From: Taklimakanibacter albus
GTDB taxonomy: Bacteria; Pseudomonadota; Alphaproteobacteria; Rhizobiales; Aestuariivirgaceae
Length of the DNA: 64,000 bases
NCBI RefSeq assembly: GCF_016595235.1
Contig: NZ_JAENHL010000003.1
Location: forward strand, 62,001 to 126,000
Direction: 5' to 3'
The translations under genes and the position numbers were made by a program. Under the pieces are notes generated by a model, which did not search any database, had not been told where the DNA came from, and saw only the letters and a list, made by a program, of their open reading frames with translations. This document shows, piece after piece, positions 1 to 64,000 of the stretch (the stretch's first letter is position 1; each line of letters starts with the position of its first letter).

Positions 1-1
1 G

Positions 2-343
2 CCGCTGCAATGCGAGTTCTTCGCGCTGGAAGGCTTGAGCCAGCTGCTCAAGACGGTCGACCGGGTGAAGGGCAGCCTCAATCCGAAGCTGTCGGTCCAG
101 GGCGTGGTGCTCACCATGTTCGACCGGCGCAATTCATTGTCGGAGCAGGTGGCGCAGGATGTGCGCAGCGTGCTCGGCGATAAGGTCTACCAGACGGTCA
201 TACCGCGCAATGTCCGCGTCTCGGAAGCGCCCTCGCATGGCAAGCCGGTGCTGCTCTACGACCATGAATGCGCCGGTTCCCAGGCCTATATCAGGCTCGC
301 CTCGGAAGTCATCCGCCGCGAGCGGGACCTGCGCGCCGCGTGA
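2..343 (+). CDS. parA: Chromosome partitioning ATPase ParA, C-terminal part
   Basis: The last 113 codons of a ParA/Soj-type ATPase; the gene begins before the window. The reading frame is open from base 2 and reads PLQCEFFALEGLSQLL, typical of the region after the Walker motifs of ParA. It continues through GVVLTMFDRRNSLSEQV and VIPRNVRVSEAPSHGKPV, both strongly conserved in chromosomal ParA. ParA dimerises with ATP, coats the nucleoid and moves ParB-parS complexes. The Walker A motif lies outside the window. It is followed 75 bases later by parB on the same strand, the normal par operon order. Identification is firm although only the C-terminal half is visible. Confidence 0.95.
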   Translation, partial: PLQCEFFALEGLSQLLKTVDRVKGSLNPKLSVQGVVLTMFDRRNSLSEQVAQDVRSVLGDKVYQTVIPRNVRVSEAPSHGKPVLLYDHECAGSQAYIRLASEVIRRERDLRAA

Positions 344-370
344 ACCGATTCGTTACCGCAACAAACTCTG

Positions 371-385
371 TTAAGGTCTTGTTAA
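371..385. promoter_or_regulatory. Putative CtrA-type box (TTAA-N7-TTAA) upstream of parB
   Basis: TTAA, seven bases (ggtcttg), then TTAA, in the 75-base gap between parA and parB and 33 bases before the parB start. This matches the published CtrA full-site consensus of alphaproteobacteria. Two GATTC sites (347-351 and 392-396), which fit the GANTC target of the CcrM methylase, flank it. The same box occurs upstream of ftsK and ftsE in this window. Binding is inferred from the motif only. Confidence 0.55.
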
Positions 386-418
386 CCTTGTGATTCGCGC
401 GATTAGGGGCGCCAAAAG

Positions 419-1297
419 ATGATGATGACACAACCTCAGAAACGCCGGCTCGGCCGCGGCCTCGCCGCCCTCATCGGCGATGACACAACAGAAGAAGCGG
501 TGATGGAGGATGCGCGCAGCTTCCGCCATGTGCCGATCGAATTCCTGCATGCCAACCCCAATAACCCGCGCAAGCATTTCGCCGATGCCGATCTCGAGGA
601 CTTGACGCGCTCCATTCGCGACAAGGGCCTTCTGCAGCCTCTGGTCGTGCGCCAGCGCGACAATGGCGAATATGAGATCGTCGCCGGCGAGCGGCGCTGG
701 CGGGCGGCGCAACGCGCCGGCATCCACGAAGTGCCGGTGCTGATCCGCAGCCTCACCGATGGCGAGGCGCTGGAGATCGCGCTCATCGAAAATATCCAGC
801 GCGCCGATCTCAACGCGCTCGAGGAAGCCCGTGCCTATCAGCAGCTGATGGATCAGTTCAGCTACACCCAGCAGCAGCTTGCCGATTCGGTCGGCAAGAG
901 CCGCAGCCATGTCGCCAACACGATCCGCCTGTTGACGCTGCCCGAAAGTGTCCGCCGCCATATCGAGGACGGCGCGCTCACCGCCGGCCATGCGCGCGCC
1001 CTCGTCGCCACCGATTCACCGCAGGCGCTGGCCGAGAAGATCATCGAGCTCGGCATGACGGTGCGCGAGGCGGAAGGCCTGTCGCGCAGCGAAGCGGAAG
1101 CCAAGGGCAAGCCCCCCAGCACCGCCAAGGCGCAGAAGGACACCGATACGCTGGCGCTCGAAAAGCAGCTCGGCGAGCTGCTCGGCCTCAAGGTCGAAAT
1201 CGTCAACAAGGGCCGCGCCGGCGGCACGCTGACGGTACGCTACAAGACGCTCGAGCAGCTCGACGATGTCTGCAACCGCTTGGTCAGGGCGCCATAA
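419..1297 (+). CDS. parB: Chromosome partitioning protein ParB
   Basis: ParB/Spo0J family CTPase clamp, 292 residues, the usual length. It binds parS sites, spreads on DNA and partners ParA. The N terminus KRRLGRGLAALIGDD is the short ParA-interacting peptide. The CTP-binding domain contains GLLQPLVVR and the GERRWRAAQRAG motif (about residues 90-105). ENIQRADLNALEEA (about 123-136) and a helix-turn-helix around VGKSRSHVANTIRLL follow, and the C terminus is a dimerisation domain. The start is one of three consecutive methionine codons (MMM), so the exact first residue is uncertain. No 16-base parS palindrome was noticed in the window, so centromere sites must lie elsewhere. It converges on holA. 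Confidence 0.96.
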   Translation: MMMTQPQKRRLGRGLAALIGDDTTEEAVMEDARSFRHVPIEFLHANPNNPRKHFADADLEDLTRSIRDKGLLQPLVVRQRDNGEYEIVAGERRWRAAQRAGIHEVPVLIRSLTDGEALEIALIENIQRADLNALEEARAYQQLMDQFSYTQQQLADSVGKSRSHVANTIRLLTLPESVRRHIEDGALTAGHARALVATDSPQALAEKIIELGMTVREAEGLSRSEAEAKGKPPSTAKAQKDTDTLALEKQLGELLGLKVEIVNKGRAGGTLTVRYKTLEQLDDVCNRLVRAP

Positions 1298-1342
1298 TCA
1301 TCCGTATACGGACTGCCGTCGTTTTAACCAGTAAAATAGCGG

Positions 1343-2389
1343 CTAATCCCGAGCATTGTGGCGCTGCTGCAACGCCAGTCGCGCCAATGACAAGAAGGCG
1401 CGGTGGGTGATCTGATCGTTGAGCGCCGACAAGGTCGTGGTGCGGGTATCGCGTGTCGCCCGGCCGATCATGTCGGACGCGGCGAGCAGCGACTCGCCAT
1501 CCCAGAGCGACACCTGGCGCTGCAGCACCGGCTGCTGCTTGAAGAAAACCGGCGGGCGCGCCTGGCGCACCGCCATTTCGGGCGACTTGCCGCGCTCGAC
1601 GTCGACACGCAGCCGGGTGAGGCGCGCGGCATGACTGGCCGCCATGATGAGCAGCCCGGCGCCGCTCTGGCCTGAATCGCGCAAGCGCATGAAAGCCTCA
1701 TCGGCCGCGGCGAGCTGGCCGTCGAACACGGCGTTCATGAGATCGTCCGCCGACAGCTCCGCCACATCGCCGCACACCGCCTCGACATCGGCGAGCGTCA
1801 CCTGCGTCTTGCCATGGCAATAAAGCGCCAGCTTGGCGAGCTCCTGGCGCGACATGCGGCGATCGGCGCCGAGCAGATCAATCAGCGCCTGGCGGACCTC
1901 CATGTCGGTCGAGAGGCCCTTGGCGTCGAGCTCCTCGGCGATGAGGCGCTCGAGATCGATGGCCGAATCCTCATAACAGGGCACCGCCCACAGATGCGCC
2001 GCCGGCTCGAACATGGCGCGCAACCCCGCCGATTTGGCGAGCGCGCCGGCTTCGGCGACGATGAGATTGCCGGGCTTGTCCGGACTCAGCAGCGGCACCG
2101 CCTTGAGGAAGCCGCTGCCGGCATTCTCCACCCAGACGACGCGGCGGCCGCCGCCGAAGGAGAGAGCCTGCGTCTCATCGACGAGCCGGGCCGGATCGCC
2201 GGCGAGATCGGCATCATCGAGCCGGACCACCGCAAAGGGATCATCGATGCTGCCGGCGATGGATATCACGAGCTGGCGGGCGCGCTCCCGCACCGTGCCG
2301 CCATCCGGGCCATAGATCAAGACCGCGGATGCTTTCTCGGCATCGCGGCGCAGAAACCCGTCAAGGCCGGCCCATTTCAGAAGTGCCAT
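1343..2389 (-). CDS. holA: DNA polymerase III subunit delta
   Basis: HolA, the delta subunit of the clamp loader that opens the sliding beta clamp. The start chosen is the ATG at 2389 (MALLKWAGLDGFLRRD), giving 348 residues; the open frame runs 23 codons further upstream but through repeat-like DNA. Family features seen are LIYGPDGGTVRERA near the N terminus, the conserved segment VVWVENAG, and C-terminal SWDGESLLAASDMIGRAT typical of the delta collar domain. It lies downstream of lptE in the minus-strand block leuS-lptE-holA, a conserved order in Hyphomicrobiales, though 158 bases containing a palindromic repeat separate it from lptE. Confidence 0.93.
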   Translation of the reverse strand: MALLKWAGLDGFLRRDAEKASAVLIYGPDGGTVRERARQLVISIAGSIDDPFAVVRLDDADLAGDPARLVDETQALSFGGGRRVVWVENAGSGFLKAVPLLSPDKPGNLIVAEAGALAKSAGLRAMFEPAAHLWAVPCYEDSAIDLERLIAEELDAKGLSTDMEVRQALIDLLGADRRMSRQELAKLALYCHGKTQVTLADVEAVCGDVAELSADDLMNAVFDGQLAAADEAFMRLRDSGQSGAGLLIMAASHAARLTRLRVDVERGKSPEMAVRQARPPVFFKQQPVLQRQVSLWDGESLLAASDMIGRATRDTRTTTLSALNDQITHRAFLSLARLALQQRHNARD

Positions 2390-2408
2390 GACTTCACCAT
2401 CAATACCC

Positions 2409-2515
2409 TCATGCTGAGGTGGCCACGAAGCGGCCCTCGAAGCATGATCCAGGAACAAAGGTCGTGCCGCTTGCCACCCTTCGAGGCTCGCTTCGCTCGC
2501 ACCTCAGGGTGAGGG
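2409..2515. repeat. Extragenic palindromic repeat between lptE and holA
   Basis: An imperfect inverted repeat whose ends read CTGAGGTGG and CACCTCAG, with an inner pair of short arms (GAAGCGGCCCTCG against CGAGGCTCGCTTC). It fills most of the 158-base lptE-holA spacer. This style of repeat is common between genes in Rhizobiales. It may act as an attenuator between the two genes; no transposase is associated. Confidence 0.5.
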
Positions 2516-2547
2516 TTTTTGCCCGATCACCCATGCAAATCTCAAAG

Positions 2548-3051
2548 CTAACGCGCGAAATGCGCGGCGACCCGGGTGCGGATGTCGAGGGCGATTTCCT
2601 TGGCGCCGCGCTCGATCGCATTGGTGCGCGCCTGCATATTGGAGAAGGACTGGCCGACATCGTCATAAGAGACGTTGGAGAAGGTCTTGCCCTTATAGAC
2701 GACCGTGCCGCCATTCATGTCCTTGAGCTGGAAGCTCGCCGTCACCCTCACCGTCGAACGCCGGGCGGAACGGGAATCCGAAGAATCCTCGATCGAGCGG
2801 TCTTCGCTGGCCTTGGTCACGATCTCAAGCGAATAGCGGTCGGGTTCGGCGGTGCCGGCCGGGCGCATGGTCGAGAGCAGCTCGTTGCGGACGATCTGGT
2901 CGAGGCGCGTCTTGGGCTCGGGGATGGCCACCGAAGCGAGCTGGCCGGCGACGCCCGAGGATACGCCGTCGGTGCCGTAAAGCGGCCGCATACCGCAGGC
3001 GCCGAGCAGCACCAGCAACGGGACAATGGCCAGGATCCGCCAGGATTTCAT
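2548..3051 (-). CDS. lptE: LPS assembly lipoprotein LptE
   Basis: LptE, the outer-membrane lipoprotein plug of the LptD translocon. The 167-residue product starts with a lipoprotein signal (MKSWRILAIVPLLVLLGAC), with LGAC as lipobox and acylation at Cys19, followed by GMRPLYG, the signature of alphaproteobacterial LptE. The ATG at 3051 is preferred; a TTG at 3060 that overlaps the leuS stop would add three residues. The gene follows leuS almost without a gap, so the two are translationally linked, as in other Hyphomicrobiales. Similarity in this family is low outside the N terminus, so the call rests on signal, length and position. Confidence 0.88.
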   Translation of the reverse strand: MKSWRILAIVPLLVLLGACGMRPLYGTDGVSSGVAGQLASVAIPEPKTRLDQIVRNELLSTMRPAGTAEPDRYSLEIVTKASEDRSIEDSSDSRSARRSTVRVTASFQLKDMNGGTVVYKGKTFSNVSYDDVGQSFSNMQARTNAIERGAKEIALDIRTRVAAHFAR

Positions 3052-3056
3052 GGGAT

Positions 3057-5675
<2,619 letters not shown>

Positions 5676-5743
5676 TTAGCGGTTAAACGCGTTGGAAGTA
5701 CCAGCACTTGCAAAGCCCCGCAAGCCGCGTATATCGCCACGCC

Positions 5744-6448
5744 ATGAGCCGTCATCCCGCCCATCTCGACGTCCTTCCTCCCCATCCCGGCCTCACCGAT
5801 GTGCGCCAGCGCATCGCCGCCGCCGCAGCGGAAGCCGGCCGCCCGCTAGCCGACATCACCCTGGTCGCGGTCAGCAAGACCTTCGAGCCCGCGGCAATCG
5901 AGCCCGTCATCGAGGCCGGCCAGCGCGTCTTCGGCGAAAACCGGGTCCAGGAAAGCAAGGCCAAATGGCCGGAGCTCAAATCCCGCTTCGCCGGCATCAC
6001 GCTGCATCTGATCGGCCCGCTCCAGTCCAACAAGGCGGCCGAGGCGGTGGCGCTGTTCGACTGCATCCAGACCCTCGACCGCGAAAAGCTCGCCCGCGTC
6101 CTGGCCGACGAGATCCAGCGCCAGGGCCGGCAGCCCGACCTCTTCGTGGAGATCAACACCGGCGAGGAAGAGCAGAAAGCCGGAATCCGGCCCAGGGAGG
6201 CCGACCGCTTCATCGCCGCATGCCGCGACACCTATGGGCTCAAGATCGCGGGCCTCATGTGCATCCCGCCCGCCGATGAGGAGCCGGCGCTCCATTTCGC
6301 GCTGCTTGAGACGATCGCCAAGCGCAACGGCCTGAAGCAGCTCAGCATGGGCATGAGCGCCGATTTCGAAACGGCCATCCGCTTCGGCGCCACCCATGTG
6401 CGCGTCGGCTCGGCCATTTTCGGCGAGCGCTTCAAGAAGCTCGCGTGA
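5744..6448 (+). CDS. YggS-family pyridoxal-phosphate homeostasis protein
   Basis: YggS/PROSC (PLPBP) family protein of 234 residues, a single-domain PLP-binding TIM barrel that buffers cellular pyridoxal phosphate. The PLP lysine is in ITLVAVSKTFEP; other family signatures are GENRVQESKAKWPEL, LHLIGPLQSNKAAEA, KAGIRPREADRF and LSMGMSADFETAIRFGATHVRVGSAIFGER. The ATG at 5744 (MSRHPAHLD) is chosen over an upstream TTG at 5708. It is divergent from leuS with only 68 bases between the two starts. Confidence 0.95.
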   Translation: MSRHPAHLDVLPPHPGLTDVRQRIAAAAAEAGRPLADITLVAVSKTFEPAAIEPVIEAGQRVFGENRVQESKAKWPELKSRFAGITLHLIGPLQSNKAAEAVALFDCIQTLDREKLARVLADEIQRQGRQPDLFVEINTGEEEQKAGIRPREADRFIAACRDTYGLKIAGLMCIPPADEEPALHFALLETIAKRNGLKQLSMGMSADFETAIRFGATHVRVGSAIFGERFKKLA

Positions 6449-6751
6449 TCAGATCTCGCGGTGTGACGGCGGCATAGGCGGCGGTAGGGCCGCCATCGGG
6501 GTCGGACAGATGGAAAACACCGGCACTACCAAGGCCTGTAACGCGTGGCATCTGGTCTATGCGCCACAGCTCCTCGTGGTTGGCTCCGTAGGGTAATTTG
6601 ACGATCGTCGGCCGCGTCACACCAGCCGTCATCGGGCGCCATGAAACGCAATGGCGGGGCGGCGCGTAATTCTTGTGATGCCGTGGGAGGAGGCGGTTCA
6701 CCACAGGACGCGGGGCTTTTCAACAGGGGATCAGCCCCTTAAAACACCAAA
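6449..6751. other. Intergenic stretch with one doubtful minus-strand ORF
   Basis: About 300 bases between the yggS-like gene and the response regulator. The only sizeable frame is on the minus strand at 6432-6704 (up to 90 codons, overlapping the yggS-like 3' end by 17 bases). It reads VKLPYGANHEELWRIDQM and then GVFHLSDPDGG, which I do not recognise. It has no convincing ribosome-binding site, and other frames are open over parts of the stretch. It could be the tail of a decayed gene. No tRNA or riboswitch fold was seen. Confidence 0.3.
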
Positions 6752-6801
6752 GGGAGCAAATCCCGTCAAAGTTGAAGACTTTGGCGATGAGGATCTGCCC
6801 C
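6752..6801. repeat. Palindromic extragenic element (CAAAGTTG core)
   Basis: Fifty-base two-tier hairpin: outer arms GGGAGCAAATCC and GGATCTGCCCC, inner arms CAAAGTT and ACTTTG around a short loop. It is the same family as the elements at 18791-18840 and 50670-50718, which share the core GCCAAAGTTGC-GACTTTGGCG. It sits just upstream of the response regulator promoter region. Confidence 0.6.
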
Positions 6802-6865
6802 CATATTGAGCTGGCGCGAATCTCTTTCACCGCAATGCGCGCCAGGACTGGAGCACTATAGAGGC

Positions 6866-7561
6866 ATGGCAGGTACGAGCATGGTCATACGCATTCTCAT
6901 CATCGACGACGATGATGTCTTGCGCGACACGCTGAAGGAGCAATTCGCTCTGCAGGAGGAATTCGTGGTGAGCGATGCGCCCACCGCAACGGCCGGCCTC
7001 AAGCAACTCAAGGCCGAACCCGCCGATGTCGTGCTCCTCGACGTCAATTTGCCCGATATGGACGGGCGCGAGGCCTGCAAGGCAATGCGGCGCAACGGCC
7101 ATAAGGGCCCGGTCATCATGCTGACCGCCCAGACCTCCGATTCCGATACGATCCTCGGCCTCGATGCCGGCGCCAACGATTATGTCACCAAGCCGTTCCG
7201 CTTCGGCGTGCTGCTCGCCCGCATCAGGGCGCATCTGCGCCAGCACGAGCAGAGCGAGGATGCGGTGTTCCGGGTCGGGCCCTATACGTTCAAGCCCTCG
7301 GCCAAGCTGCTGGTGCGCGACGACGCCAAGAAGATCCGGCTCACCGAAAAGGAAACCGCGATCATCAAGTTCCTCTACCGGGCCGGCGAGCAGGTCATCG
7401 GGCGCGACACGCTGCTCCATGATGTGTGGGGCTACAATGCCGGGGTCACCACTCATACGCTCGAGACCCATATCTACCGCTTGCGCCAGAAGATCGAACG
7501 CGACCCCTCGCATGCCGAGATCCTGGTGACCGAAGCCGGCGGCTATAAGCTGGTTCCCTAG
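6866..7561 (+). CDS. OmpR/PhoB-type response regulator
   Basis: Two-domain response regulator, 231 residues. The receiver domain (about 6-122) has the acidic cluster IIDDDDVL, the phospho-acceptor aspartate in VVLLDVNLPDMDG, the conserved Thr in IMLTAQTS and Lys in YVTKPFRFG. The C-terminal winged helix (about 140-230) ends ETHIYRLRQKIERDPSHAEILVTEAGGYKLVP, typical of OmpR-like DNA binding. The ATG at 6866 is preceded by AGAGG; MVIRILIID at 6881 is an alternative start. No sensor kinase lies next to it, so the input is unknown. Next comes a cyclic-nucleotide-binding protein gene, about 100 bases on. Confidence 0.93.
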   Translation: MAGTSMVIRILIIDDDDVLRDTLKEQFALQEEFVVSDAPTATAGLKQLKAEPADVVLLDVNLPDMDGREACKAMRRNGHKGPVIMLTAQTSDSDTILGLDAGANDYVTKPFRFGVLLARIRAHLRQHEQSEDAVFRVGPYTFKPSAKLLVRDDAKKIRLTEKETAIIKFLYRAGEQVIGRDTLLHDVWGYNAGVTTHTLETHIYRLRQKIERDPSHAEILVTEAGGYKLVP

Positions 7562-7663
7562 ACCGCTTACGGTTCCTGTTTCCACAGGGACTTTTCCCTT
7601 GATTCGGCCAACGTGGTAGTGAGGGAACGGGGACGATTCGCGCATAGGGGAAGCGCGCCGGTC

Positions 7664-8140
7664 ATGAGCGTCAGGTCAAATGCCGAAAGCTTGAGGCACA
7701 TTCCACTCTTCGCGGAGTGTGATCCGGCGCATCTGCAGGTCATGGCCTTCGCCAGCGAACGGGCCCAATTCGCCGCGGGCGAGGATGTTTTCCAGGTCGG
7801 CGGCAAGGGCGCCACGGCGTTTCTGATTCTCAGCGGCGAAGCGGAGGTCTGGGCCGGCCAGGGCGAGCAGCGCATACCGGTGGCGATGGCCGGGCCCGGC
7901 GCCTTTCTGGGCGAGCTCGCGATGATCGCCGGCCTGCCCTATTCGCTGAATGTGACGGCCAAGACCGATGTCGCCGCCACCCGTATCAGCCGCGACATGT
8001 TCATGCGCGTGGTCGGCGAGTTTCCCGATTTCGGCAGCCATGTCATGTCGGCTTTGTCGCGCAAGCTCGCCGGCTCGGTCAGCGAGTTCGATCGGGTCCG
8101 CCATCTCTTCGAAAGCGCCGGCTCGTTCCCGCGCGGGTGA
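7664..8140 (+). CDS. Cyclic nucleotide-binding (Crp-like sensor) domain protein
   Basis: A 158-residue protein consisting almost only of a cNMP-binding beta-roll: LRHIPLFAECDPAHLQVMAFASE, then FLILSGEAEVW, then the phosphate-binding cassette region GPGAFLGELAMIAGLPYSLNVTAKTD. The classic cassette arginine (RSA motif) is replaced by YSL, so cAMP or cGMP binding is not assured. There is no C-terminal helix-turn-helix, so it is not a complete Crp/Fnr regulator. The start at 7664 (MSVRSNAESL) is preceded by GGGGAAG; an upstream GTG at 7613 is less likely. It may act as a small regulatory subunit. Confidence 0.85.
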   Translation: MSVRSNAESLRHIPLFAECDPAHLQVMAFASERAQFAAGEDVFQVGGKGATAFLILSGEAEVWAGQGEQRIPVAMAGPGAFLGELAMIAGLPYSLNVTAKTDVAATRISRDMFMRVVGEFPDFGSHVMSALSRKLAGSVSEFDRVRHLFESAGSFPRG

Positions 8141-8143
8141 CTT

Positions 8144-8500
8144 TCAGGCGGCCTTCCTGGCGCGCAGCTTTGCACGCTTCGCGGCCTTTGGTTTCGGCCG
8201 TAGTTCAACACCCACAGCGCTCATGACCTTGAGCATCGTGTCAAAGCTCGGATTGCCCTTGCCGGACAACGCTTGGTAGAGCCCCTCACGGCTGAGGCCA
8301 GTCGCCTTGGCCACATTGGGCATGCCCTGAGCCTTGGCAACGGTGCCGAGCGCCTTGACGATAACACGGGTATCGCCGTCATAGTCCTCGAAGACGGCCT
8401 CCAGGAACGTCGCAATCTCCTCCGGGGTACGGAGATACTTGGCGGCGTCAAAGGGAGAAAGAGCGGCGCCGGCCGGCATTTCGGTGTTTGCCTTGCTCAT
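8144..8500 (-). CDS. Antitoxin of a HigBA-like module (HI1420 family)
   Basis: A 118-residue helix-turn-helix protein of the probable addiction module antidote family (HI1420-like). Recognisable parts are FDAAKYLRTPEEIATFLEAVFEDYD, VIVKALGTVAKAQGMPNVAKATGLSREGLYQALSGKGNPSFDTMLKVMSAVGVEL, and a lysine/arginine-rich tail. Its ATG at 8500 overlaps the toxin stop by four bases (ATGA), so the pair is translationally coupled, toxin first, as in this family. It should bind the toxin and the operator upstream of it. Confidence 0.93.
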   Translation of the reverse strand: MSKANTEMPAGAALSPFDAAKYLRTPEEIATFLEAVFEDYDGDTRVIVKALGTVAKAQGMPNVAKATGLSREGLYQALSGKGNPSFDTMLKVMSAVGVELRPKPKAAKRAKLRARKAA

Positions 8501-8799
8501 TCCAGTCGGTCCTTCCAATAGATGGCAAACTTCTTCGCCTTCGCAATATCAGCGGTCTGGGTCGACTTATCGCCGCCCAAGAGAATAACGGTATCCTTCA
8601 GGACGATGTAGTAGACCCGATAGCCGGGGCCGAGATCGAAGCGCATCTCCATGACGCCATTGCCGACCGGCTTGGTGTCGCCAGCGTGGCCTGTCGACTC
8701 GAACTTGATCAGGCGGGCGACGATCCGCGCCGAAGCTTTGCGATCCTTCAGGTTGCTCAACCAGTTGTCGAAAGCTTCGGTGTTGACGTGCCGAGCCAT
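8497..8799 (-). CDS. RelE/HigB-superfamily toxin (HI1419 family)
   Basis: A 100-residue toxin of the phage-derived Gp49-like/HigB killer family: FDNWLSNLKDRKASARIVARLIKFE, GNGVMEMRFDLGPGYRVYYI and VILLGGDKSTQTADIAKAKKFAIYWKDRLE. Members are mRNA interferases acting at the ribosome; that activity is known for the superfamily and not shown here. It is the first gene of a two-gene operon with its antitoxin. Its promoter and repeats lie directly against the start codon. Confidence 0.93.
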   Translation of the reverse strand: MARHVNTEAFDNWLSNLKDRKASARIVARLIKFESTGHAGDTKPVGNGVMEMRFDLGPGYRVYYIVLKDTVILLGGDKSTQTADIAKAKKFAIYWKDRLE

Positions 8800-8806
8800 A
8801 TTGGTC

Positions 8807-8846
8807 GTTGTAGGTTAAATATTACTATGTGTCAACTAAATATTAC
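8807..8846 (-). promoter_or_regulatory. Toxin-antitoxin promoter with direct-repeat operator
   Basis: On the minus strand: -35 TTGACA (8835-8830), a 17-base spacer, and -10 TACAAC (8812-8807). The -10 ends seven bases before the toxin ATG at 8799, so the transcript is expected to start at or next to the ATG (leaderless). Two identical ten-base direct repeats, GTAATATTTA on the minus strand (8846-8837 and 8825-8816), lie 21 bases apart, two helical turns, and flank the -35. They are the probable autorepressor sites. The stretch is strikingly AT-rich for this window. Confidence 0.65.
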
Positions 8847-8903
8847 AGTTGGCAGCGAATTGCGCGGCCCTCCCAGCGTTTCGACGGCGCGCGAGATCTC
8901 GCC

Positions 8904-9713
8904 CTAAAACTTCAGCGTCGCCATCACCGGAACGTGGTCGGAAGGCTGCGTCCAGCCCCGCGCCTCGCGCAGGATCTCGATGCCGTTGCTGCGGCGGGCG
9001 AGATCGGGGGTCGCCCAGATGTGGTCCAGGCGGCGGCCGCGGTTCGACAATTCCCAGTCATGGGCGCGGTAGCTCCACCAGGTATAGACCTTCTCCTCCG
9101 GCGGGATGTGCTGGCGGATCAGATCGACCCAGTTGCCGGCCTTCTGCGCGGCGGTGAGGCCGGTCGTCTCGACCGGCGTGTGGCTGACGATCTTGAGCAG
9201 CTGCTTATGCGACCAGACGTCGTTTTCGAGCGGCGCGATATTGAGGTCGCCGACGACGATGCCGTGATGTTTCTCGGGCACCGAGCCATTGCCGAACCAG
9301 TGCTCGAGTTCGGCGACGAAGTCGAGCTTGTGGCCGAATTTCTCGTTGATGGTGCGGTCGGGCTCGTCGCCGCCGGCCGGCACATAGAGATTGTGGATGA
9401 TGATCGGCTCGCGCTCGCCGATGACGGCGGCGATGTGCCGGCAGTCCTGCTTCTTGCAGAAGGAGCGCACGGCGATCTGGTTGAGCGGCAGGCGTGAGAC
9501 GATGGCCACCCCGTGATAGCCGGCCTGGCCGGATTCGGCGATGTGCGTGTAGCCCAGCTCCTTCAGGGGCGAGGAGGGAAACTGGCCTTGCGGGCACTTG
9601 GTTTCCTGCAGGCACAGGACGTCGGGATTATGTTCCTTGAGCAGCCGGCAGACGAGACCGATGCGCAGGCGCACGGAATTGATGTTCCAGGTGGCGATCT
9701 TCAGCTTTTTCAT
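8904..9713 (-). CDS. xth: Exodeoxyribonuclease III (AP endonuclease)
   Basis: A 269-residue EEP-superfamily nuclease of the ExoIII type, which cleaves at abasic sites and removes 3' blocking groups. It starts MKKLKIATWNINSVRLRI and then has CLQETKCPQ (metal-binding Glu), the active-site region with NLYVPAGGDEPD, VGDLNIAPLENDVW (Asp and Asn) and C-terminal DHIWATPDL and WTQPSDHVPV (catalytic His). The ATG at 9713 begins the conserved sequence; upstream in-frame codons are not family-like. A strong terminator isolates it from the lolA transcript, so it has its own promoter in 9714-9755 or is read through weakly. Confidence 0.95.
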   Translation of the reverse strand: MKKLKIATWNINSVRLRIGLVCRLLKEHNPDVLCLQETKCPQGQFPSSPLKELGYTHIAESGQAGYHGVAIVSRLPLNQIAVRSFCKKQDCRHIAAVIGEREPIIIHNLYVPAGGDEPDRTINEKFGHKLDFVAELEHWFGNGSVPEKHHGIVVGDLNIAPLENDVWSHKQLLKIVSHTPVETTGLTAAQKAGNWVDLIRQHIPPEEKVYTWWSYRAHDWELSNRGRRLDHIWATPDLARRSNGIEILREARGWTQPSDHVPVMATLKF

Positions 9714-9755
9714 GGGGGCCCTCATGCCCGCCGGGCCGGCGTCAGGCAAGAGGGC

Positions 9756-9792
9756 AAAAAAATTGGGCGCCCGGTTCGGGGTCCGGGCGCCC
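9756..9792 (-). terminator. Rho-independent terminator after lolA
   Basis: Read on the minus strand: a perfect ten-base-pair stem GGGCGCCCGG / CCGGGCGCCC with an eight-base loop, followed by AATTTTTTT. It lies between lolA and xth, both minus strand, so it ends the ftsK-lolA direction of transcription before xth. Confidence 0.85.
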
Positions 9793-10075
9793 GGCGCCTC
9801 GTGCGCAATTGCGCCGGGAGGGGAAAACCGGCGCGTACAGCAGATCCGTCATTTACAAGCGGGGGGGCGTAAATGAGGATGTTGCCCGCTGCACAGCCTC
9901 TAATTAGATAGTCCGTGCCCGGATTTCAATGCTCCGCCCAATCACAAACATGGGATCAGATATGTATATTTTCGGGGGCGAAACGCCGGAAAACCGGTCA
10001 CAAAAACTGCACATTTCGCCTAAGGACTTGAATCGGCGCGGAATCCACGCCGCCTCTGGTTTGCGTTGCACAACT
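9793..10075. other. Non-coding gap between lolA and the terminator
   Basis: About 280 bases. A 61-codon plus-strand frame (9929-10114) runs into lolA, has no recognisable product and is probably chance. The stretch holds AT-richer segments such as CTAATTAGATAG near 9900-9910 and a GGCGGAA-rich part, but no tRNA, riboswitch or clear promoter was found. A small RNA is possible but unsupported. Confidence 0.4.
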
Positions 10076-10729
10076 TCAGTTGCGCTTATCCTTCAGGCGA
10101 CGGACCTGGATTGAAAATAATTTAGGATCGGCCTTGCCGCCGGCAACGATATTTTCGAGGGAAACGGTGGTCCGCCGGCCCTGCCCGTCGACCACCACCC
10201 ATTGCTGGAGCTCCTTGCGGCCGTCGTCATAGACCAGGATCAGATGGCCCGGCACGGTCTTCTTGCGATCCTGCAAGGTGATGGTGGTGAGCCCGTCCTT
10301 GCTTTCGACGCCCAGGATGTTGGCTTCCTTGAGCAGATTGATGTCGTCGTCGAGCACCAGGCGGAGCGGGGTCTGCGACAAAGGATATTCCTCGAACTTC
10401 TCCTTGTCGCGGTTCTTGATCGTCACCCAGGTGCCGTCGGACACGATGATGAAGGGATTGGGCGCGGCATATTCAAAGCGCATCTTGCCGGGCTTGGCCA
10501 GGATGAAGACGCCCTTTGAAACATTGCCTTTCGAGCTCACCTGCGTGAACTCGCCCTTAAGGGTGCGGAAATCCTGGATATAAGCGGCGACTTCCTTGAC
10601 CTTCGCCGACTGGTCGGCGGTGAGGTCATCGGATCGCGCCGCACCGGCGGGACCCGCCACGGCGATCATGGCGCCGAGGGTGGCCGCGGCCGCGAGGCCG
10701 ATGAAATTCCTGCTGAAGAGCTTCTTCAC
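10076..10729 (-). CDS. lolA: Outer-membrane lipoprotein carrier LolA
   Basis: A 217-residue periplasmic chaperone that ferries lipoproteins from LolCDE to the outer membrane. A Sec signal peptide with Ala-rich end (GAMIAVAGPAGAARS) precedes the LolA fold: IQDFRTLKGEFTQVSSKGNVSKGVFILAKPGKMRFEYAAPNPFIIVSDGTWVTIKN. The stretch PLSQTPLRLVLDDDINL follows, which is typical of the alphaproteobacterial family. It lies 112 bases downstream of ftsK on the same strand, an order shared across Hyphomicrobiales, and ends before a strong terminator. Confidence 0.93.
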   Translation of the reverse strand: MKKLFSRNFIGLAAAATLGAMIAVAGPAGAARSDDLTADQSAKVKEVAAYIQDFRTLKGEFTQVSSKGNVSKGVFILAKPGKMRFEYAAPNPFIIVSDGTWVTIKNRDKEKFEEYPLSQTPLRLVLDDDINLLKEANILGVESKDGLTTITLQDRKKTVPGHLILVYDDGRKELQQWVVVDGQGRRTTVSLENIVAGGKADPKLFSIQVRRLKDKRN

Positions 10730-10841
10730 GATGGGTTCCCTTCGTCTTTCTTGCCCCGCTCATCCCCCAACAAGGGGGCGCTTTTGCGGCGCTATTCTCG
10801 CTACGTCGGCTTACGCGGGGCCTGCCGGCGCTTGCAATTTC

Positions 10842-13409
10842 TCAATCCCGCGCGCTATCCCCCGGCACCAGGATTTCGCGCTTGCCGGTGGCGTTGGCCG
10901 ACGAGATCAGGCCTTCCTTCTCCATCCGCTCGATGAGGCTCGCGGCCTTGTTGTAGCCGATCTGCAGGCGGCGTTGGATATAGCTGGTGGACACCTTCTT
11001 GTCGCGCAAGACCACCGCGACCGCCTGGTCGTAAAGATCGTCGCCCGAACCGCCGCCCTCGCCCGCAGCACCGCCCGAGCCCGGCTCGCCATAGGCCTCG
11101 TCCGGCTCCTCGGTGATCGCCTCGATATATTCGGGGGCGCCCTGCTTCTTGAGTGAGCGCACGATCTTCTCGACCTCGTCGTCGGAAACGAAAGGACCAT
11201 GGAGACGCGAGATGCGACCGCCGCCCGCCATGTAGAGCATGTCGCCTTGGCCTAAGAGCTGCTCGGCGCCCTGCTCGCCCAGGATGGTGCGGCTGTCGAT
11301 CTTGGACGTCACCTGGAAGGAGATGCGGGTCGGGAAGTTCGCCTTGATGGTGCCGGTGATGACGTCGACGGACGGACGCTGGGTGGCCATCACGACATGG
11401 ATGCCGGCGGCGCGCGCCATCTGCGCCAGGCGCTGCACCGCGCCTTCGATGTCCTTGCCCGCCACCATCATGAGGTCGGCCATCTCGTCGATGATCACGA
11501 CGATGTAGGGCATCGGCGACATGTCCATCTCTTCGCGCTCGAAGATCGGCTCGCCGGTCTCGGGATCGAAGCCGGTCTGCACGGTGCGCGACATCGCCTC
11601 GCCCTTCTCGCGCGCCTGCTCGAGCCTGGCGTTGAAGCCGTCGATATTGCGCACGCCGACCTTCGACATCTTGCGATAGCGGTCTTCCATCTCGCGCACC
11701 GCCCATTTGAGCGCCACCACCGCCTTGCGCGGATCGGTGACGACGGGGGCGAGCAGATGCGGGATGCCTTCATAGACCGAAAGCTCGAGCATCTTGGGAT
11801 CGATCATGATCAGCTTGCAGCGCTCCGGCGTATGCCGATAGAGCAGCGACAGGATCATGGTGTTGATGCCGACCGATTTGCCGGAGCCGGTGGTGCCGGC
11901 GATGAGCAGATGCGGCATGCGGGCAAGATCGGCGAAGACCGGCTCGCCGCCGATATTCTTGCCGAGCGCCATAGCGAGGTTCTGATTGGTCTTCTCGAAG
12001 GCCTCGGAGCCCAGAAGCTCGCGCAGATACACCGTTTCGCGCTTGGGGTTGGGCAATTCGATGCCGATGGCGTTGCGACCCGACACCACCGCGACGCGGG
12101 CCGAGATGGCGCTCATCGAACGCGCAATGTCGTCGGCAAGGCTGATGACGCGCGACGACTTGATGCCGGGCGCCGGCTCGAGCTCATAGAGCGTCACGAC
12201 GGGGCCGGGCTTCACATTGACGATCTGGCCGCGGACGCCGAAATCCTCGAGCACGCCTTCAAGGGCGCGGGCATTCTGCTCCAGCGTTTCCGGCGACAGG
12301 TCGATGGCGCGGCCGACCTTCTTGGGCTCGGCGAGCAGCGTCAGCGGCGGCAGCTCATATTCGCTGGCGGCGCGCTGCTTCTTGCCGGGCTTCGCCTGCT
12401 TGATGACCGGATCGTTGCGCGGGCTCACGCGGCGCGACGCGGCGGCGGCCGGCGTCTCGTCGGCTTCGTCGTCGGCCTCCTCTTCCTCGATCTCTTCGCC
12501 GGCTTCCTCTTCCAGCTCGATATCGACGTCGTCTTCCGCTTCGGCGGAAGGAAGCTTCAGCCAGGGCGGGTTATCCTGTTTGTCCTGCGCCGCGGCCCTG
12601 CCCTTCTTCGCGGCCTTGCCGTCGAGACGCGGCTCGACGCGCGCCCCTGACTTGCGGGCCGGCGCCGTGGCCGCTACCTGGCGCGCCTGGAAGGCCTTGT
12701 CCTGCGCCTTCAGATCGCGATGCATGCGCCAGCGCTGATAGAGAGTGTGCAGCAGATTCCACAGGCTCGTCGCAGCCCAGCGGATGTAATAGCCGAGTGC
12801 CGCCGAGAACGCGCCGTCGGAGCGGCTGAGGCCCGCCGCATTGGCGCCGGTGAGGACGGCGCCGAAGCCGAACAGAGCCGCGGCGACGAGCGAGGCGAAG
12901 AAACCCTTGAAGCCGAGATTGAGCAGCGTGAGCAGCGCCGATTTCAACACCTCGCCGGTCTGGCCGCCGAAGCCCGCTTCGAGCGCGAAGCTTTCAGGCG
13001 CCGGCATCATGGCGAGGAAGGCGGAGAAGGTGATGACGAACAGGATCCAGGCGAAGAACGAACGGATCGGGCGGATGACCGGCCGATGCGTCATCAGCCG
13101 CATGCTCCACAAAAGCGGCAAAGCGATCACCGCGATGACGCCAAGGCCGAACATCTGCATCAGCTGGTCGGAGATGACGGCGCCCGGATAGCCGAGAAGA
13201 TTGCTCGGATCGCCGTCGACGGCGCGGCTCAAGGACGGATCGGTCGGCGACCAGGTGGCGAGCGCCACGCCGATGCCGGCACACAGCGCGAAGCACAGAA
13301 AACCGATGAACTCCATCAGGCGGTTGCGCAGGAAGCGGCGTATGGCCGCCGGTACGGCGCCGTCGTCCGTGTCGATTGGATGCTCGATAGCCATGCGCCG
13401 GCCCGCCAT
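10842..13409 (-). CDS. ftsK: DNA translocase FtsK
   Basis: FtsK/SpoIIIE translocase that clears chromosome dimers at the division septum; 855 residues. The N-terminal third has four or five membrane segments ([31 protein letters not shown] and others). A long acidic and alanine-rich linker follows ([19 protein letters not shown]), then the alpha-beta motor with Walker [11 protein letters not shown] (about residue 505) and Walker [15 protein letters not shown]. The C-terminal gamma winged helix ([24 protein letters not shown]) reads KOPS sequences. The ATG at 13409 is used; 13394 (MAIEHPID) is equally possible, as neither has a clear ribosome-binding site. A CtrA-type box lies upstream. Confidence 0.97.
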
Positions 13410-13465
13410 GGGGAACCCCGTCTTGCGTGATAAGAATAGTTAACGCGGAGTCTGGCGGGACGTGG

Positions 13466-13480
13466 TTAAAGTGGGGTTAA
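13466..13480. promoter_or_regulatory. Putative CtrA-type box upstream of ftsK
   Basis: TTAA, seven bases (agtgggg), TTAA; 56 bases upstream of the ftsK start. An extra TTAA half site is at 13440-13443, and a GAGTC (GANTC, CcrM-type) site at 13448-13452. Same consensus as at 371-385 and 42515-42529. Binding by CtrA is inferred. Confidence 0.55.
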
Positions 13481-13544
13481 GTCTTATGAATTTGCGCGGG
13501 ATTGGCGCGAAAAACCGGCATCCACTTTTTCGCATCCCGCGCAT

Positions 13545-13573
13545 GAAAAAAGCGGGGCTTTTTCGGCCCCGCT
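13545..13573 (-). terminator. Rho-independent terminator after amtB
   Basis: Minus strand: AGCGGGGCC, loop GAAAAA, GCCCCGCT, then TTTTTT. It lies 28 bases after the amtB stop and ends the glnK-amtB transcript before the ftsK promoter. Confidence 0.85.
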
Positions 13574-13600
13574 CCACGCTTTTCTGCTGGCCCTACCAGG

Positions 13601-15142
13601 TCAGTTATAGGCGCGCTCGCCATGCGACGCGATGTCGAGGCCCTCGCGCTCCTCGGCTTCCGAGACCCTGAGGCCGGTGACCGCCTTGCAGATCAGCAGC
13701 GCCAGATAACTCACCACGCCCGACACCACGACGGCGGTCAGCACGGCGACGATCTGCGCCGTCATCTGGGTGCCGAAGGCGTAGTCGAGGAGTTTGGTGG
13801 AGGTGTCGGGGGCGAGGTAATCGGTGACACCCGAGCCGCCCAGCGCCGGATTGACGAAGATGCCGGTGAGGAGCGCGCCGATAATGCCGCCGACGCCGTG
13901 GACGCCGAAGACATCGAGCGAATCATCATAGCCGAACCTCGCCTTCATCCAGACGACGGCCCACAGGCACACGAGACCGGCGATGAGGCCGATGAGGATG
14001 GCCGCCGCCGGCCCTACCCAGCCGCAGGCCGGCGTGATGGCGACGAGACCCGCCACCGCGCCCGATGCGGCGCCGAGCAAGCTCGGATGGCCGCGCGTCA
14101 CCCATTCACCGAAGGTCCAGGCCAGCGCCGCGGCGCCGGTGGCGATGGTCGTGTTGAGGACGACCAGCGCGGTCAGGCCGTTGGCTTCGAGATTGGAGCC
14201 GGCGTTGAAGCCATACCAGCCGACCCAGAGCAGCGAAGCGCCGATCAAGGTCAAGGTGAGGCTGTGCGGCGCCATGGCGTCCTTGCCGTAACCGACGCGC
14301 TTGCCGAGCACGAGGGCGCAGACGAGACCGGCGACGCCGGCATTGATGTGGACGACGGTGCCGCCGGCGAAATCGAGCGCGCCCCAGTTGAAGAGCCAGC
14401 CATTGGAGGCGTTGACCGCATTGCCGTAGTCGGCGAGGACCGTGGCCTTGGCCGCATCATCCGCGGCGGCGGCCAGCTTGGCGAGGAAATCGGTCGCCGC
14501 CTGCTCACCGACCGCGGCTTTCACCGCATCGAGATTGTCGGCGGACAGCGTGTAGGCATCGGGGCCGGCCCAGAACCACACCATATGCGCCATCGGCAGA
14601 TAGGCGAAGGTGAACCACAGGACGAGGAACAAGAGCACCGCCTTGAACTTCATGCGCTCGGCGAAGGCGCCGACGATGAGGGCAGGGGTGATCGCCGCGA
14701 AAGTGAGCTGGAACATCACATAGGTGAGCTCCGGCACATAGACTTCCTTGGAGAAGGTCGCGGCGAGCGTCGAGACGTCGACGCCGGCGAGAAAGAATTT
14801 CGACAAGCCGCCGAAGAAGGCGGTGCCGCCGGTGAAGGCGATCGAATAGCCGTAGAGCACCCAGAGAATGCCGATGAGCGAGAAGCAGATGAAGACCTGG
14901 GTCAACACCGACAGCACGTTCTTGGCGCGCACCAGGCCGCCATAGAAGAGGGCGAGGCCCGGTATGGTCATCAGGATCACCAGGATGGTGGCGATCAGCA
15001 TCCAGGTCGTGTCGCCCTTGTTGACGGTCGCGGCGGCAAACGCCGAGCCGGCGGGCAGGAGGCCGGCCAAGGCCAGACCCAAAGCGCCGGGCAAAAGCCG
15101 GCGCCGTGTGAACGCACGAAATGTCATTGCAGTATCCTTCAT
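13601..15142 (-). CDS. amtB: Ammonium transporter AmtB
   Basis: Amt/Rh-family ammonium channel, 513 residues. The start at 15142 follows a strong AAGGGGAGG ribosome-binding site. An N-terminal signal-like segment (RRRLLPGALGLALAGLLPAGSAFAAA) precedes about eleven membrane helices. Family signatures are TIPGLALFYGGLVRAKNVLSVL, LDFAGGTVVHINAG (conserved Asp and first pore His region) and GVHGVGGIIGALLTG (twin-His region). The segment of about 45 residues after MVWFWAGPDAY (LSADNLDAVKAAVGEQAA and on) is a lumenal insertion seen in many proteobacterial AmtB. It is co-transcribed with glnK, 22 bases upstream, so PII can gate it. Confidence 0.97.
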   Translation of the reverse strand: MKDTAMTFRAFTRRRLLPGALGLALAGLLPAGSAFAAATVNKGDTTWMLIATILVILMTIPGLALFYGGLVRAKNVLSVLTQVFICFSLIGILWVLYGYSIAFTGGTAFFGGLSKFFLAGVDVSTLAATFSKEVYVPELTYVMFQLTFAAITPALIVGAFAERMKFKAVLLFLVLWFTFAYLPMAHMVWFWAGPDAYTLSADNLDAVKAAVGEQAATDFLAKLAAAADDAAKATVLADYGNAVNASNGWLFNWGALDFAGGTVVHINAGVAGLVCALVLGKRVGYGKDAMAPHSLTLTLIGASLLWVGWYGFNAGSNLEANGLTALVVLNTTIATGAAALAWTFGEWVTRGHPSLLGAASGAVAGLVAITPACGWVGPAAAILIGLIAGLVCLWAVVWMKARFGYDDSLDVFGVHGVGGIIGALLTGIFVNPALGGSGVTDYLAPDTSTKLLDYAFGTQMTAQIVAVLTAVVVSGVVSYLALLICKAVTGLRVSEAEEREGLDIASHGERAYN

Positions 15143-15164
15143 TTGAAAATCCTCCCCTTGAGCC

Positions 15165-15503
15165 TCACAGCGCATCGGTGCCGACCTCGCCGGTCCGGAT
15201 GCGCACCGCTTCCTCGAGCGGGAGCACGAAGATCTTGCCGTCGCCGATCTGGCCGGTTTCACCGGCCTTGCGGATGGTCTCGACGACGCGGGCGCTGAGC
15301 GCCGTATCGACGGCGATCTCGATCTTCACCTTGGGAACGAAGGTCACGGCATATTCGGCGCCGCGATAGAACTCGGTATGGCCGCCCTGGCGGCCATGGC
15401 CTTTGACTTCGGTGACGGTAATCCCCTGTATGCCGATCGAGGCCAAGGCCTCACGGACCTCGTCGAGCTTATGTGGTTTGACGACGGCAATTATGTACTT
15501 CAT
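15165..15503 (-). CDS. glnK: Nitrogen regulatory protein PII (GlnK)
   Basis: PII signal protein, 112 residues, starting MKYIIAVVKPHKLDEVREAL. The T-loop has GRQGGHTEFYRGAEY with the uridylylated Tyr51; the C-terminal part has GQIGDGKIFVLPLEEAVRIRTGE, which forms the ATP/2-oxoglutarate site. Linkage to amtB makes GlnK more likely than GlnB. An upstream extension of 12 codons in frame is not family-like. A sigma-54 promoter at 15541-15555 fits nitrogen control. Confidence 0.97.
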   Translation of the reverse strand: MKYIIAVVKPHKLDEVREALASIGIQGITVTEVKGHGRQGGHTEFYRGAEYAVTFVPKVKIEIAVDTALSARVVETIRKAGETGQIGDGKIFVLPLEEAVRIRTGEVGTDAL

Positions 15504-15540
15504 GCGCCCATCTCCCTGATGTTGCGGCGCAGCAGACAAA

Positions 15541-15555
15541 ACAAGTTCCGTGCCA
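15541..15555 (-). promoter_or_regulatory. Sigma-54 promoter of glnK-amtB
   Basis: Minus strand TGGCACGGAACTTGT matches the RpoN consensus TGGCACG-N4-TTGC except for the final T in place of C. The invariant GG lies 10 bases from the TG of the -12 element. The glnK start is about 37 bases downstream of the -12 element. An upstream hairpin CTATC-TATTT-GATAG (15571-15585) may be part of the activator region, but no clear NtrC pair of sites is visible. Confidence 0.8.
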
Positions 15556-15722
15556 GATTCTGGAAATCATCTATCTATTTGATAGAACTGCATATTTTTT
15601 GAGATGACCAGGAGTCAGTCAACAGGCGATGATGAATAATCGTGCAGAGTCTGTCGAAAGATCAAAAATTATGCAGAGACCGATGACTTGACGATCCGGC
15701 CCCACAGTGGCTTCTGGTCGGC

Positions 15723-16958
15723 ATGGACAAAGCGGATATCCTCATCGCCGGCGCCGCCCTCAATGGGCTGGCGGCCGCCGTGGCTCTGGCGGGGCCCAAA
15801 GCGCGCACGCCGCTCGACATTCTGATCCTCGATCAGGCTGATCCGACCAAATTCTCGCGCGACACGTTCGATGGCCGCGCCTCGGCCATCACCGCCTCGT
15901 CGCGGCGCATGCTCGAGGCGCTGGGAGTATGGGAGGCGATCGCACTCCATGCCGAGCCGATGCGCGACATCATCGTCACCGACGCCAAGCTCGGCGCCGA
16001 GACCCGTCCGGCGCTGCTGCATTTCGGCGAAGAGGATCATGGCGGGGCCGCTTCCGCCTTCATGGTCGAGAACCGCCATCTCTATGGCGCGCTGCTCGAC
16101 GCGGCGCTCGCATCGCCCCATGTGCGGCTCAAGACCGGCACGCGCATCGCATCCTACACATTCGGACCAGGTCTTGCCCGTGTCACGACGGAGACGGGCG
16201 AAGACGCCAAGGCGTCGCTGCTCGTCGCCGCCGATGGTCGCGCGTCGCCGGCCCGCAAGGCGGCGGGGATCGCGACCTATGGCTGGGCTTACGACCAGAC
16301 CGGCATCGTCACCACCGTCGCCCATGAGCGGCCGCATCACGGCCGCGCCGAGGAACATTTCCTGCCTTCCGGCCCCTTCGCCATCCTGCCTTTGCCGCAG
16401 AATCGCAGCTCGCTGGTCTGGACCGAGCGCAGCGGCGAGGCGCAGCGCATCATGGCGCTCGACGATGCCGGCTTCCTTGCCGAATTGTCGCGCCGCTTCG
16501 GCGGTCATCTCGGCGAGATCAGCATCGCCGGCCCCCGCCATGCCTATCCGCTGTCGATGCAGATCGCCCAGTCCTTTACGGCTGAAAGGCTGGCGCTCAT
16601 CGGCGATGCGGCGCATGTCATCCATCCGATCGCGGGCCTCGGATTCAATCTGGGCCTGCGCGATGTGGCGGCACTCGCCGAAAGCGTCGCCGAAGCGGTG
16701 AAGCTCGGGCTCGATCCGGGCTCGGACGCGGTGCTCGAAACCTATGCGCGCTGGCGCCGCTTCGACACGGCGATGACCGCGGTGGCGACCGACGGGCTGA
16801 CGCGGCTGTTCTCCAACGACAACACCGCGCTCCGGGCCATTCGCGGCATGGGCCTGCGCGCCGCCGGCAGCCTCGGCGCGCTCAAAGGTTTCTTCATGCG
16901 CGAAGCGGCGGGCGAGACGGGACGTCTGCCCAAGCTGTTGCAGGGCGAGGCGGTCTGA
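15723..16958 (+). CDS. UbiH/UbiF/Coq6-family FAD monooxygenase
   Basis: Flavoprotein hydroxylase of 411 residues, class A, of the ubiquinone-biosynthesis type. N-terminal FAD-binding GxGxxG variant is IAGAALNGLAAAVALAG. DGRASAITASSRRMLEALG is the UbiH family block, DGRASPARKAAG the second FAD/NADPH site, and LIGDAAHVIHPIAGLGFNLGLRD the DG motif and C-terminal FAD contact. It probably hydroxylates the ring of a ubiquinone precursor; which carbon cannot be told. It is divergent from glnK, and this placement next to glnK is conserved in relatives. Confidence 0.9.
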   Translation: MDKADILIAGAALNGLAAAVALAGPKARTPLDILILDQADPTKFSRDTFDGRASAITASSRRMLEALGVWEAIALHAEPMRDIIVTDAKLGAETRPALLHFGEEDHGGAASAFMVENRHLYGALLDAALASPHVRLKTGTRIASYTFGPGLARVTTETGEDAKASLLVAADGRASPARKAAGIATYGWAYDQTGIVTTVAHERPHHGRAEEHFLPSGPFAILPLPQNRSSLVWTERSGEAQRIMALDDAGFLAELSRRFGGHLGEISIAGPRHAYPLSMQIAQSFTAERLALIGDAAHVIHPIAGLGFNLGLRDVAALAESVAEAVKLGLDPGSDAVLETYARWRRFDTAMTAVATDGLTRLFSNDNTALRAIRGMGLRAAGSLGALKGFFMREAAGETGRLPKLLQGEAV

Positions 16959-16980
16959 CTTTAAGAGGACGTGTCTTTCC

Positions 16981-17184
16981 CTCGTCCCGCTTCAGCGGGG
17001 AGAGGGAGGGGCCCAACGCGCCAGCGTTGGGAAGGTGAGGGGCATCCCTGTTACCCTTCTTTCTAATCACTGCAGCCTTCTCGATAGATCCGGTGGTCAT
17101 TTTTGCACCAAGAGATCGGGCGCCCCTCACCCTCCCATTGCTTCGCAATGGGCCCCTCCCTCTCCCCGCTACGCGGGGCGAGGT
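16981..17184. repeat. Facing pair of extragenic repeats
   Basis: Two copies of a 60-65-base GC-rich unit facing each other (16981-17044 and 17121-17184) around a 76-base core. Each unit has two mini-hairpins, such as CCCGCTTCAGCGGG and CCAACGCGCCAGCGTTGG in the left copy and CCATTGCTTCGCAATGG and CCCCGCTACGCGGGG in the right, joined by purine tracts GAGAGGGAGGGGC. The outer halves can pair with each other. The same arrangement is at 55542-55730 and a degenerate one at 29931-30017. It is not protein coding. Confidence 0.7.
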
Positions 17185-17362
17185 AACTCCGAGCCGCCTC
17201 GCAAGATGTGTGAATCTGATAGCGGTGAAAGCCGGATGCATTGTAAAAATGCAACATCTTGGCGCTTTTCGTGCGAAAGGAGCCCCTTAGGTCTTGACCT
17301 CGGCATCGCCGCTGTGGGAATCGTCGACGATATTGAGCAACGTTTCGACGACAGGGGATGCC

Positions 17363-17710
17363 ATGAGGTTTTGCCTACGACTCACGCCATTGGTTGTGGT
17401 CGCCATCCTTGCAACCGCTTCGCTTTCTCCGGCATCGGCAGCCAGCCAATGCACCGCCGCCCAGTGGCGCCAATTCAGCTCGCTGATGAATCAGCTCAAC
17501 ACCAACCTCTATCGTTTTGAGAACGCCAGGGTCAAAGAGATTTGCCGTGCCGGCCGGCCTCTGGTCGCTACACTTCGCAAGGCCAGTTCATGGATTCAGC
17601 GAAATCCCCAATGCACAATGGCAACGGCGCGCGATCGCAGGCAGGCACGCAAAATGATCTCCGTAGTTTCGCGTGCAACAGCCGACTTTCGGCGCGCCTG
17701 CGGCCGCTGA
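17363..17710 (+). CDS. Small secreted protein with four cysteines
   Basis: A 115-residue hypothetical. It starts MRFCLRLTPLVVVAILATASLSPASAAS, a clear Sec signal with cleavage near residue 28. The mature part of about 88 residues is mostly helical by composition (QWRQFSSLMNQLNTNLYRFENARVKEICRAGRP) and contains four cysteines (SQC, EIC, PQC, RAC), enough for two disulfides. The ATG at 17363 follows AGGGGATG; a longer frame from 17294 is not signal-like. No family was recognised. It stands alone between a repeat pair and the convergent alcohol dehydrogenase gene. Confidence 0.7.
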   Translation: MRFCLRLTPLVVVAILATASLSPASAASQCTAAQWRQFSSLMNQLNTNLYRFENARVKEICRAGRPLVATLRKASSWIQRNPQCTMATARDRRQARKMISVVSRATADFRRACGR

Positions 17711-17756
17711 AATCTGGCCTCGAGGCTGATCGATTCGATCGACAGCCATCGGCGCG

Positions 17757-18767
17757 TCAGAATCCTTCGATGACGACCTTGCCTTTGGCCGCGCCGGTTT
17801 CGACGAGACGGTGCGCTTCGCGCATATTCGACGCATTGATCGGCGCAAGCACATGCGCGAGCGTGCTGCGCAGGCGCCCGGCATCGATCTCATCGGCTAC
17901 CAAGGAAAGCAGCCTGTGCTGCTCGATCATGTCCGGCGTCTTGAACATGGCGCGCGTGAACATGAGTTCCCAATGCAGGCTCGCCGCCTTGGTCTTCATC
18001 TTGTCCATCGGCATCGGGTGATGGGTGTCGTCGATCGTCACGATGGCACCTTGCGGACGGATCAGCTCCACGGCGTCCGGCCAATGCCGCATGTCGTTGA
18101 AGATGGCGACATAGTCGACCTGCTGGTGGCCGAGCGCCTTCACTTGCTGGGCCAGCGGCTCGCGGTGATTCACGACATGATCGGCGCCGAGCTCCTTGAC
18201 CCAGGCAATCGTTTCCGGCCGTGACGCTGTAGTGATCACCAGGAGACCGGCACGTTTGGCGAGCTGTATGCCGATCGAACCCACGCCGCCGGCGCCGCCG
18301 ATGATCAGGATCGACTTGCCGGCGTCGGCGCCGTTGCGATCGATGCGCAAGCGGTCGAAGAACGATTCGTAAGCGGTGATGGTGGTGAGCGGCAGGGCTG
18401 CTGCTTCGGCGAAGGACAGTGACTTGGGCTTGCGTCCGACGATGCGCTCGTCGACGAGATGGAATTCCTGGTTGGTGCCGGGCCGGGTAATATCGCCGGC
18501 GTAGTAGACTTCGTCGCCGACCTTGAACAGCGTGACATCCGCACCGACCGCGGCGACGATGCCGGCGGCGTCATAACCGATCACGCGCGGGCTCGCCTCC
18601 ACCTTGTCCTTGGGCGCGCGCACTTTGGTGTCGACCGGATTGACCGCCACGGCCTTCACCGCGACCAGAATATCATGGCCCGTCGCCTCCGGCCTCGGTA
18701 GCTCGATGTCGAGCAGGGAGGCGGGATCGGTGATCGGCAGGTAACGGGTGAAACCCACGGCTTTCAT
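17757..18767 (-). CDS. Zinc-type alcohol dehydrogenase/quinone oxidoreductase family
   Basis: A 336-residue medium-chain dehydrogenase of the quinone oxidoreductase-like branch (adh_fam_1 type). GroES-like domain: MKAVGFTRYLPITDPASLLDIELPRP, VAVNPVDTKVRAP, VIGYDAAGIVAAVGADV. Rossmann domain: ILIIGGAGGVGSIGIQLAKRAG. The zinc-ligand cysteines of true alcohol dehydrogenases are absent, so an NAD(P)H-dependent enone or quinone reductase is most likely. A LysR regulator is divergent from it 157 bases away, a typical regulator-target pair. Substrate unknown. Confidence 0.9.
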   Translation of the reverse strand: MKAVGFTRYLPITDPASLLDIELPRPEATGHDILVAVKAVAVNPVDTKVRAPKDKVEASPRVIGYDAAGIVAAVGADVTLFKVGDEVYYAGDITRPGTNQEFHLVDERIVGRKPKSLSFAEAAALPLTTITAYESFFDRLRIDRNGADAGKSILIIGGAGGVGSIGIQLAKRAGLLVITTASRPETIAWVKELGADHVVNHREPLAQQVKALGHQQVDYVAIFNDMRHWPDAVELIRPQGAIVTIDDTHHPMPMDKMKTKAASLHWELMFTRAMFKTPDMIEQHRLLSLVADEIDAGRLRSTLAHVLAPINASNMREAHRLVETGAAKGKVVIEGF

Positions 18768-18790
18768 GTGACTCTCCTGATGCGGCGACT

Positions 18791-18840
18791 AGAGCGCTTC
18801 CGGCCAAAGTTGCTCGACTTTGGCGACAAGGAAGCGCTCC
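18791..18840. repeat. Palindromic extragenic element (CAAAGTTG core)
   Basis: Outer arms AGAGCGCTTCC and GGAAGCGCTC, inner arms GCCAAAGT and ACTTTGGC. Second member of the family at 6752-6801 and 50670-50718. It is located just upstream of the dehydrogenase start, within the divergent promoter region. Confidence 0.6.
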
Positions 18841-18893
18841 AGGTTATATGACTGGTGTATAGATATTGCGATCCGGCTGTAAAATTCGCTAAA

Positions 18894-18914
18894 TTCCGAA
18901 ATCATAATTCGGAA
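18894..18914. promoter_or_regulatory. Probable LysR-type operator
   Basis: Perfect inverted repeat TTCCGAA-ATCATAA-TTCGGAA, seven-base arms with a seven-base centre. It contains the T-N11-A signature of LysR-family sites. It ends ten bases before the lysR-type start and lies in the divergent region shared with the dehydrogenase gene, consistent with autoregulation. Confidence 0.6.
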
Positions 18915-18924
18915 AATACGAAGA

Positions 18925-19842
18925 ATGCTTCTCGATAATCTCGCGCTTTTCCTGCGCATTGTCGAAAAAGGCGGGCTCGCCGCCGCCGGGCGGGAAATCG
19001 GGCTGTCGCCGGCCACCGTCTCGGAACGCCTGGCGGCACTGGAGCGCCGCTATGGAGCGACGCTTCTGAAGCGAACCACACGCGCGATCAGTCTCACGGA
19101 TGAAGGGCGGCTCCTGGTGGAGGGCGCGCGCCGGCTGCTGGCCGAGGCGGAGGATCTGGACAGCCTGGTCAAGCACGGCGCCGAACGGATATCCGGCCCG
19201 ATCCGCCTCAGCGCACCCGAAGATCTCGGCCGCCGCCGCATCGTGCCGGTCATCGACGCCTTCCTCGCCGAGCACCCCGCCGTGACGGTCGATCTCAACC
19301 TGACGGATGGCTATGTCGATCTCGTCGGCCAGGGCCTGGATTTCGCAATCAGGCATGGCGTGCTCGCCGACAGCAGCCTGCGCTCGATACCACTCGGCGA
19401 AAACCGGCGCATCGTATGCGCGGCGCCCGGCTATCTGGTCAGGCATGGTGCGCCGCGCCATCCCCGCGACCTCGCGCAGCATGACTGCATCCTCATGCGC
19501 TTCGGCCAGAATATCGACCGCCGCTGGCCTTTCCTCATCGCTGGTCGCCTGGAGCGGGTCTCGGTCCAAGGCCGGCGCATCGCCAATGATGGCGGGCTCG
19601 TTCGGCAATGGTGCAAGCAAGGCCACGGCATCGCGCTGAAGTCGATCCGCGACATCGACGAGGATCTTGCAACGGGCGCGCTGGTCGAGCTGCTCCAGGA
19701 ATACGCCGCCGGCAGCACCGCCCTGCAGATCGTCTTCCCGCCCAGCCGCGTGCAGCCGCGCCGCGTGCGCATGCTCATCGAATGCATAGACACGGCGTTG
19801 GCTGACCGTCTGCCCCTCGACGGGCACAGCGTCATGCCATAG
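18925..19842 (+). CDS. LysR-family transcriptional regulator
   Basis: A 305-residue LTTR. The N-terminal winged helix reads MLLDNLALFLRIVEKGGLAAAGREIGLSPATVSERLAALERRYGATLLKRTTRAISLTDEG. The substrate-binding domain begins GPIRLSAPEDLGRRRIVPVIDAFLAEHPAVTVDL and is of the CrgA/DsdC-like set that often controls a neighbouring oxidoreductase. It is divergent from the quinone oxidoreductase-like gene, its likely target; a palindrome suited to it lies right before its start. Inducer unknown. Confidence 0.93.
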   Translation: MLLDNLALFLRIVEKGGLAAAGREIGLSPATVSERLAALERRYGATLLKRTTRAISLTDEGRLLVEGARRLLAEAEDLDSLVKHGAERISGPIRLSAPEDLGRRRIVPVIDAFLAEHPAVTVDLNLTDGYVDLVGQGLDFAIRHGVLADSSLRSIPLGENRRIVCAAPGYLVRHGAPRHPRDLAQHDCILMRFGQNIDRRWPFLIAGRLERVSVQGRRIANDGGLVRQWCKQGHGIALKSIRDIDEDLATGALVELLQEYAAGSTALQIVFPPSRVQPRRVRMLIECIDTALADRLPLDGHSVMP

Positions 19843-19876
19843 CATCCGGCCGGGCATGCGAAGGGCTGAAGCGTAG

Positions 19877-22800
19877 ATGAGTGAAGTCGTCGTCCGGTTG
19901 GGACACCACACGGTTGCAATAGAGCTGCCCGAACATCTGCTCAGCGATGGCATCCTCGCAAGCTTGAAGAGCGATGTCCCGCAGGCCGGCGTCGATGAGC
20001 GGATCATCGTCAGCATGGCGAGCGATCGCAGCTACGCGTTGCAAGGCGGTCACGGACCGGAAGAAGAAGACGGCTTGAAGCGCGGCGCCTTGCTCGAGCG
20101 CCTGCTGGCCCGCCTTGCCGGGACGTTTGCCCGCAAGGCCCAGGTGCCGGTGCTGCGCGCCGCGGCGGTCGGCTGGGCCGATGGCGCGGTGCTCATTGCC
20201 GGTCCTGAGGCGTCGGGAAAATCATCGCTGGCCGCCTGGTTCATCGAGACGGGCTTTGCGCTCATCGGTGACGACCAGGTCGCCATCACCGACGCTCTGG
20301 GAACAGTTTCGGGCTACCCGGCACCGCTCGCTTTCGCCGCCGGTGATGCAGATCATCTCATCGCGCTCACCGATTTCGCCTCAGCACCCATGGCGCGCAC
20401 CGCCGAGCGTATTCATGTCGGCGTCAGGGAAGCCTGGCGTGCCGACGGGGATGCGCTTGCCTGCCGGATGATGATATTTCCCCATTTCGCGCGCGACGCG
20501 CAGCCGCGTCTCGAAAAGCTCGAAACCGTCGCCGCGGCGCGGCTCCTCAAGGCACAGCTGACCTCGCCGGCCGGCGGTGAAGCCGACTACTGGACCATCC
20601 AGATGGCGCGCAGCATTCCCGCCATCGCGCTCACCTACTCGCATTACGACCAGATCAACGGCCTGCTCGACCGGCTCGTCAAGCTCGTCATCGACGAGAG
20701 GCTGTCGCCTGTCGATTTCGACCGCTTCGTTTCAGGTATCGGGCGTCCGGCCTCGACGGCGGCGCGCAAATACCCCGTTCCGGAACGCAGCACGCGACGG
20801 TTCTCGCCCTTTCTCACCATCGGAATGGCGACCTATGACGATTATGACGGCGTCTATTTCAGTCTCCAGGCGATCCGCCTCTATCATCCCGAGATCGTCG
20901 ATGAGGTCGAGTTTCTGATCATCGACAATCATCCGGATGGTCCCTGTGCGGCGGCGCTCAAGGATCTCGAGAAGCATATCCCGAATCTGCGCTACATTCC
21001 GGCCGCCGATGTCACCGGAACCGCGGTGCGCGACCGCGTCTTCAGCGAGGCGGGGGGCGAATTCGTCCTGTGCATGGATTGCCATGTCCTGTTCGCGCCG
21101 GCGAGCCTCAGGAAGCTCATCGATTATTTCCGCAGCGTGCCGGAGAGCGGCGACCTGATCCAGGGGCCGTTGATCTACGATGATCTCGCGACGATCAGCA
21201 CGCACTGGCTGGAAGGCTGGCGGGAGGGGATGTTCGGCTACTGGTACAAGAATCCCGCCGGTGCGGAGTCCGATGGTCAGCCCTTCGAGATCACGTTCCA
21301 GGGCCTCGGCATCTTCGCGTGCCGGCGCGCGGCCTGGCCGGGTTTCAATCCGGCCTTCCGCGGCTTCGGTGGCGAGGAAGGTTATATCCAGGAGAGATTC
21401 CGCCGGGCCGGTCACCGCGTGCTGTGCCTGCCGGCGCTGCGCTGGGTGCACCGTTTCGGACGGCCGATGGGACAGACCTATCCCAACCGATGGGAAGACC
21501 GTATCCGCAACTATCTCATCGGCTTCGGCGAGATCGGCTGGGACACGACGGAGATGCAGCAGCATTTCCGCGAACGCCTGGGGCAGCAAACGGCCGATCG
21601 CATCTTTGCCGCCATCCGCAAAGAGCTCGCCGCGGGAGGAGAGGGGCAGGAGCTCGATCCGGTTCGTCTGGACGACTTCCGGGATGACGAGCCTTATGAT
21701 CTCGGCGAAGCGCGCTTACGTTTCGTCGCCGAAACAGCGGTGCCGGTGCTGCTCGGGAAATTTGCCTTCGACACGGTGACCTGCCTGGGGCGTGGGGCGG
21801 ATATCTGGCTGCGCGAATTCGCGCGGCACGGCATCGTATCGCCACCCGAGATGCCGGATCCGTCGCGTTCTCTCGTCTGTTGCTTCGAGCCGGGCGATAT
21901 TTCAACGGTCGTGGCAGCCGAGCACTGTGTGGGGCGTCTCACCGCCATGGCCCCGGTTGTCGTGTTCACCTTCGCACGCCCGCCGGGTGACGATGCGATC
22001 GACTACAATCGGATCAGAGCGTCATGGACGGCGTTGTTTGCGCGGCGCGGATACAAGCCCATCGATTGCCTGCGCCCGGCGCTGGCGCATGACCCGCGCG
22101 CCGACAGCCACTATCAGCAGAATCTCATCGTTTTCAGCCGAAGCGGGGTGGCGGCTGGCGCGCAGCGTGCGCCGGCTATCTTGTCCAGGACGGCAGGGAC
22201 GAATGTCTCCGTCATCATTCCGGTCTATAATGGCGCGGCGTTTCTGGGCCAGGCGATCGAAAGCATTCTCCTGCAGACGCACAGCCAGTTCGAGCTGATC
22301 GTGGTGAATGACGGCTCGACCGACACGACCGGTGCCATCGCCGACAGCTACGCCACGGCCGACAAGCGCATTCGCGTCATCCACCAGCGCAATGGTGGCG
22401 AAGCGGCCGCCTTCAATGCCGGGGCCGCGGCGGCGCGTTTTGCGCTGTTGGCCCGGGTCGATCATGATGACGTGGCATTGCCCGAGCGGCTGGCGCTGCA
22501 GGTCGCCTTCCTGGAAAAGCACGAAGACGTCGCCGCGGTCGGCGGCACCATGCGGTGTATTGACCGACAAGGAAAGCTCACGGGCACCAGAGCAACCTAT
22601 CCGCTCACCCCGGAAGCCTGCCATGCGGCGCTGGTGAACGCGACCGCCGGCCCGATCGGCAATCCGGCCGCGATGATCAGAAAGGCCGCCTTCGAGCGCT
22701 GTGGCGGACTCAGGGTGCAGTTCAGGACTTCCAGCGATTTCGACCTGTGGTTGCGTCTGGATGAGCAGTTCAAGCTGGCAAATCTTCCCGATGTCCTGGT

Positions 22801-23107
22801 CGATTACCGCATGCACGGGGCCAATCTGACGGCCAAAGGAAGATTCGCCCAGGCATTGAATGCCCATATCGCCAAGCAGGCGGCCCTTCTGCGGCGGCGC
22901 GGCGAGGCCGACCCCGTCAACAATTGGACCAAGCTCGGGCTGGAAACCCTGGCCGTATTTCCCATGCTGGAGGAGGATAAAGCCCGGGCCTATTCCGAGC
23001 TTTTCGAGGCGGCTCTGACAAATTTCACCACGACCAGTGACACGGTCTTTCTGGCTCTGGCGGACAAATGCCTTTCATTGATCCCGGATGGATATGATCT
23101 AACCTAG
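19877..23107 (+). CDS. Multidomain glycosyltransferase: HprK-like, GT2, decayed methyltransferase, GT2
   Basis: A 1076-residue protein. Residues about 90-290 resemble the P-loop HPr kinase-like domain: Walker A GPEASGKSS with Lys115, then GDDQVAI. About 310-560 is a GT-A glycosyltransferase (FLTIGMATYDDYDG, IIDNHPDG, metal motif Asp401-Cys-His403, RGFGGEEGYIQERFRRAG). About 615-765 looks like a SAM methyltransferase that has lost its nucleotide loop: the expected DVGCGxGxW reads CLGRGADIW from Cys636. The later blocks APVVVFTFARPPG and WTALFARRGYKPIDCLRP and the QNLIVFS ending are kept. About 775-1000 is a second GT2 domain (SVIIPVYNG, NDGSTD with Asp812, DHDD at 862-865). No membrane segment or signal. 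Probably adds sugars to a cell-surface glycan; acceptor unknown. The gene stands alone. Confidence 0.8.
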   Translation: MSEVVVRLGHHTVAIELPEHLLSDGILASLKSDVPQAGVDERIIVSMASDRSYALQGGHGPEEEDGLKRGALLERLLARLAGTFARKAQVPVLRAAAVGWADGAVLIAGPEASGKSSLAAWFIETGFALIGDDQVAITDALGTVSGYPAPLAFAAGDADHLIALTDFASAPMARTAERIHVGVREAWRADGDALACRMMIFPHFARDAQPRLEKLETVAAARLLKAQLTSPAGGEADYWTIQMARSIPAIALTYSHYDQINGLLDRLVKLVIDERLSPVDFDRFVSGIGRPASTAARKYPVPERSTRRFSPFLTIGMATYDDYDGVYFSLQAIRLYHPEIVDEVEFLIIDNHPDGPCAAALKDLEKHIPNLRYIPAADVTGTAVRDRVFSEAGGEFVLCMDCHVLFAPASLRKLIDYFRSVPESGDLIQGPLIYDDLATISTHWLEGWREGMFGYWYKNPAGAESDGQPFEITFQGLGIFACRRAAWPGFNPAFRGFGGEEGYIQERFRRAGHRVLCLPALRWVHRFGRPMGQTYPNRWEDRIRNYLIGFGEIGWDTTEMQQHFRERLGQQTADRIFAAIRKELAAGGEGQELDPVRLDDFRDDEPYDLGEARLRFVAETAVPVLLGKFAFDTVTCLGRGADIWLREFARHGIVSPPEMPDPSRSLVCCFEPGDISTVVAAEHCVGRLTAMAPVVVFTFARPPGDDAIDYNRIRASWTALFARRGYKPIDCLRPALAHDPRADSHYQQNLIVFSRSGVAAGAQRAPAILSRTAGTNVSVIIPVYNGAAFLGQAIESILLQTHSQFELIVVNDGSTDTTGAIADSYATADKRIRVIHQRNGGEAAAFNAGAAAARFALLARVDHDDVALPERLALQVAFLEKHEDVAAVGGTMRCIDRQGKLTGTRATYPLTPEACHAALVNATAGPIGNPAAMIRKAAFERCGGLRVQFRTSSDFDLWLRLDEQFKLANLPDVLVDYRMHGANLTAKGRFAQALNAHIAKQAALLRRRGEADPVNNWTKLGLETLAVFPMLEEDKARAYSELFEAALTNFTTTSDTVFLALADKCLSLIPDGYDLT

Positions 23108-23251
23108 GGTTAAGGTACCTAAGTGTGATCAAAATGCAACGCGGGGCAATTTTTTCACCGGGGCAATGAACTCTGCGTAAATGTGGCTAGGAATGAAACC
23201 CATCTTCCGATAGCCTTATCAGCTGCAGAAAACTGCCTGTCGGGGAACGTT

Positions 23252-24109
23252 ATGTCACTCAAGACGTCATTGATGAGCGCCAGCTCGGGGCTGGCTATTG
23301 CTTTAATGAGCCAGATACCTGGGGCGCAGGCCGCTGATGTGGTGAATGAGCCACTTTGTGCCGTGTCCGGCATCAACGGAAAAGTCGAAGCCATCGGCGG
23401 GTATTCCGAGAACAACGACTCCAAGGGCGACGCCCTGGTCAGCGGCCTCGGTTCGCTCAGTATCCCGCTCGGCTGCGATTTCGGCTTCCAGGCCGATATC
23501 GGCATCATCGACGAGCTCGATCATACGACGTATGGCGGCGCCGGCCATTTGTTCGCCCGCGACCCCGACTCCTATCTCATCGGCCTGACCGGCGGCTATT
23601 TCGACGCCGGTGACACGAATCTCTGGGCCATCGGTCCTGAGGCCGAACTCTATCTGGGCCAGGTCACCCTTAAAGGTTGGGGCGGCTATCTCGATGTGGA
23701 TGCCGACGGCGATTCAGGCGGCGGCGACGGCTTTGCCATCGTCGATGCGGCCTTCTATCCGACCGACGACCTCGAATTGTCGATTGGCGCCAGCATCATC
23801 GGCGATCAGGAATTCGCGCGCGCCGGCCTCGAATATCAGTTCGCCGACTCGATGACCGTCTCCTTCGGCGGAAAGATCGGCGAAGACGACTACTTCAATG
23901 TCACCGGTGGTCTCAGCTTCTACTTCGGTGGCGGCGAGAAGAGCCTGATCCGGCGTCATCGCGAGGACGATCCGGACAACCGTATCCTGGACTTCGTCGG
24001 CTTCAAGGAAGCCAAGAACAAATCGAAGGCCAACAATACCGGCACGGGAACCAATACGCAGCCCCCGCCGACGACCAGCCCGCCGTTCACCGGCACTTTC
24101 CCTGGCTGA
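23252..24109 (+). CDS. Predicted outer-membrane beta-barrel protein
   Basis: A 285-residue product from the ATG at 23252 (MSLKTSLMSASSGLAIALMSQ), which follows CGGGGAAC. An N-terminal signal ends near GAQAAD. The mature part alternates short glycine/aromatic strands (KVEAIGGYSE, YLIGLTGGYFDAG, LYLGQVTLKGWGGYLDVD, MTVSFGGKIGEDDYF, VTGGLSFYFGGG), typical of a small porin-like barrel. The tail is charged and then rich in Pro/Thr (NTQPPPTTSPPFTGTFPG), so it does not end in the usual aromatic residue of BAM clients. No family name can be given. A strong terminator follows. Confidence 0.65.
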   Translation: MSLKTSLMSASSGLAIALMSQIPGAQAADVVNEPLCAVSGINGKVEAIGGYSENNDSKGDALVSGLGSLSIPLGCDFGFQADIGIIDELDHTTYGGAGHLFARDPDSYLIGLTGGYFDAGDTNLWAIGPEAELYLGQVTLKGWGGYLDVDADGDSGGGDGFAIVDAAFYPTDDLELSIGASIIGDQEFARAGLEYQFADSMTVSFGGKIGEDDYFNVTGGLSFYFGGGEKSLIRRHREDDPDNRILDFVGFKEAKNKSKANNTGTGTNTQPPPTTSPPFTGTFPG

Positions 24110-24136
24110 TCGCGCGACAGCCGTTCCGATAAAAGT

Positions 24137-24167
24137 ATGGCCGCCCTCTGGGCGGCCATTTCGTTTT
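24137..24167 (+). terminator. Rho-independent terminator after the barrel-protein gene
   Basis: ATGGCCGCC, loop CTCT or nearly, GGGCGGCCAT, then TTCGTTTT. It is 27 bases after the stop at 24109. Confidence 0.85.
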
Positions 24168-24204
24168 AGGTGATGTTGATCAGCGGCTTCCCGCCATGGC
24201 GCTC

Positions 24205-24301
24205 AAAGCGTGATGGCTCAAGAAGGAGTCGCCGTCACGCTTTGTATATTTGTTCGCGCAAGCTTTTTCCGGACAAGCGCTTCGCATTTTTCCGGATCAA
24301 G
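24205..24301. repeat. Extragenic repeat next to the fhs stop
   Basis: An inverted repeat AAAGCGTGA (24205-24213) and TCACGCTTT (24235-24243), followed by two direct copies of TTTTTCCGGA about 22 bases apart ending just before the fhs stop. This pattern is frequent in Rhizobiales intergenic DNA. It may serve as the fhs 3' end. Confidence 0.5.
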
Positions 24302-24303
24302 CT

Positions 24304-25983
24304 CTAGAACAGCCCGGCGATCTGGCCCTTGGCGTCGAGGCCGATCGTTTCGGCCGACGGCACCTTGGGCAGGCCCGGCATGGTCATGATGTCACCGCAG
24401 ATGACGACGATGAACTCGGCGCCCGCCGACAGCCGCACCTCGCGGATCGGCACGACGTGGTTGGTCGGCGCGCCCTTGAGATTCGGATCGGTCGAGAAGG
24501 AATATTGCGTCTTGGCCATGCAGATCGGGAATTTGCCGTAGCCCTGCGCCTCATAGGCCTTGAACTGGTCGCGCACCGATTTGTCGGCGACGATGTCGTC
24601 GGCGCGATAGATTTCGCGCGCGATCGTCTTGACCTTGTCCCACAAGGGCATCGCATCGTCATAGATCGGATGGAACTGGCTCGAACCCTTGTCGGCGAGC
24701 GCCGCCACATGCTTGGCCAGTGCCTCGGTGCCCTTGCCGCCGTCCGCCCAATGCGTGCATTTGAAGCCTTCGACGCCATGCTCGTGGCAGAAATCGGTGA
24801 TCGCTTTCACTTCCGCATCGGTGTCGGTGACGAAGTGATTGACCGCCACCGCGATGGGCACGCCGAACTTCTTCACATTCTCGATATGACGGCCGAGATT
24901 GGCGAGGCCCTTCTTCACCGCCTCGACATTCTCTTTCTTGAGATCGTCCTTGCCGACGCCGCCATGCATCTTGAGCGCGCGCACCGTGGCGACGATCACC
25001 GTCACATCCGGATGCAGGCCGGCCTTGCGGCATTTGATGTCGAAGAATTTCTCGGCACCGAGATCGGCGCCGAAGCCCGCTTCGGTGACGACATAATCGG
25101 CGAGCTTGAGCCCCGCCTTGGTCGCCATCGCCGAGTTGCAGCCATGCGCGATATTGGCGAAGGGGCCGCCATGCACGAAAGCCGGGTTGTTCTCGAGCGT
25201 CTGCACCAGATTGGGCAGCAGCGCGTCCTTCAGCAGCACGGTCATGGCGCCGGCCGCTTTGATGTCCTTGGCGAGCACCTGACCCTTGTCGCGCTTATGG
25301 CCGATGACGATCTGGCCGATGCGGCGCTCGAGATCCTCGATCGAGGTCGCGAGACAGAGGATCGCCATGATCTCGGACGCGACGGTGATGTCGAAGCCCG
25401 CTTCACGCGGGAAGCCGTTGGCGACACCGCCCAGCGAGCAGACGATATCGCGCAGCGCACGGTCGTTCATGTCCATCACGCGGCGCCAGGAAATGCGGCG
25501 GGTGTCGAGGCCGAGCTCGTTGCCCCAATAGATGTGGTTGTCGATCATCGCCGAGAGCAGGTTATGCGCCGACGTGATGGCGTGGAAGTCGCCGGTGAAA
25601 TGGAGATTGATGTCTTCCATCGGCACGATCTGGGCATAACCGCCGCCGGCCGCACCACCCTTCATGCCGAAGCAGGGGCCGAGCGAAGGCTCGCGCAGGC
25701 AGATCATCGTTTTCTTGCCGATGCGGTTGAGGCCGTCGCCCAGGCCGACCGTCGTCGTCGTCTTGCCTTCGCCGGCGGGCGTCGGGTTAATGGCGGTGAC
25801 GAGGATGAGCTTGCCGTCTTTCTTCTTGGAAAGGCCGGAGATGAAGTCGAGGGACAGCTTGGCCTTGGTGTGGCCGTAGGGGATCAGATCTTCGGTGGGA
25901 ATGCCGAGCTTCTTGCCGATCTCGAGGATCGGCTTCATTTTCGCTTCCCGGGCGATCTCGATGTCGCTCTTGACGGTGGCCAT
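24304..25983 (-). CDS. fhs: Formate-tetrahydrofolate ligase
   Basis: A 559-residue 10-formyl-THF synthetase: ATP + formate + THF gives 10-formyl-THF. The ATG at 25983 ([14 protein letters not shown]) follows GGAGGAA; the frame runs 72 codons further up without family similarity. The P-loop-like nucleotide site is [23 protein letters not shown]; other signatures are [36 protein letters not shown] and [22 protein letters not shown]. It is divergent from the gamma-glutamyltransferase gene and feeds one-carbon metabolism; no other formate genes adjoin. Confidence 0.98.
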
Positions 25984-26151
25984 GACGGTGACTTCCTCCC
26001 ACTCTGCAATATGCGAAAGAGGAGCGAACAATAGCCACGCCATTTTGGCAAGGCGAGCGCGAAACGGCATCCTTAAGCGGATTGCGACACTCTGGCCGCC
26101 TGCTACCGTGGGGGAGTAGATCAGGGCGCGGTCCCACGCTAAACGGAAACC

Positions 26152-27738
26152 ATGCGCAACTTTCAAATCCCCGGCCGCTCCGTCGCTTATGGCACGCAAG
26201 GCATGGCCGCAACATCATCACCCCTTGCGACGCTTTTCGCCTTGGAAATATTGAGAAATGGCGGCAATGCGGCCGATGCCGCGATCGCCGCATCGGCGGT
26301 ACTTTGCATCACCGAACCGCACATGACCGGCATCGGCGGCGACTGCTTCGCGCTGATCGGAAAGCGTGATGGCACGATAGAGGGCATCAATGGTTCGGGC
26401 CGCGCCGGCCGTCGCGCCGATGCGGACTGGCTCAAATCGGCGCGACTCACGAGCATCGAGCCCAGAAGCGTGCATGCGGTGACGGTGCCGGGCGCCATCG
26501 ATGCGTGGGCGGCACTTCTCGCGCGGCACGGCACGATGGATCTGCAGGAGGCGCTGAAGCCGGCGATCAAGCTCGCCGAGGAGGGCGTGCCGACCACACC
26601 GCGCGTCGCCTCTGACTGGGCGCAGGAGGTGGCCGACCTCGCGGCAGATGAAGGCGCGCGCCTTCATTATCTCGTCGACGGACGGGCGCCGCGCCAAGGC
26701 GAAGTGATGCGTTATCCGGCTCTGGCGCGCACGCTCAAGCTCATCGCCGCGAAAGGCCGCGATGGCTTCTATGCCGGCGAGGTCGGGGAGGAAATCGTCG
26801 CGACCCTCAAAGCGCGGGGCGGCCTTCTGACGCTTGATGATCTCGCTGAGACCAAAGCGAGCTGGGTCGAGCCGATCTCGACCAGCTTCGCCGGTGTCGA
26901 GCTTCTGGAGATTCCACCCAACGGATCGGGCCTTACCGCGCTCATCGCCCTCAACATCCTCAAGCAGTTCGATATGGCGAAGTATGGCGTGAGCAGCATC
27001 GAGCGCTACCATCTGCAGATCGAGGCGATGAAGCTCGCCTGGGTCCTGCGCAACCGTCATATCGCCGAGCGCGCCGCCATGACGGTAACGCCCGAGGAGC
27101 TCTTGAGCGACAAGACCGCGACGGATCTCGCGGCGCTGATCGACATGAAGCGCGCGGTCGTCAATCCGGAGAACAAGATCCCGATGCCGGGCTCCGATAC
27201 GGTCTATCTCACCGTCGTAGACCGTGACGGTATGGCCGTCTCCTTCATCAATTCGATCTACTGGGCTTTCGGCTCCGGCATCGTGACGCCCAAGAGCGGT
27301 ATCGCGCTGCAAAATCGCGGCGCCAATTTCGTCACCGAGATCGGCCACCCCAATTGCATCGGGCCCGGCAAAAGGCCGCTGCACACGATCATACCGGCGA
27401 TGGTGCGCGCCCAGGGGCAAGTCGATATGTCCTTCGGCGTCATGGGCGGCGCGTTCCAGCCGATGGGCCATGTCGGCGTCATGCTCAACCGCTATGTCTA
27501 TGGTCTCGATGTCCAGGAAGCGCTCGATTTCGCGCGGGCTTTCCCCGAAGAAGGCCGCGTCGAGGTCGAAGCCGGCGTGGACGAGGCCGTGCATAAAGGA
27601 CTTGCGGCGCTGGGCCACGATGTCGTGGCGGCAGCGGACCCGTTCGGCGGCGGGCAGGCCATACTTTTCGATCGCGCGCAAGGCGTGCTCGCCGGCGGGT
27701 CGGACTTCCGCAAGGATGGCCTGGCGCTAGGGCTTTAG
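26152..27738 (+). CDS. Gamma-glutamyltransferase family protein
   Basis: A 528-residue Ntn-hydrolase proenzyme. [33 protein letters not shown] is the family signature of the large subunit. The autoprocessing nucleophile is Thr350 in [14 protein letters not shown], and [12 protein letters not shown] and [12 protein letters not shown] come after it. The protein starts [27 protein letters not shown] with no signal peptide, so it should be cytoplasmic, unlike E. coli Ggt. It belongs to the branch often found in catabolic or oxamate/cephalosporin acylase-like contexts, so gamma-glutamyl specificity is uncertain. Divergent from fhs. Confidence 0.92.
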
Positions 27739-27830
27739 CGCGATCAGGAAAAGTGGAGCGTTTCGATCTTGACGCAACCATCATATTTTTCAGTTGTTTA
27801 CCAATTGGCCGTTAGTTTGGCAGGGTAAGG

Positions 27831-29918
27831 ATGGCTGGCATTTTGCCGGCCTCAGAGTATGTTTGGGTCTCACCCGGAGGCTGCTTGAGCGAATCATCAC
27901 CCAGACCGTCCGCTGCAGAACCGCACAGACAAGCGGATGAGCGCAGCTTCGCCGAGCGCAGCCAGGGCCCGGTCGAATCGCTCGCCCGCGTCATCAGCGC
28001 CGAAGAGCTGGAGCGGGTGCGCAAGGCGGTGCTGGCGGTCGGCGAGGCCGCCTATCACTGGGTCATCGAATCGGACGAGATCTTCTGGAGCGCCAATGCG
28101 CCGGAGATCCTGCATTGCCCGGCGCCCCGGCTCACCACCGGGCGATCCTTCGCGGCGCTGCTCGACGTCGACAATTTCACCACCCGTTATGACGCGGTGA
28201 TGCGCACCGTCTACAAGGACGAAGGCGAGGGCATCCCCTATCAGATCGAATATCTGTTCCGGCCCGATGGCAAGAACGGCAAGACATCGTATTGGCTCGA
28301 AGACACCGGGCGCTGGTATGCGGGCGCCGACGGGCGGCCGGCGGAAGCCTTCGGCATCGTCCGGCGCATCGACGACCGTCATTCGCGCGACCAGCATCTG
28401 AATTTCCTCGGCAATTGCGACCCGCTCACCGGCATGATGAATCGCGGCCGCATGGCGGAAGCGCTGGAGGAGGGGATCATCGCGGCGGATCGCGAAGGTG
28501 TTTCCCGTGCCTTCGTCATCGCCGGCATCAACAATCTCGCCGTTGTGAACGACGCCTATGGCTTCGAGGTGGCGGACGAAGTCATCATCGCGGTGGGGCG
28601 CCGGCTCAAGAACGTGGTGCGCGCCGGCGATCCGATCGCACGTTATTCGGGCAGCAAGTTCGCCATCATCCTCAATAATTGCGATGAGCGCGAGCTCGGG
28701 CATGCGGCCGAGCGTTTCCTGCAGGTGGCGCGCGACAGCGTCATCGAGACCGAGCACGGCCCGGTCTGGGCCATGCTGTCGATCGGCGCCATCATCCTGC
28801 CCGGTCATGCCGCCGACGCCAATACCGCGATGGCGCGCGCCGAGGAGGCGCTGACCGAAGCCAAGCGCATGCCCTCCGACGGTTTCGTCGTCTACAAGCC
28901 GTCGCAGAAGCTCATTTCAGAGCGCAGCATCAATGCGCGTGCCGCCCATGAGATCGTCGCCTGCCTCAAGGAAGACCGCTTCAAGCTCGCCTTCCAGCCG
29001 ATCGTCGAGGCCGCCAGCACGAATGTGGTGATGCATGAGGCGCTGCTGCGCATGGCCGATGCGCGCGGCGACATGATCGCGGCGGCGCATCTGATCCCGA
29101 TCGCCGAGAAGCTCGGCCTCGTTCGCCTCATCGACCGCACGGTGGCGCAGCTCACCGTCTCGACGCTGCTCACCTATCCGAGCGCCAATCTCACCTTCAA
29201 CGTTTCCGGCATCACCGCCACTGACCCGCGCTGGTTCAGCCAGTTGACCGAGATCCTCAAAGCCCATCGCGAGGTGACGCCGAGGCTCACCGTCGAGATC
29301 ACCGAAACGGTGGCGCTCGGCGATCTCGACGAGACGGTGCGCTTCACCCGCACCTTGCGCGATCTCGGCTGCCGCGTCGCCATCGACGATTTCGGCGCCG
29401 GTTACACCTCGTTCCGCAATCTCAAGGCGCTCAATGTCGACATCCTGAAGCTCGACGGATCATTCTGCGCCAATCTGACCGAAAATCCGGACAACCAGTA
29501 TTTCGTCCGTTCCTTGATCGACATGGCGAAGCAGTTCGAGATCAAGACGGTCGCCGAATGGGTCGAGACGCCGGAAGACGCCGAATTCCTGCGCCAATGG
29601 GGCGCCGATTATCTGCAGGGCAATCTGTTCGGCAGGGCCTCGCTCGACATTCCCTGGTCGGCCGAGGACGGAACGGTGGCGGAAGCGCCGGCCGTCGATA
29701 GCCCGCCTGCGCCCGCCGCCGAGGCGGAGAAGATCGAAACCAAGGACGCCGAGCCAGACGAAGCCCGCGAGGTTCCGTCGCCGGCGCCACGTGAGGCGCC
29801 CAAAGCCCGGACATCCGAGCCGCCGCCTTATATCGAGAATGATGACGAGCCCGACATGTCGCGCCTGCGCCTGGCGATCGACGCGCTCAACGCGCAGTTC
29901 CGGCAAGGACGGAACTAA
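27831..29918 (+). CDS. PAS-GGDEF(degenerate)-EAL c-di-GMP phosphodiesterase
   Basis: A 695-residue cytoplasmic signalling protein. A PAS-like sensor lies at about 60-195 (AAYHWVIESDEIFWSANAPEIL). The GGDEF domain (about 205-355) starts CDPLTGMMNRGRMAEAL but its active motif is SGSKF (273-277) in place of GGDEF, so it should not make c-di-GMP. The EAL domain (about 375-620) keeps Glu403-Ala-Leu405 in MHEALLRM, EITETVAL, DDFGAGYTSF (Asp519-Asp520), KLDGSF and VAEWVET, so phosphodiesterase activity is expected. The last 80 residues are Pro/Ala/Glu-rich with a short helical end. The ATG follows AGGGTAAGG. No neighbours share its role. Confidence 0.93.
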   Translation: MAGILPASEYVWVSPGGCLSESSPRPSAAEPHRQADERSFAERSQGPVESLARVISAEELERVRKAVLAVGEAAYHWVIESDEIFWSANAPEILHCPAPRLTTGRSFAALLDVDNFTTRYDAVMRTVYKDEGEGIPYQIEYLFRPDGKNGKTSYWLEDTGRWYAGADGRPAEAFGIVRRIDDRHSRDQHLNFLGNCDPLTGMMNRGRMAEALEEGIIAADREGVSRAFVIAGINNLAVVNDAYGFEVADEVIIAVGRRLKNVVRAGDPIARYSGSKFAIILNNCDERELGHAAERFLQVARDSVIETEHGPVWAMLSIGAIILPGHAADANTAMARAEEALTEAKRMPSDGFVVYKPSQKLISERSINARAAHEIVACLKEDRFKLAFQPIVEAASTNVVMHEALLRMADARGDMIAAAHLIPIAEKLGLVRLIDRTVAQLTVSTLLTYPSANLTFNVSGITATDPRWFSQLTEILKAHREVTPRLTVEITETVALGDLDETVRFTRTLRDLGCRVAIDDFGAGYTSFRNLKALNVDILKLDGSFCANLTENPDNQYFVRSLIDMAKQFEIKTVAEWVETPEDAEFLRQWGADYLQGNLFGRASLDIPWSAEDGTVAEAPAVDSPPAPAAEAEKIETKDAEPDEAREVPSPAPREAPKARTSEPPPYIENDDEPDMSRLRLAIDALNAQFRQGRN

Positions 29919-29930
29919 GCTCATCCGTTC

Positions 29931-30017
29931 CCGCATTTCCTCCTTCCCCGCGCAGGGCGCGGGGAAGGAGAAGGATGTGTGAATCTCATTGCATCCTGCG
30001 GACGGGAGAGGGGGAAA
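29931..30017. repeat. Degenerate copy of the GC-rich facing-repeat element
   Basis: CCTTCCCCGCGCAGGGCGCGGGGAAGG is a hairpin of the facing-repeat type, followed by GATGTGTGAATCTCATT (29974-29990) and a GGGAGAGGGGGAAAG tract. The GATGTGTGAATCT segment also stands beside the repeat pair at 17204-17220, which suggests it belongs to the element. It fills the gap between the EAL gene and the copper operon. Confidence 0.5.
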
Positions 30018-30050
30018 GTAGGAGAGACATCGTCTCTTCCATAGTCCTGT

Positions 30051-30335
30051 CTACTTCTTCGCGATCTTCGTCACCGTGATGCGGCCGTTCACGCGGTCCG
30101 CTTCGAACGTCACCTTGTCGCCGACCTTGACGGATTTCAGCATGGCAGGATCGGCGACGGCGAAGACCATGGTCATCGCGTCCATGTCCAGATTCTTGAT
30201 GGCGCCGTGCTTCAGCGTGATTTTCTGCTGAGCCTCGTTGATTTTTGTCACCTGTCCCTCGACCGGCGCCGGCTCCGCCAAAGCGGACAGCGACATCGAG
30301 AGAAATGCGGCGGCAGTGATGATCATTCTACGCAT
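30051..30335 (-). CDS. CusF-like periplasmic copper-binding protein
   Basis: A 94-residue secreted protein. The ATG at 30335 follows AAAGGA; a GTG 15 bases upstream is less likely. Signal peptide MRRMIITAAAFLSMSLSALAEP, then a small OB fold: VEGQVTKINEAQQKITLKHGAIKNLDMDAMTMVFAVAD and VKVGDKVTFEADRVNGRITVTKI. The MDAMTM segment carries the Met pair that binds Cu(I) in CusF; the third ligand may be His in LKHG. Last gene of the copper operon, with 18 bases between it and the cupredoxin gene. Confidence 0.9.
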   Translation of the reverse strand: MRRMIITAAAFLSMSLSALAEPAPVEGQVTKINEAQQKITLKHGAIKNLDMDAMTMVFAVADPAMLKSVKVGDKVTFEADRVNGRITVTKIAKK

Positions 30336-30353
30336 GGATATTCCTTTCACAGT

Positions 30354-30818
30354 TTAGCGGACAACAATTTTGCCGAACATGCCGGCCTCGCGGTGACCTG
30401 GGAGCAAGCATGAAAAGTCGAACTCGCCGGCCTTGGTGAACTTCCAGACGATCTCACCGGACTTCTTGGGTTCGAGACGCCTGGCGTTCGGATCGTCGTG
30501 CTCCATATCTGGATTTTTCGCCATCTCCTCGGCATGTTTGAGGTTTTCCTCGAGTGTCGCGATGACGATCTCGTGGTCGAGCAATCCGTTGTTGCGGATG
30601 ACAAACTTGATCTGCTCGCCTTTGCGGATCTTCACCTCGCTCGGAAGGAACTGCATCTTCTGCTCGCCTTCCTTCATGGTGATGAGGACAGTCCGGGCGG
30701 GCTTCTTGGGGTCGCCCGGCTCGCCATAGGCGCGGTCCTCATCATGGCCGGCATCGGCAAACGCCGCGACCGGCATGGTCAACGGCAAGAGCAGGGCAAG
30801 AATAAATCTCGTCTTCAC
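30354..30818 (-). CDS. Periplasmic cupredoxin (type 1 copper protein)
   Basis: A 154-residue protein with signal peptide (MKTRFILALLLPLTMPVAAFADAG) and a plastocyanin/azurin-like fold. The copper ligands are visible: His in GLLDHEIVIA, and Cys, His and Met in DFSCLLPGHREAGMFG. A His/Asp/Glu-rich linker (ADAGHDEDRAYGEPGD) precedes the fold and a charged insertion (EMAKNPDMEHDDPNARRLEPKKSGE) sits between ligand loops. It probably shuttles electrons or copper to the multicopper oxidase encoded 15 bases upstream on the same transcript. Confidence 0.92.
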   Translation of the reverse strand: MKTRFILALLLPLTMPVAAFADAGHDEDRAYGEPGDPKKPARTVLITMKEGEQKMQFLPSEVKIRKGEQIKFVIRNNGLLDHEIVIATLEENLKHAEEMAKNPDMEHDDPNARRLEPKKSGEIVWKFTKAGEFDFSCLLPGHREAGMFGKIVVR

Positions 30819-30833
30819 GGCACATTCCCTTGT

Positions 30834-32231
30834 CTAGTGATTCTTGTGTTGCGATCCGGGCCCAGGCTTCTTCACCTGGAGCTCCACCGTCGTGGCTTTG
30901 TCGATCACGGGCGGCTGGGCCCGCTCGACATTCTTGGACTCGCCTTTCCATTCATAGGCGACCGTCCCCTCCGGGTGATTGAACCAGCCCGGATCCTTGT
31001 AGTCGTTGGCGGCCAGACCCTGTCTGACCTTGACGACCGAGAACATTCCCCCCATCTCGACCGGTCCGAACTGGCCGAAGCCGGTCATCATCGGCAGCGT
31101 ATTGTCGGGAAGGGGCATTTCCATTTCGCCCATATCGGCCATGCCGGCGGAGCCCATCGGCATGTAGTCGGGCGCCAGCCGCTTCATCTTCTTGGCGAAC
31201 GCCTTCTTGTCGACGCCGATGAATGTCCTGATGTCATGACCCATGGCGTTCATCGTGTGGTGCGACTTGTGGCAGTGGATGGCCCAGTCGCCTTCCTTGT
31301 CTGCCAGGAAATCGAAGGCGCGCATCTGGCCGACGGCGCAGTCGATCGTGACCTCCGGCCATGCCGCGTTTTCGGGAACCCAACCACCATCGGTGCAGGA
31401 CACCTTGAAGTCATAACCATGCATGTGAATGGGGTGGTTGGTCATGGTGAGGTTGCCGAACCGGACCCGCACCTTGTCGTTCTTCGCGCAGATGAGCGGC
31501 TCGATGCCGGGGAATACCCGGCTGTTCCAGGTCCACAGATTGAAGTCGGTCATTTCGGCGACCTTGGGCACATAGGCGCCAGGCTCGATATCGTAGGCCG
31601 ACATCAGGAATACGAAGTCGCGATCGACACGGCGGAAGGCCGGGTCCTTGGGATGCACGACGAAGAAGCCCATCATGCCCATGGCCATCTGAACCATCTC
31701 GTCGGCATGCGGGTGATACATTAAGGTCCCGCTCTTCTGCAGCTGATACTCATAGACAAAGGTCTGGCCCGTTTTGATATGCGGCTGGGTCAGCCCGCCG
31801 ACGCCGTCCATGCCGTTGGGAAGCAGCTGACCATGCCAATGGATCGACGTGTGCTCGGGCAGCTTGTTGGTCACGAAAATGCGGACCTTGTCGCCTTCGA
31901 CCGCCTCGATCGTCGGGCCGGGCGACTGGCCGTTATAGCCCCAGAGATTGGCGACCATGCCGGGTGCGAGCTCGCGCGTCACCGGCTCGGCGACGAGATG
32001 GAATTCCTTCCAGTCGCCATTCATCCGCCAGGGCAAGGTCCACCCGTTCAGCGTGACGACCGGCTGGTAGTCCGGCCCGCTCGTCGGCACCAGCGGCGGT
32101 TGCGTCGCTGGCGTGTCTGTCGTCGGCGCTTCGGGGATTGCGGCCGCCTGCGCGCGGCCGGAGACCGCGCCGGCACTGATCAGCGCCGCGGCGCCGGATG
32201 TGCCGAGGAATGTCCGTCGGGAGAAAGTCAT
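30834..32231 (-). CDS. Multicopper oxidase, copper tolerance type
   Basis: A 465-residue laccase-like oxidase exported by Tat: SRRTFLGTSGAAALISAGAVSGRAQA. All four copper-binding blocks are present: HWHG, HPHAD, HPIHMHG and HCHKSHHTMNAM (type 1 Cys flanked by His, with Met as axial ligand). Met-rich segments near the C terminus (MPMGSAGMADMGEMEMPLP, LPMMTG) resemble the methionine-rich regions of CueO/CopA that bind Cu(I). It likely oxidises periplasmic Cu(I). It lies in the operon between the TolC-like and cupredoxin genes, 18 bases after the former. Confidence 0.95.
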   Translation of the reverse strand: MTFSRRTFLGTSGAAALISAGAVSGRAQAAAIPEAPTTDTPATQPPLVPTSGPDYQPVVTLNGWTLPWRMNGDWKEFHLVAEPVTRELAPGMVANLWGYNGQSPGPTIEAVEGDKVRIFVTNKLPEHTSIHWHGQLLPNGMDGVGGLTQPHIKTGQTFVYEYQLQKSGTLMYHPHADEMVQMAMGMMGFFVVHPKDPAFRRVDRDFVFLMSAYDIEPGAYVPKVAEMTDFNLWTWNSRVFPGIEPLICAKNDKVRVRFGNLTMTNHPIHMHGYDFKVSCTDGGWVPENAAWPEVTIDCAVGQMRAFDFLADKEGDWAIHCHKSHHTMNAMGHDIRTFIGVDKKAFAKKMKRLAPDYMPMGSAGMADMGEMEMPLPDNTLPMMTGFGQFGPVEMGGMFSVVKVRQGLAANDYKDPGWFNHPEGTVAYEWKGESKNVERAQPPVIDKATTVELQVKKPGPGSQHKNH

Positions 32232-32249
32232 GAGATCACCTTTCCTTGA

Positions 32250-33689
32250 TCAATGTTCACCGCCGCCGGCGGCGGCAGCCAGGGAGGGACCTTGGCCGGC
32301 CTCTCCGGATGATGCGCCGCCACCGACAATCGCGGTCTGGAAGTCGACGGACGCTATGAAGAAATCACGCTGCGCGGAGATCGCCTGGATGTTGCTGTCG
32401 ATGCTTTCACGCAAGGTGGTCAGCAGCTCGAACTCGTCGATGAGCATGCCGTTGTAACGTAGCAGCGCTTCCTCATTCACCGTTTTGCGCAGCGGCAGTA
32501 TCTTGTTCTGATACTGGCGCGCGATGTCGTAGCTCGCGCGGTAGGTGAGATAGGCCGAACGCGCCTCGGAGCGGACATTCACGGCCTTCTCGAGCAGGCG
32601 GTTGACGGCCTGCATGTAGGTCTCCTTGGCGCGCCTGACCTTGACCTCGCCGAAATCGAAGATCGGGATCTGGATCTCGAGCTCGAAGCCTTTCGGATAG
32701 GATTTGTCCGTTATGCCGTCTTCCCGGGAACGTTCGTAATTGCTGCGCAGGCCGCCATCGAGCATCGAGACGAAGCGTGTCGACTGGGTCAGCCCGTAGG
32801 ACTTCGCCAGAGCGTCGAGCTCGAGCCGGGCGGCGATGAGATCGACCCGCTTGCGAACGGCATCCACTTCTACCTGCTGCACTGACTTGATGCCCTTCAC
32901 GGGCGCCAGCGCGCGCGGCAGCTTGTAGTCGATGTCGTCGCCCCACAGGCCGAGCAAACGCGTGAGCGCCTCGCGCTCGGTTCCGGCCTGCAGCCGGGCA
33001 CGCGCCAGCTCATTGGAGATTTCGGCGTAGAAGGCGCTCGCGCGCGCCTGCTCCAGCCTGTTGGCGGCGCCGGTCTCGCCGAGCTTACGGGTGAGATCCG
33101 CCGCGGCATCGGCCGACAGCCGGGCCTGCTCGAGGAGAGCGACGGTCTGCTGCGCGGCGACGGCGCGATAGAAGGCCCGCCGGGTTTCAGCCGCGACCCG
33201 GAACGTGGCTTCGATGGCCCGTTCTTTCGCCGCCTCGAACTGGGTCCGGGCGATCTCCTTGCGTTTTGGCAATGTGGCGAGCGCCAGAAGATCGGCGACG
33301 ATCCGCCGCTCGACTTCGAGCTCGCCATTGGTGACGAGCCGTTCCAGCCCGATGATCGGATTGGGCGGGAGGCTCGCCTCGACAAAGGCTGTTTCCGAAA
33401 GCCCCAGCTCGTTGTAGTCGGCCTGAAGACCGCGGTTGTTGAGCAAAGCGACCTGCACCACGCTGTCGGCGGTGAGCTTGCCGGCAAGTATGCGGCCCAC
33501 TTTTGCCTTGGCGGCCGCCGCGTCCTCGACGGATGCAATCTTGACGGCATCCTGGCCAAGCTCGCTTGCGACGCGTTCGGATACCGGCAGCATCCCGGCA
33601 TCGGGGCTGAACTTTGCGCAGCCGGCGAGCACGATGGGAAGAGCGCCGGCGATGAGCACACGTTTGAAGAATGCAAATGACGGGTTCAT
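32250..33689 (-). CDS. TolC-family outer-membrane lipoprotein
   Basis: A 479-residue outer membrane efflux factor. Lipobox VLAGC (MNPSFAFFKRVLIAGALPIVLAGCAK). Two TolC-type repeats with long coiled coils: LLNNRGLQADYNELGLSETAFVEASLPPNPIIGLE and, in the second half, FELEIQIPIFDFGEVKVRRAKETYMQAVNRLLEKAVNVRSE. No inner-membrane pump or membrane-fusion gene is next to it, so it may recruit a distant pump, or the operon works as a periplasmic detoxification set. Overlaps the preceding small lipoprotein gene by four bases. Confidence 0.92.
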   Translation of the reverse strand: MNPSFAFFKRVLIAGALPIVLAGCAKFSPDAGMLPVSERVASELGQDAVKIASVEDAAAAKAKVGRILAGKLTADSVVQVALLNNRGLQADYNELGLSETAFVEASLPPNPIIGLERLVTNGELEVERRIVADLLALATLPKRKEIARTQFEAAKERAIEATFRVAAETRRAFYRAVAAQQTVALLEQARLSADAAADLTRKLGETGAANRLEQARASAFYAEISNELARARLQAGTEREALTRLLGLWGDDIDYKLPRALAPVKGIKSVQQVEVDAVRKRVDLIAARLELDALAKSYGLTQSTRFVSMLDGGLRSNYERSREDGITDKSYPKGFELEIQIPIFDFGEVKVRRAKETYMQAVNRLLEKAVNVRSEARSAYLTYRASYDIARQYQNKILPLRKTVNEEALLRYNGMLIDEFELLTTLRESIDSNIQAISAQRDFFIASVDFQTAIVGGGASSGEAGQGPSLAAAAGGGEH

Positions 33690-33910
33690 TGCTGCTGCTC
33701 CTTCTTGGGCGCGACTTTTTCGTTGCGCTCTTTCCAGGGCAGCGGGTCGACCGGCCGGTAGTCGATCGTACCGGCGGTAACCGGCACATAACGTTGCGCC
33801 GGCACGCGCGATCCGGGGTCGGCCGGACCTCCGGACGGCGTGAAAACATCAGAGGGGCTGGAACATCCAGCCAATAGAGCAGCAGCAGCAATCATCGGAA
33901 TCGATTTCAT
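33686..33910 (-). CDS. Small lipoprotein of the copper operon
   Basis: A 74-residue lipoprotein: MKSIPMIAAAALLAGCSSPSD with lipobox LAGC (Cys16), then a short Pro-rich mature part (FTPSGGPADPGSRVP, YRPVDPLPWKERNEKVAPKKEQQQ). Its stop overlaps the TolC-family start (ATGA), so the two are coupled. Function unknown; such small lipoproteins often accompany this TolC/multicopper oxidase set. The start at 33910 is chosen because the signal begins there; the frame extends 34 codons further. Confidence 0.8.
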   Translation of the reverse strand: MKSIPMIAAAALLAGCSSPSDVFTPSGGPADPGSRVPAQRYVPVTAGTIDYRPVDPLPWKERNEKVAPKKEQQQ

Positions 33911-34043
33911 TCGACGGTCCTCGGTCGACCAAAGTGGCGAACAGCTTTGATAGGGAGAAGAAAGGCTCAGCCTGCGCCGCAGGAGCCCGCCGAAGCGGCG
34001 GGTCCTGAACAACCTAAGCGAAAGGTCGGGCTAAGGCCGAGAG

Positions 34044-34472
34044 CTAGCCGAGGAGGCTTCTGGGGGGACGTTCGAGACGCGCCGGGGCGGCTTCCGTGAT
34101 ATCGTCTTCAGGCGATATGCGTTCCACGGCCCGGGCAATCGGAACGAGGATCTGCCCGCATGCGCCGGCTTGGGTGACGACATGGCATGTCGAGCCGCAG
34201 CACGAATCCGCCATGTCCGCATGACCGGTCTTGTCGCCGCACTCATCGGACTCGGAACACTGAGGAGCGTGCTGCGCGGCAGGATCGGCGTGATGATCAC
34301 CCGTTGCAGCGGCCGCGGAGGCGATCGCGCTTTCATGGCTGAGCGCGAGACCCGGTAGCGCCCCAGCCACACCCCAGCCGGCGCTCGTCACAATGAATGC
34401 GAGCGCGGTGAAGAGAATCATTATGCGGCGAAGCGCGGGAGCCATCGGCGCATTAACATGAGGAAGCCACAT
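34044..34472 (-). CDS. Cys/His-rich secreted or membrane-anchored protein, copper operon
   Basis: A 142-residue protein, first of the copper operon. One hydrophobic segment (MILFTALAFIVTSAGWGVAGALPGLAL) serves as signal or anchor. The rest is rich in Cys, His and acidic residues (GDHHADPAAQHAPQCSESDECGDKTGHADMADSCCGSTCHVV), a likely metal-binding patch. Start codons at 34472 and 34445 both lack a good ribosome-binding site. It follows phaR by 41 bases on the same strand. No named family could be assigned; metal handling is inferred from composition and context. Confidence 0.7.
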   Translation of the reverse strand: MWLPHVNAPMAPALRRIMILFTALAFIVTSAGWGVAGALPGLALSHESAIASAAAATGDHHADPAAQHAPQCSESDECGDKTGHADMADSCCGSTCHVVTQAGACGQILVPIARAVERISPEDDITEAAPARLERPPRSLLG

Positions 34473-34513
34473 ACTGGCAAGATCAAAAATTCCGGCGCTT
34501 AAGAGCCGCGGGG

Positions 34514-35128
34514 CTACTTGCCGCCGGCGATGGCGTCGATCTTGCGCTGCATGGCGGTGAGCTGATCCTTCAGCGCCTGCAGGTCGTCCTTGCCGCCCTG
34601 CGCCTGCTGCTCACGCGATTTTGACGGCTCGGCCGGTTTCGGCTGGCCCTGCTGGCCGGCCATGGCGGCGGTGAAGGGATTGAACATGCGCATGGCGTCG
34701 TGGAACATCACCATGTTGCGCTCGGTCTGCTCCTGCATCGCCTTGAACGGATCGGCGCCCCAGATCTCGGCCATCTGGCTGCGTAATTTGTCCTGTTCCT
34801 TGGTGAGCGATTCCAGCGACATTTCCAGATAGCCCGGCACGAAGGCCTGCATGCTGTCGCCATAGAAATGGATAAGCTGGCGGAGAAACTTGATGGGCAG
34901 CAGGTTCTGGCCCTTGCTCTCTTCCTCGAAGATTATCTGGGTCAGGACCGAGCGGGTGATGTCCTCGCCGGATTTCGCGTCATAGACGACGAAATCGGTG
35001 CCCTTCTTGACCATGTCGGAAAGGTCGTCGAGGGTCACATAAGTGCTGGTGGCGGTGTTGTAGAGACGCCGGTTCGCGTATTTCTTGATGACGACCGCAT
35101 TCGCGGTGGCTGACTGTTCGCCGCTCAA
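34514..35128 (-). CDS. phaR: Polyhydroxyalkanoate synthesis repressor PhaR
   Basis: A 204-residue regulator of PHA metabolism that senses PHA granules and represses phasin and synthesis genes. The N-terminal DNA-binding/accumulation domain is unmistakable: VVIKKYANRRLYNTATSTYVTLDDLSDMVKKGTDFVVYDAKSGEDITRSVLTQIIFEEE. A PHA-binding central part follows (LPIKFLRQLIHFYGDSMQAFVPGYLEMSLESL), and a Gln/Lys-rich coiled tail ends it. It is divergent from phaA across 234 bases, so it probably controls that promoter. Confidence 0.97.
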   Translation of the reverse strand: MSGEQSATANAVVIKKYANRRLYNTATSTYVTLDDLSDMVKKGTDFVVYDAKSGEDITRSVLTQIIFEEESKGQNLLPIKFLRQLIHFYGDSMQAFVPGYLEMSLESLTKEQDKLRSQMAEIWGADPFKAMQEQTERNMVMFHDAMRMFNPFTAAMAGQQGQPKPAEPSKSREQQAQGGKDDLQALKDQLTAMQRKIDAIAGGK

Positions 35129-35362
35129 ACTCCGTCTCCCTTACAAACTCTGTGCTGCCTGCCGGCAATCTCGTGGAGATTCTGCTGCTCGCTCCCAATC
35201 GGGCGGCGTCCGCCCGGGCAGGAAGCAACCTGCGAAGGGTGCGCCGTGCGGTGCACAATTGCAAGCGCAAAAAGAATATCCATGTTAGCCGAAAGCGCGC
35301 ATTGCAACGCCCGCGAGAGTCGGGCTTAATGTTCCCGATCCCAGCATTGGAGACCCTTTTTC

Positions 35363-36550
35363 ATGGCTAATTCTGAGAATTCCGTCGTCATCGTCTCGGC
35401 CGCGCGGACCCCTGTCGGGTCGTTCAACGGCGCCCTGTCGAGCCTTTCCGCCCATGCGCTGGGCGCCGTCGCGCTCAAGGCCGCCATGGCGCGCGCCAAG
35501 GTCGAGGCGAAGGAAGTCGATGAGATCATACTGGGTCAGATCCTGACCGCCGGCCAGGGCCAGAACCCGGCCCGCCAGGCCTCGATCGGCGCCGGAATTC
35601 CGGTCGAAAGCCCGGCCTGGGGCATCAACCAGCTGTGCGGCTCGGGGCTCCGGGCGGTCGCTCTGGGCCTTCAGCAGATCGCCAATGGCGATGCGAAGAT
35701 CATCGCCGCGGGCGGCCAGGAATCGATGTCGATGGCGCCGCACTGCCAGCATTTACGCAATGGCGTGAAGATGGGCGACTTCCAGATGATCGACACGATG
35801 ATCAAGGACGGCCTGTGGGACGCCTTCAATGGCTATCACATGGGCAACACGGCCGAGAATGTCGCGCGCCAGTGGCAGATCACCCGCGACACCCAGGATA
35901 ATTTCGCGGTCGCCTCGCAGAACAAGGCGGAAGCGGCCCAGAAGGCCGGCAAGTTCAAGGACGAGATCGTCCCCGTCACCATCGCCTCACGCAAGGGCGA
36001 CATCGTCGTCGACCAGGACGAATATATCCGTCATGGCGCGACGCTCGACCAGCTCGCCAAGCTCCGGGCGGTGTTCCAGAAGGACGGCACCGTCACCGCC
36101 GGCAATGCCTCGGGCATCAATGACGGCGCCGCGGCGGTCATCCTGATGAGCGCCAAGGACGCCGAGAAGCGCGGCCTCGAGCCGCTCGCCCGCATCGTCT
36201 CCTGGGCCAATGCCGGCGTCGATCCCGCCATCATGGGATCGGGCCCGATCCCGGCGTCGCGCGCGGCGCTGAAGAAAGCCGGCTGGAAGGTCGAGGATCT
36301 CGATCTCATCGAGGCCAATGAAGCCTTCGCGGCGCAGGCCTGCGCCGTCAACAAGGATATGGGCTGGAACAGCGATATCGTGAATGTGAATGGCGGCGCC
36401 ATCGCCATCGGCCATCCGGTCGGCGCCTCGGGTGCCCGCGTTCTGGTCACGCTGCTGCATGAAATGGGCAAGCGCAAGTCGAAGAAGGGCCTCGCCACGT
36501 TGTGCATCGGCGGCGGCATGGGCATCGCGATGTGTGTCGAGCGGGCGTAA
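35363..36550 (+). CDS. phaA: Acetyl-CoA acetyltransferase (beta-ketothiolase)
   Basis: A 395-residue biosynthetic thiolase condensing two acetyl-CoA to acetoacetyl-CoA, the first step to polyhydroxybutyrate. The acyl-enzyme Cys is in [15 protein letters not shown], the catalytic His in [12 protein letters not shown], and the second Cys in [17 protein letters not shown]. Full length. First gene of phaA-phaB, 44 bases apart, with phaR divergent. Confidence 0.97.
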
Positions 36551-36594
36551 GACCCGAGGGCATACGAGGTTTCTTACAGAAGGGGTGAGGAAAT

Positions 36595-37320
36595 ATGGGA
36601 CGAGTTGCTGTCGTAACCGGCGGAACCCGCGGTATCGGTGCGGCCATCGCCAAGGCGCTCAAGCAAGAGGGCTATCAGGTGGTGGCCAGCTATGCCGGCA
36701 ATGACGAAGCGGCCAATAAATTCAAGGCCGAGACCGGCATCGCGGTCAGGAAATGGGATGTCGGCAATTACGACGCCTGCGCCAGCAATCTCAAGGCGAT
36801 CGAAGCCGAGCTCGGGCCGGTCGACGTCCTGGTCAACAATGCCGGCATCACCAAGGACGGCATGTTCCACAAGATGACGTCCGATCAGTGGTATCAGGTG
36901 ATCAACACCAATCTCAACTCGCTGTTCAACATGTGCCGGCCGTTGATCGAAGGCATGCGCGAGCGGGGCTTCGGCCGTATCATCAACATCTCCTCGATCA
37001 ACGGGCAGAAGGGCCAGATGGGGCAGGTGAATTATTCCGCCTCCAAGGCCGGCGATATCGGCTTCACCAAGGCGCTGGCGCAGGAGAATGCCAAGAAAGG
37101 CATCACCGTCAACGCCATCTGCCCCGGCTATATCGCCACCGAGATGGTGATGGCTGTCCCTAAAGACGTGCTCGAAAAGTCGGTCATCCCGCATATCCCG
37201 GTCGGCCGGCTCGGCCAGCCGGAGGAAGTGGCGCGCTGCGTCGTGTTCCTGGCGTCGGATCACTCCGGCTTCATCACCGGCTCGGTGCTCACCGCCAATG
37301 GCGGGCAGTATATGGTGTGA
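36595..37320 (+). CDS. phaB: Acetoacetyl-CoA reductase
   Basis: A 241-residue NADPH-dependent SDR making (R)-3-hydroxybutyryl-CoA. Cofactor motif VVTGGTRGIGAAIAKAL, NNAG in VLVNNAGITKDGMFHKM, catalytic Ser in INISSINGQKGQMGQVNYSASKAG with Tyr and Lys. The FHKM and GQ segments are typical of PhaB over FabG. Operon with phaA. A ribosome-binding GGGGTGAGG precedes the ATG. No PHA synthase gene is in the window. Confidence 0.96.
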   Translation: MGRVAVVTGGTRGIGAAIAKALKQEGYQVVASYAGNDEAANKFKAETGIAVRKWDVGNYDACASNLKAIEAELGPVDVLVNNAGITKDGMFHKMTSDQWYQVINTNLNSLFNMCRPLIEGMRERGFGRIINISSINGQKGQMGQVNYSASKAGDIGFTKALAQENAKKGITVNAICPGYIATEMVMAVPKDVLEKSVIPHIPVGRLGQPEEVARCVVFLASDHSGFITGSVLTANGGQYMV

Positions 37321-37328
37321 TGCAAATT

Positions 37329-37464
37329 TACCCTCCCCCTTGCGGGGAGGGTCGGCCTGTAGGGCCGGGTGGGGGTCGCTCATCTCCATCAGTATACAGA
37401 TCAACTTGTCGGCGGTACCGTCAGACCCCCACCCCTGACCCCTCCCCACAAGGGGGAGGGGAAA
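37329..37464 (+). repeat. 136-base GC-rich extragenic repeat, copy 1
   Basis: Begins TACCCTCCCCCTTGCGGGGA and ends CCCACAAGGGGGAGGGGAAAT, with facing inner blocks GGGTGGGGGTC and GACCCCCACCCCTGACCCC around a variable loop of about 45 bases. Outer ends are inverted, so the whole unit can fold. Copies at 43255-43391 (same strand) and 55374-55511 (minus). All three point with the purine-rich end towards the next gene. No coding content. Confidence 0.85.
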
Positions 37465-37475
37465 TCGAGGCCTCA

Positions 37476-38348
37476 TTGTCGCGCAGCACCGCCACGCTCA
37501 TCGGCTTCACCGCCGTCCTCATGTGGGCGGTGCTGGCGTTCCTCACGGCGGCGAGCGGCCAGGTGCCGCCGTTCCAGCTCGCCGCGATGACTTTCCTGAT
37601 CGGCGGTTTGCTCGGCGTCGCCACCTGGCCGTTCCGCAAGGGTGTCGTTGCGTCCATGCCGCGCAGCTGGCGGGTCTGGCTGCTCGGCATCGCCGGCCTG
37701 TTCGGCTATCACTTCGTCTATTTCACCGCCATCCGCTCCGCCCCGCCGGTCGAGGTGAGCCTGCTGGCCTATCTCTGGCCGCTTTTTCTCGTCGCCTTTT
37801 CGGCGCTGCTGCCGGGCGAGAAGCTCAAGGTTCATCACATTCTGGGCGTCATCATCGGCCTTCTGGGCGCGGCGCTGGTCATCACCCGCGGCCAGGGTTT
37901 CACGCTTGCGCAAGGCTTCGGCCTCGGCCACGCGCTCGGTTTTTCCTGCGCCATCATCTGGGCCGCCTATTCGGTCCTGTCGCGGCGCTTCGGCAATGTA
38001 TCGACCGATGTGGTGGCGGGCTTCTGCCTGATCACCTCGGCGCTGGCGTTTCTCTGCCATCTTCTGTTCGAGGCGACGGTGTGGCCCGAAGGCCAAAGCC
38101 AGTGGCTGGCGATACTGGGGCTCGGCCTGTTTCCGGTGGGGGCGGCTTTCTACAGCTGGGACCTCGGGGTCAAGCGCGGCGACATCATGGCGCTGGGCGC
38201 CTCGTCCTATGCGTCGCCGCTGCTGTCGACCTTGGTCCTGATGCTGGCGGGCTTCGCGCCCTATCACTGGTCGATATTCGTCGCCTGCCTGCTCATCACC
38301 GCGGGCGCCGTCATCGCTGCGAAGGACATGATCTTCAGACGACGCTGA
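37476..38348 (+). CDS. EamA-family (DMT) transporter
   Basis: A 290-residue drug/metabolite transporter with ten hydrophobic segments in two EamA repeats (STATLIGFTAVLMWAVLAFLTAASG, LGFSCAIIWAAYSVLSRRF and others). The likely start is the TTG at 37476, just behind the repeat; the frame runs back to 37317 through the repeat, which would give a non-family Pro/Gly-rich N terminus. The GAGG before TTG, next to the purine-rich repeat end, serves as ribosome-binding site. Closest in pattern to YddG-like aromatic amino-acid exporters, but the substrate cannot be told. Confidence 0.88.
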   Translation: MSRSTATLIGFTAVLMWAVLAFLTAASGQVPPFQLAAMTFLIGGLLGVATWPFRKGVVASMPRSWRVWLLGIAGLFGYHFVYFTAIRSAPPVEVSLLAYLWPLFLVAFSALLPGEKLKVHHILGVIIGLLGAALVITRGQGFTLAQGFGLGHALGFSCAIIWAAYSVLSRRFGNVSTDVVAGFCLITSALAFLCHLLFEATVWPEGQSQWLAILGLGLFPVGAAFYSWDLGVKRGDIMALGASSYASPLLSTLVLMLAGFAPYHWSIFVACLLITAGAVIAAKDMIFRRR

Positions 38349-38352
38349 TGCG

Positions 38353-38778
38353 TCAGTGCGGCGCCCAGTCCTTCGGCGCCAGCTCGAAGCCGTCGAAGGC
38401 GAAGGCCGGTGACACGGTGCAGCTCGACAGCGTCCAGGCGCCTTGCGAGCGCGCCGTCTGCCAGCAGAAGCGCGGCACGATCACTTGCGGGCGCTGGCCC
38501 TGCGCCAGATCGCTGCCCAGCTGATGCAGATCGACATGGCGGCCGTCATGCGAGAGTCCCAGCTCCAAGGGCGCGCCCGCATGCCAGTGCCAGATCTCGT
38601 CGGCATCAATCCGGTGCCAGTGGCTGATCTCGCCTTCGCACAGGAGGTAATAGATCGCGGTCCCCTCGGAGCGCTCGCCCAGCGCGGCATCGGCACGCCA
38701 AGTCTCGCGATAATGGCCGCCCTCCGGATGCGGTTTCAGATCCAGAAGGCGGATGATATCGCCAGGGGTCAGCGTCAT
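38353..38778 (-). CDS. DUF985 cupin-domain protein
   Basis: A 141-residue single-domain cupin of the DUF985 type: LDLKPHPEGGHYRETWRAD, AIYYLLCEGEISHWHRIDADEIWHWHAGAPLEL (metal-type HxH residues) and QVIVPRFCWQTARSQGAWTLSSCTVSPAFAFDGFEL. Enzymatic role unknown in general. It overlaps the stop of the glyoxalase II gene by four bases, so the pair is co-translated. Convergent with the DMT transporter gene. Confidence 0.93.
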   Translation of the reverse strand: MTLTPGDIIRLLDLKPHPEGGHYRETWRADAALGERSEGTAIYYLLCEGEISHWHRIDADEIWHWHAGAPLELGLSHDGRHVDLHQLGSDLAQGQRPQVIVPRFCWQTARSQGAWTLSSCTVSPAFAFDGFELAPKDWAPH

Positions 38779-39548
38779 CTGAAAGCGTCTTTGCGTTTCC
38801 GGACCTCGGCGAAGACATCGGCGTTGCTCGCCATCGACATGGCCAGCACCGAGCGGATCTCCTTGCTTTCGGGCCTGAGGAAGACATTGGTGTCGAGCTC
38901 CTCGCCGATCGTGCCGGGCAAGGTCATCTCCTTCTTGGCGCGCTGCGCCTTGATCTTGTCGGCGCGCTTCACGAGCTTGTCATTGCCGGGCTCGATGGTG
39001 AGCGCGAAGCGGGCGTTGGATTCGGTATATTCATGGCCGCAATGGAAGAGTGTGTCGCGCGGCAGCTTGCGCAGTTTGTCGAGCGAGGTCCACATCTCGG
39101 CAAGCGTGCCTTCGATCACCCGGCCGCAGCCGAGCGCGAACAAGGTGTCGCCGGCGAAGAGCAGCTTCTCCTCGGGGAGATGCAGCACGATATGACCCAG
39201 CGTGTGGCCGGGCGTCGCGATGACCTTAACCTCGCGTCCGGCGAAATCGTAGGATTCGCCGCCCGCCACCTGTTTGTCGATGCCGGGGATCTGCGGGGCT
39301 TCCGCCTTGGGGCCGATGATCGTCACCCCCCATTTCTTCTTGAGGGCGAGATTGCCTTCGACATGGTCGATATGGTGGTGGGTGGTCAGGATATGGGTGA
39401 GCTTCCAGCCCTTGCGCTCCAGCTCGCGCTCGATGGCCGGGGCTTCGGGGGCATCGATCGTGGCGGTCTGGCCGGTTGCGCTGTCATGCACGAGGACGCC
39501 ATAATTGTCGTCGCGGCAGATGAAATGATGGAGTTCAAGTTTCGGCAA
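38775..39548 (-). CDS. gloB: Hydroxyacylglutathione hydrolase (glyoxalase II)
   Basis: A 257-residue metallo-beta-lactamase-fold hydrolase that frees D-lactate from S-lactoylglutathione. Metal motif THHHIDHVEGN, then ATPGHTLGHI, FAGDTLFALGCGRV, HCGHEYTESNARFA and C-terminal NVFLRP, the full GloB set. It starts with TTG at 39548 (MPKLELHHFICRDDNYG), preceded by AGAGGAAA. Divergent from the methyltransferase gene, with 66 bases between starts. Confidence 0.96.
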   Translation of the reverse strand: MPKLELHHFICRDDNYGVLVHDSATGQTATIDAPEAPAIERELERKGWKLTHILTTHHHIDHVEGNLALKKKWGVTIIGPKAEAPQIPGIDKQVAGGESYDFAGREVKVIATPGHTLGHIVLHLPEEKLLFAGDTLFALGCGRVIEGTLAEMWTSLDKLRKLPRDTLFHCGHEYTESNARFALTIEPGNDKLVKRADKIKAQRAKKEMTLPGTIGEELDTNVFLRPESKEIRSVLAMSMASNADVFAEVRKRKDAFR

Positions 39549-39614
39549 TAGCGTATTTCCTCTGATCGAAATTGGCGCGTGACCCTGGGCCCCGGAATAC
39601 CTATCTTTCCCACA

Positions 39615-40352
39615 ATGGATGTAGCCGATCTACGTGAATTTTACACAAGCCGGCTCGGCCAGGCGACCCGCCGGCTGATCGCGCATCGCTTGCGCGACCG
39701 CTTCGGCGACCTGACCGGCGCCACCGTGCTGGGCTTGGGCTTTGCCACCCCCTATCTCGATTATCCGGCCGACGGGGCGGAACGCAGCCTCGTCTTCATG
39801 ATGGCGCAGAGGGGCGTGCTGCACTGGCCGGAAGGCCAGCCCAATGCCGCCGCCTTGGTCGAGGAATGCGAATTGCCGCTGCTCGAAAGCACGGTCGATT
39901 TCGCCCTCGTCATCCATGGGCTCGAGCTTACCGACCAGCCGACCGAGATGCTGCAGGAGATCTGGCGGGTGATGTCGCCGCAGGGCCGCCTGGTCATGGT
40001 GGTGCCGAACCGGCGTGGGCTGTGGGCGCGCTCCGACGCGACGCCTTTCGGCTACGGCCAGCCCTATTCGCGCTCGCAATTGCAGCAGTCGCTCAAGGAG
40101 GCGAAATTCTCGCCCGTCGGCTGGTCGCAGGCTTTGTTCATGCCGCCCTCCGAGCGTGGGCTCATGCTCAAATCGGCGGCCGCCTGGGAGCGGCTCGGGC
40201 TCAAGACGTCGCCCGCCTTTTCCGGCGTCATCATCGTCGAGGCGGTCAAGCAGGTTTATGCCGTCTCGACCCGCAAACGCTCGCGCCGCATGCTGCCGCG
40301 GCTCAGGCCGGCGCTCGCCTCCTTCGATGTGAAGTTGCCGCGTTTCAAATGA
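39615..40352 (+). CDS. Class I SAM-dependent methyltransferase
   Basis: A 245-residue methyltransferase-like protein: MDVADLREFYTSRLGQATRRLI, glycine-rich region TVLGLGFATPYL, DFALVIHGLELTDQPTEMLQEIWRVMSPQGRLVMVVPNRRGLW and FMPPSERGLMLKSAAAWERLGL. It starts at the ATG 39615; a GTG at 39579 is possible. Found divergent from gloB in many Hyphomicrobiales, but its substrate is not known. The next gene starts within its stop codon (ATGA). Confidence 0.88.
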   Translation: MDVADLREFYTSRLGQATRRLIAHRLRDRFGDLTGATVLGLGFATPYLDYPADGAERSLVFMMAQRGVLHWPEGQPNAAALVEECELPLLESTVDFALVIHGLELTDQPTEMLQEIWRVMSPQGRLVMVVPNRRGLWARSDATPFGYGQPYSRSQLQQSLKEAKFSPVGWSQALFMPPSERGLMLKSAAAWERLGLKTSPAFSGVIIVEAVKQVYAVSTRKRSRRMLPRLRPALASFDVKLPRFK

Positions 40353-41107
40353 GCGGACATCCTTTCGCGCTCAACGGCAAGACGGCGCTGGTCACCGGTG
40401 CGGGACGTGGGCTCGGCCTCGCCATCGCCAAGGCGCTGGCGCAAGCGGGCGCCTCCGTGCTGCTCAATGGCCGCACCGAAGCGCCACTCGCCGAAGCCGC
40501 CCGGCAGATCACCGCCGATGGCGGCGCCGCGTCGGTGCTCGCTTTCGACGTCACCGATCAAAGGCAAGTGGAAGCGGCCTTCGCGCGGATCGTGGATCTC
40601 GACATCCTCGTCAACAATGTCGGCCTGCGCGATCGCCGTCCGGTCTTTGATTTCTCGTTGGAAGATGTGCGCAAGCTCATCGAGGCCGATCTCATCGCGC
40701 CCTTCGAGCTCGGCCGGCGCGCCGCGAAGCTGATGATCGATAAGAAGCGCGGTGGCCGCATCATCAACATCACCTCGATCGCGGGGCTGATCGCCAACAA
40801 GGGTGACGCAGTCTATACGACGGCGAAGGGCGGCCTCATGGCGCTGACCCGCGCGCTCGCGGCCGAGCTCGGGCCCAAGGGCATCACCGTCAATGCGGTG
40901 GCGCCGGGCTTTTTCGCGACGGAAACCAATGCCAAGCTGACGGCCGATCCGCGCGTCGCCGAATGGCTCAAGGCGCGCACCGCGCTCGGCCGCTGGGGCA
41001 AGCCCGACGAAGCGGCAGGCGCTGTCGTGTTTCTCGCCTCACCGGCCGCGTCTTATGTCACCGGCCATATGCTGGCGGTCGACGGCGGCTATCTCACGCA
41101 TTTTTAG
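40349..41107 (+). CDS. SDR family oxidoreductase
   Basis: A 252-residue classical short-chain dehydrogenase: cofactor motif VTGAGRGLGLAIAKAL, NNVG in DILVNNVGLRDRRPV, catalytic Ser in INITSIAG, and YTTAKGG with Tyr and Lys. Similar to gluconate 5-dehydrogenase-like SDRs, but function is not fixed. The start overlaps the methyltransferase stop by four bases, hence coupled. Followed by a hairpin shared with the convergent hpt gene. Confidence 0.92.
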   Translation: MSGHPFALNGKTALVTGAGRGLGLAIAKALAQAGASVLLNGRTEAPLAEAARQITADGGAASVLAFDVTDQRQVEAAFARIVDLDILVNNVGLRDRRPVFDFSLEDVRKLIEADLIAPFELGRRAAKLMIDKKRGGRIINITSIAGLIANKGDAVYTTAKGGLMALTRALAAELGPKGITVNAVAPGFFATETNAKLTADPRVAEWLKARTALGRWGKPDEAAGAVVFLASPAASYVTGHMLAVDGGYLTHF

Positions 41108-41108
41108 G

Positions 41109-41155
41109 GCGCATCAGCTTATCCGAAAAGCCTGCAACTTTTCGGGCTGATGCGT
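41109..41155. terminator. Two-tier hairpin between convergent genes
   Basis: Outer arms GCGCATCAGC and GCTGATGCGTC, inner arms CCGAAAAG and CTTTTCGG around CCTGCAA. It fills the 49-base gap between two convergent stops (41107 and 41157) and so may act as a bidirectional terminator. Its architecture resembles the CAAAGTTG-core palindromes elsewhere in the window. Confidence 0.6.
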
Positions 41156-41156
41156 C

Positions 41157-41708
41157 TCATTTCGCGGTCAGCACGTGGCCGACGAAAGGCAGCTCACGGA
41201 ACTGATGCGCCATGTCCATGCCGTAGCCGACGACGAATTTGTCGGGGCAGACGAAGCCGCGGTGATCGGCTTCGATATCGGCGGCGAGATGGCCGGGCTT
41301 TTCGAGGAGCACTGCGGTCGAAACGCTGCGGGCGCCGCGCGCGGCGAGCAGGTCTTTTGCAAAGGCCAGCGTGCGCCCGGATTCGAGGATGTCGTCGATC
41401 AGCAATATGTCGCGGTCCTCGATCGGCGATTCGACGTCACGCAATATTTCGACCTGGCCGGACGAGCGGGTCTTGTCGCGATAGCTCGCCAGCATCATGA
41501 AATCGACCTCGGGCGACAGGCGGGCGCGATGCATGGCGCGGATGAGATCGGCGGCGAAGACGAAGCTTCCTTTCAGCACCGGCACCACCAGCAGGCGGTG
41601 CGGCCGCTTCTCGGCAATGGCTTGGGCGATCGTTTCGATGCGCTCGGAGATCTGGGCTTCGGAGAACAACACCGCGATGCGGTGGCCGTCTATTTCAATA
41701 TGGCTCAT
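41157..41708 (-). CDS. hpt: Hypoxanthine phosphoribosyltransferase
   Basis: A 183-residue purine salvage enzyme: IAVLFSEAQISERIETIAQAI, VVPVLKGSFVFAADLIRAM, PRPP-binding ILLIDDILESGRTLAFAKDLL and VVGYGMDMAHQFRELPFVGHV. It converts hypoxanthine and guanine to IMP and GMP. Its start overlaps the stop of the zinc-ribbon gene by four bases, a linkage kept in relatives. Confidence 0.96.
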   Translation of the reverse strand: MSHIEIDGHRIAVLFSEAQISERIETIAQAIAEKRPHRLLVVPVLKGSFVFAADLIRAMHRARLSPEVDFMMLASYRDKTRSSGQVEILRDVESPIEDRDILLIDDILESGRTLAFAKDLLAARGARSVSTAVLLEKPGHLAADIEADHRGFVCPDKFVVGYGMDMAHQFRELPFVGHVLTAK

Positions 41709-42439
41709 GGCCCGGGATTTACGCCAATTTCATCGGCATGGGCAAAGCGAATCTGCACGTTTTCGGCGGTTTCCGGCGGCGAAGCGACGCGGGTGGTGAA
41801 GGTCGTCATTTCGCCCGGACGCAAGGGCCGGATGCCGGAATCGAGCGTCCAGGCATAGACGTCGGCCGCCTCCTTGTCCTTGAGGACGAACCGCAGGGAA
41901 GGCACCTTGCGGTCCTCGTCGCTGACATTGACGATCTCGCCTTTGATCGAGATGACGCGGGTGCCCCCGACCACCACATGCTGCTGCTCGACGCGGCGCA
42001 CTTCGAGGCCGTAGATATTCACCTTCATGCCGGCCCGGTCGAAGACCTGGATGCTGGCGGGGAAGAGACGCACCGTCCTCTCCGGCATGGCGAAGGCGGC
42101 GATGAAGGGTGTCAGCGCCACGGCGGCGAAAGCGCCCCAGCCGGCAAGCTGGCGGCGGCGGCGGCGCTGCGCCTGAACGAATTCCTCCTGGGCTAGGCGC
42201 GCCGCCTCGGTCAGGCGTCGGATCTCGCGGTCTTCGTCGGGGCGGGGCTCACCGATGGGGGCCGGAACATGGGACGCCGCGGCGGGAATGGGCTTGGCCG
42301 CAATCTCGATGACCTCGACCGGTCGGCTCTCGATCCAGTTGTGGCCGCATTCGGCGCAACGCACCATGGTCCCGCTGGCCGAAAAGCGCGAAGCGGGGAA
42401 GTCATAGCGAGTTGCGCAAGCGGGGCAGGCGACTATCAT
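41705..42439 (-). CDS. MJ0042-type zinc-ribbon membrane protein
   Basis: A 244-residue protein. N-terminal zinc ribbon MIVACPACATRYDFPAS ... MVRCAECGHNW (two CxxC pairs), a charged linker, one membrane helix (LAGWGAFAAVALTPFIAAFAM) and a C-terminal domain of about 110 residues ending VRIRFAHAD-like (VQIRFAHADEIGV), comparable to the DUF3426 region found with this ribbon. Role unknown. Divergent from ftsE with a CtrA-type box between them. The ATG at 42439 starts the ribbon; the longer frame is ignored. Confidence 0.85.
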   Translation of the reverse strand: MIVACPACATRYDFPASRFSASGTMVRCAECGHNWIESRPVEVIEIAAKPIPAAASHVPAPIGEPRPDEDREIRRLTEAARLAQEEFVQAQRRRRRQLAGWGAFAAVALTPFIAAFAMPERTVRLFPASIQVFDRAGMKVNIYGLEVRRVEQQHVVVGGTRVISIKGEIVNVSDEDRKVPSLRFVLKDKEAADVYAWTLDSGIRPLRPGEMTTFTTRVASPPETAENVQIRFAHADEIGVNPGP

Positions 42440-42514
42440 CCGGAGCGTGCCGTCAAAAACGATTCGAGACCGGTCTATCGGTCCTATGGTCTTGAAGATT
42501 AACCGCAAACAGGG

Positions 42515-42529
42515 TTAAGGCGGCGTTAA
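42515..42529. promoter_or_regulatory. Putative CtrA-type box upstream of ftsE
   Basis: TTAA, seven bases (ggcggcg), TTAA; 36 bases before the ftsE start and 75 bases before the start of the divergent zinc-ribbon gene. A further TTAA stands at 42499-42502. Same spacing as the boxes upstream of parB and ftsK. Confidence 0.55.
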
Positions 42530-42565
42530 AGCGGCGTGAGGCCGGCTGGTTTTGAAGGGGAGCTC

Positions 42566-43225
42566 ATGGTTCGTCTCGAGAATGTGGGCCTGCGCTATGG
42601 GCATGGGCCGGAAATCCTGAAGGACATCTCCTTCGTCCTAGCGCCGGGTGAGTTCCGCTTTCTCACCGGTCCGTCGGGCGCCGGCAAGACGTCGCTGCTC
42701 CGCCTGCTGTTCCTGTCGATGGCGCCGACCCGCGGCTTCATGAGCGTCTTCGGCCAGGACACGACACAGATCGGTCGCAGTGACCTGCCACTGCTGCGCC
42801 GCCGCATCGGCATCGTTTTCCAGGAATTCCGCTTGCTCGACCACCTCACCACTTACGAAAATGTCGCTCTGCCGCTGCGCGTGGCGGGGCTCGCCGAAGA
42901 AAAGTATCGAGCCGATGTCATGGAGCTCCTGAAATGGGTCGGCCTCGCCGAGCAGGCCCGCGTGATGCCGCAGGTGCTGTCGGGCGGTGAGAAGCAGCGT
43001 GCCGCCATTGCGCGTGCCGTCATCGCCAAGCCGCAGCTGCTCTTGGCCGACGAGCCGACCGGCAATGTCGATCCTGCCCTCGCCAAAAGATTGCTGCGCC
43101 TGTTCCTCGAGCTCAACCGCCTCGGCACCACGGTGCTGATCGCCACCCATGACGTGCAACTCATCGCGCAGGCGAAGATGCCGGTCATGACGCTGGATCA
43201 GGGCCAATTGAGACTGGCGGCATGA
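42566..43225 (+). CDS. ftsE: Cell division ATP-binding protein FtsE
   Basis: A 219-residue ABC ATPase working with FtsX to regulate septal cell-wall hydrolysis. Walker A TGPSGAGKTSLLRLL, FtsE-typical Q-loop IGIVFQEFRLLDHLTTYENVALPLRV, signature LSGGEKQRAAIARA, Walker B LLLADEPTGNVDP and His switch ATHD. The ATG at 42566 follows GAAGGGGAGC. It is separated from ftsX by 184 bases that hold a repeat, where the two genes usually touch. Confidence 0.96.
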   Translation: MVRLENVGLRYGHGPEILKDISFVLAPGEFRFLTGPSGAGKTSLLRLLFLSMAPTRGFMSVFGQDTTQIGRSDLPLLRRRIGIVFQEFRLLDHLTTYENVALPLRVAGLAEEKYRADVMELLKWVGLAEQARVMPQVLSGGEKQRAAIARAVIAKPQLLLADEPTGNVDPALAKRLLRLFLELNRLGTTVLIATHDVQLIAQAKMPVMTLDQGQLRLAA

Positions 43226-43254
43226 GGCTGCCGGTTTACATATCGTCGAATATT

Positions 43255-43391
43255 TACCCTCCCCCTTGCGGGGAGGGTCGACGCGCAGCGTCGGGGTGGG
43301 GGTCTGGTGGTCGCGCAAGCACATCAAGGCCACGTTTCAAAGACCACCCGACCCCCACCCCTGACCCCTCCCCACAAGGGGGAGGGGAAAT
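43255..43391 (+). repeat. 136-base GC-rich extragenic repeat, copy 2
   Basis: Nearly the same ends as the copy at 37329-37464: TACCCTCCCCCTTGCGGGGA at the left and CCACAAGGGGGAGGGGAAAT at the right, with GGGTGGGGGTCTGGTGG and ACCACCCGACCCCCACCCC inside. It separates ftsE from ftsX. The 3' flank GAGGCCTCA before the next start is also shared with copy 1. Confidence 0.85.
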
Positions 43392-43409
43392 GAGCGGTGA
43401 GGCCTCAGC

Positions 43410-44315
43410 ATGACCGACCAGGCCTCGCATCGTCCCGAGCCGATCATCCCGCCCGATGCGGCGCCGCTGCGCACGCTCACTTTGGCGATGGCGGTGATGT
43501 GTTATCTGGCGGTGCTGGCGGCCGGCGGCCTCGTGCTCATCAACCGCTCGGTGGAGGCGTGGACCGGTGATCTGTCGCGCGAGATCACCGTGCAGATCCG
43601 CGAGATCCAGGGCCGCAACATGGAAGCGGATCTCGCCAAGGCGGAAGCCATCCTCAAGACGACGCCCGGCGTGCTGAAAGTCACGGTGCTCGACGAGAAG
43701 GCGGCGATCGACCTGCTCGAGCCGTGGATCGGCGGCATCGAGGGACTCGAAGATCTTCCCGTGCCGCGCCTCATCGCCATCGAGATCGATCCCGACAATC
43801 CGCCGGATTTTACCGCCCTCGAAACGGCGCTGCGCAATGAAGTGCCGGGCGTCAGCCTCGACACGCATAAACGCTGGCAGGCCGAGCTCACCCGCATGGC
43901 GCGGGTGCTGACGACGCTCGCTTACGCCATATTGGTGCTGATCGGGCTGTGCGCCATCGCCATCGTCGTCTTCGCCACCCGCGCGGCGTTGGAAGCCAAT
44001 CGCGAAGTGGTCGAGGTGCTGCATCTCGTCGGCGCGCGCGACAATTTCATCGCGCGCCAGGTCGGGGGCCGGTTCCTCAGGACGGGTCTCACCGCCGGCA
44101 TCATCGGCCTGGTGCTCGGCATCCTCACCTTTTTCCTCGCGGCAGGCGCCGCCCCCGACAGCTTCGCCGCCATCGCCCAGGAATTCCTCTCGCTGTCGGG
44201 CAATCACCTGATGCAGAATTATCTGGCGCTGGCGGTGGTGCCGGCGGTGGCGACGCTCATCTGTCTCATCACGTCGCGCGTGACGCTGATGCGCATCCTG
44301 AAGAGTCTCCGGTGA
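43410..44315 (+). CDS. ftsX: Cell division protein FtsX
   Basis: A 301-residue permease-like partner of FtsE. A proline-rich cytoplasmic start, first helix (LRTLTLAMAVMCYLAVLAAGGLVLINRS), a periplasmic domain of about 120 residues (ITVQIREIQGRNMEADLAKAEAIL), then three helices at the C terminus (ILVLIGLCAIAIVVFATRAALEANREVVEVLHLVGA is the FtsX signature). The start ATG lies shortly behind the repeat, with GTGAGG as ribosome-binding site. plsC starts inside its stop. Confidence 0.93.
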   Translation: MTDQASHRPEPIIPPDAAPLRTLTLAMAVMCYLAVLAAGGLVLINRSVEAWTGDLSREITVQIREIQGRNMEADLAKAEAILKTTPGVLKVTVLDEKAAIDLLEPWIGGIEGLEDLPVPRLIAIEIDPDNPPDFTALETALRNEVPGVSLDTHKRWQAELTRMARVLTTLAYAILVLIGLCAIAIVVFATRAALEANREVVEVLHLVGARDNFIARQVGGRFLRTGLTAGIIGLVLGILTFFLAAGAAPDSFAAIAQEFLSLSGNHLMQNYLALAVVPAVATLICLITSRVTLMRILKSLR

Positions 44316-45028
44316 CCTGGCTCCGCTCGCTCATCTACAACATCGTCTTCTATGTGAATCTGGTGCTGTTCCTGGTCGTGGGCTCGCCCTTCTATCTGAC
44401 GCCGCGCAAATGGTCGATCCGCGCGCTGCAGGCCTGGGCGACGACCAGCCTGTGGTGGCTGAAAGTGATCTGCGGCACGACCTATGAGGTGAGGGGCCGC
44501 GAGAATATCCCACCAGGCGCCGTGCTGGTGGCGTCGAAGCACCAATCGACCTGGGATACTTTCGCGCTGCTGCCGCTGTTCGACGACCCGGCGATGATCC
44601 TGAAGCGCGAGCTCATCTTCATTCCGCTGTTCGGCTGGTTCATCCCGAAATTCCGCATGATCCCGATCGAGCGCTCGGCCGGCGCGCAAGGGCTCAAGAC
44701 CATGCTGCTGCGCGCCAAGGAAGCGGCACAGATGGGCCGGCAATTGGTGATCTTTCCGGAAGGCACACGCTCGGCGCCCGGCGCACCGCCCGATTACAAG
44801 CCGGGCGCGGCGGCGCTTTATCTGCATCTGGGTCTGCCCTGCCTGCCGCTCGCGCTCAATTCCGGCCTGTTCTGGCCCCGGCGCAAATTCATCCGTTATC
44901 CCGGCAAGATCGTCATCGAGATCCTGCCGGTCATCGCGCCAGGCCTGAAGCGGCGAGAGTTCTCGGAAACGCTGCAGGAGACGATCGAGACGGCGACGGC
45001 GCGGCTGGTGCGGGAAGCGACTGGATGA
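44312..45028 (+). CDS. plsC: 1-acyl-sn-glycerol-3-phosphate acyltransferase
   Basis: A 238-residue LPLAT-family acyltransferase that makes phosphatidic acid. GTG start overlapping the ftsX stop (GTGA). A hydrophobic N terminus, catalytic HX4D as KHQSTWDTF, then FIPLFGWFIPKFRMIPIER and FPEGTRSAPG, the glycerol-3-phosphate contact. Position after ftsX is conserved in Hyphomicrobiales, though relatives often have a YdcF gene between them. Confidence 0.94.
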   Translation: MTWLRSLIYNIVFYVNLVLFLVVGSPFYLTPRKWSIRALQAWATTSLWWLKVICGTTYEVRGRENIPPGAVLVASKHQSTWDTFALLPLFDDPAMILKRELIFIPLFGWFIPKFRMIPIERSAGAQGLKTMLLRAKEAAQMGRQLVIFPEGTRSAPGAPPDYKPGAAALYLHLGLPCLPLALNSGLFWPRRKFIRYPGKIVIEILPVIAPGLKRREFSETLQETIETATARLVREATG

Positions 45029-45200
45029 TGAGTGGAGATTTCGCCGCCTGTCCAATCCACCGGCAAGCGAAGCGCCGGAAAAGGCGCGCATAAAAAATTA
45101 AACCCCGAGCCGAGGCCCGGGGGTTGCTAGCGGCGTACCGCATCGCGTTGATGCCATGTTATATACATTTTCAGCGCTCCTCTGTCAAGGCTCGGAAGGC

Positions 45201-45857
45201 ATGTTGAAAGCGGCATTCTATTATGACGGCTTCAATTTTTATCATGCAATCAAAGACTTAGGTGAGCCATACCTGAAGTGGTGCAATCTCTGGGAGCTGG
45301 GTGAGCGCCTTATCCCCAAGCAGACTGAACAGCTCGTCAAAGTGGTCTTCTGCACCGCCTTCTATCCCGGCGATGAGCGCAAGAAATGGCGGCATCAGCA
45401 ATATCTGAACGCGTTGGAGAATGTCGGCGTGACAACCGTCAAGGGCCATTACGTTCATGAGGAGGCGAGCTGTGACAAATGCGGGAAAAGCTGGAAAAAG
45501 CCGACGGAAAAGGAAACCGACATCAATGTCGCTCTCCAGCTCATGATGGACGCGCAAGATGGCGTCTTTGAAAAGGCCTATCTGGTCACCGCGGATTCGG
45601 GCCAGGCCGCGACCGCTCGGGCGTTCAAGGACCGCTTCCCGCAAAAGCAGCTCGTCACGGTCGCGCCGCCGGGCCGGAACTTTTCCGTGCATATCGCCCG
45701 CTATACGGACGGCAACAGGCTCGCCATCACCAAGGATCATCTCGACTGGGCCGTGCTCCCGGCCATCGTCATGAGCGGCACGAAACCGGCGGGAAGACGG
45801 CCCCGGGAATATGACCCGCCCGAGTGGTGGATTTCTCCGAAAGATCGACAGGTTTAG
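45201..45857 (+). CDS. NYN-domain (PIN-like) protein
   Basis: A 218-residue protein of the LabA/NYN ribonuclease-like fold. Acidic residues of the fold are seen in FYYDGFNFYHAI (N-terminal Asp), EKETDINVALQLMMDA and YLVTADSGQAATARAF. A CxxC pair (CDKCGKSW) sits in the middle and may bind zinc. The ATG at 45201 follows GGAAGG. The Asp of the usual SDSDF motif is kept as ADS. RNA is a plausible substrate, but not shown. It opens the accessory segment that interrupts the plsC-chaC backbone. Confidence 0.8.
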   Translation: MLKAAFYYDGFNFYHAIKDLGEPYLKWCNLWELGERLIPKQTEQLVKVVFCTAFYPGDERKKWRHQQYLNALENVGVTTVKGHYVHEEASCDKCGKSWKKPTEKETDINVALQLMMDAQDGVFEKAYLVTADSGQAATARAFKDRFPQKQLVTVAPPGRNFSVHIARYTDGNRLAITKDHLDWAVLPAIVMSGTKPAGRRPREYDPPEWWISPKDRQV

Positions 45858-46018
45858 CCGGGGACGGGAAGTACTATGTCCTCCACGACCGGCGAAGCCC
45901 ACAGCTTGCCGGCGTGCGCGAAGGCTTGGCAGAATCCGATCGTGGCGAATATGTCAGCGAAGAAGACATTGCGGCGGTTCTCAATAAGTATCGTCGAGCG
46001 CACAGCGAGAAGAACTGA
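45824..46018 (+). pseudogene. Remnant resembling the C-terminal end of an antitoxin
   Basis: The frame's last 40 codons read LAGVREGLAESDRGEYVSEEDIAAVLNKYRRA, similar to the tail of CopG/ParD-type antitoxins. The preceding codons overlap the NYN gene and look unlike a DNA-binding ribbon-helix-helix. There is no toxin gene beside it. It reads as a 5'-truncated fragment; a very short intact gene is less likely. Confidence 0.4.
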
Positions 46019-46038
46019 GTACGACTGACTCCGCCTCC

Positions 46039-46266
46039 TTAGAATATTCCGTTCTGATTTTCGGCCTTGTTGGGCACGATCTGCAGCACGTCCCAATGCT
46101 CGACGATCTGGCCGTCATCGTCGAGGCGGAAGATGTCGATGCCGGCCCAGACATGATCACCCGGCCACTCCTGTCGGCAATGCAGGACGACGAGATTGCC
46201 CTCAGCGATAATTCGTTTGAACTCGACACTTTTGCGGGGATAGTCGCGCGCCGCCTCCTCGGGCAT
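46039..46266 (-). pseudogene. N-terminally truncated SnoaL/NTF2-like protein
   Basis: The 75 codons read [50 protein letters not shown], the C-terminal half of the SnoaL-like (nuclear transport factor 2 fold) family, which normally has 120-140 residues. The first 40 or more residues are missing: upstream sequence runs directly into the 3' end of the XRE gene at 46274. The fold would lack helices of the cone, so the product is unlikely to work. Confidence 0.65.
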
Positions 46267-46273
46267 GGGCTTT

Positions 46274-46555
46274 TCACGCTGCCTTTCGGATGCTCATCTC
46301 AACATGCATGCCGGCGGCGACGGGCATATCGACCAGGGTGTCGAGACCGAAGAGATCGATCTTGCCGCGGATCAGGTCGGATACCCGCGGCTGAGTCACG
46401 CCGAACAACTTGGCCGCTTCGGACTGGCTCAATCCCTTGGCGGCAGTATGCTCCTTGAGCGCCATTATCAGCGCCGAACGGAGCTTCATGCGTACTGTTT
46501 CTGCGGGCGTGTCCGAGACAGCGTCCCAGACACTTTCAAAGCGTTCATTGGCCAT
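46274..46555 (-). CDS. Orphan XRE-family antitoxin-like regulator
   Basis: A 93-residue helix-turn-helix protein of the HigA/HTH_37 type: [72 protein letters not shown]. Such proteins usually follow a RelE/Gp49-like toxin; none is found here, upstream or downstream. It is either solitary or the survivor of a broken module. An inverted repeat suited to autoregulation lies 22 bases upstream. Confidence 0.88.
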
Positions 46556-46576
46556 CAGTACAGCTCCTCAGGTTCA

Positions 46577-46610
46577 CCCGGAGCGCAGCTCCTAGTGTGG
46601 GCGCTCCGGG
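46577..46610. promoter_or_regulatory. Inverted repeat upstream of the XRE gene
   Basis: Perfect ten-base arms CCCGGAGCGC and GCGCTCCGGG with a 14-base centre. It lies 22 bases upstream of the XRE-family start, in the divergent region with nrdJ. Likely operator of the XRE protein; alternatively just an extragenic palindrome. Confidence 0.45.
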
Positions 46611-46733
46611 CCAGCCATGATAGGCAAGACGGGTGAGCTATTCCGCCCGGTTAAGGAACTAGCACATCCCAAGGCGTTAAGCTTCTCCAGAACGGCCACC
46701 AAGAGCCGTATGTACGAAAAGAGAACAATACTA

Positions 46734-46739
46734 TATAAT
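46734..46739 (+). promoter_or_regulatory. Possible -10 element of nrdJ
   Basis: A perfect TATAAT, 29 bases before the nrdJ start, in an AT-rich run (ACTATATAATGG). The -35 position (about 46711-46716, tgtacg) is poor, so an activator may be needed. The sequence does not match the NrdR box well enough to call one, and no cobalamin riboswitch fold was recognised. Confidence 0.35.
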
Positions 46740-46768
46740 GGGTATCCTGTCAGTTCAGCGAGTACACC

Positions 46769-49700
46769 ATGTCCGCCAGCGAGCCTCATTTTCTCGATCC
46801 GATCTCGGCTGAGATCTGGGACATGAAATACCGCTTCAAGCGGCCGGACGGTTCTCCCGTCGATCAGACGGTGGAGGCGAGCTGGCAGCGCGTGGCCAAG
46901 GCGGTGGCGCAAGCCGAGAAGCCGGCCGAGCGTGCCAAGTGGGCCCGGGAGTTCGAAGGCCTCCTTCAGGATTACCGTTTCCTGCCCGCCGGGCGCATCC
47001 TGTCGGGTGCCGGCACGGCGCGCACCGTCACGCTGTTCAACTGCTTCGTCATGGGCAGGATCGAGGATTCGCTCGCCGGCATCTTCGACGCGCTGAAGGA
47101 AGCGGCGCTGACCATGCAGCAGGGCGGCGGCGTCGGCATGGATTTCTCGACCATCCGGCCCAAGGGCGCGGCGGTCAAAGGTGTCGGCGCCGATGCGTCC
47201 GGCCCGTTGAGCTTCATGGATGTGTGGGATGCGATGTGCCGCACCATCATGTCGGCCGGCTCGCGCCGCGGCGCCATGATGGGTACCTTGCGCTGCGATC
47301 ATCCCGACATCGAGGACTTCATCGCCGCCAAGGCCGATGCCAAGCGCCTGCGCATGTTCAATCTCTCGGTCCTCGTCACCGACGACTTCATGCAGGCGGT
47401 GAAGGCCGATGCCGACTGGCCGCTCGTCTTCGCCGGCCAGACCTACCGGACGCTGCGCGCCCGAGCACTCTGGGACCGCATCATGCGCTCGACCTATGAT
47501 TATGCCGAGCCCGGCGTGATCTTCATCGACCGCATCAACACGCTCAACAACCTTTCTTACTGCGAGACGATCCAGGCGACCAATCCCTGCCTCACCGCCG
47601 ACAGCTGGATTTCGACCATTGAAGGGCCGCGCCAGATCGCCGATCTGCGGGGCCAGCAATTCACGGCGATTGCCGATGGAGAATCGTGGCCGAGCGACGA
47701 GCGTGGCTTCTTCTCGCGCGGATCGAAACCCGTCGTGAAGCTCGAGACGCGCGAAGGATTTGCCTTGCGCCTCACCGCCGATCATCTCATCCGCAAGGTC
47801 GCCCGCCGCCGGCCGCTCGATTGGAGCTGGGCCGAGACTGCGTCGCTGGCACCCGGTGATGAGGTGCTGCTCCATAATCATCGGTGTGCTCCGGCATGGG
47901 GAAATCCCGCCGAGGTCCGGCGCGATGAGGCGGAAGGTTATCTGCTCGGGCTTCTCATCGGCGACGGCGTGCTCAAGGAAGACAAAGCGGTCCTTTCGGT
48001 GTGGCCGGGAAAGCAGGCGGTCGGCGGCGGCTTCGAACGGCCGGGTGTCGAAGGCATCATGACGGTGGCGCTCGACGCCGCGCGACAATTGCCGCATCGC
48101 GCCGACTTCATCGGCTGGACAGCGGTCGACGGCCGCGGTGAATTCCGGCTGGCGACGGGCGCCCTCAAGAAGCTCGCTCATGCCCATGGCATGGCGCCGC
48201 GCAACAAGGCCGTCACGCCGGCGATGGAGCGGCGGTCGTCGGCTTTCCATCAGGGTTTCCTGCGCGGCCTCTTCGATACCGATGGCAGCATCCAGGGCAG
48301 CCAGACCAAAGGCGTCAGCATCAGGCTGGCGCAAAGTGATACCGACCGGCTCATTGCCGCGCAGCGTATGCTGGCCCGCCTCGGCATCGTCAGCACGCTC
48401 TACCGTGAGCGCCGCTCCGCGCAGCTGCGGCTTCTGCCGGACGGCAAGGGCGGCGCGAAGGAATATGCCACGCGCGCCCAGCATGAGCTGATCATCTCCG
48501 GCGACAATATCGCCGTCTATGCCGAGCGCATCGGTTTTTCCGATCACGACAAGCATTCGCGGCTGGATCAGCTCCTGCAAGGCTACAAACGCGCGCTCAA
48601 TGGCGAGCGTTTCGTCGCGACGGTCGCCAGTGTTACGCCCGATGGCGAAGCGGAGGTCTTCGATGCCGCCATTCCCGGCCTCAATGCTTTCGACGCCAAT
48701 GGCTTGTGGGCGCATAATTGCGGTGAGCAGCCGCTTCCGCCCTATGGCGCGTGCCTGCTCGGCTCGATCAATCTGGCGGCATTGATAATTGATCCGTTTA
48801 CGGAGCAAGCGCGCATCGATGAAGCCGAGCTCGCCCGCCTCGTGCCGCTCGCGGTGCGCTTCATGGACAATGTCGTCGACGTCTCCAACTATCCTTTGCC
48901 CGAGCAGCGCCGCGAGGCTCTGGCGAAGCGGCGTATCGGGCTCGGCATTACCGGGCTTGCCGATGCGCTCACGATGTGCGGGCTGCGCTACGGCACGCCC
49001 GAAGCGGCTGCCGCGGCGAAGGACTGGATGGCGCGCATCGAACGCCTTTCTTATCTCGCCAGCGCGGCGATCGCGGCGGAGAAGGGCGCCTTCCCGCTCT
49101 ATGACGCGGACGCCTATCTCGCCGGCGGCCATGTGAAGGGGCTCGAAGCCGACATCAAGGCGGCGATCGCCAAATCCGGCATCCGCAATGCGCTCCTCAC
49201 CTCGATCGCGCCCACCGGCACCATCTCGCTGTTCGCCGGCAATGTGTCGAGCGGCATCGAGCCGATCTTCAGCGTCGCCTATGACCGCAAAGTCCTGCAG
49301 CCCAATGGCGAGCGCATCACCCAGAAGGTCGAGGATTACGCGGCGCGGGTCTGGCGCGGGCTGAAGGGAGAGGACGCGGCGCTGCCGCCAAGCTTCGTCA
49401 CCGCCAACGACCTCACCCCGCATGAGCATCTGGTGATGCAGGCGGCGATCCAGCCGCATATCGATTCATCGATCTCGAAGACGATCAACTGCCCGCCCGA
49501 TCTCCCCTTCGAGGATTTCAAGGCGGTCTATCTCGAAGCCTATGACCAGGGTCTCAAAGGCTGCACCACCTTCAGGCCCAATGACGTGACGGGCTCGGTG
49601 CTGTCGGTCAGCGAGCCCGCAAAATCCGAGCCGGTGCAGGCAGCGCTGCCGCTCGAGGCGGTGCGCGATCCGTTCCTCCATGCCGAGCCCGGCGAAGTCA

Positions 49701-50209
49701 TCTACATGAAGCAGCCGCTGGCGCGCCACGAGGTGCTGCCGGGCTTCACCTACAAGCTCAAATGGGCCGATTCCGACCACGCCATCTACATCACCATCAA
49801 CGACATCCTGCAGGACGGAAGGCGGCGGCCCTTCGAGATCTTCATCAACTCGAAGAACATGGAGCATTTCGCCTGGACGGTGGCGCTCACCCGCATGATC
49901 TCGGCGGTGTTCCGGCGCGGCGGCGACGTCTCCTTCGTGGTCGAGGAGCTGAAAGCGGTATTCGACCCGCGCGGCGGCCAGTGGATGGACGGCCGTTATG
50001 TGCCGAGCCTGCTCGCCGCCATCGGCGGCGTCATCGAGCGGCATATGATCGATACCGGCTTCCTCAAGCCCGACGCCAAGCCGGGCCTGGCGCTCGCCGT
50101 CAACGACCAGCAGCGCGGCGCCCAGTGCCCCCGCTGCGGCGAGGCGACGCTCGTCTTCCAGGAAGGCTGCTCGACCTGCCTCAGCTGCGCCTATTCGAAA
50201 TGCAGCTGA
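46769..50209 (+). CDS. nrdJ: Class II (B12-dependent) ribonucleotide reductase with intein
   Basis: A 1146-residue precursor; the host protein is 769 residues after removal of a 377-residue intein. It is the adenosylcobalamin-dependent reductase that works with or without oxygen. Seen: redox Cys in [10 protein letters not shown], effector and fold segments [17 protein letters not shown] and [14 protein letters not shown], the active-site motif N-P-C-G-E (split by the intein) in [23 protein letters not shown], second-half [24 protein letters not shown] and C-terminal zinc ribbon [10 protein letters not shown] and [12 protein letters not shown]. Length fits the short NrdJ/NrdZ group. Located in the accessory segment between plsC and chaC; a small gene with an SOS-like promoter follows 63 bases later. 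Confidence 0.95.
   Translation: [1146 protein letters not shown]
47588..48718 (+). other. Intein with LAGLIDADG homing endonuclease in NrdJ
   Basis: Precursor residues 274-650. Block A begins at Cys274 ([20 protein letters not shown]), block B has [12 protein letters not shown] with Thr and His, and the end is [20 protein letters not shown] followed by Cys+1, that is His-Asn-Cys, all residues needed for splicing. Two dodecapeptide motifs, [14 protein letters not shown] and [16 protein letters not shown], keep the metal-binding Asp, so the endonuclease appears intact. The +1 residue is the Cys of the NPCGE active-site motif. Base composition is like the host gene, so arrival is not recent, or came from a similar genome. 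Confidence 0.95.
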
Positions 50210-50237
50210 TCCGCATGGTCCGTAATCAGAAGCGGGA

Positions 50238-50271
50238 TTGACAGGGAGAACAGCTTGTTCTATATTCGTTC
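50238..50271 (+). promoter_or_regulatory. Consensus promoter overlapped by an SOS-type (LexA) box
   Basis: -35 TTGACA (50238-50243), exactly 17 bases, -10 TATATT (50261-50266). The -10 is inside GTTC-N7-GTTC (50257-50271), the known alphaproteobacterial LexA consensus. The predicted transcript start is at about 50273, the ATG of the next gene, hence leaderless. The box alone could occur by chance about once or twice in a window this size; its exact fit over the promoter makes it credible. Confidence 0.6.
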
Positions 50272-50272
50272 C

Positions 50273-50671
50273 ATGTTGATTCATGGAACACCCCTGCAAA
50301 TCCCGTTCTCGGGCGGCACCGAATCCGAGCCGGCCTTCTGGTACTGGCACGGTGCTTCTGGCCGCCGCTACATCCACTCGGTCTATTCGCCGGACAAATG
50401 CCCGCCGCTTCCGGGCGCTGTCTTCCTGGCGGTGCGTCGCTTCGGCACCTTGCGCACCGTGCTGGGCGCCGGGCGTTTCGCCGGCCTGTGGGACATCAAC
50501 CTTGCGACCGGGGACGCCGCCCATTGGCGCGATCTCGGCGCCAATGAAATCCACGTCCATCTTCTGGGCCGTACCGACGAGGAGGCGCGGGCCATCGCCG
50601 CCGATCTCAAGGCGGCGCTCAAGGATGGTACCGCCAAGCCCGTCAACGAGCCGGTCAAGCTCGCGGCTTAG
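50273..50671 (+). CDS. Small conserved-looking hypothetical with SOS-like promoter
   Basis: A 132-residue soluble protein of unknown family: MLIHGTPLQIPFSGGTESEP, then FWYWHGASGRRYIHSVYSP, VFLAVRRFGTLRTVLGAGRF, GANEIHVHLLGRTDEEARAI and a Lys/Ala-rich end. No signal or membrane part. Start: the ATG at 50273 fits a leaderless transcript; a TTG at 50255 with a GGGAG upstream would add six residues but would place the promoter inside the gene. Follows nrdJ by 63 bases. A role tied to DNA damage is inferred from the promoter only. Confidence 0.75.
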   Translation: MLIHGTPLQIPFSGGTESEPAFWYWHGASGRRYIHSVYSPDKCPPLPGAVFLAVRRFGTLRTVLGAGRFAGLWDINLATGDAAHWRDLGANEIHVHLLGRTDEEARAIAADLKAALKDGTAKPVNEPVKLAA

Positions 50672-50718
50672 AGCAAATCCCGCCAAAGTTGCAGACTTTG
50701 GCGATAAGGATTTGCTCC
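50670..50718. repeat. Palindromic extragenic element (CAAAGTTG core)
   Basis: Outer arms GAGCAAATCC and GGATTTGCTC, inner arms GCCAAAGT and ACTTTGGC. Third member of the family at 6752 and 18791, and starting at the stop codon of the preceding gene. It could stabilise or end that transcript. Confidence 0.6.
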
Positions 50719-50806
50719 AAGATATGGGCCGGAACAAGTAAGCCGACACCGGGTCTCGCAAGAAGACCCGTGTCACAGGGATGCGTCAGTTGAGTCCAGC
50801 GTAACC

Positions 50807-50846
50807 AAGAGGGTGGAATGTACTCATTCCGCCCTCTTAAATTTTT
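50807..50846 (+). terminator. Terminator hairpin before chaC (convergent)
   Basis: AAGAGGGTGGAATG, loop TACT, CATTCCGCCCTCTT (one G-T pair), then AAATTTTT. It ends plus-strand transcription of the nrdJ segment and overlaps the last codons of the convergent chaC-like gene. Confidence 0.75.
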
Positions 50847-51376
50847 GCGGGCATCTTCAGCAGCGCCTGGGCCAGCCTCTCCAGTGGCTGATCGCGAATG
50901 CCGGCCTCGCGCAGATGCTGCACGGTGTTCAGCACATAATCGGTACAGGAGCCGGACTGGCCATGGCCCTGGCGCACATGATGAAGCTGGTCCTCGAAGC
51001 TCAGGCGCCCGGCATATTGCCGATGGGTACGGTCCACCGCATAGGTCAGCGCCGGCACTTTCTCCGCCTCTTTACCGACGAGGCGAACCGGCTTGACCAC
51101 CTCGTGATACATGTTCGTCACCTGCTCGCGGGCGCGCAGATAGGCCGACGCATCCGCCCAATCCTCATCCGCCACCCGGAAGGCGATGCCGTGGCAGGCA
51201 CCGCCGATATCGAGCCCCAGCACCAGGCCGGGACGGTCCGGCGTGCCGCGATACATATGCGACAACATGCACAGGCTGCGGTGATAGCCGTGGATCACCG
51301 CGCGCTGCCGCTCGATGAAGCGGAAGCCCGGATTCCACATCAAAGACCCGTAGCCGAAGACCCAATTTTCGTGCAT
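50837..51376 (-). CDS. Gamma-glutamylcyclotransferase (ChaC family)
   Basis: A 179-residue ChaC-type enzyme that cleaves glutathione to 5-oxoproline and Cys-Gly. Starts MHENWVFGYGSLMWNPGF, with the YGSL substrate loop, then GTPDRPGLVLGLDIGGACHGIAFRV and YLRAREQVTNMYHEVVKPV, where the catalytic Glu lies. The ATG at 51376 begins the conserved part; the longer frame is ignored. Divergent from the DUF2125 gene by 37 bases, a conserved neighbourhood. Confidence 0.93.
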   Translation of the reverse strand: MHENWVFGYGSLMWNPGFRFIERQRAVIHGYHRSLCMLSHMYRGTPDRPGLVLGLDIGGACHGIAFRVADEDWADASAYLRAREQVTNMYHEVVKPVRLVGKEAEKVPALTYAVDRTHRQYAGRLSFEDQLHHVRQGHGQSGSCTDYVLNTVQHLREAGIRDQPLERLAQALLKMPAKI

Positions 51377-51413
51377 TGAGCCCCGATCTACAGTGAAGCG
51401 AGCGGAACACGCA

Positions 51414-52364
51414 ATGGCCGACAAGCCGAAACGCCCCTGGCCTTTCATCCTGACCTTCGCCGCCGTCGTCCTCCTCGCCGCCGGCTGGTGCGCCTATTGG
51501 TACGTCGCCTCGAGCTTCGCGCGCGAGACCTTCGAGGCCGAGCTCGCCAAGCTCTCGCGCCAAGGCGTGACGCTCGACTGCAAGGCGGTCGACTGGGGCG
51601 GCTTTCCCTTCCGCTTCGAGCGCGATTGCGTGGCGCCGAAGCTCACCACGCCTGGCGAAGAGGCGGAAGCCCAGCGCCTGCTGCTCGTCGTCCAGGCCTA
51701 TATGCCGAACCGTGCGGTGGCGCTCCTCGACGGTCCGGTCGTCACCAGCTCCGGCCTCACCATCACCCATGACCGCGCCATGGCGAGTGCGCGCTATTCG
51801 GGCGAACGCGACTGGCTCGCCTCGCTCGAACTGCCGAAAGTCCAGGCGCCGCCCTATGGCCGCGCCGACCGCCTTCTGCTCAGCGCCCGCGACACCGGCA
51901 CCCCCCGCATCGATGTCGCGCTCGACGCCACTGCGGCGGAAGCGCTGCTCGGTCCTGGCACGCTCCTGAAAGTGGATCAGGCGCTGCTCAACGCCAATCT
52001 GCCGCGCGCGGCGCTCGGCCAGGATCTCCTCGCCTATCTGGCGCGCAGCGGCGAGAAGGTCGGCGTCGTCGAGGTGGCACTCAAGAAGGGCGATCTCACT
52101 CTCAAGGCCACCGGCGAGATCGGCATCACCGCGCAAGGCCAGATCGACGGGAACCTCAAAACCACCACCAACCGCCTCGATCTCCTGATGGACGAGCTCA
52201 AGCAGAATTTCGGCCTGTCGGAAAAAGACGCGCAGACCTTCACGACGATGATCGGCCTCCTGCAGCCCGGCAAAACCACCGACGTGACGCTCGACCTCAT
52301 CGCCAAGGACGGCAAGCTCTATTGGGGACCGGTGAAGCTCACCGAGTTGCCGCCGGTGCTGTGA
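51414..52364 (+). CDS. DUF2125 domain protein
   Basis: A 316-residue protein with one N-terminal membrane helix (WPFILTFAAVVLLAAGWCAYWYVASS) and a periplasmic DUF2125 domain, marked by LDCKAVDWGGFPFRFERDCVAPKL, where two Cys may pair. The rest is beta-rich (LTLKATGEIGITAQGQIDGNLKTT) and ends LYWGPVKLTELPPVL. Function unknown; possibly envelope lipid or AsmA-like, which is inference. Start at 51414 (MADKPKRPWP). Confidence 0.9.
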   Translation: MADKPKRPWPFILTFAAVVLLAAGWCAYWYVASSFARETFEAELAKLSRQGVTLDCKAVDWGGFPFRFERDCVAPKLTTPGEEAEAQRLLLVVQAYMPNRAVALLDGPVVTSSGLTITHDRAMASARYSGERDWLASLELPKVQAPPYGRADRLLLSARDTGTPRIDVALDATAAEALLGPGTLLKVDQALLNANLPRAALGQDLLAYLARSGEKVGVVEVALKKGDLTLKATGEIGITAQGQIDGNLKTTTNRLDLLMDELKQNFGLSEKDAQTFTTMIGLLQPGKTTDVTLDLIAKDGKLYWGPVKLTELPPVL

Positions 52365-52369
52365 CCTTT

Positions 52370-52473
52370 ATCGTCATCCCGGCGAAAGCCGGGAGCCATT
52401 CAATAGGCACAGACGGGTGGTACCGCCGGCATTGCACGAGTTTAGTGGATCCCGACTTTCGTCGGGATGACGG
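52370..52473. repeat. Hundred-base repeat with CCCGGCGAAAGCCGGG ends
   Basis: Left end TCATCCCGGCGAAAGCCGGG and right end GGATCCCGACTTTCGTCGGG, each a small hairpin, in inverted order around about 60 bases. Related copies at 58395-58494 and 58563-58663. It lies between the convergent DUF2125 and tyrC genes and can act as a double terminator. Confidence 0.75.
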
Positions 52474-52484
52474 GTATGGAGGTT

Positions 52485-53405
52485 TCACTCCTTCGGGCGA
52501 CGGCCGAAATCGGGGGCGGCGGTTTCTTGGCCGGCGGCGATGATGCTGCGGCGGACTTCGCGTGAGCGGGTGAACAGGTTGAACAAGGTGTCGCCGTCGC
52601 CCCAGCGGATGGCGCGCTGCAGCAAAGCAAGATCCTCGGAGAAGCGGCCCAAGGTCTCGAGCACCGCTTCCTTGTTGTTGAGGAAGACATCGCGCCACAT
52701 GGTCGGGTCGGAGGCGGCGATGCGGGTGAAGTCGCGGAAACCGCCGGCCGAGAATTTGATCACTTCCGAATTGGTGACGTCCTCGATATCGGCGGCGGTG
52801 GCGACGATGTTGTAGGCGATCAAATGCGGTAGATGGCTCGTGATGGCGAGCACCATGTCGTGATGCTCCGGCGTCATCGTCTCGACATTGGCGCCGCAGC
52901 CGCGCCAGAATGCCTCGAGCTTCGCCACCGCAGCCTTGTCGCTGTCGGGCAACGGCGTCAGAATGCTCCAGCGGTTGAGAAAGAGCTCGGCGAAACCCGA
53001 TTCAGGTCCCGACTGCTCGGTGCCCGCCACCGGATGGCCCGGAATGAAATGAACATTGGCCGGCATGAAGGGGCCGACATCGCGCACCACCGCGCTCTTG
53101 ACCGAGCCGACATCGGTGACGGTGGCGCCGGCTTTCAGATGCGGGCCGATCTCTTCCGCCAACTTGCCATAGGCGCCGACCGGCGTGCACAGGATGATGA
53201 GATCGGCATCCTTCACCGCCGCCTTGGCGCTCTCATGAATTTCGTCGACGAGGCCGATGCGCTTCGCCGTGGCGCGCGTCTCGGCGCTACGGGCATAACC
53301 GGTGATGCGGTTCGCCAGTTTCTGCTGGCGCATCACATGTGCGAGCGACGAGCCGATGAGGCCGAGGCCGATCAGCGCCACGCGCTCATAGATGACGCCG
53401 GTCAC
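52485..53405 (-). CDS. tyrC: Prephenate/arogenate dehydrogenase
   Basis: A 306-residue TyrA-family dehydrogenase of tyrosine synthesis. Starts at GTG 53405 ([25 protein letters not shown]), overlapping the hisC stop (GTGA); the longer frame upstream lies inside hisC. NAD-binding GLGLIGSS, then [27 protein letters not shown] and [13 protein letters not shown] with the catalytic His residues. Whether prephenate or arogenate is preferred cannot be read from sequence. Last gene of chorismate mutase-hisC-tyrC. Confidence 0.93.
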
Positions 53406-54505
53406 TTCAGGAACTCGCGCAAGGTGGCGATGACGGCGTGATTGGCTTCCTCGGAGCCGACGGTCAAGCGCAAGGTCGTCGGCAGGCCATAACCGTCCAT
53501 GCGGCGCAGGATGATGCCGCGCTGAGTGAGGAAGGCATCGGCCGCGGCGGCATTGTGTTTCGCTGCGGTCGGGAAATGCACCAGCAGGAAATTGCCGACG
53601 CTCGGCGTCACTTTGAGCCCAAGCTTCTCGAGTTCGGCGGTGAGCCAGGCGAGCCACTGGTCATTATGGGCGACGGCCTTCTCGACATGCGCCTTGTCGG
53701 CGATCGCCGCGGCGCCGGCGGCGAGTGCGGGTGCGCCGACATTGAAGGGCCCGCGGATGCGGTTCAGCACATCGGCGATATGGGACGGGCAATAGATCCA
53801 GCCGAGACGCAGTGACGCCAGGCCGTAGATCTTCGAGAAGGTGCGCGTCATCACCACATTGTCGTTGGTGGCGACGAGCTCGATGCCCGATTCATAATCA
53901 TTGCGCCGCACATATTCGGCATAGGCCGCGTCGAGCACCAGCAGGCAGTCCTTCGGCAGGCCGGCATGCAGGCGCTTCACCTCGGCGACCGGAATATAGG
54001 TGCCGGTCGGGTTGTTCGGATTGGCGAGGAACACCATGCGCGTCTTGGGTGTGACGCACTCAAGCATGGCATCGACATCGGTGTGGTGGTCGCTTTCCTT
54101 CGCCACCACTGCCTTGGCGCCGTTCGCCGCAATGGCGATCGGATAGACGAGGAAGCCATATTGCGAATAGACCGCCTCATCGCCGGGGCCCAGATAGGCA
54201 TGCGCCAGAAGCTGCAGCAATTCGTCGGAGCCGGCGCCGCAGACGATATTGTCGGCCTTCAGCCCATAACGGCTGGCGATCGCCTCGCGCAGCTCGTTGG
54301 CGGAGCCGTCGGGATAGAATTCGAGCGCGTTGGCCGCCTGGCGATAGGCGTCGATCGCCTTGGGGCTGGCGCCGAGCGGCGTCTCATTGGCGGAAAGCTT
54401 GTAGACCTTCTGGCCCTTGGCCCCGGCCTTGCCCGGCACATAGGGCGCAATATCCAGAATGCCCGGCTTCGGCATCGGCCGGGCGGCAGCAGTAGCGGAT
54501 GTCAT
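53402..54505 (-). CDS. hisC: Histidinol-phosphate/aromatic aminotransferase
   Basis: A 367-residue PLP aminotransferase, class [85 protein letters not shown] and the PLP lysine in [17 protein letters not shown]. Between a chorismate mutase gene and tyrC it probably acts on aromatic keto acids (phenylpyruvate or prephenate) as well as on imidazole acetol phosphate. Both ends overlap the neighbours by four bases, so translation is coupled. Confidence 0.94.
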
Positions 54506-55320
54506 GATCTCACCTCGATGGGGCTCGGGTAGCGTCCCAGCACGGAGAGCGCAAGTGAGCCGTTCGAACGAGTGAGCCCGACCAGCGGCGCGGCGCCTTC
54601 GGACAGGAAACCCGGCAGGCTCGAGAGCTGCAGCGACCCCGTCTTCGCCTGCCACAGCGGCTGCAGCGCGAAATCGCGCGGCAATTGTCCGTCGGTCAGC
54701 ACCAGCGTCTCGTCTGTTCCCGTCTGCTCGGGCTCGGCATGGCCAAAGATCAGAAGCTCGGGGCGAGGAGATGCCGCGCCGATGAAAGGCAGCACGCCGA
54801 TGACCTGCGCCTCGCCGGCATGGCCTTCGAGCCAGGCCGTGGCCCACGGCCCGTCGAGCGCCACGGCGGCGAGATCGCCCGGATGGGCGGCGACCGTCTT
54901 CAGGGCCGCTGCCTCGCTCGGATGCTCGGCCAGCGCGGTAGGGCCGAAATATTCGCGCAAAAGCGCCTGAGACGCGGGGGAAGCGAAGAAGCCGGCACTA
55001 CCGTGAATACGGATCGCCGCCTGCTTCAGGCTCGCCGTGGCGATCAGCGCCCGCCAGATGCGGAAGCACAGATCAGCCGGCACCCGGTCGCCTGCCTGAT
55101 CGATCAGCCGGCGCAGGATCTGCGCCTCGCGGCCCGGCCGGATGGGTGACGTGCCGAGGCTGCCGGTGCCGGCTTTATAGGCCCTGACCCGCTCCACCAC
55201 GTCGAGGCGTTTGGCGATGAGCTCCAATATGCCGTCATCGATGCGGTCGATCTCGCGGCGAATATCGGCAAGGCTTTCCTGGGGCGGGCTAACGGGCGTC
55301 TGCATGCGGGCGCTATTCAT
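54502..55320 (-). CDS. Chorismate mutase with C-terminal extension
   Basis: A 272-residue protein. Residues about 15-105 form an AroQ-type chorismate mutase: [52 protein letters not shown] and [20 protein letters not shown]. The remaining 165 residues ([25 protein letters not shown] and on) look like a worn substrate-binding fold comparable to prephenate dehydratase, but without its Thr-Arg-Phe (TRF) motif. So it is likely a mutase with a regulatory or structural tail. Start 55320; 55305 is possible. First gene of the operon, behind two sets of repeats. Confidence 0.88.
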
Positions 55321-55373
55321 AAGGAGCCGGCCCCGCAAAAGCAAAGGGGTAGGGAGCTAACCCTCGCCCCGCA

Positions 55374-55511
55374 ATTTCCCCTCCCCCTTGTGGGGAGGGG
55401 CCAGGGGTGGGGGTCTGGTGGTGCCTGAAGTGTATTGCTGCGTGTCTGGAGGGACCACCCGACCCCCACCCCCGCCCTTCGGGCGTACCCTCCCCGCAAG
55501 GGGGAGGGAGG
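55374..55511 (-). repeat. 136-base GC-rich extragenic repeat, copy 3
   Basis: Reverse complement of the element at 37329 and 43255. On the minus strand it ends GGGGAGGGGAAATT and points towards the chorismate mutase gene about 55 bases downstream. Its inner blocks GGGTGGGGGTCTGGTGG and ACCACCCGACCCCCACCCC match copy 2 closely. Confidence 0.85.
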
Positions 55512-55541
55512 AGTGATCACAAAAAAGCGCAGCAAGAAAAA

Positions 55542-55730
55542 CCTCGCCCCGCGTGAGCGGGGAGAGGGAGGGACCCATTGCGCAGCAATGGGAGGGTGAG
55601 GGGCACCCGGTGAATAGTTTCAGGAAAAGATGGGCGGAAAAAGCCGGGCAAACTCACAGGGAGGCCCCTCACCCTTCCCGCCGCTCTGGCGGCGGGCCCC
55701 TACCCTCTTCCCGCTTCGCGGGGCGAGGGT
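55542..55730. repeat. Facing pair of GC-rich extragenic repeats
   Basis: Left unit (55542-55605) with CCCCGCGTGAGCGGGG and CCATTGCGCAGCAATGG, right unit (55664-55730) with CCCGCCGCTCTGGCGGCGGG and CCCGCTTCGCGGGG, joined by about 58 bases. The same design as 16981-17184. It starts four bases after the stop of the DUF4175 gene and may act as its terminator. Confidence 0.7.
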
Positions 55731-55734
55731 ATTC

Positions 55735-58233
55735 TCAATACAGCCCGCGCAGCAGGCGCTCGATATAATCCTTGTCGATGCGCGGCAGGTCGGGCTTGTT
55801 GGCGCGCTCACGCAGCATGTCGAGGATCTCGCGGGCCCGGCGGATCGCCGCCTCGCCCGGCAGCATGTTGCGATCGGGGCCATATTCCTCGCCCCTAGTC
55901 GAGCGTGGCCGGCCGAGCGGGTCGCGGTCGTCGCCGCGCGCCTGGCCATGGCGGCCGTAATTGCCGGTATTGCCCTGGCCCTGCTGCATCATCTGGCGCG
56001 CCATCGACTGGGCGCCCTCGCGCAAGGCGTTGAGCGCGTCGCCCTGCTGGCCCAGGGCCGGATCGCGGCGGCCCTGCTTGAGCGAGCCGGTGGCACCTTG
56101 CATCGACTTGCCGGCCTGGCCGAAAGACTGCGGCGGCGACATGCCCTGCTGGCCCAGGCGGCCCATCAGGTCTTCCAGCATGCCACGCAAGGCGTCCTGC
56201 TTCTCGGAGAGCGACTGGCCCTCCGGGCTGCCCTGGCCCTGCTGCGGCTCGCCATTCTGCTGATCGCCTTCCTGCTGCTCGCCATTGGGATCGCCCGGCA
56301 GGCGCATCGTCTCGTCCATCAGCTGCTGCTGGCGGCGCATCAATTCGGACAGATCGCCCAGCATCTCCGACATCGGCGACTCGCCCTGCGGCTGCATCTC
56401 GGCCGACATGCCGGGCTGCAGGTTGCGCAGCAAGCTTTCGAGCTGCGACAGCATTTCCTGCGCCGCTTCATTGGCGCCGCTCTCGGCGAGCTTCTGGATC
56501 GTGTCCAGCATCTTCTGCAGATCCTGCTGGCTCAGCATCCGGCTCGGATCGACGGGCTGCGGCTTCATGCCGTTCTGCTGCATGCGCCGCATGGTCTCTT
56601 CGGCCATCGACTGCAAATATTTGTTCATCGCGTCGCGCAATTTGTCCATGAGCTCGGCGATGCGCTCTGGAGAAGCGCCTTCGGCCAGCGCCTTCTGCAG
56701 CTCTTTGCGGATCGCGTCGAGCTCGGCCTTGGCATCGGCGAGATCGCCTTCCTCGATGGCGACGGCGAGCTTCCACAATTCGTCGACCGACTGCTTGATG
56801 TCGTCCTGGTTCCGGGCGTTGGCGATATGCGACTGGAGGGCGGCGATGGCGATATGAATGCCGCTCTTGCCGACCAGCCCTTCCGGATAAAGCAGCAGGC
56901 TCTTCAGCATCAGATCGACATTGCGCGTGTCGTCCGGCTCGTGGATCAGCGCCTTCCTCTGCTCGATCAGCGCCTTGGCGAGCGGCATGATGAAGGGCCG
57001 CTCGGGCAGCGTCACCGTCCTGGTCTCGGTTTTGGCGGTCTTGCCGGCCTGGTCCTTGGCCTCGAGCGTCACATCGACATTGAGTCCGGCCCAGGGATGG
57101 GCGGTGAGATCGTTGGTGCTCGTCTCCTCGACCTCGCGCGGCGAGGCGCGCTTCAGCGTGATCGGGAAAGCCGGCGCGTCATAGAGGAAAACGCCATTGC
57201 TGGCGAAGCCCGGCCCGTCGGCCTGGTCGTCGGAAAGCACCATCTTCGCCGTGACCGCCGCCAGGCCATAATCGTCGCTGCCTTTCCAGGAGAGCGACAG
57301 GGCGCCGGCCGAATCGGAGGCCTGATCGCCGGTGAAGGCGATCTTGGGCGGCTCGTCGGGAATGACCGACAGGCGCCAGCGGGCGAGCTCGCTCGATCCG
57401 TCGAAGACGCGGATCTCGGCCGGCCGGTCGAGGCGCGTTTCGGCGGTGAAGGTGCCGCCATCCGTGGTGATCTTGGGTGCCAGGCCGGAAATCTCTTCGC
57501 CGCCGATCAGGTCATGGAAGGTGAGCCGCGGTTCTTCCGCACCCGCGACGCGCAGGACCAGAAGGCTCGCTTCCGGCACCAGGAGATCGCTTTCGCGCGC
57601 CAGGCGCTCCTTCAGCGCCGCGCTGGTCAGCAGCATAGGGGGCTTGGCGGTATAACCGGGCGGCCGCACCCAGGCATCGAGCGACAGCGCCGTCTGCGCG
57701 GGGGCTGAGGTGACGCGCACCGCATCGGCGAAATTCGACACCGGGTCGCCGCGATAAAGGAAGAGGGCGGCGATGACGCCGAGCAGCGCCACCAGGCGCA
57801 GCGCATAGGGGTCGCGCCATTTGAGGTCGGAGCGCGGCGTGCCGGCCTTGAGATGCGTGAGCTTGGCGAGCTGGCGCGCGACATGCACTTCCCAGATGGC
57901 GGAAGCGGCGCTGCCCGGATTGGCGGGTTTGTCTTCCGAGGCCGAGATCGGCCGGTGGTCGAGGGCGGACGCCGCCTCGACACGGCGCAGCGCCTCGGCG
58001 CGGGCCGGGAAAACCAGGCGGAAGATCGGCCGCAATGTCCACAGGAAAGTCGCCACGAAGGCCGCCAGCGCGGCATAGCGGACATAGTCGGGGAGCAGCG
58101 CCAGAAGCCCGGTCAGCACCGCCACGGCGAAGACGGCCGCGAGCATGACCAAGGGAAAGGAGGCCGCCCACAGGCGTTCCCAGAATAGCGCCAGCCTGGC
58201 GCGCCAAACCGTTCTTTGCAGTTGAGGTGACAT
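55735..58233 (-). CDS. DUF4175 / TIGR02302 family protein
   Basis: An 832-residue membrane-anchored protein. Two or three N-terminal helices (FPLVMLAAVFAVAVLTGLLALL, AAFVATFLWTLRPIFRLVF, LRLVALLGVIAALFLYRG), a beta-rich periplasmic middle part (VRPPGYTAKPPMLLTSAALKERL), a helical stretch, and a long C-terminal section extremely rich in Gln, Met and Gly (QQEGDQQNGEPQQGQGSPEG). The last part reads REILDMLRERANKPDLPRIDKDYIERLLRGLY, the family ending. Function unknown; suspected envelope role. Start at 58233 (MSPQLQRTVWR). Position next to lysA is conserved. Confidence 0.92.
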   Translation of the reverse strand: MSPQLQRTVWRARLALFWERLWAASFPLVMLAAVFAVAVLTGLLALLPDYVRYAALAAFVATFLWTLRPIFRLVFPARAEALRRVEAASALDHRPISASEDKPANPGSAASAIWEVHVARQLAKLTHLKAGTPRSDLKWRDPYALRLVALLGVIAALFLYRGDPVSNFADAVRVTSAPAQTALSLDAWVRPPGYTAKPPMLLTSAALKERLARESDLLVPEASLLVLRVAGAEEPRLTFHDLIGGEEISGLAPKITTDGGTFTAETRLDRPAEIRVFDGSSELARWRLSVIPDEPPKIAFTGDQASDSAGALSLSWKGSDDYGLAAVTAKMVLSDDQADGPGFASNGVFLYDAPAFPITLKRASPREVEETSTNDLTAHPWAGLNVDVTLEAKDQAGKTAKTETRTVTLPERPFIMPLAKALIEQRKALIHEPDDTRNVDLMLKSLLLYPEGLVGKSGIHIAIAALQSHIANARNQDDIKQSVDELWKLAVAIEEGDLADAKAELDAIRKELQKALAEGASPERIAELMDKLRDAMNKYLQSMAEETMRRMQQNGMKPQPVDPSRMLSQQDLQKMLDTIQKLAESGANEAAQEMLSQLESLLRNLQPGMSAEMQPQGESPMSEMLGDLSELMRRQQQLMDETMRLPGDPNGEQQEGDQQNGEPQQGQGSPEGQSLSEKQDALRGMLEDLMGRLGQQGMSPPQSFGQAGKSMQGATGSLKQGRRDPALGQQGDALNALREGAQSMARQMMQQGQGNTGNYGRHGQARGDDRDPLGRPRSTRGEEYGPDRNMLPGEAAIRRAREILDMLRERANKPDLPRIDKDYIERLLRGLY

Positions 58234-58394
58234 CGCTCCCGATGATCCTACCATAAAACGGCGAAATAACGCTCATCCATGTTGGAAGGGTAAAGGCGAA
58301 AGGACACCTGTTTTCTGGTCCCTCGGGGCCAAATCGCGCAGATGTGAAGAGGGTTCCACGGCTTCCTGAGGCGAGTCCGATCAGAAAACATTCC

Positions 58395-58663
58395 GTCACC
58401 CCGACGAAAGTCGGGGCCCATAAAAGCCTCTCCACGCGAGCAGCGCCGCCCGCTGGCGCCTATCCAATGGGTCCCGGCTTTCGCCGGGATGACGGTGATG
58501 GGTATCTTCGGCGCATTTCCTGCCATTCGGCGAAATAGTCGAGGCCGACCAGAAAACCCTTTGTCACCCCGACGAAAGTCGGGGCCCATTAAAGCCCTTC
58601 CGCGCGAGCAGCATTGCCCGCTGGGCGCCTGTCTAGTGGATCCAGGCTTTCGCCGGGATGACG
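58395..58663. repeat. Two copies of the CCCCGACGAAAGTCGGGG repeat around a lysA-tail remnant
   Basis: Copies at 58395-58494 and 58563-58663, each with hairpin ends CCCCGACGAAAGTCGGGG and CCCGGCTTTCGCCGGG (or the like) and alike throughout (CGCGAGCAGC, CGCTGG-GCGCCT). Between them, 58507-58553 (minus strand) would encode LVGLDYFAEWQE, matching the lysA ending LIGLDHLAQWQEKSRG. The second copy touches the lysA stop codon. Left of it (58234-58394) only remnants of similar character are seen. Confidence 0.75.
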
Positions 58664-59941
58664 TTATCCCCGGCTCTTTTCCTGCCATTGGGCCAGGTGA
58701 TCGAGGCCGATCAGCTCCTCATAGGTCTGGCGCGGCCGGACGATGGCGAATTTCGAGCCCTTGACCAGCACCTCGGCGATCAGCGGGCGGGAATTATAGG
58801 TCCCGGACTGGGCCGCGCCATAGGCGCCGGCGGTCATCACCGCCAGGAGATCGCCCTGCGCCATTTCCGGCAATTTGCGGTCGAGGGCGAAATAATCGCC
58901 CGTCTCGCAGACCGGCCCCACCACATCGGTGATGAGCTCCGGTTTGCCGCCCGGCTCGTCCAGCGGAATGATCTCGTGATAGGCGTCATAGAGCGTCGGG
59001 CGGATGAGGTCGTTCATCGCCGCGTCCTGAATGACGAAGTTCTTGGCGGTGCCCTGCTTCACATAGATGACGCGCGAGACGAGGATGCCGGCATTGCCGG
59101 CGATCATGCGCCCGGGCTCGAGCACCAGCTTGCAGCCCAGGTGACCCAGCGTGCGTTTCACCATCGCGGCATATTCGTCCGGATGCGGCGGCACGTCATT
59201 GGTGCCGCGATAGGGCACGCCCAGGCCGCCGCCCAGATCGATATGGCGGATGTCATGGCCTTCATTCTTCAGCTCGGCGGTCAATTGCGCGATGCGCTTG
59301 AAAGCCTGCTCGAAGGGGGCCAGCTCGGTGATCTGGCTGCCGATATGGGTGTCGATGCCCGACACCTCGATGCCGTCCAGCTTGCGCGCCTTGGCATAGA
59401 CGCGCTTGGCGTCGGCGAAGGCGATGCCGAATTTGTTCTCGGCCTTGCCGGTGGTGATCTTGGCATGCGTCTTGGCGTCGACATCGGGATTGACGCGCAA
59501 GGAGACATTGGCGCGGGTGCCGAGGCGGGTGGCGACGCTCGCCAGCAATTCGAGCTCGGGCTCGGATTCGACATTGAAGCAGGCGATGCGCTCTTTCAAC
59601 GCCAGCGCCATCTCGCGCGCGGTCTTGCCGACGCCGGAAAACACGATCTTGCGTCCCGGCACGCCCAAGGCCAGCGCCCGGCGCAACTCGCCTTCCGAGA
59701 CGACATCGATGCCGGAGCCCAGATCGACCAGGGTCTTCAGTACCGCCTGATTGGAATTGGCCTTCATCGAATAGCAGATGGCGTGATCCTGGCCCGCGAA
59801 GGCCTCGTCATAGACGCGGTAGTGGCGCTCCAGCGTCGCGGTCGAATAACAATAGAAAGGCGTGCCCACCTCGTCGGCGATGACCTTGAGGCTGACCTCC
59901 TCGGCATGGAGATGGCCGTCTTTATAAGCGAAATGGTGCAT
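58664..59941 (-). CDS. lysA: Diaminopimelate decarboxylase
   Basis: A 425-residue PLP enzyme for the last step of lysine synthesis. The PLP lysine is in AICYSMKANSNQAVLKTL; HIGSQITELAPFEQAF, DLGGGLGVPY, LEPGRMIAGNAG and the active-site Cys in GPVCETGDYFALDRKLP complete the family pattern. Starts MHHFAYKDGHLHAEEV. lptM lies 31 bases upstream, in the usual order for these bacteria, and the DUF4175 gene follows. The C terminus is duplicated as a fragment just downstream. Confidence 0.97.
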   Translation of the reverse strand: MHHFAYKDGHLHAEEVSLKVIADEVGTPFYCYSTATLERHYRVYDEAFAGQDHAICYSMKANSNQAVLKTLVDLGSGIDVVSEGELRRALALGVPGRKIVFSGVGKTAREMALALKERIACFNVESEPELELLASVATRLGTRANVSLRVNPDVDAKTHAKITTGKAENKFGIAFADAKRVYAKARKLDGIEVSGIDTHIGSQITELAPFEQAFKRIAQLTAELKNEGHDIRHIDLGGGLGVPYRGTNDVPPHPDEYAAMVKRTLGHLGCKLVLEPGRMIAGNAGILVSRVIYVKQGTAKNFVIQDAAMNDLIRPTLYDAYHEIIPLDEPGGKPELITDVVGPVCETGDYFALDRKLPEMAQGDLLAVMTAGAYGAAQSGTYNSRPLIAEVLVKGSKFAIVRPRQTYEELIGLDHLAQWQEKSRG

Positions 59942-59972
59942 GGGCGGCCGGACCGGACTGGCGGGAGGGGGA

Positions 59973-60110
59973 TTACTGGATCAGGGGATCGAGAACGATG
60001 GGCTTGTTCTCTTTCTTGGCCCCTTCCGGCGGCTCAGGCGGGCCTTTGACGCCGCAGGCGGCCAGAAGGCCGGCGAGAAGAAGGCTGACAAGAAGGGCGC
60101 GAATGGTCAT
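59973..60110 (-). CDS. lptM: Small lipoprotein LptM/YifL-like
   Basis: A 45-residue lipoprotein: MTIRALLVSLLLAGLLAACGVKGPPEPPEG, lipobox LAAC with Cys19, and the CGxKGPP motif of LptM, which helps LptD mature. ATG at 60110. Located before lysA, as in related genomes where argH is the next gene; here argH is replaced by the three paralogs listed next. Confidence 0.88.
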   Translation of the reverse strand: MTIRALLVSLLLAGLLAACGVKGPPEPPEGAKKENKPIVLDPLIQ

Positions 60111-60193
60111 GGCGGGAAGGATTAGACCAAGGTGGGGAGCGGGGGAAGGGGGTAAGGCGCCCGCCCGGACACCAGCAGTGGCCGAGATGACGC

Positions 60194-60817
60194 TCAGTCG
60201 ATACTGTCCTGCGCGCATAGCGACTTCACCCGCTTGCACATCTCCTCGATGACATATCGGCTTTCGCCTTCATCCAGGCCGGAGCCGAGGAAATGCGTGT
60301 CGCGGCCGCAGTCGAAACAGATTCCGCCGTATCTGAAGCTCAAGGGAAAATAGACAGGATAGGGGTGACGGGGCGATGCCGGCGGGATGTAGGGTGCCGG
60401 CCGGAGGTCGCTGATATCCGCCACCTTGTATTCCCGGCTGGGACCCATGCCCAGGAGAAGCTTGCGCCGTTTCAGACGCACCGCGTCGAGCTCGATGATT
60501 TCTTTCAAGGTCGCGGCACACAGGAAGACGCCAATCAGGATCGCGCCCACCACAGTCCAGAGCGCCAGCGCACAAGCCATGAAATAGGGATTCGCGGAGT
60601 CCCGGCTTTCCACCCCGAAGAGCATGCTCTTCGCACCCGGCGGAACGCGTCCGGTCGTCAGCGCCGAGTAGACTTGAAACTCTCCGAGCGCCCATATGAA
60701 GATCAGAATGCCAAGAACCGTCAGAACCGTGTGATCGGCACGAAGCGGAATTGTGAGGCGGAATTTGCCGTCGCGATTCTCGGCGACGACGTAGCCCGGA
60801 TAGGACGGGATGGTCAT
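60194..60817 (-). CDS. Tandem paralog 3: two-helix membrane protein
   Basis: A 207-residue protein with two hydrophobic helices (VLTVLGILIFIWALGEFQVY, FMACALALWTVVGAILIGVFLCAA), then a cytosolic domain: LKEIIELDAVRLKRRKLLLGMGPSREYKVADISDLRP, ICFDCGRDTHFLGSGLDEGESRYVIEEMCKRVKSL. The layout (two helices plus a small beta domain with R-x-x-L and a C-terminal helix) resembles bacterial PH-like proteins, which is inference. Overlaps the next paralog upstream by four bases. Function unknown. Confidence 0.8.
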   Translation of the reverse strand: MTIPSYPGYVVAENRDGKFRLTIPLRADHTVLTVLGILIFIWALGEFQVYSALTTGRVPPGAKSMLFGVESRDSANPYFMACALALWTVVGAILIGVFLCAATLKEIIELDAVRLKRRKLLLGMGPSREYKVADISDLRPAPYIPPASPRHPYPVYFPLSFRYGGICFDCGRDTHFLGSGLDEGESRYVIEEMCKRVKSLCAQDSID

Positions 60818-61395
60818 GAAGATCTTCCTTCTTCACCATCTTGCGCACGCAGAGACTTCACCTGCTTGCACAACTCCTCCAGGACAAATCTTGCTTCCGT
60901 CTCATCGAGGCCTTGGCCCAGGTGATGCGTGTCGCGTCCGACGTCGAAGGCAATCGCACCGGTCCGGGTGAGCGGGCTCGATATCACATACTTGCCGCGA
61001 ATGTACTTCGGCTGCGGCGGGGCGAGGCGCATATTCGAGATGGCGGCAACGGCAAACTCCTTCTCGGTGCCGAAGAGCAGGATCTGCTTGCGCCGGCGCA
61101 ATCTCGTGGAGTTGAGCTCGATGATCTCCTTGCCGGTGAGTTGCCACAGGAGGACACAGGCCGCCACGACGCCCCCCAATGTCCATAGAGCCAGCCAGAG
61201 GATCAGGCCAAGCTTGTTCTCGCTGTCGCCGAGCAAGTGGCGAAACCCGGCAACCTCGCCAACGGCCCAGAAAGCCAGCCATATGCTGAGGAGCAAAACG
61301 CTGCCTATTTCGATCGTCGCGAAAACCGTGATGCGCAGTCCCGAGCCGTCGCGTTCGACGGTGGTTTTGCCCCGGCCGGATTCATCAGTCGCCAT
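60814..61395 (-). CDS. Tandem paralog 2: two-helix membrane protein
   Basis: A 193-residue sister of its neighbours: helices GSVLLLSIWLAFWAVGEVAG and GLILWLALWTLGGVVAACVLLWQ, then TGKEIIELNSTRLRRRKQILLFGTEKEFAVAAISNMRL and GAIAFDVGRDTHHLGQGLDETEARFVLEELCKQVKSLRAQ. The start at 61395 (MATDESGRGKTTVERDG) is chosen over upstream in-frame codons, which fall in unrelated sequence. It overlaps the following paralog by four bases. Confidence 0.8.
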   Translation of the reverse strand: MATDESGRGKTTVERDGSGLRITVFATIEIGSVLLLSIWLAFWAVGEVAGFRHLLGDSENKLGLILWLALWTLGGVVAACVLLWQLTGKEIIELNSTRLRRRKQILLFGTEKEFAVAAISNMRLAPPQPKYIRGKYVISSPLTRTGAIAFDVGRDTHHLGQGLDETEARFVLEELCKQVKSLRAQDGEEGRSS

Positions 61396-61481
61396 GGCTG
61401 CAGCCTCCCCAACGGCGCAGGCATATGGGCCCTGGCGCGCGCGGAACAAGAGGCTGGTTGCAAAAATCCTACCCTCTCGTT

Positions 61482-62084
61482 CTATCCCGAAGTCTGACCG
61501 GCATCTCGACAGAGCGACTTCACCCGCTTGCACATCTCCGCGATGACATATCGCGCATCCGCCTCATCTAGGCCGGAGCCCAGATGATACGTGTCGCGGC
61601 CGTAGTCGAACGCGATTGTCCCGTCCCGGAAGCTCAGGGGTGCCATATTCATGTTGAACGGCAGCGGCCAGAAGGCCTGGGCCCGCGAGGCGGCCCTGAG
61701 ACCGGCAATGCTCGCAATCGCATATTCCCTGCTGCGGCTGAAGATCGGAATCTGCTTTCGGTACTTCAGAGTCGTCGACGTGAGCTCGATAATTTCCTTG
61801 CCGGCGACATTCCACAAGAAGATGCTGAGCGCCCACATGCCGCCGAGTGTCCATCCCGCAAACCACACGGCTGCGAAGAGTCTCGCGGATGGTGGGACGG
61901 GCTTGTCTGACAAAGCGATCAGAAAGGTATAGGGCACAAATATCTCGCCGAACGCCCAGGCAATCAGCCAAACACCCAGAAAGGCTGTTGTGAAAAGCTC
62001 GGTTCTCGCGGGGATGGTGATGCGCAAGTCCGCCCCCTGATTCTCGATAATCGCCCGGCCCTTGCCTGGCGCAACAATCGCCAT
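61482..62084 (-). CDS. Tandem paralog 1: two-helix membrane protein
   Basis: A 200-residue protein: helices FTTAFLGVWLIAWAFGEIFV and FAGWTLGGMWALSIFLWNVAG, then KEIIELTSTTLKYRKQIPIFSRSREYAIASIAGLRA and GTIAFDYGRDTYHLGSGLDEADARYVIAEMCKRVKSLC. Start at 62084 (MAIVAPGKGRAI). It is 86 bases upstream of the second paralog. The 3' end is very similar in DNA to that of paralog 3 (60229 on), a sign of fairly recent duplication or gene conversion. Confidence 0.8.
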   Translation of the reverse strand: MAIVAPGKGRAIIENQGADLRITIPARTELFTTAFLGVWLIAWAFGEIFVPYTFLIALSDKPVPPSARLFAAVWFAGWTLGGMWALSIFLWNVAGKEIIELTSTTLKYRKQIPIFSRSREYAIASIAGLRAASRAQAFWPLPFNMNMAPLSFRDGTIAFDYGRDTYHLGSGLDEADARYVIAEMCKRVKSLCRDAGQTSG

Positions 62085-62188
62085 GTCTGTAACCCGCTGT
62101 CCCCGATGGATCGTACCAAGCCGGATCAATGCTAGCGAACGGGCAGATTATAGTCCAGGCAACGTTTCAGCCACGCACCAATTCCCAG

Positions 62189-62223
62189 ATCGATCCTGTA
62201 GAGAAACTGCGCCCGGCTGACGC
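62189..62223 (-). pseudogene. Vestige of an adenylate cyclase gene 3' end
   Basis: 33 of 35 bases match 62891-62925 by eye, the last codons of the cyclase gene. Minus-strand reading gives GVSRAQFLYRID as against GVSRAQFLYTIDP in the intact gene. It lies outside any gene, downstream of the secreted-protein gene. It is the trace of a duplication or of a lost paralog. Confidence 0.7.
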
Positions 62224-62262
62224 CTGTGGAATTTCTCAATCTGAAAGTCAGCCAAAGGGAGG

Positions 62263-62751
62263 CTATTTCAGCTGGAACGAATCCGCGCTGCACGCGCCGA
62301 GTGAATTGGCATCATATTTGTGCCAGTCGGCGATGCTCAGCATGCCGACGCGAATAGCCCCTTCGCCAAGGATATCGCTTGAATCCTTGATCGTCACCCA
62401 CTTGACTGGCTTGTCACAAAAGCCATTCTTGCCCTTGTTCAGCGAGAAAAACTCATCGGCGTTCAGCACCTGATAGACGTCGCCGCCGAACTCTGAATCG
62501 CTGCCGCTTTTCCACACGTCGGAAAACTTAAGCTTCATTTCTCCTTTCAAGAGGGAAAAATGCGCAGAGGTGCGGCTGAGCTTCATCGTTTCCCCCAGCG
62601 TTGCCGAAGTACCGTTCGACACAGCGAGATAGGCGCGTGGGCTGTCGGTCGGCATTCCTTTTCCGCTCGACTGGGCGAGCGCGCCATGTGCCATGAACAC
62701 GCTCAGCGAAGCCGCGGCAAATACGCTTACTAAATGTCGGTTGCGTGTCAT
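62263..62751 (-). CDS. Secreted hypothetical protein
   Basis: A 162-residue protein with a Sec signal (MTRNRHLVSVFAAASLSVFMAHGALAQSS). The mature part has no known motif: YLAVSNGTSATLGETMKL, HFSLLKGEMKLKFSDVWKSG, FFSLNKGKNGFCDKPVKWVTIKDSSDILGEGAIRVGMLSIADWHKYD and a final CSADSFQLK; the two Cys may pair. Not recognised. It lies between the cyclase gene and the vestige of a second cyclase 3' end. Confidence 0.7.
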   Translation of the reverse strand: MTRNRHLVSVFAAASLSVFMAHGALAQSSGKGMPTDSPRAYLAVSNGTSATLGETMKLSRTSAHFSLLKGEMKLKFSDVWKSGSDSEFGGDVYQVLNADEFFSLNKGKNGFCDKPVKWVTIKDSSDILGEGAIRVGMLSIADWHKYDANSLGACSADSFQLK

Positions 62752-62870
62752 GGACGTCCATCCTTGATGTTGCAGCTGCGCATTCTTGCATTGCTATGAT
62801 GATGGACGAAATGGGGCGGCCGATTCAATGCGTAAGATGCTTTTATGGTATACGAGCGCCCCTTATGTTT

Positions 62871-64000
62871 TCACGCTCGCGTCAGCTCGGGATCGATCGT
62901 GTAGAGAAACTGCGCCCGGCTGACACCCCTGAGCGCGAAGCGGCCGACGGAAACGAGGCGGGAGCGCTCGGGCTCGGGTGTGGCGGCGAAGAAATCGGAT
63001 GAAAAGAGATTGTCGCGGTCGACCGAGCGGCACAAAGCTACGATGCGGCTCACTTCATTCACCGCCGGGCCGACGACAGTGAAATCGAGACGGGTGGCCG
63101 AGCCGATATTGCCGTAGAAGACATCGCCGATATGAAGGCCCAGATTGACGCCCGCCACCGGGCGGCCTTCGCTTTTACGCTTGTCGTTCAGCTCGGCGAT
63201 GCGCTTCCTCATCTTGGCTTCGGCGAGGAGCGCCCGCCGGCAGGTCTCTTCCGGCTCGGCGCCGCCGAAGATCGCCAGCACACCGTCGCCGATCAGCTTC
63301 AGCACATCGCCGCCCTTGTCGTGGATGGCGGAGACGATCGCCTCGGCATAGTCGTTGAGGAGCGGAATCACCTCGTCGGGCGGTGCGGCGTCGGTGATGG
63401 TGGTGAAGTCTTTGAGGTCGGAATACCACAGCACCGCATTGATGCGGTCGGCGACGCCGCGCACGATGCGGCCCTGCAGCACGCGGCGGCCTGGATCGCG
63501 GCCGAGATAGACCTCGGCGATGGTTTCGGCGACGCGGGTAACCGACGTGGTCTTGAGCGCCAGCGCCAGCAACGGCACCAGCCGGCGCAGCGCGGCAAGC
63601 TCGGCGTCGCTGAAGCCATCGGGTCTCGCCGTCGACCAGTGCGTATAGATGCAGTCCATCTCGCCGATGGCGCCCTCGCGGTCGAAACGCTGCAGGAATG
63701 CGATGTAGTCGGTCTGGCCCTGCTCATCGAGCCGGTTGAGAAAGGCGAAATCGCGCGCGCCTTCGTCATCGAGGCGGCGGCGCAACTCGTCGCCGCCATG
63801 ATGCAGCAGATGATAGAAGACGCTCTGGCGCCAGTTCTCCTCCGAATAACTCGTCGGTGTATATTCGGTGATTTCCTTCTCCACCTTGCCGTCGGCGCGC
63901 CAGTGGAAGGCGCGGCCTTCGTGAATCGGATGCAACGTGTCGATGACCGCGGCGGCGATGGTGAGATCGAGACCCGCCGCGGTACAGTCGGCGCAGAAGC
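62871..64000 (-). CDS. Class III adenylate/guanylate cyclase, 5' part beyond window
   Basis: The last 376 codons of a cyclase; the frame stays open to the window edge (FCADCTAAGLDLTIAAAVIDTLHP). A helical N-terminal sensor part of about 200 residues is followed by the class III catalytic domain: LWYSDLKDFTTITDAAPPDEVIPLLNDY (first metal Asp), GGDVLKLIGDGVLAIF (second Asp), GLHIGDVFYGNIGSATRLDFTVVGPAVNEVSRI. The catalytic domain looks intact. Substrate ATP or GTP is not certain, though ATP is usual. It could supply the ligand for a cNMP-binding protein such as the one at 7664. Confidence 0.93.
   Translation of the reverse strand, partial: FCADCTAAGLDLTIAAAVIDTLHPIHEGRAFHWRADGKVEKEITEYTPTSYSEENWRQSVFYHLLHHGGDELRRRLDDEGARDFAFLNRLDEQGQTDYIAFLQRFDREGAIGEMDCIYTHWSTARPDGFSDAELAALRRLVPLLALALKTTSVTRVAETIAEVYLGRDPGRRVLQGRIVRGVADRINAVLWYSDLKDFTTITDAAPPDEVIPLLNDYAEAIVSAIHDKGGDVLKLIGDGVLAIFGGAEPEETCRRALLAEAKMRKRIAELNDKRKSEGRPVAGVNLGLHIGDVFYGNIGSATRLDFTVVGPAVNEVSRIVALCRSVDRDNLFSSDFFAATPEPERSRLVSVGRFALRGVSRAQFLYTIDPELTRA

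What the first reader, a model, noticed from the sequence alone, without database searches (positions are those of the whole stretch)
371..42529. Perfect CtrA-type boxes before parB, ftsK and ftsE and nowhere else
TTAA-N7-TTAA occurs at 371-385 (parB), 13466-13480 (ftsK) and 42515-42529 (ftsE). By composition (about 18% each A and T) such an eight-base pattern is expected about 0.1 times in 64 kb. All three hits lie 33-60 bases upstream of cell-cycle genes, and I found no other. CtrA is the established cell-cycle master regulator of alphaproteobacteria, but a joint partition-translocase-divisome regulon including parB and ftsK would be worth testing. GANTC methylation sites accompany two of the boxes.
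Basis: partly seen in the sequence, partly recalled or inferred. Interest (0 to 1): 0.75.

Follow-up and report, generated by a model that had tools for sequence, protein, structure and literature searches.

The report
CtrA sites before cell-cycle genes
Three matches to the binding site of CtrA, the cell-cycle switch protein of alphaproteobacteria, sit just upstream of the genes parB, ftsK and ftsE; two are sites of a known kind, while the one before the chromosome-partition gene parB looks like a newer wiring that turns up in only a few lineages.

Summary
In detail: the window has exactly three TTAA-N7-TTAA sites (shuffle mean 0.03), 33, 56-71 and 36 nt before parB, ftsK and ftsE. The host, a Taklimakanibacter relative, encodes CtrA, GcrA and a RAMA-domain protein. 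N7 is the preferred spacing genome-wide (24 of 54 TTAA pairs of spacing 3-11). Upstream position proves little: pairs of other spacings are upstream equally often. Conservation is the stronger evidence: the box precedes ftsE in 19 of 37 relatives and ftsK in 15 of 33 (about 0.2 expected each). Both are reported or predicted CtrA targets elsewhere, so these two are ordinary. The parB box is patchy: 9 of 119 genomes, 3 of 47 families, but in all 5 genomes held of this genus and all 3 sampled of a distant one, so it probably arose more than once; my searches found no report of it. Here it follows an older element, GANTC-N4-CCG-N-AA, conserved in the parA-parB spacer (19 of 89 spacers, 11 families; 0.03 expected). 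My reading: CtrA controls all three genes and may repress a methylation-responsive parB promoter. Binding and direction are inferred, not shown.

The parts
371..385 (.). CtrA-type full site TTAAGGTCTTGTTAA in the parA-parB spacer, 33 nt before parB
   Evidence: present in 5 of 5 genomes held of the genus
347..365 (+). Conserved parA-parB spacer element GATTCGTTACCGCAACAAA (GANTC at 347-351), proposed parB core promoter
   Evidence: GANTC-N4-CCG-N-AA in 19 of 89 spacers, 11 families, resampling mean 0.03, max 1
392..396 (.). Second GANTC (GATTC) just after the parB box, kept in 5 of 5 genus genomes
419..1297 (+). parB
   Evidence: TIGR00180, 9e-58
1..343 (+). 3' end of parA (named from its sequence and position; no profile search was run on it)
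   Evidence: sequence; upstream ORF in L298
13466..13480 (.). CtrA-type full site before ftsK (gene strand: TTAACCCCACTTTAA followed by CCA)
   Evidence: box in 15 of 33 usable ftsK upstream regions
13448..13452 (.). GANTC between the ftsK box and the third TTAA
   Evidence: kept in 5 of 5 genus genomes
13440..13443 (.). Third TTAA before ftsK, kept in 5 of 5 genus genomes
10842..13409 (-). ftsK
   Evidence: NF007615, 4.2e-170
42515..42529 (.). CtrA-type full site TTAAGGCGGCGTTAA before ftsE
   Evidence: box in 19 of 37 ftsE upstream regions, 7 of 17 families
42499..42502 (.). Third TTAA, 12 nt before the ftsE box; this N12 spacing occurs in 9 of 37 ftsE regions
42461..42465 (.). GANTC (GATTC) upstream of the ftsE array
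   Evidence: kept in 5 of 5 genus genomes
42566..43225 (+). ftsE
   Evidence: TIGR02673, 2.2e-83
43410..44315 (+). ftsX-like gene following ftsE
   Evidence: TIGR00439, 2.9e-21, below the curated cut-off
41705..42439 (-). Zinc-ribbon (ZitP-like) gene divergent from ftsE, sharing its control region

Best explanation
The three sites are binding sites for CtrA. At ftsK and ftsE (the latter in a divergent control region shared with a zinc-ribbon gene) they are inherited sites of the CtrA regulon, probably used to switch these division genes on with the CtrA pulse. At parB a CtrA site has been added in this genus, right behind an older conserved GANTC element in the parA-parB spacer. If that element is the core of a parB promoter, with GATTC between -35 and -10 and a start near 372, the box 371-385 covers the start point; CtrA would then hold parB off while CtrA is high, and methylation and replication timing would set when it fires. 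Shown: the sites, the spacing preference, the conservation, the presence of CtrA, GcrA and a RAMA-domain protein. Inferred: CtrA binding (about 0.85 likely), repression of parB rather than activation (about 0.45 against 0.35), methylation control.
For:: 3 sites, shuffle mean 0.03; own genome has 54 TTAA pairs of spacing 3-11, 24 of them N7; the reversed control AATT has 337, 37 of them N7, as expected without preference (binomial P 6e-10 against 0.56); the encoded CtrA aligns almost unchanged over the receiver domain with solved CtrA 4qpj (its DNA-binding half was not compared with a solved CtrA); one GcrA and one RAMA-domain protein; box before ftsE in 19 of 37 and before ftsK in 15 of 33 genomes; every other spacing from 0 to 15 is in 0-2 regions per gene, except the ftsE N12 array (9); parB box in 5 of 5 genus genomes and 3 of 3 sampled genomes of a genus in family f12, where the seven middle bases vary but both TTAA stay.: minC has two boxes in this genome. 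Passages: B. abortus CtrA binds the ftsE and minC promoters (PMC2877005); Caulobacter ftsK is among the CtrA-motif promoters (PMC4287350); H. neptunium CtrA regulates ftsAKQZ (PMC7200025).
Against: There are no binding or expression data here. In S. meliloti ftsK2 is reported as an indirect target (PMC11500502), and the main text of the S. meliloti CtrA ChIP paper contains none of the words ftsK, ftsE, parB (PMC4433202; supplements not read). 110 of 119 parB regions lack a box; 18 of 37 ftsE and 18 of 33 ftsK regions lack a perfect box. ctrA itself has an N9, not an N7, pair upstream. Many of the 24 N7 sites adjoin genes with no evident cell-cycle role. No sigma-70 consensus promoter was found at parB or ftsK (ftsE not scanned), so the start near 372 rests on analogy. 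In the passages seen of the A. tumefaciens CcrM paper parB occurs only as a reporter or homologue (PMC11514494).
Confidence: 0.8

Rival explanations
1. At parB, CtrA activates rather than represses: the box is the upstream part of a second, CtrA-dependent promoter with its -10 near 399-405, so parB can be made apart from parA.
For: In Caulobacter, start sites with full CtrA motifs are active only in predivisional cells (passage); that activating sites lie near -35 is recalled. In G001 an insert of about 111 nt separates parA and the GATTC from the box, yet box and downstream GATTC remain, so the box is kept without the upstream element beside it.
Against: Beyond the GATTC the region after the box is poorly conserved in the genus and no consensus promoter was found. 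A start near 411 would leave a leader of under 10 nt.
Confidence: 0.35
2. Chance or composition: AT-rich promoter DNA gives TTAA pairs, and the gene names make them look meaningful.
For: TTAA pairs of any spacing are mostly upstream of genes in this genome: 19 of 24 N7, 23 of 29 others. Many of the 24 N7 sites adjoin genes with no evident cell-cycle role. Three of 24 in one 64 kb stretch has P 0.001, but the stretch was picked after the fact.
Against: N7 is about 6-fold commoner than the mean other spacing and the box recurs before orthologues in other families.
Confidence: 0.06
3. Another winged-helix response regulator, not CtrA, uses these sites.
For: The genome has 29 Trans_reg_C matches, 27 over the cut-off; one of them, a regulator with a degenerate receiver, has its own N7 box upstream (L018).
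Against: TTAA-N7-TTAA is the published CtrA site (passages) and CtrA is present. ftsE and minC match B. abortus CtrA targets.
Confidence: 0.08

Closest known systems
CtrA regulon of Caulobacter crescentus (full TTAA-N7-TTAA sites; PMC4287350, passages and one section seen)
   Same: Same site, same regulator, ftsK among the targets
   Different: Neither parB nor ftsE occurs in that main text
CtrA targets in Brucella and Sinorhizobium (ftsE, minC bound in B. abortus, PMC2877005; motifs predicted before ftsE, ftsK and minC in S. meliloti, PMC3616915; passages seen)
   Same: ftsE and minC boxes, same order of bacteria, ftsK motif
   Different: parB does not occur in either main text; S. meliloti ftsK2 is called an indirect target
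CcrM-methylated ftsZ and mipZ promoters of Caulobacter, with conserved GANTC also before ftsE (PMC3708114, passages seen)
   Same: Conserved GANTC before a cell-cycle gene
   Different: Here the conserved GANTC element is before parB and in Hyphomicrobiales; that paper says ftsZ and mipZ promoters of Rhizobiales seldom contain GANTC

Membership tests
CtrA regulon | Full site TTAA-N7-TTAA near the gene start | tested here: met
CtrA regulon | Organism encodes CtrA | tested here: met
CtrA regulon | Spacing of exactly 7 preferred genome-wide | tested here: met
   24 of 54 pairs of spacing 3-11
CtrA regulon | Site conserved before orthologous genes | tested here: met
   ftsE 19 of 37, ftsK 15 of 33; parB 9 of 119 in 3 of 47 families, so met for parB only within those lineages
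CtrA regulon | CtrA binds the site and expression depends on CtrA | not testable with these tools
   needs ChIP, EMSA or depletion
CcrM/GcrA-controlled promoter (parB spacer element) | GANTC conserved at the promoter | tested here: met
   extended element in 19 of 89 spacers, resampling mean 0.03. GANTC alone is weaker evidence: 41 of 89 spacers, resampling mean 23.7, max 34, while a same-composition control word (TCNGA) is in 33 of 89 and the six others in 7-17
CcrM/GcrA-controlled promoter (parB spacer element) | GANTC between -35 and -10 of a mapped start | tested here: inconclusive
   no consensus promoter found; start not mapped
CcrM/GcrA-controlled promoter (parB spacer element) | Genome encodes GcrA and CcrM | tested here: met
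   one GcrA; one RAMA-domain protein, the domain that rings only in Caulobacter among the 14 controls; that it is CcrM is inferred

The most novel reading that the evidence does not exclude
parB in many Hyphomicrobiales has its own promoter built on a conserved, CcrM-methylated GANTC element in the parA-parB spacer, and CtrA control has been laid on top of parB independently in at least two lineages (the Taklimakanibacter genus and a genus of family f12, with a possible third in f9). Supply of the centromere protein would then be timed by replication-coupled methylation and by CtrA, apart from parA.
Probability: 0.3. Interest if true: 0.65.

Novelty: new member of a known kind. Interest (0 to 1): 0.45.

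Why it matters
CtrA links replication, division and polarity in alphaproteobacteria, but its targets shift between lineages. Separate gains of CtrA sites before parB would put chromosome partition directly under the same switch. The conserved GANTC element in the parA-parB spacer is a testable candidate for what methylation does in this order, a question that PMC3708114 leaves open (passage).

Tried and rejected
Position upstream of genes as evidence: rejected, since TTAA pairs of other spacing are upstream just as often. The genome count against the tool's reversed control (24 against 37) first suggested no enrichment; the spacing series showed why, as AATT pairs are about six times commoner overall. 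A first parB count relied on a parA-end pattern that failed in 11 of 119 genomes, family f12 among them; I redid it on fixed 200-nt regions. The parB GATTC element as a genome-wide promoter motif: 5 matches to GATTCNNNNCCGNAAC in the own genome (control 0); besides parB, three lie inside ORFs and one upstream of a binding-protein-like ORF, so no regulon is seen. Element or box in other orders: neither in the 29 loci read; 57 genomes were searched, 54 matched including the own one, and 24 matches were not read. Link between the divergent zinc-ribbon gene and the ftsE box: none (box in 11 of 19 with the gene, 8 of 18 without; Fisher P 0.52). The L018 regulator as CtrA: rejected, no solved-structure match at 1e-20; CtrA is L169. 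Promoter consensus scans found nothing at parB or ftsK. Passages of PMC7987155, PMC6399470, PMC3973325, PMC3885167 and PMC5182063 gave no parB regulation by CtrA or CcrM.
Full report
Observation. The window holds three TTAA-N7-TTAA sites and no other, at 371-385, 13466-13480 and 42515-42529; 100 shuffles gave a mean of 0.03. ParB, FtsK and FtsE are named by profile search. The boxes lie 33 nt before the parB ATG, 56 or 71 nt before the two possible ftsK starts, and 36 nt before the likely ftsE ATG.

Host. The window is G000:C3:62001-126000 of a 7.17 Mb genome in 9 contigs. Its nearest relatives by ParB among the named records are 'Rhizobiales bacterium Y(2018)' (99%), an unnamed alphaproteobacterial MAG (91%) and Taklimakanibacter lacteus (90%). 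It encodes CtrA, whose receiver domain aligns almost without change to solved CtrA 4qpj, one GcrA and one RAMA-domain protein, the domain found in CcrM (the CcrM link is recalled).

Is it more than base composition? The whole genome has 24 N7 sites, three of them here. Among TTAA pairs with spacing 3 to 11 there are 54, 24 of them N7; the reversed control has 337, 37 of them N7. The N7 share is 44% where 11% is expected, and the control sits on expectation. So seven is a preferred spacing, as for CtrA in the published work (passages). Position does not discriminate: by a crude gene caller trained on window genes, 19 of 24 N7 sites and 23 of 29 others (29 of 30; one was cut from the listing) lie within 300 nt upstream of a gene; 2 of each overlap coding, 3 and 4 are elsewhere. 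Other N7 sites adjoin minC (two boxes), L,D-transpeptidase and M15-peptidase genes, a DUF1465 gene, a FecR-domain gene, a regulator with a degenerate receiver, yebC, hpf, and several genes without an evident cell-cycle role.

Conservation of the ftsE and ftsK boxes. I searched 40 genomes, the own one included, and read upstream regions. ftsE: 37 regions (three genomes had no match at the threshold), 19 with the box, in 7 of 17 families; resampling gives 0.2. N7 stands out against every other spacing save N12, the third half-site (9 regions). ftsK: 33 usable regions, 15 with the box, in 3 of 15 families; resampling over 34 regions gives 0.24. Seven genomes were set aside for ftsK: three without a fetched match, four whose reading frame runs off the contig. 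ftsK starts are uncertain where the N-terminus diverges. In the genus alignment the ftsK block (box, GANTC, third TTAA) is nearly invariant. These are known or predicted targets: B. abortus CtrA binds the ftsE promoter (passage in PMC2877005); S. meliloti has predicted motifs before ftsE, ftsK and minC (passage in PMC3616915); Caulobacter ftsK is among the CtrA-motif promoters (passage in PMC4287350); H. neptunium CtrA regulates ftsAKQZ (passage in PMC7200025). Against: ftsK2 of S. meliloti is called indirect (passages in PMC11500502), and the S. meliloti ChIP paper's main text contains none of the three names (word search in PMC4433202; supplements not read).

The parB box. Over 119 genomes of the order in 47 families (one match at a contig edge and three genomes without a match are not among them) the box is within 200 nt upstream of parB in 9 genomes and 3 families; resampling gives 0.35 families, and 3 or more in 2 of 300 rounds. 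It is in 5 of 5 genomes held of the genus, 3 of 3 sampled of one genus in family f12, and the one genome of f9. Other spacings from 0 to 15 occur in at most one genome each. In f12 the seven middle bases differ between genomes while both TTAA and the following CCAGT are kept. ParB of these two families is 48-49% identical to the window's, so separate gains are likelier than shared descent. No box was seen in 29 loci of other orders. Paper searches for CtrA, GcrA or CcrM together with parB gave no report of parB as a target in the listings and passages I saw; most subscription papers are not in that library.

An older element in the same spacer. After the parA stop many genomes carry GANTC-N4-CCG-N-AA. 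It is in 19 of 89 spacers, in 11 families, against 0.03 by resampling. GANTC alone is in 41 of 89 against 23.7, which is weaker: the control word TCNGA is in 33 of 89 (of 108 spacers with a found parA end, those under 20 nt and G001 were dropped). In 200-nt regions a looser form occurs in 29 of 119 genomes, 15 families (no resampling done for it). Its distance from the parA stop varies, so it is not coding carry-over. In Caulobacter, promoters with GANTC between -35 and -10 form a cluster activated at 40-60 min (section 17 of PMC4287350 read), and ftsZ, mipZ and ftsE have conserved GANTC sites there (passages in PMC3708114).

Model. If GATTC 347-351 sits between -35 and -10, the start falls near 372, under the box 371-385, as at the Caulobacter ctrA P1 and P3 promoters, which CtrA represses through a site in the -10 region (passage). 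CtrA would then hold parB off when high. The rival is activation from a start downstream of the box. In G001 an insert carrying a repeat splits the GATTC from the box, and the box is kept, which favours the rival somewhat. Sequence alone does not decide it.

Verdict. Three CtrA-type sites: two ordinary, one (parB) a lineage-specific addition of moderate interest.

Noticed in passing
347-365 and parA-parB spacers of relatives: Conserved GANTC-N4-CCG-N-AA element in the parA-parB spacer in 11 families of the order; possible CcrM-responsive parB promoter.
   Followed up: partly
41705-42439 (-): Zinc-ribbon gene divergent from ftsE; its N-terminus matches the solved zinc ribbon 2nb9 (E 4.7e-07; recalled to be Caulobacter ZitP). 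A CPxC zinc-ribbon ORF is divergent from ftsE in 19 of 37 genomes.
   Followed up: partly
13507-13538: Copy of a short palindromic repeat about 26 nt beyond the ftsK box, absent there in G001; a similar repeat sits in the parA-parB spacer of G001.
   Followed up: partly
whole window: GANTC is depleted about threefold: 118 sites against 342 in shuffles.
   Followed up: no
L169 973-989: ctrA's upstream region has a TTAA-N9-TTAA pair and a GAGTC rather than an N7 site.
   Followed up: no
L006 1501-1554: Two N7 boxes in tandem directly before minC.
   Followed up: no
L018 4145-4924 (-): OmpR-type regulator with a weak receiver match and an N7 box followed by CCAT upstream; possibly a CtrA-controlled secondary regulator.
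   Followed up: no
L340 (G130), parA-parB spacer: A genome of another order has CTCCGTTAAGGTCTTG in its parA-parB spacer, nearly the left half of this window's box and its flank, without the right TTAA.
   Followed up: no
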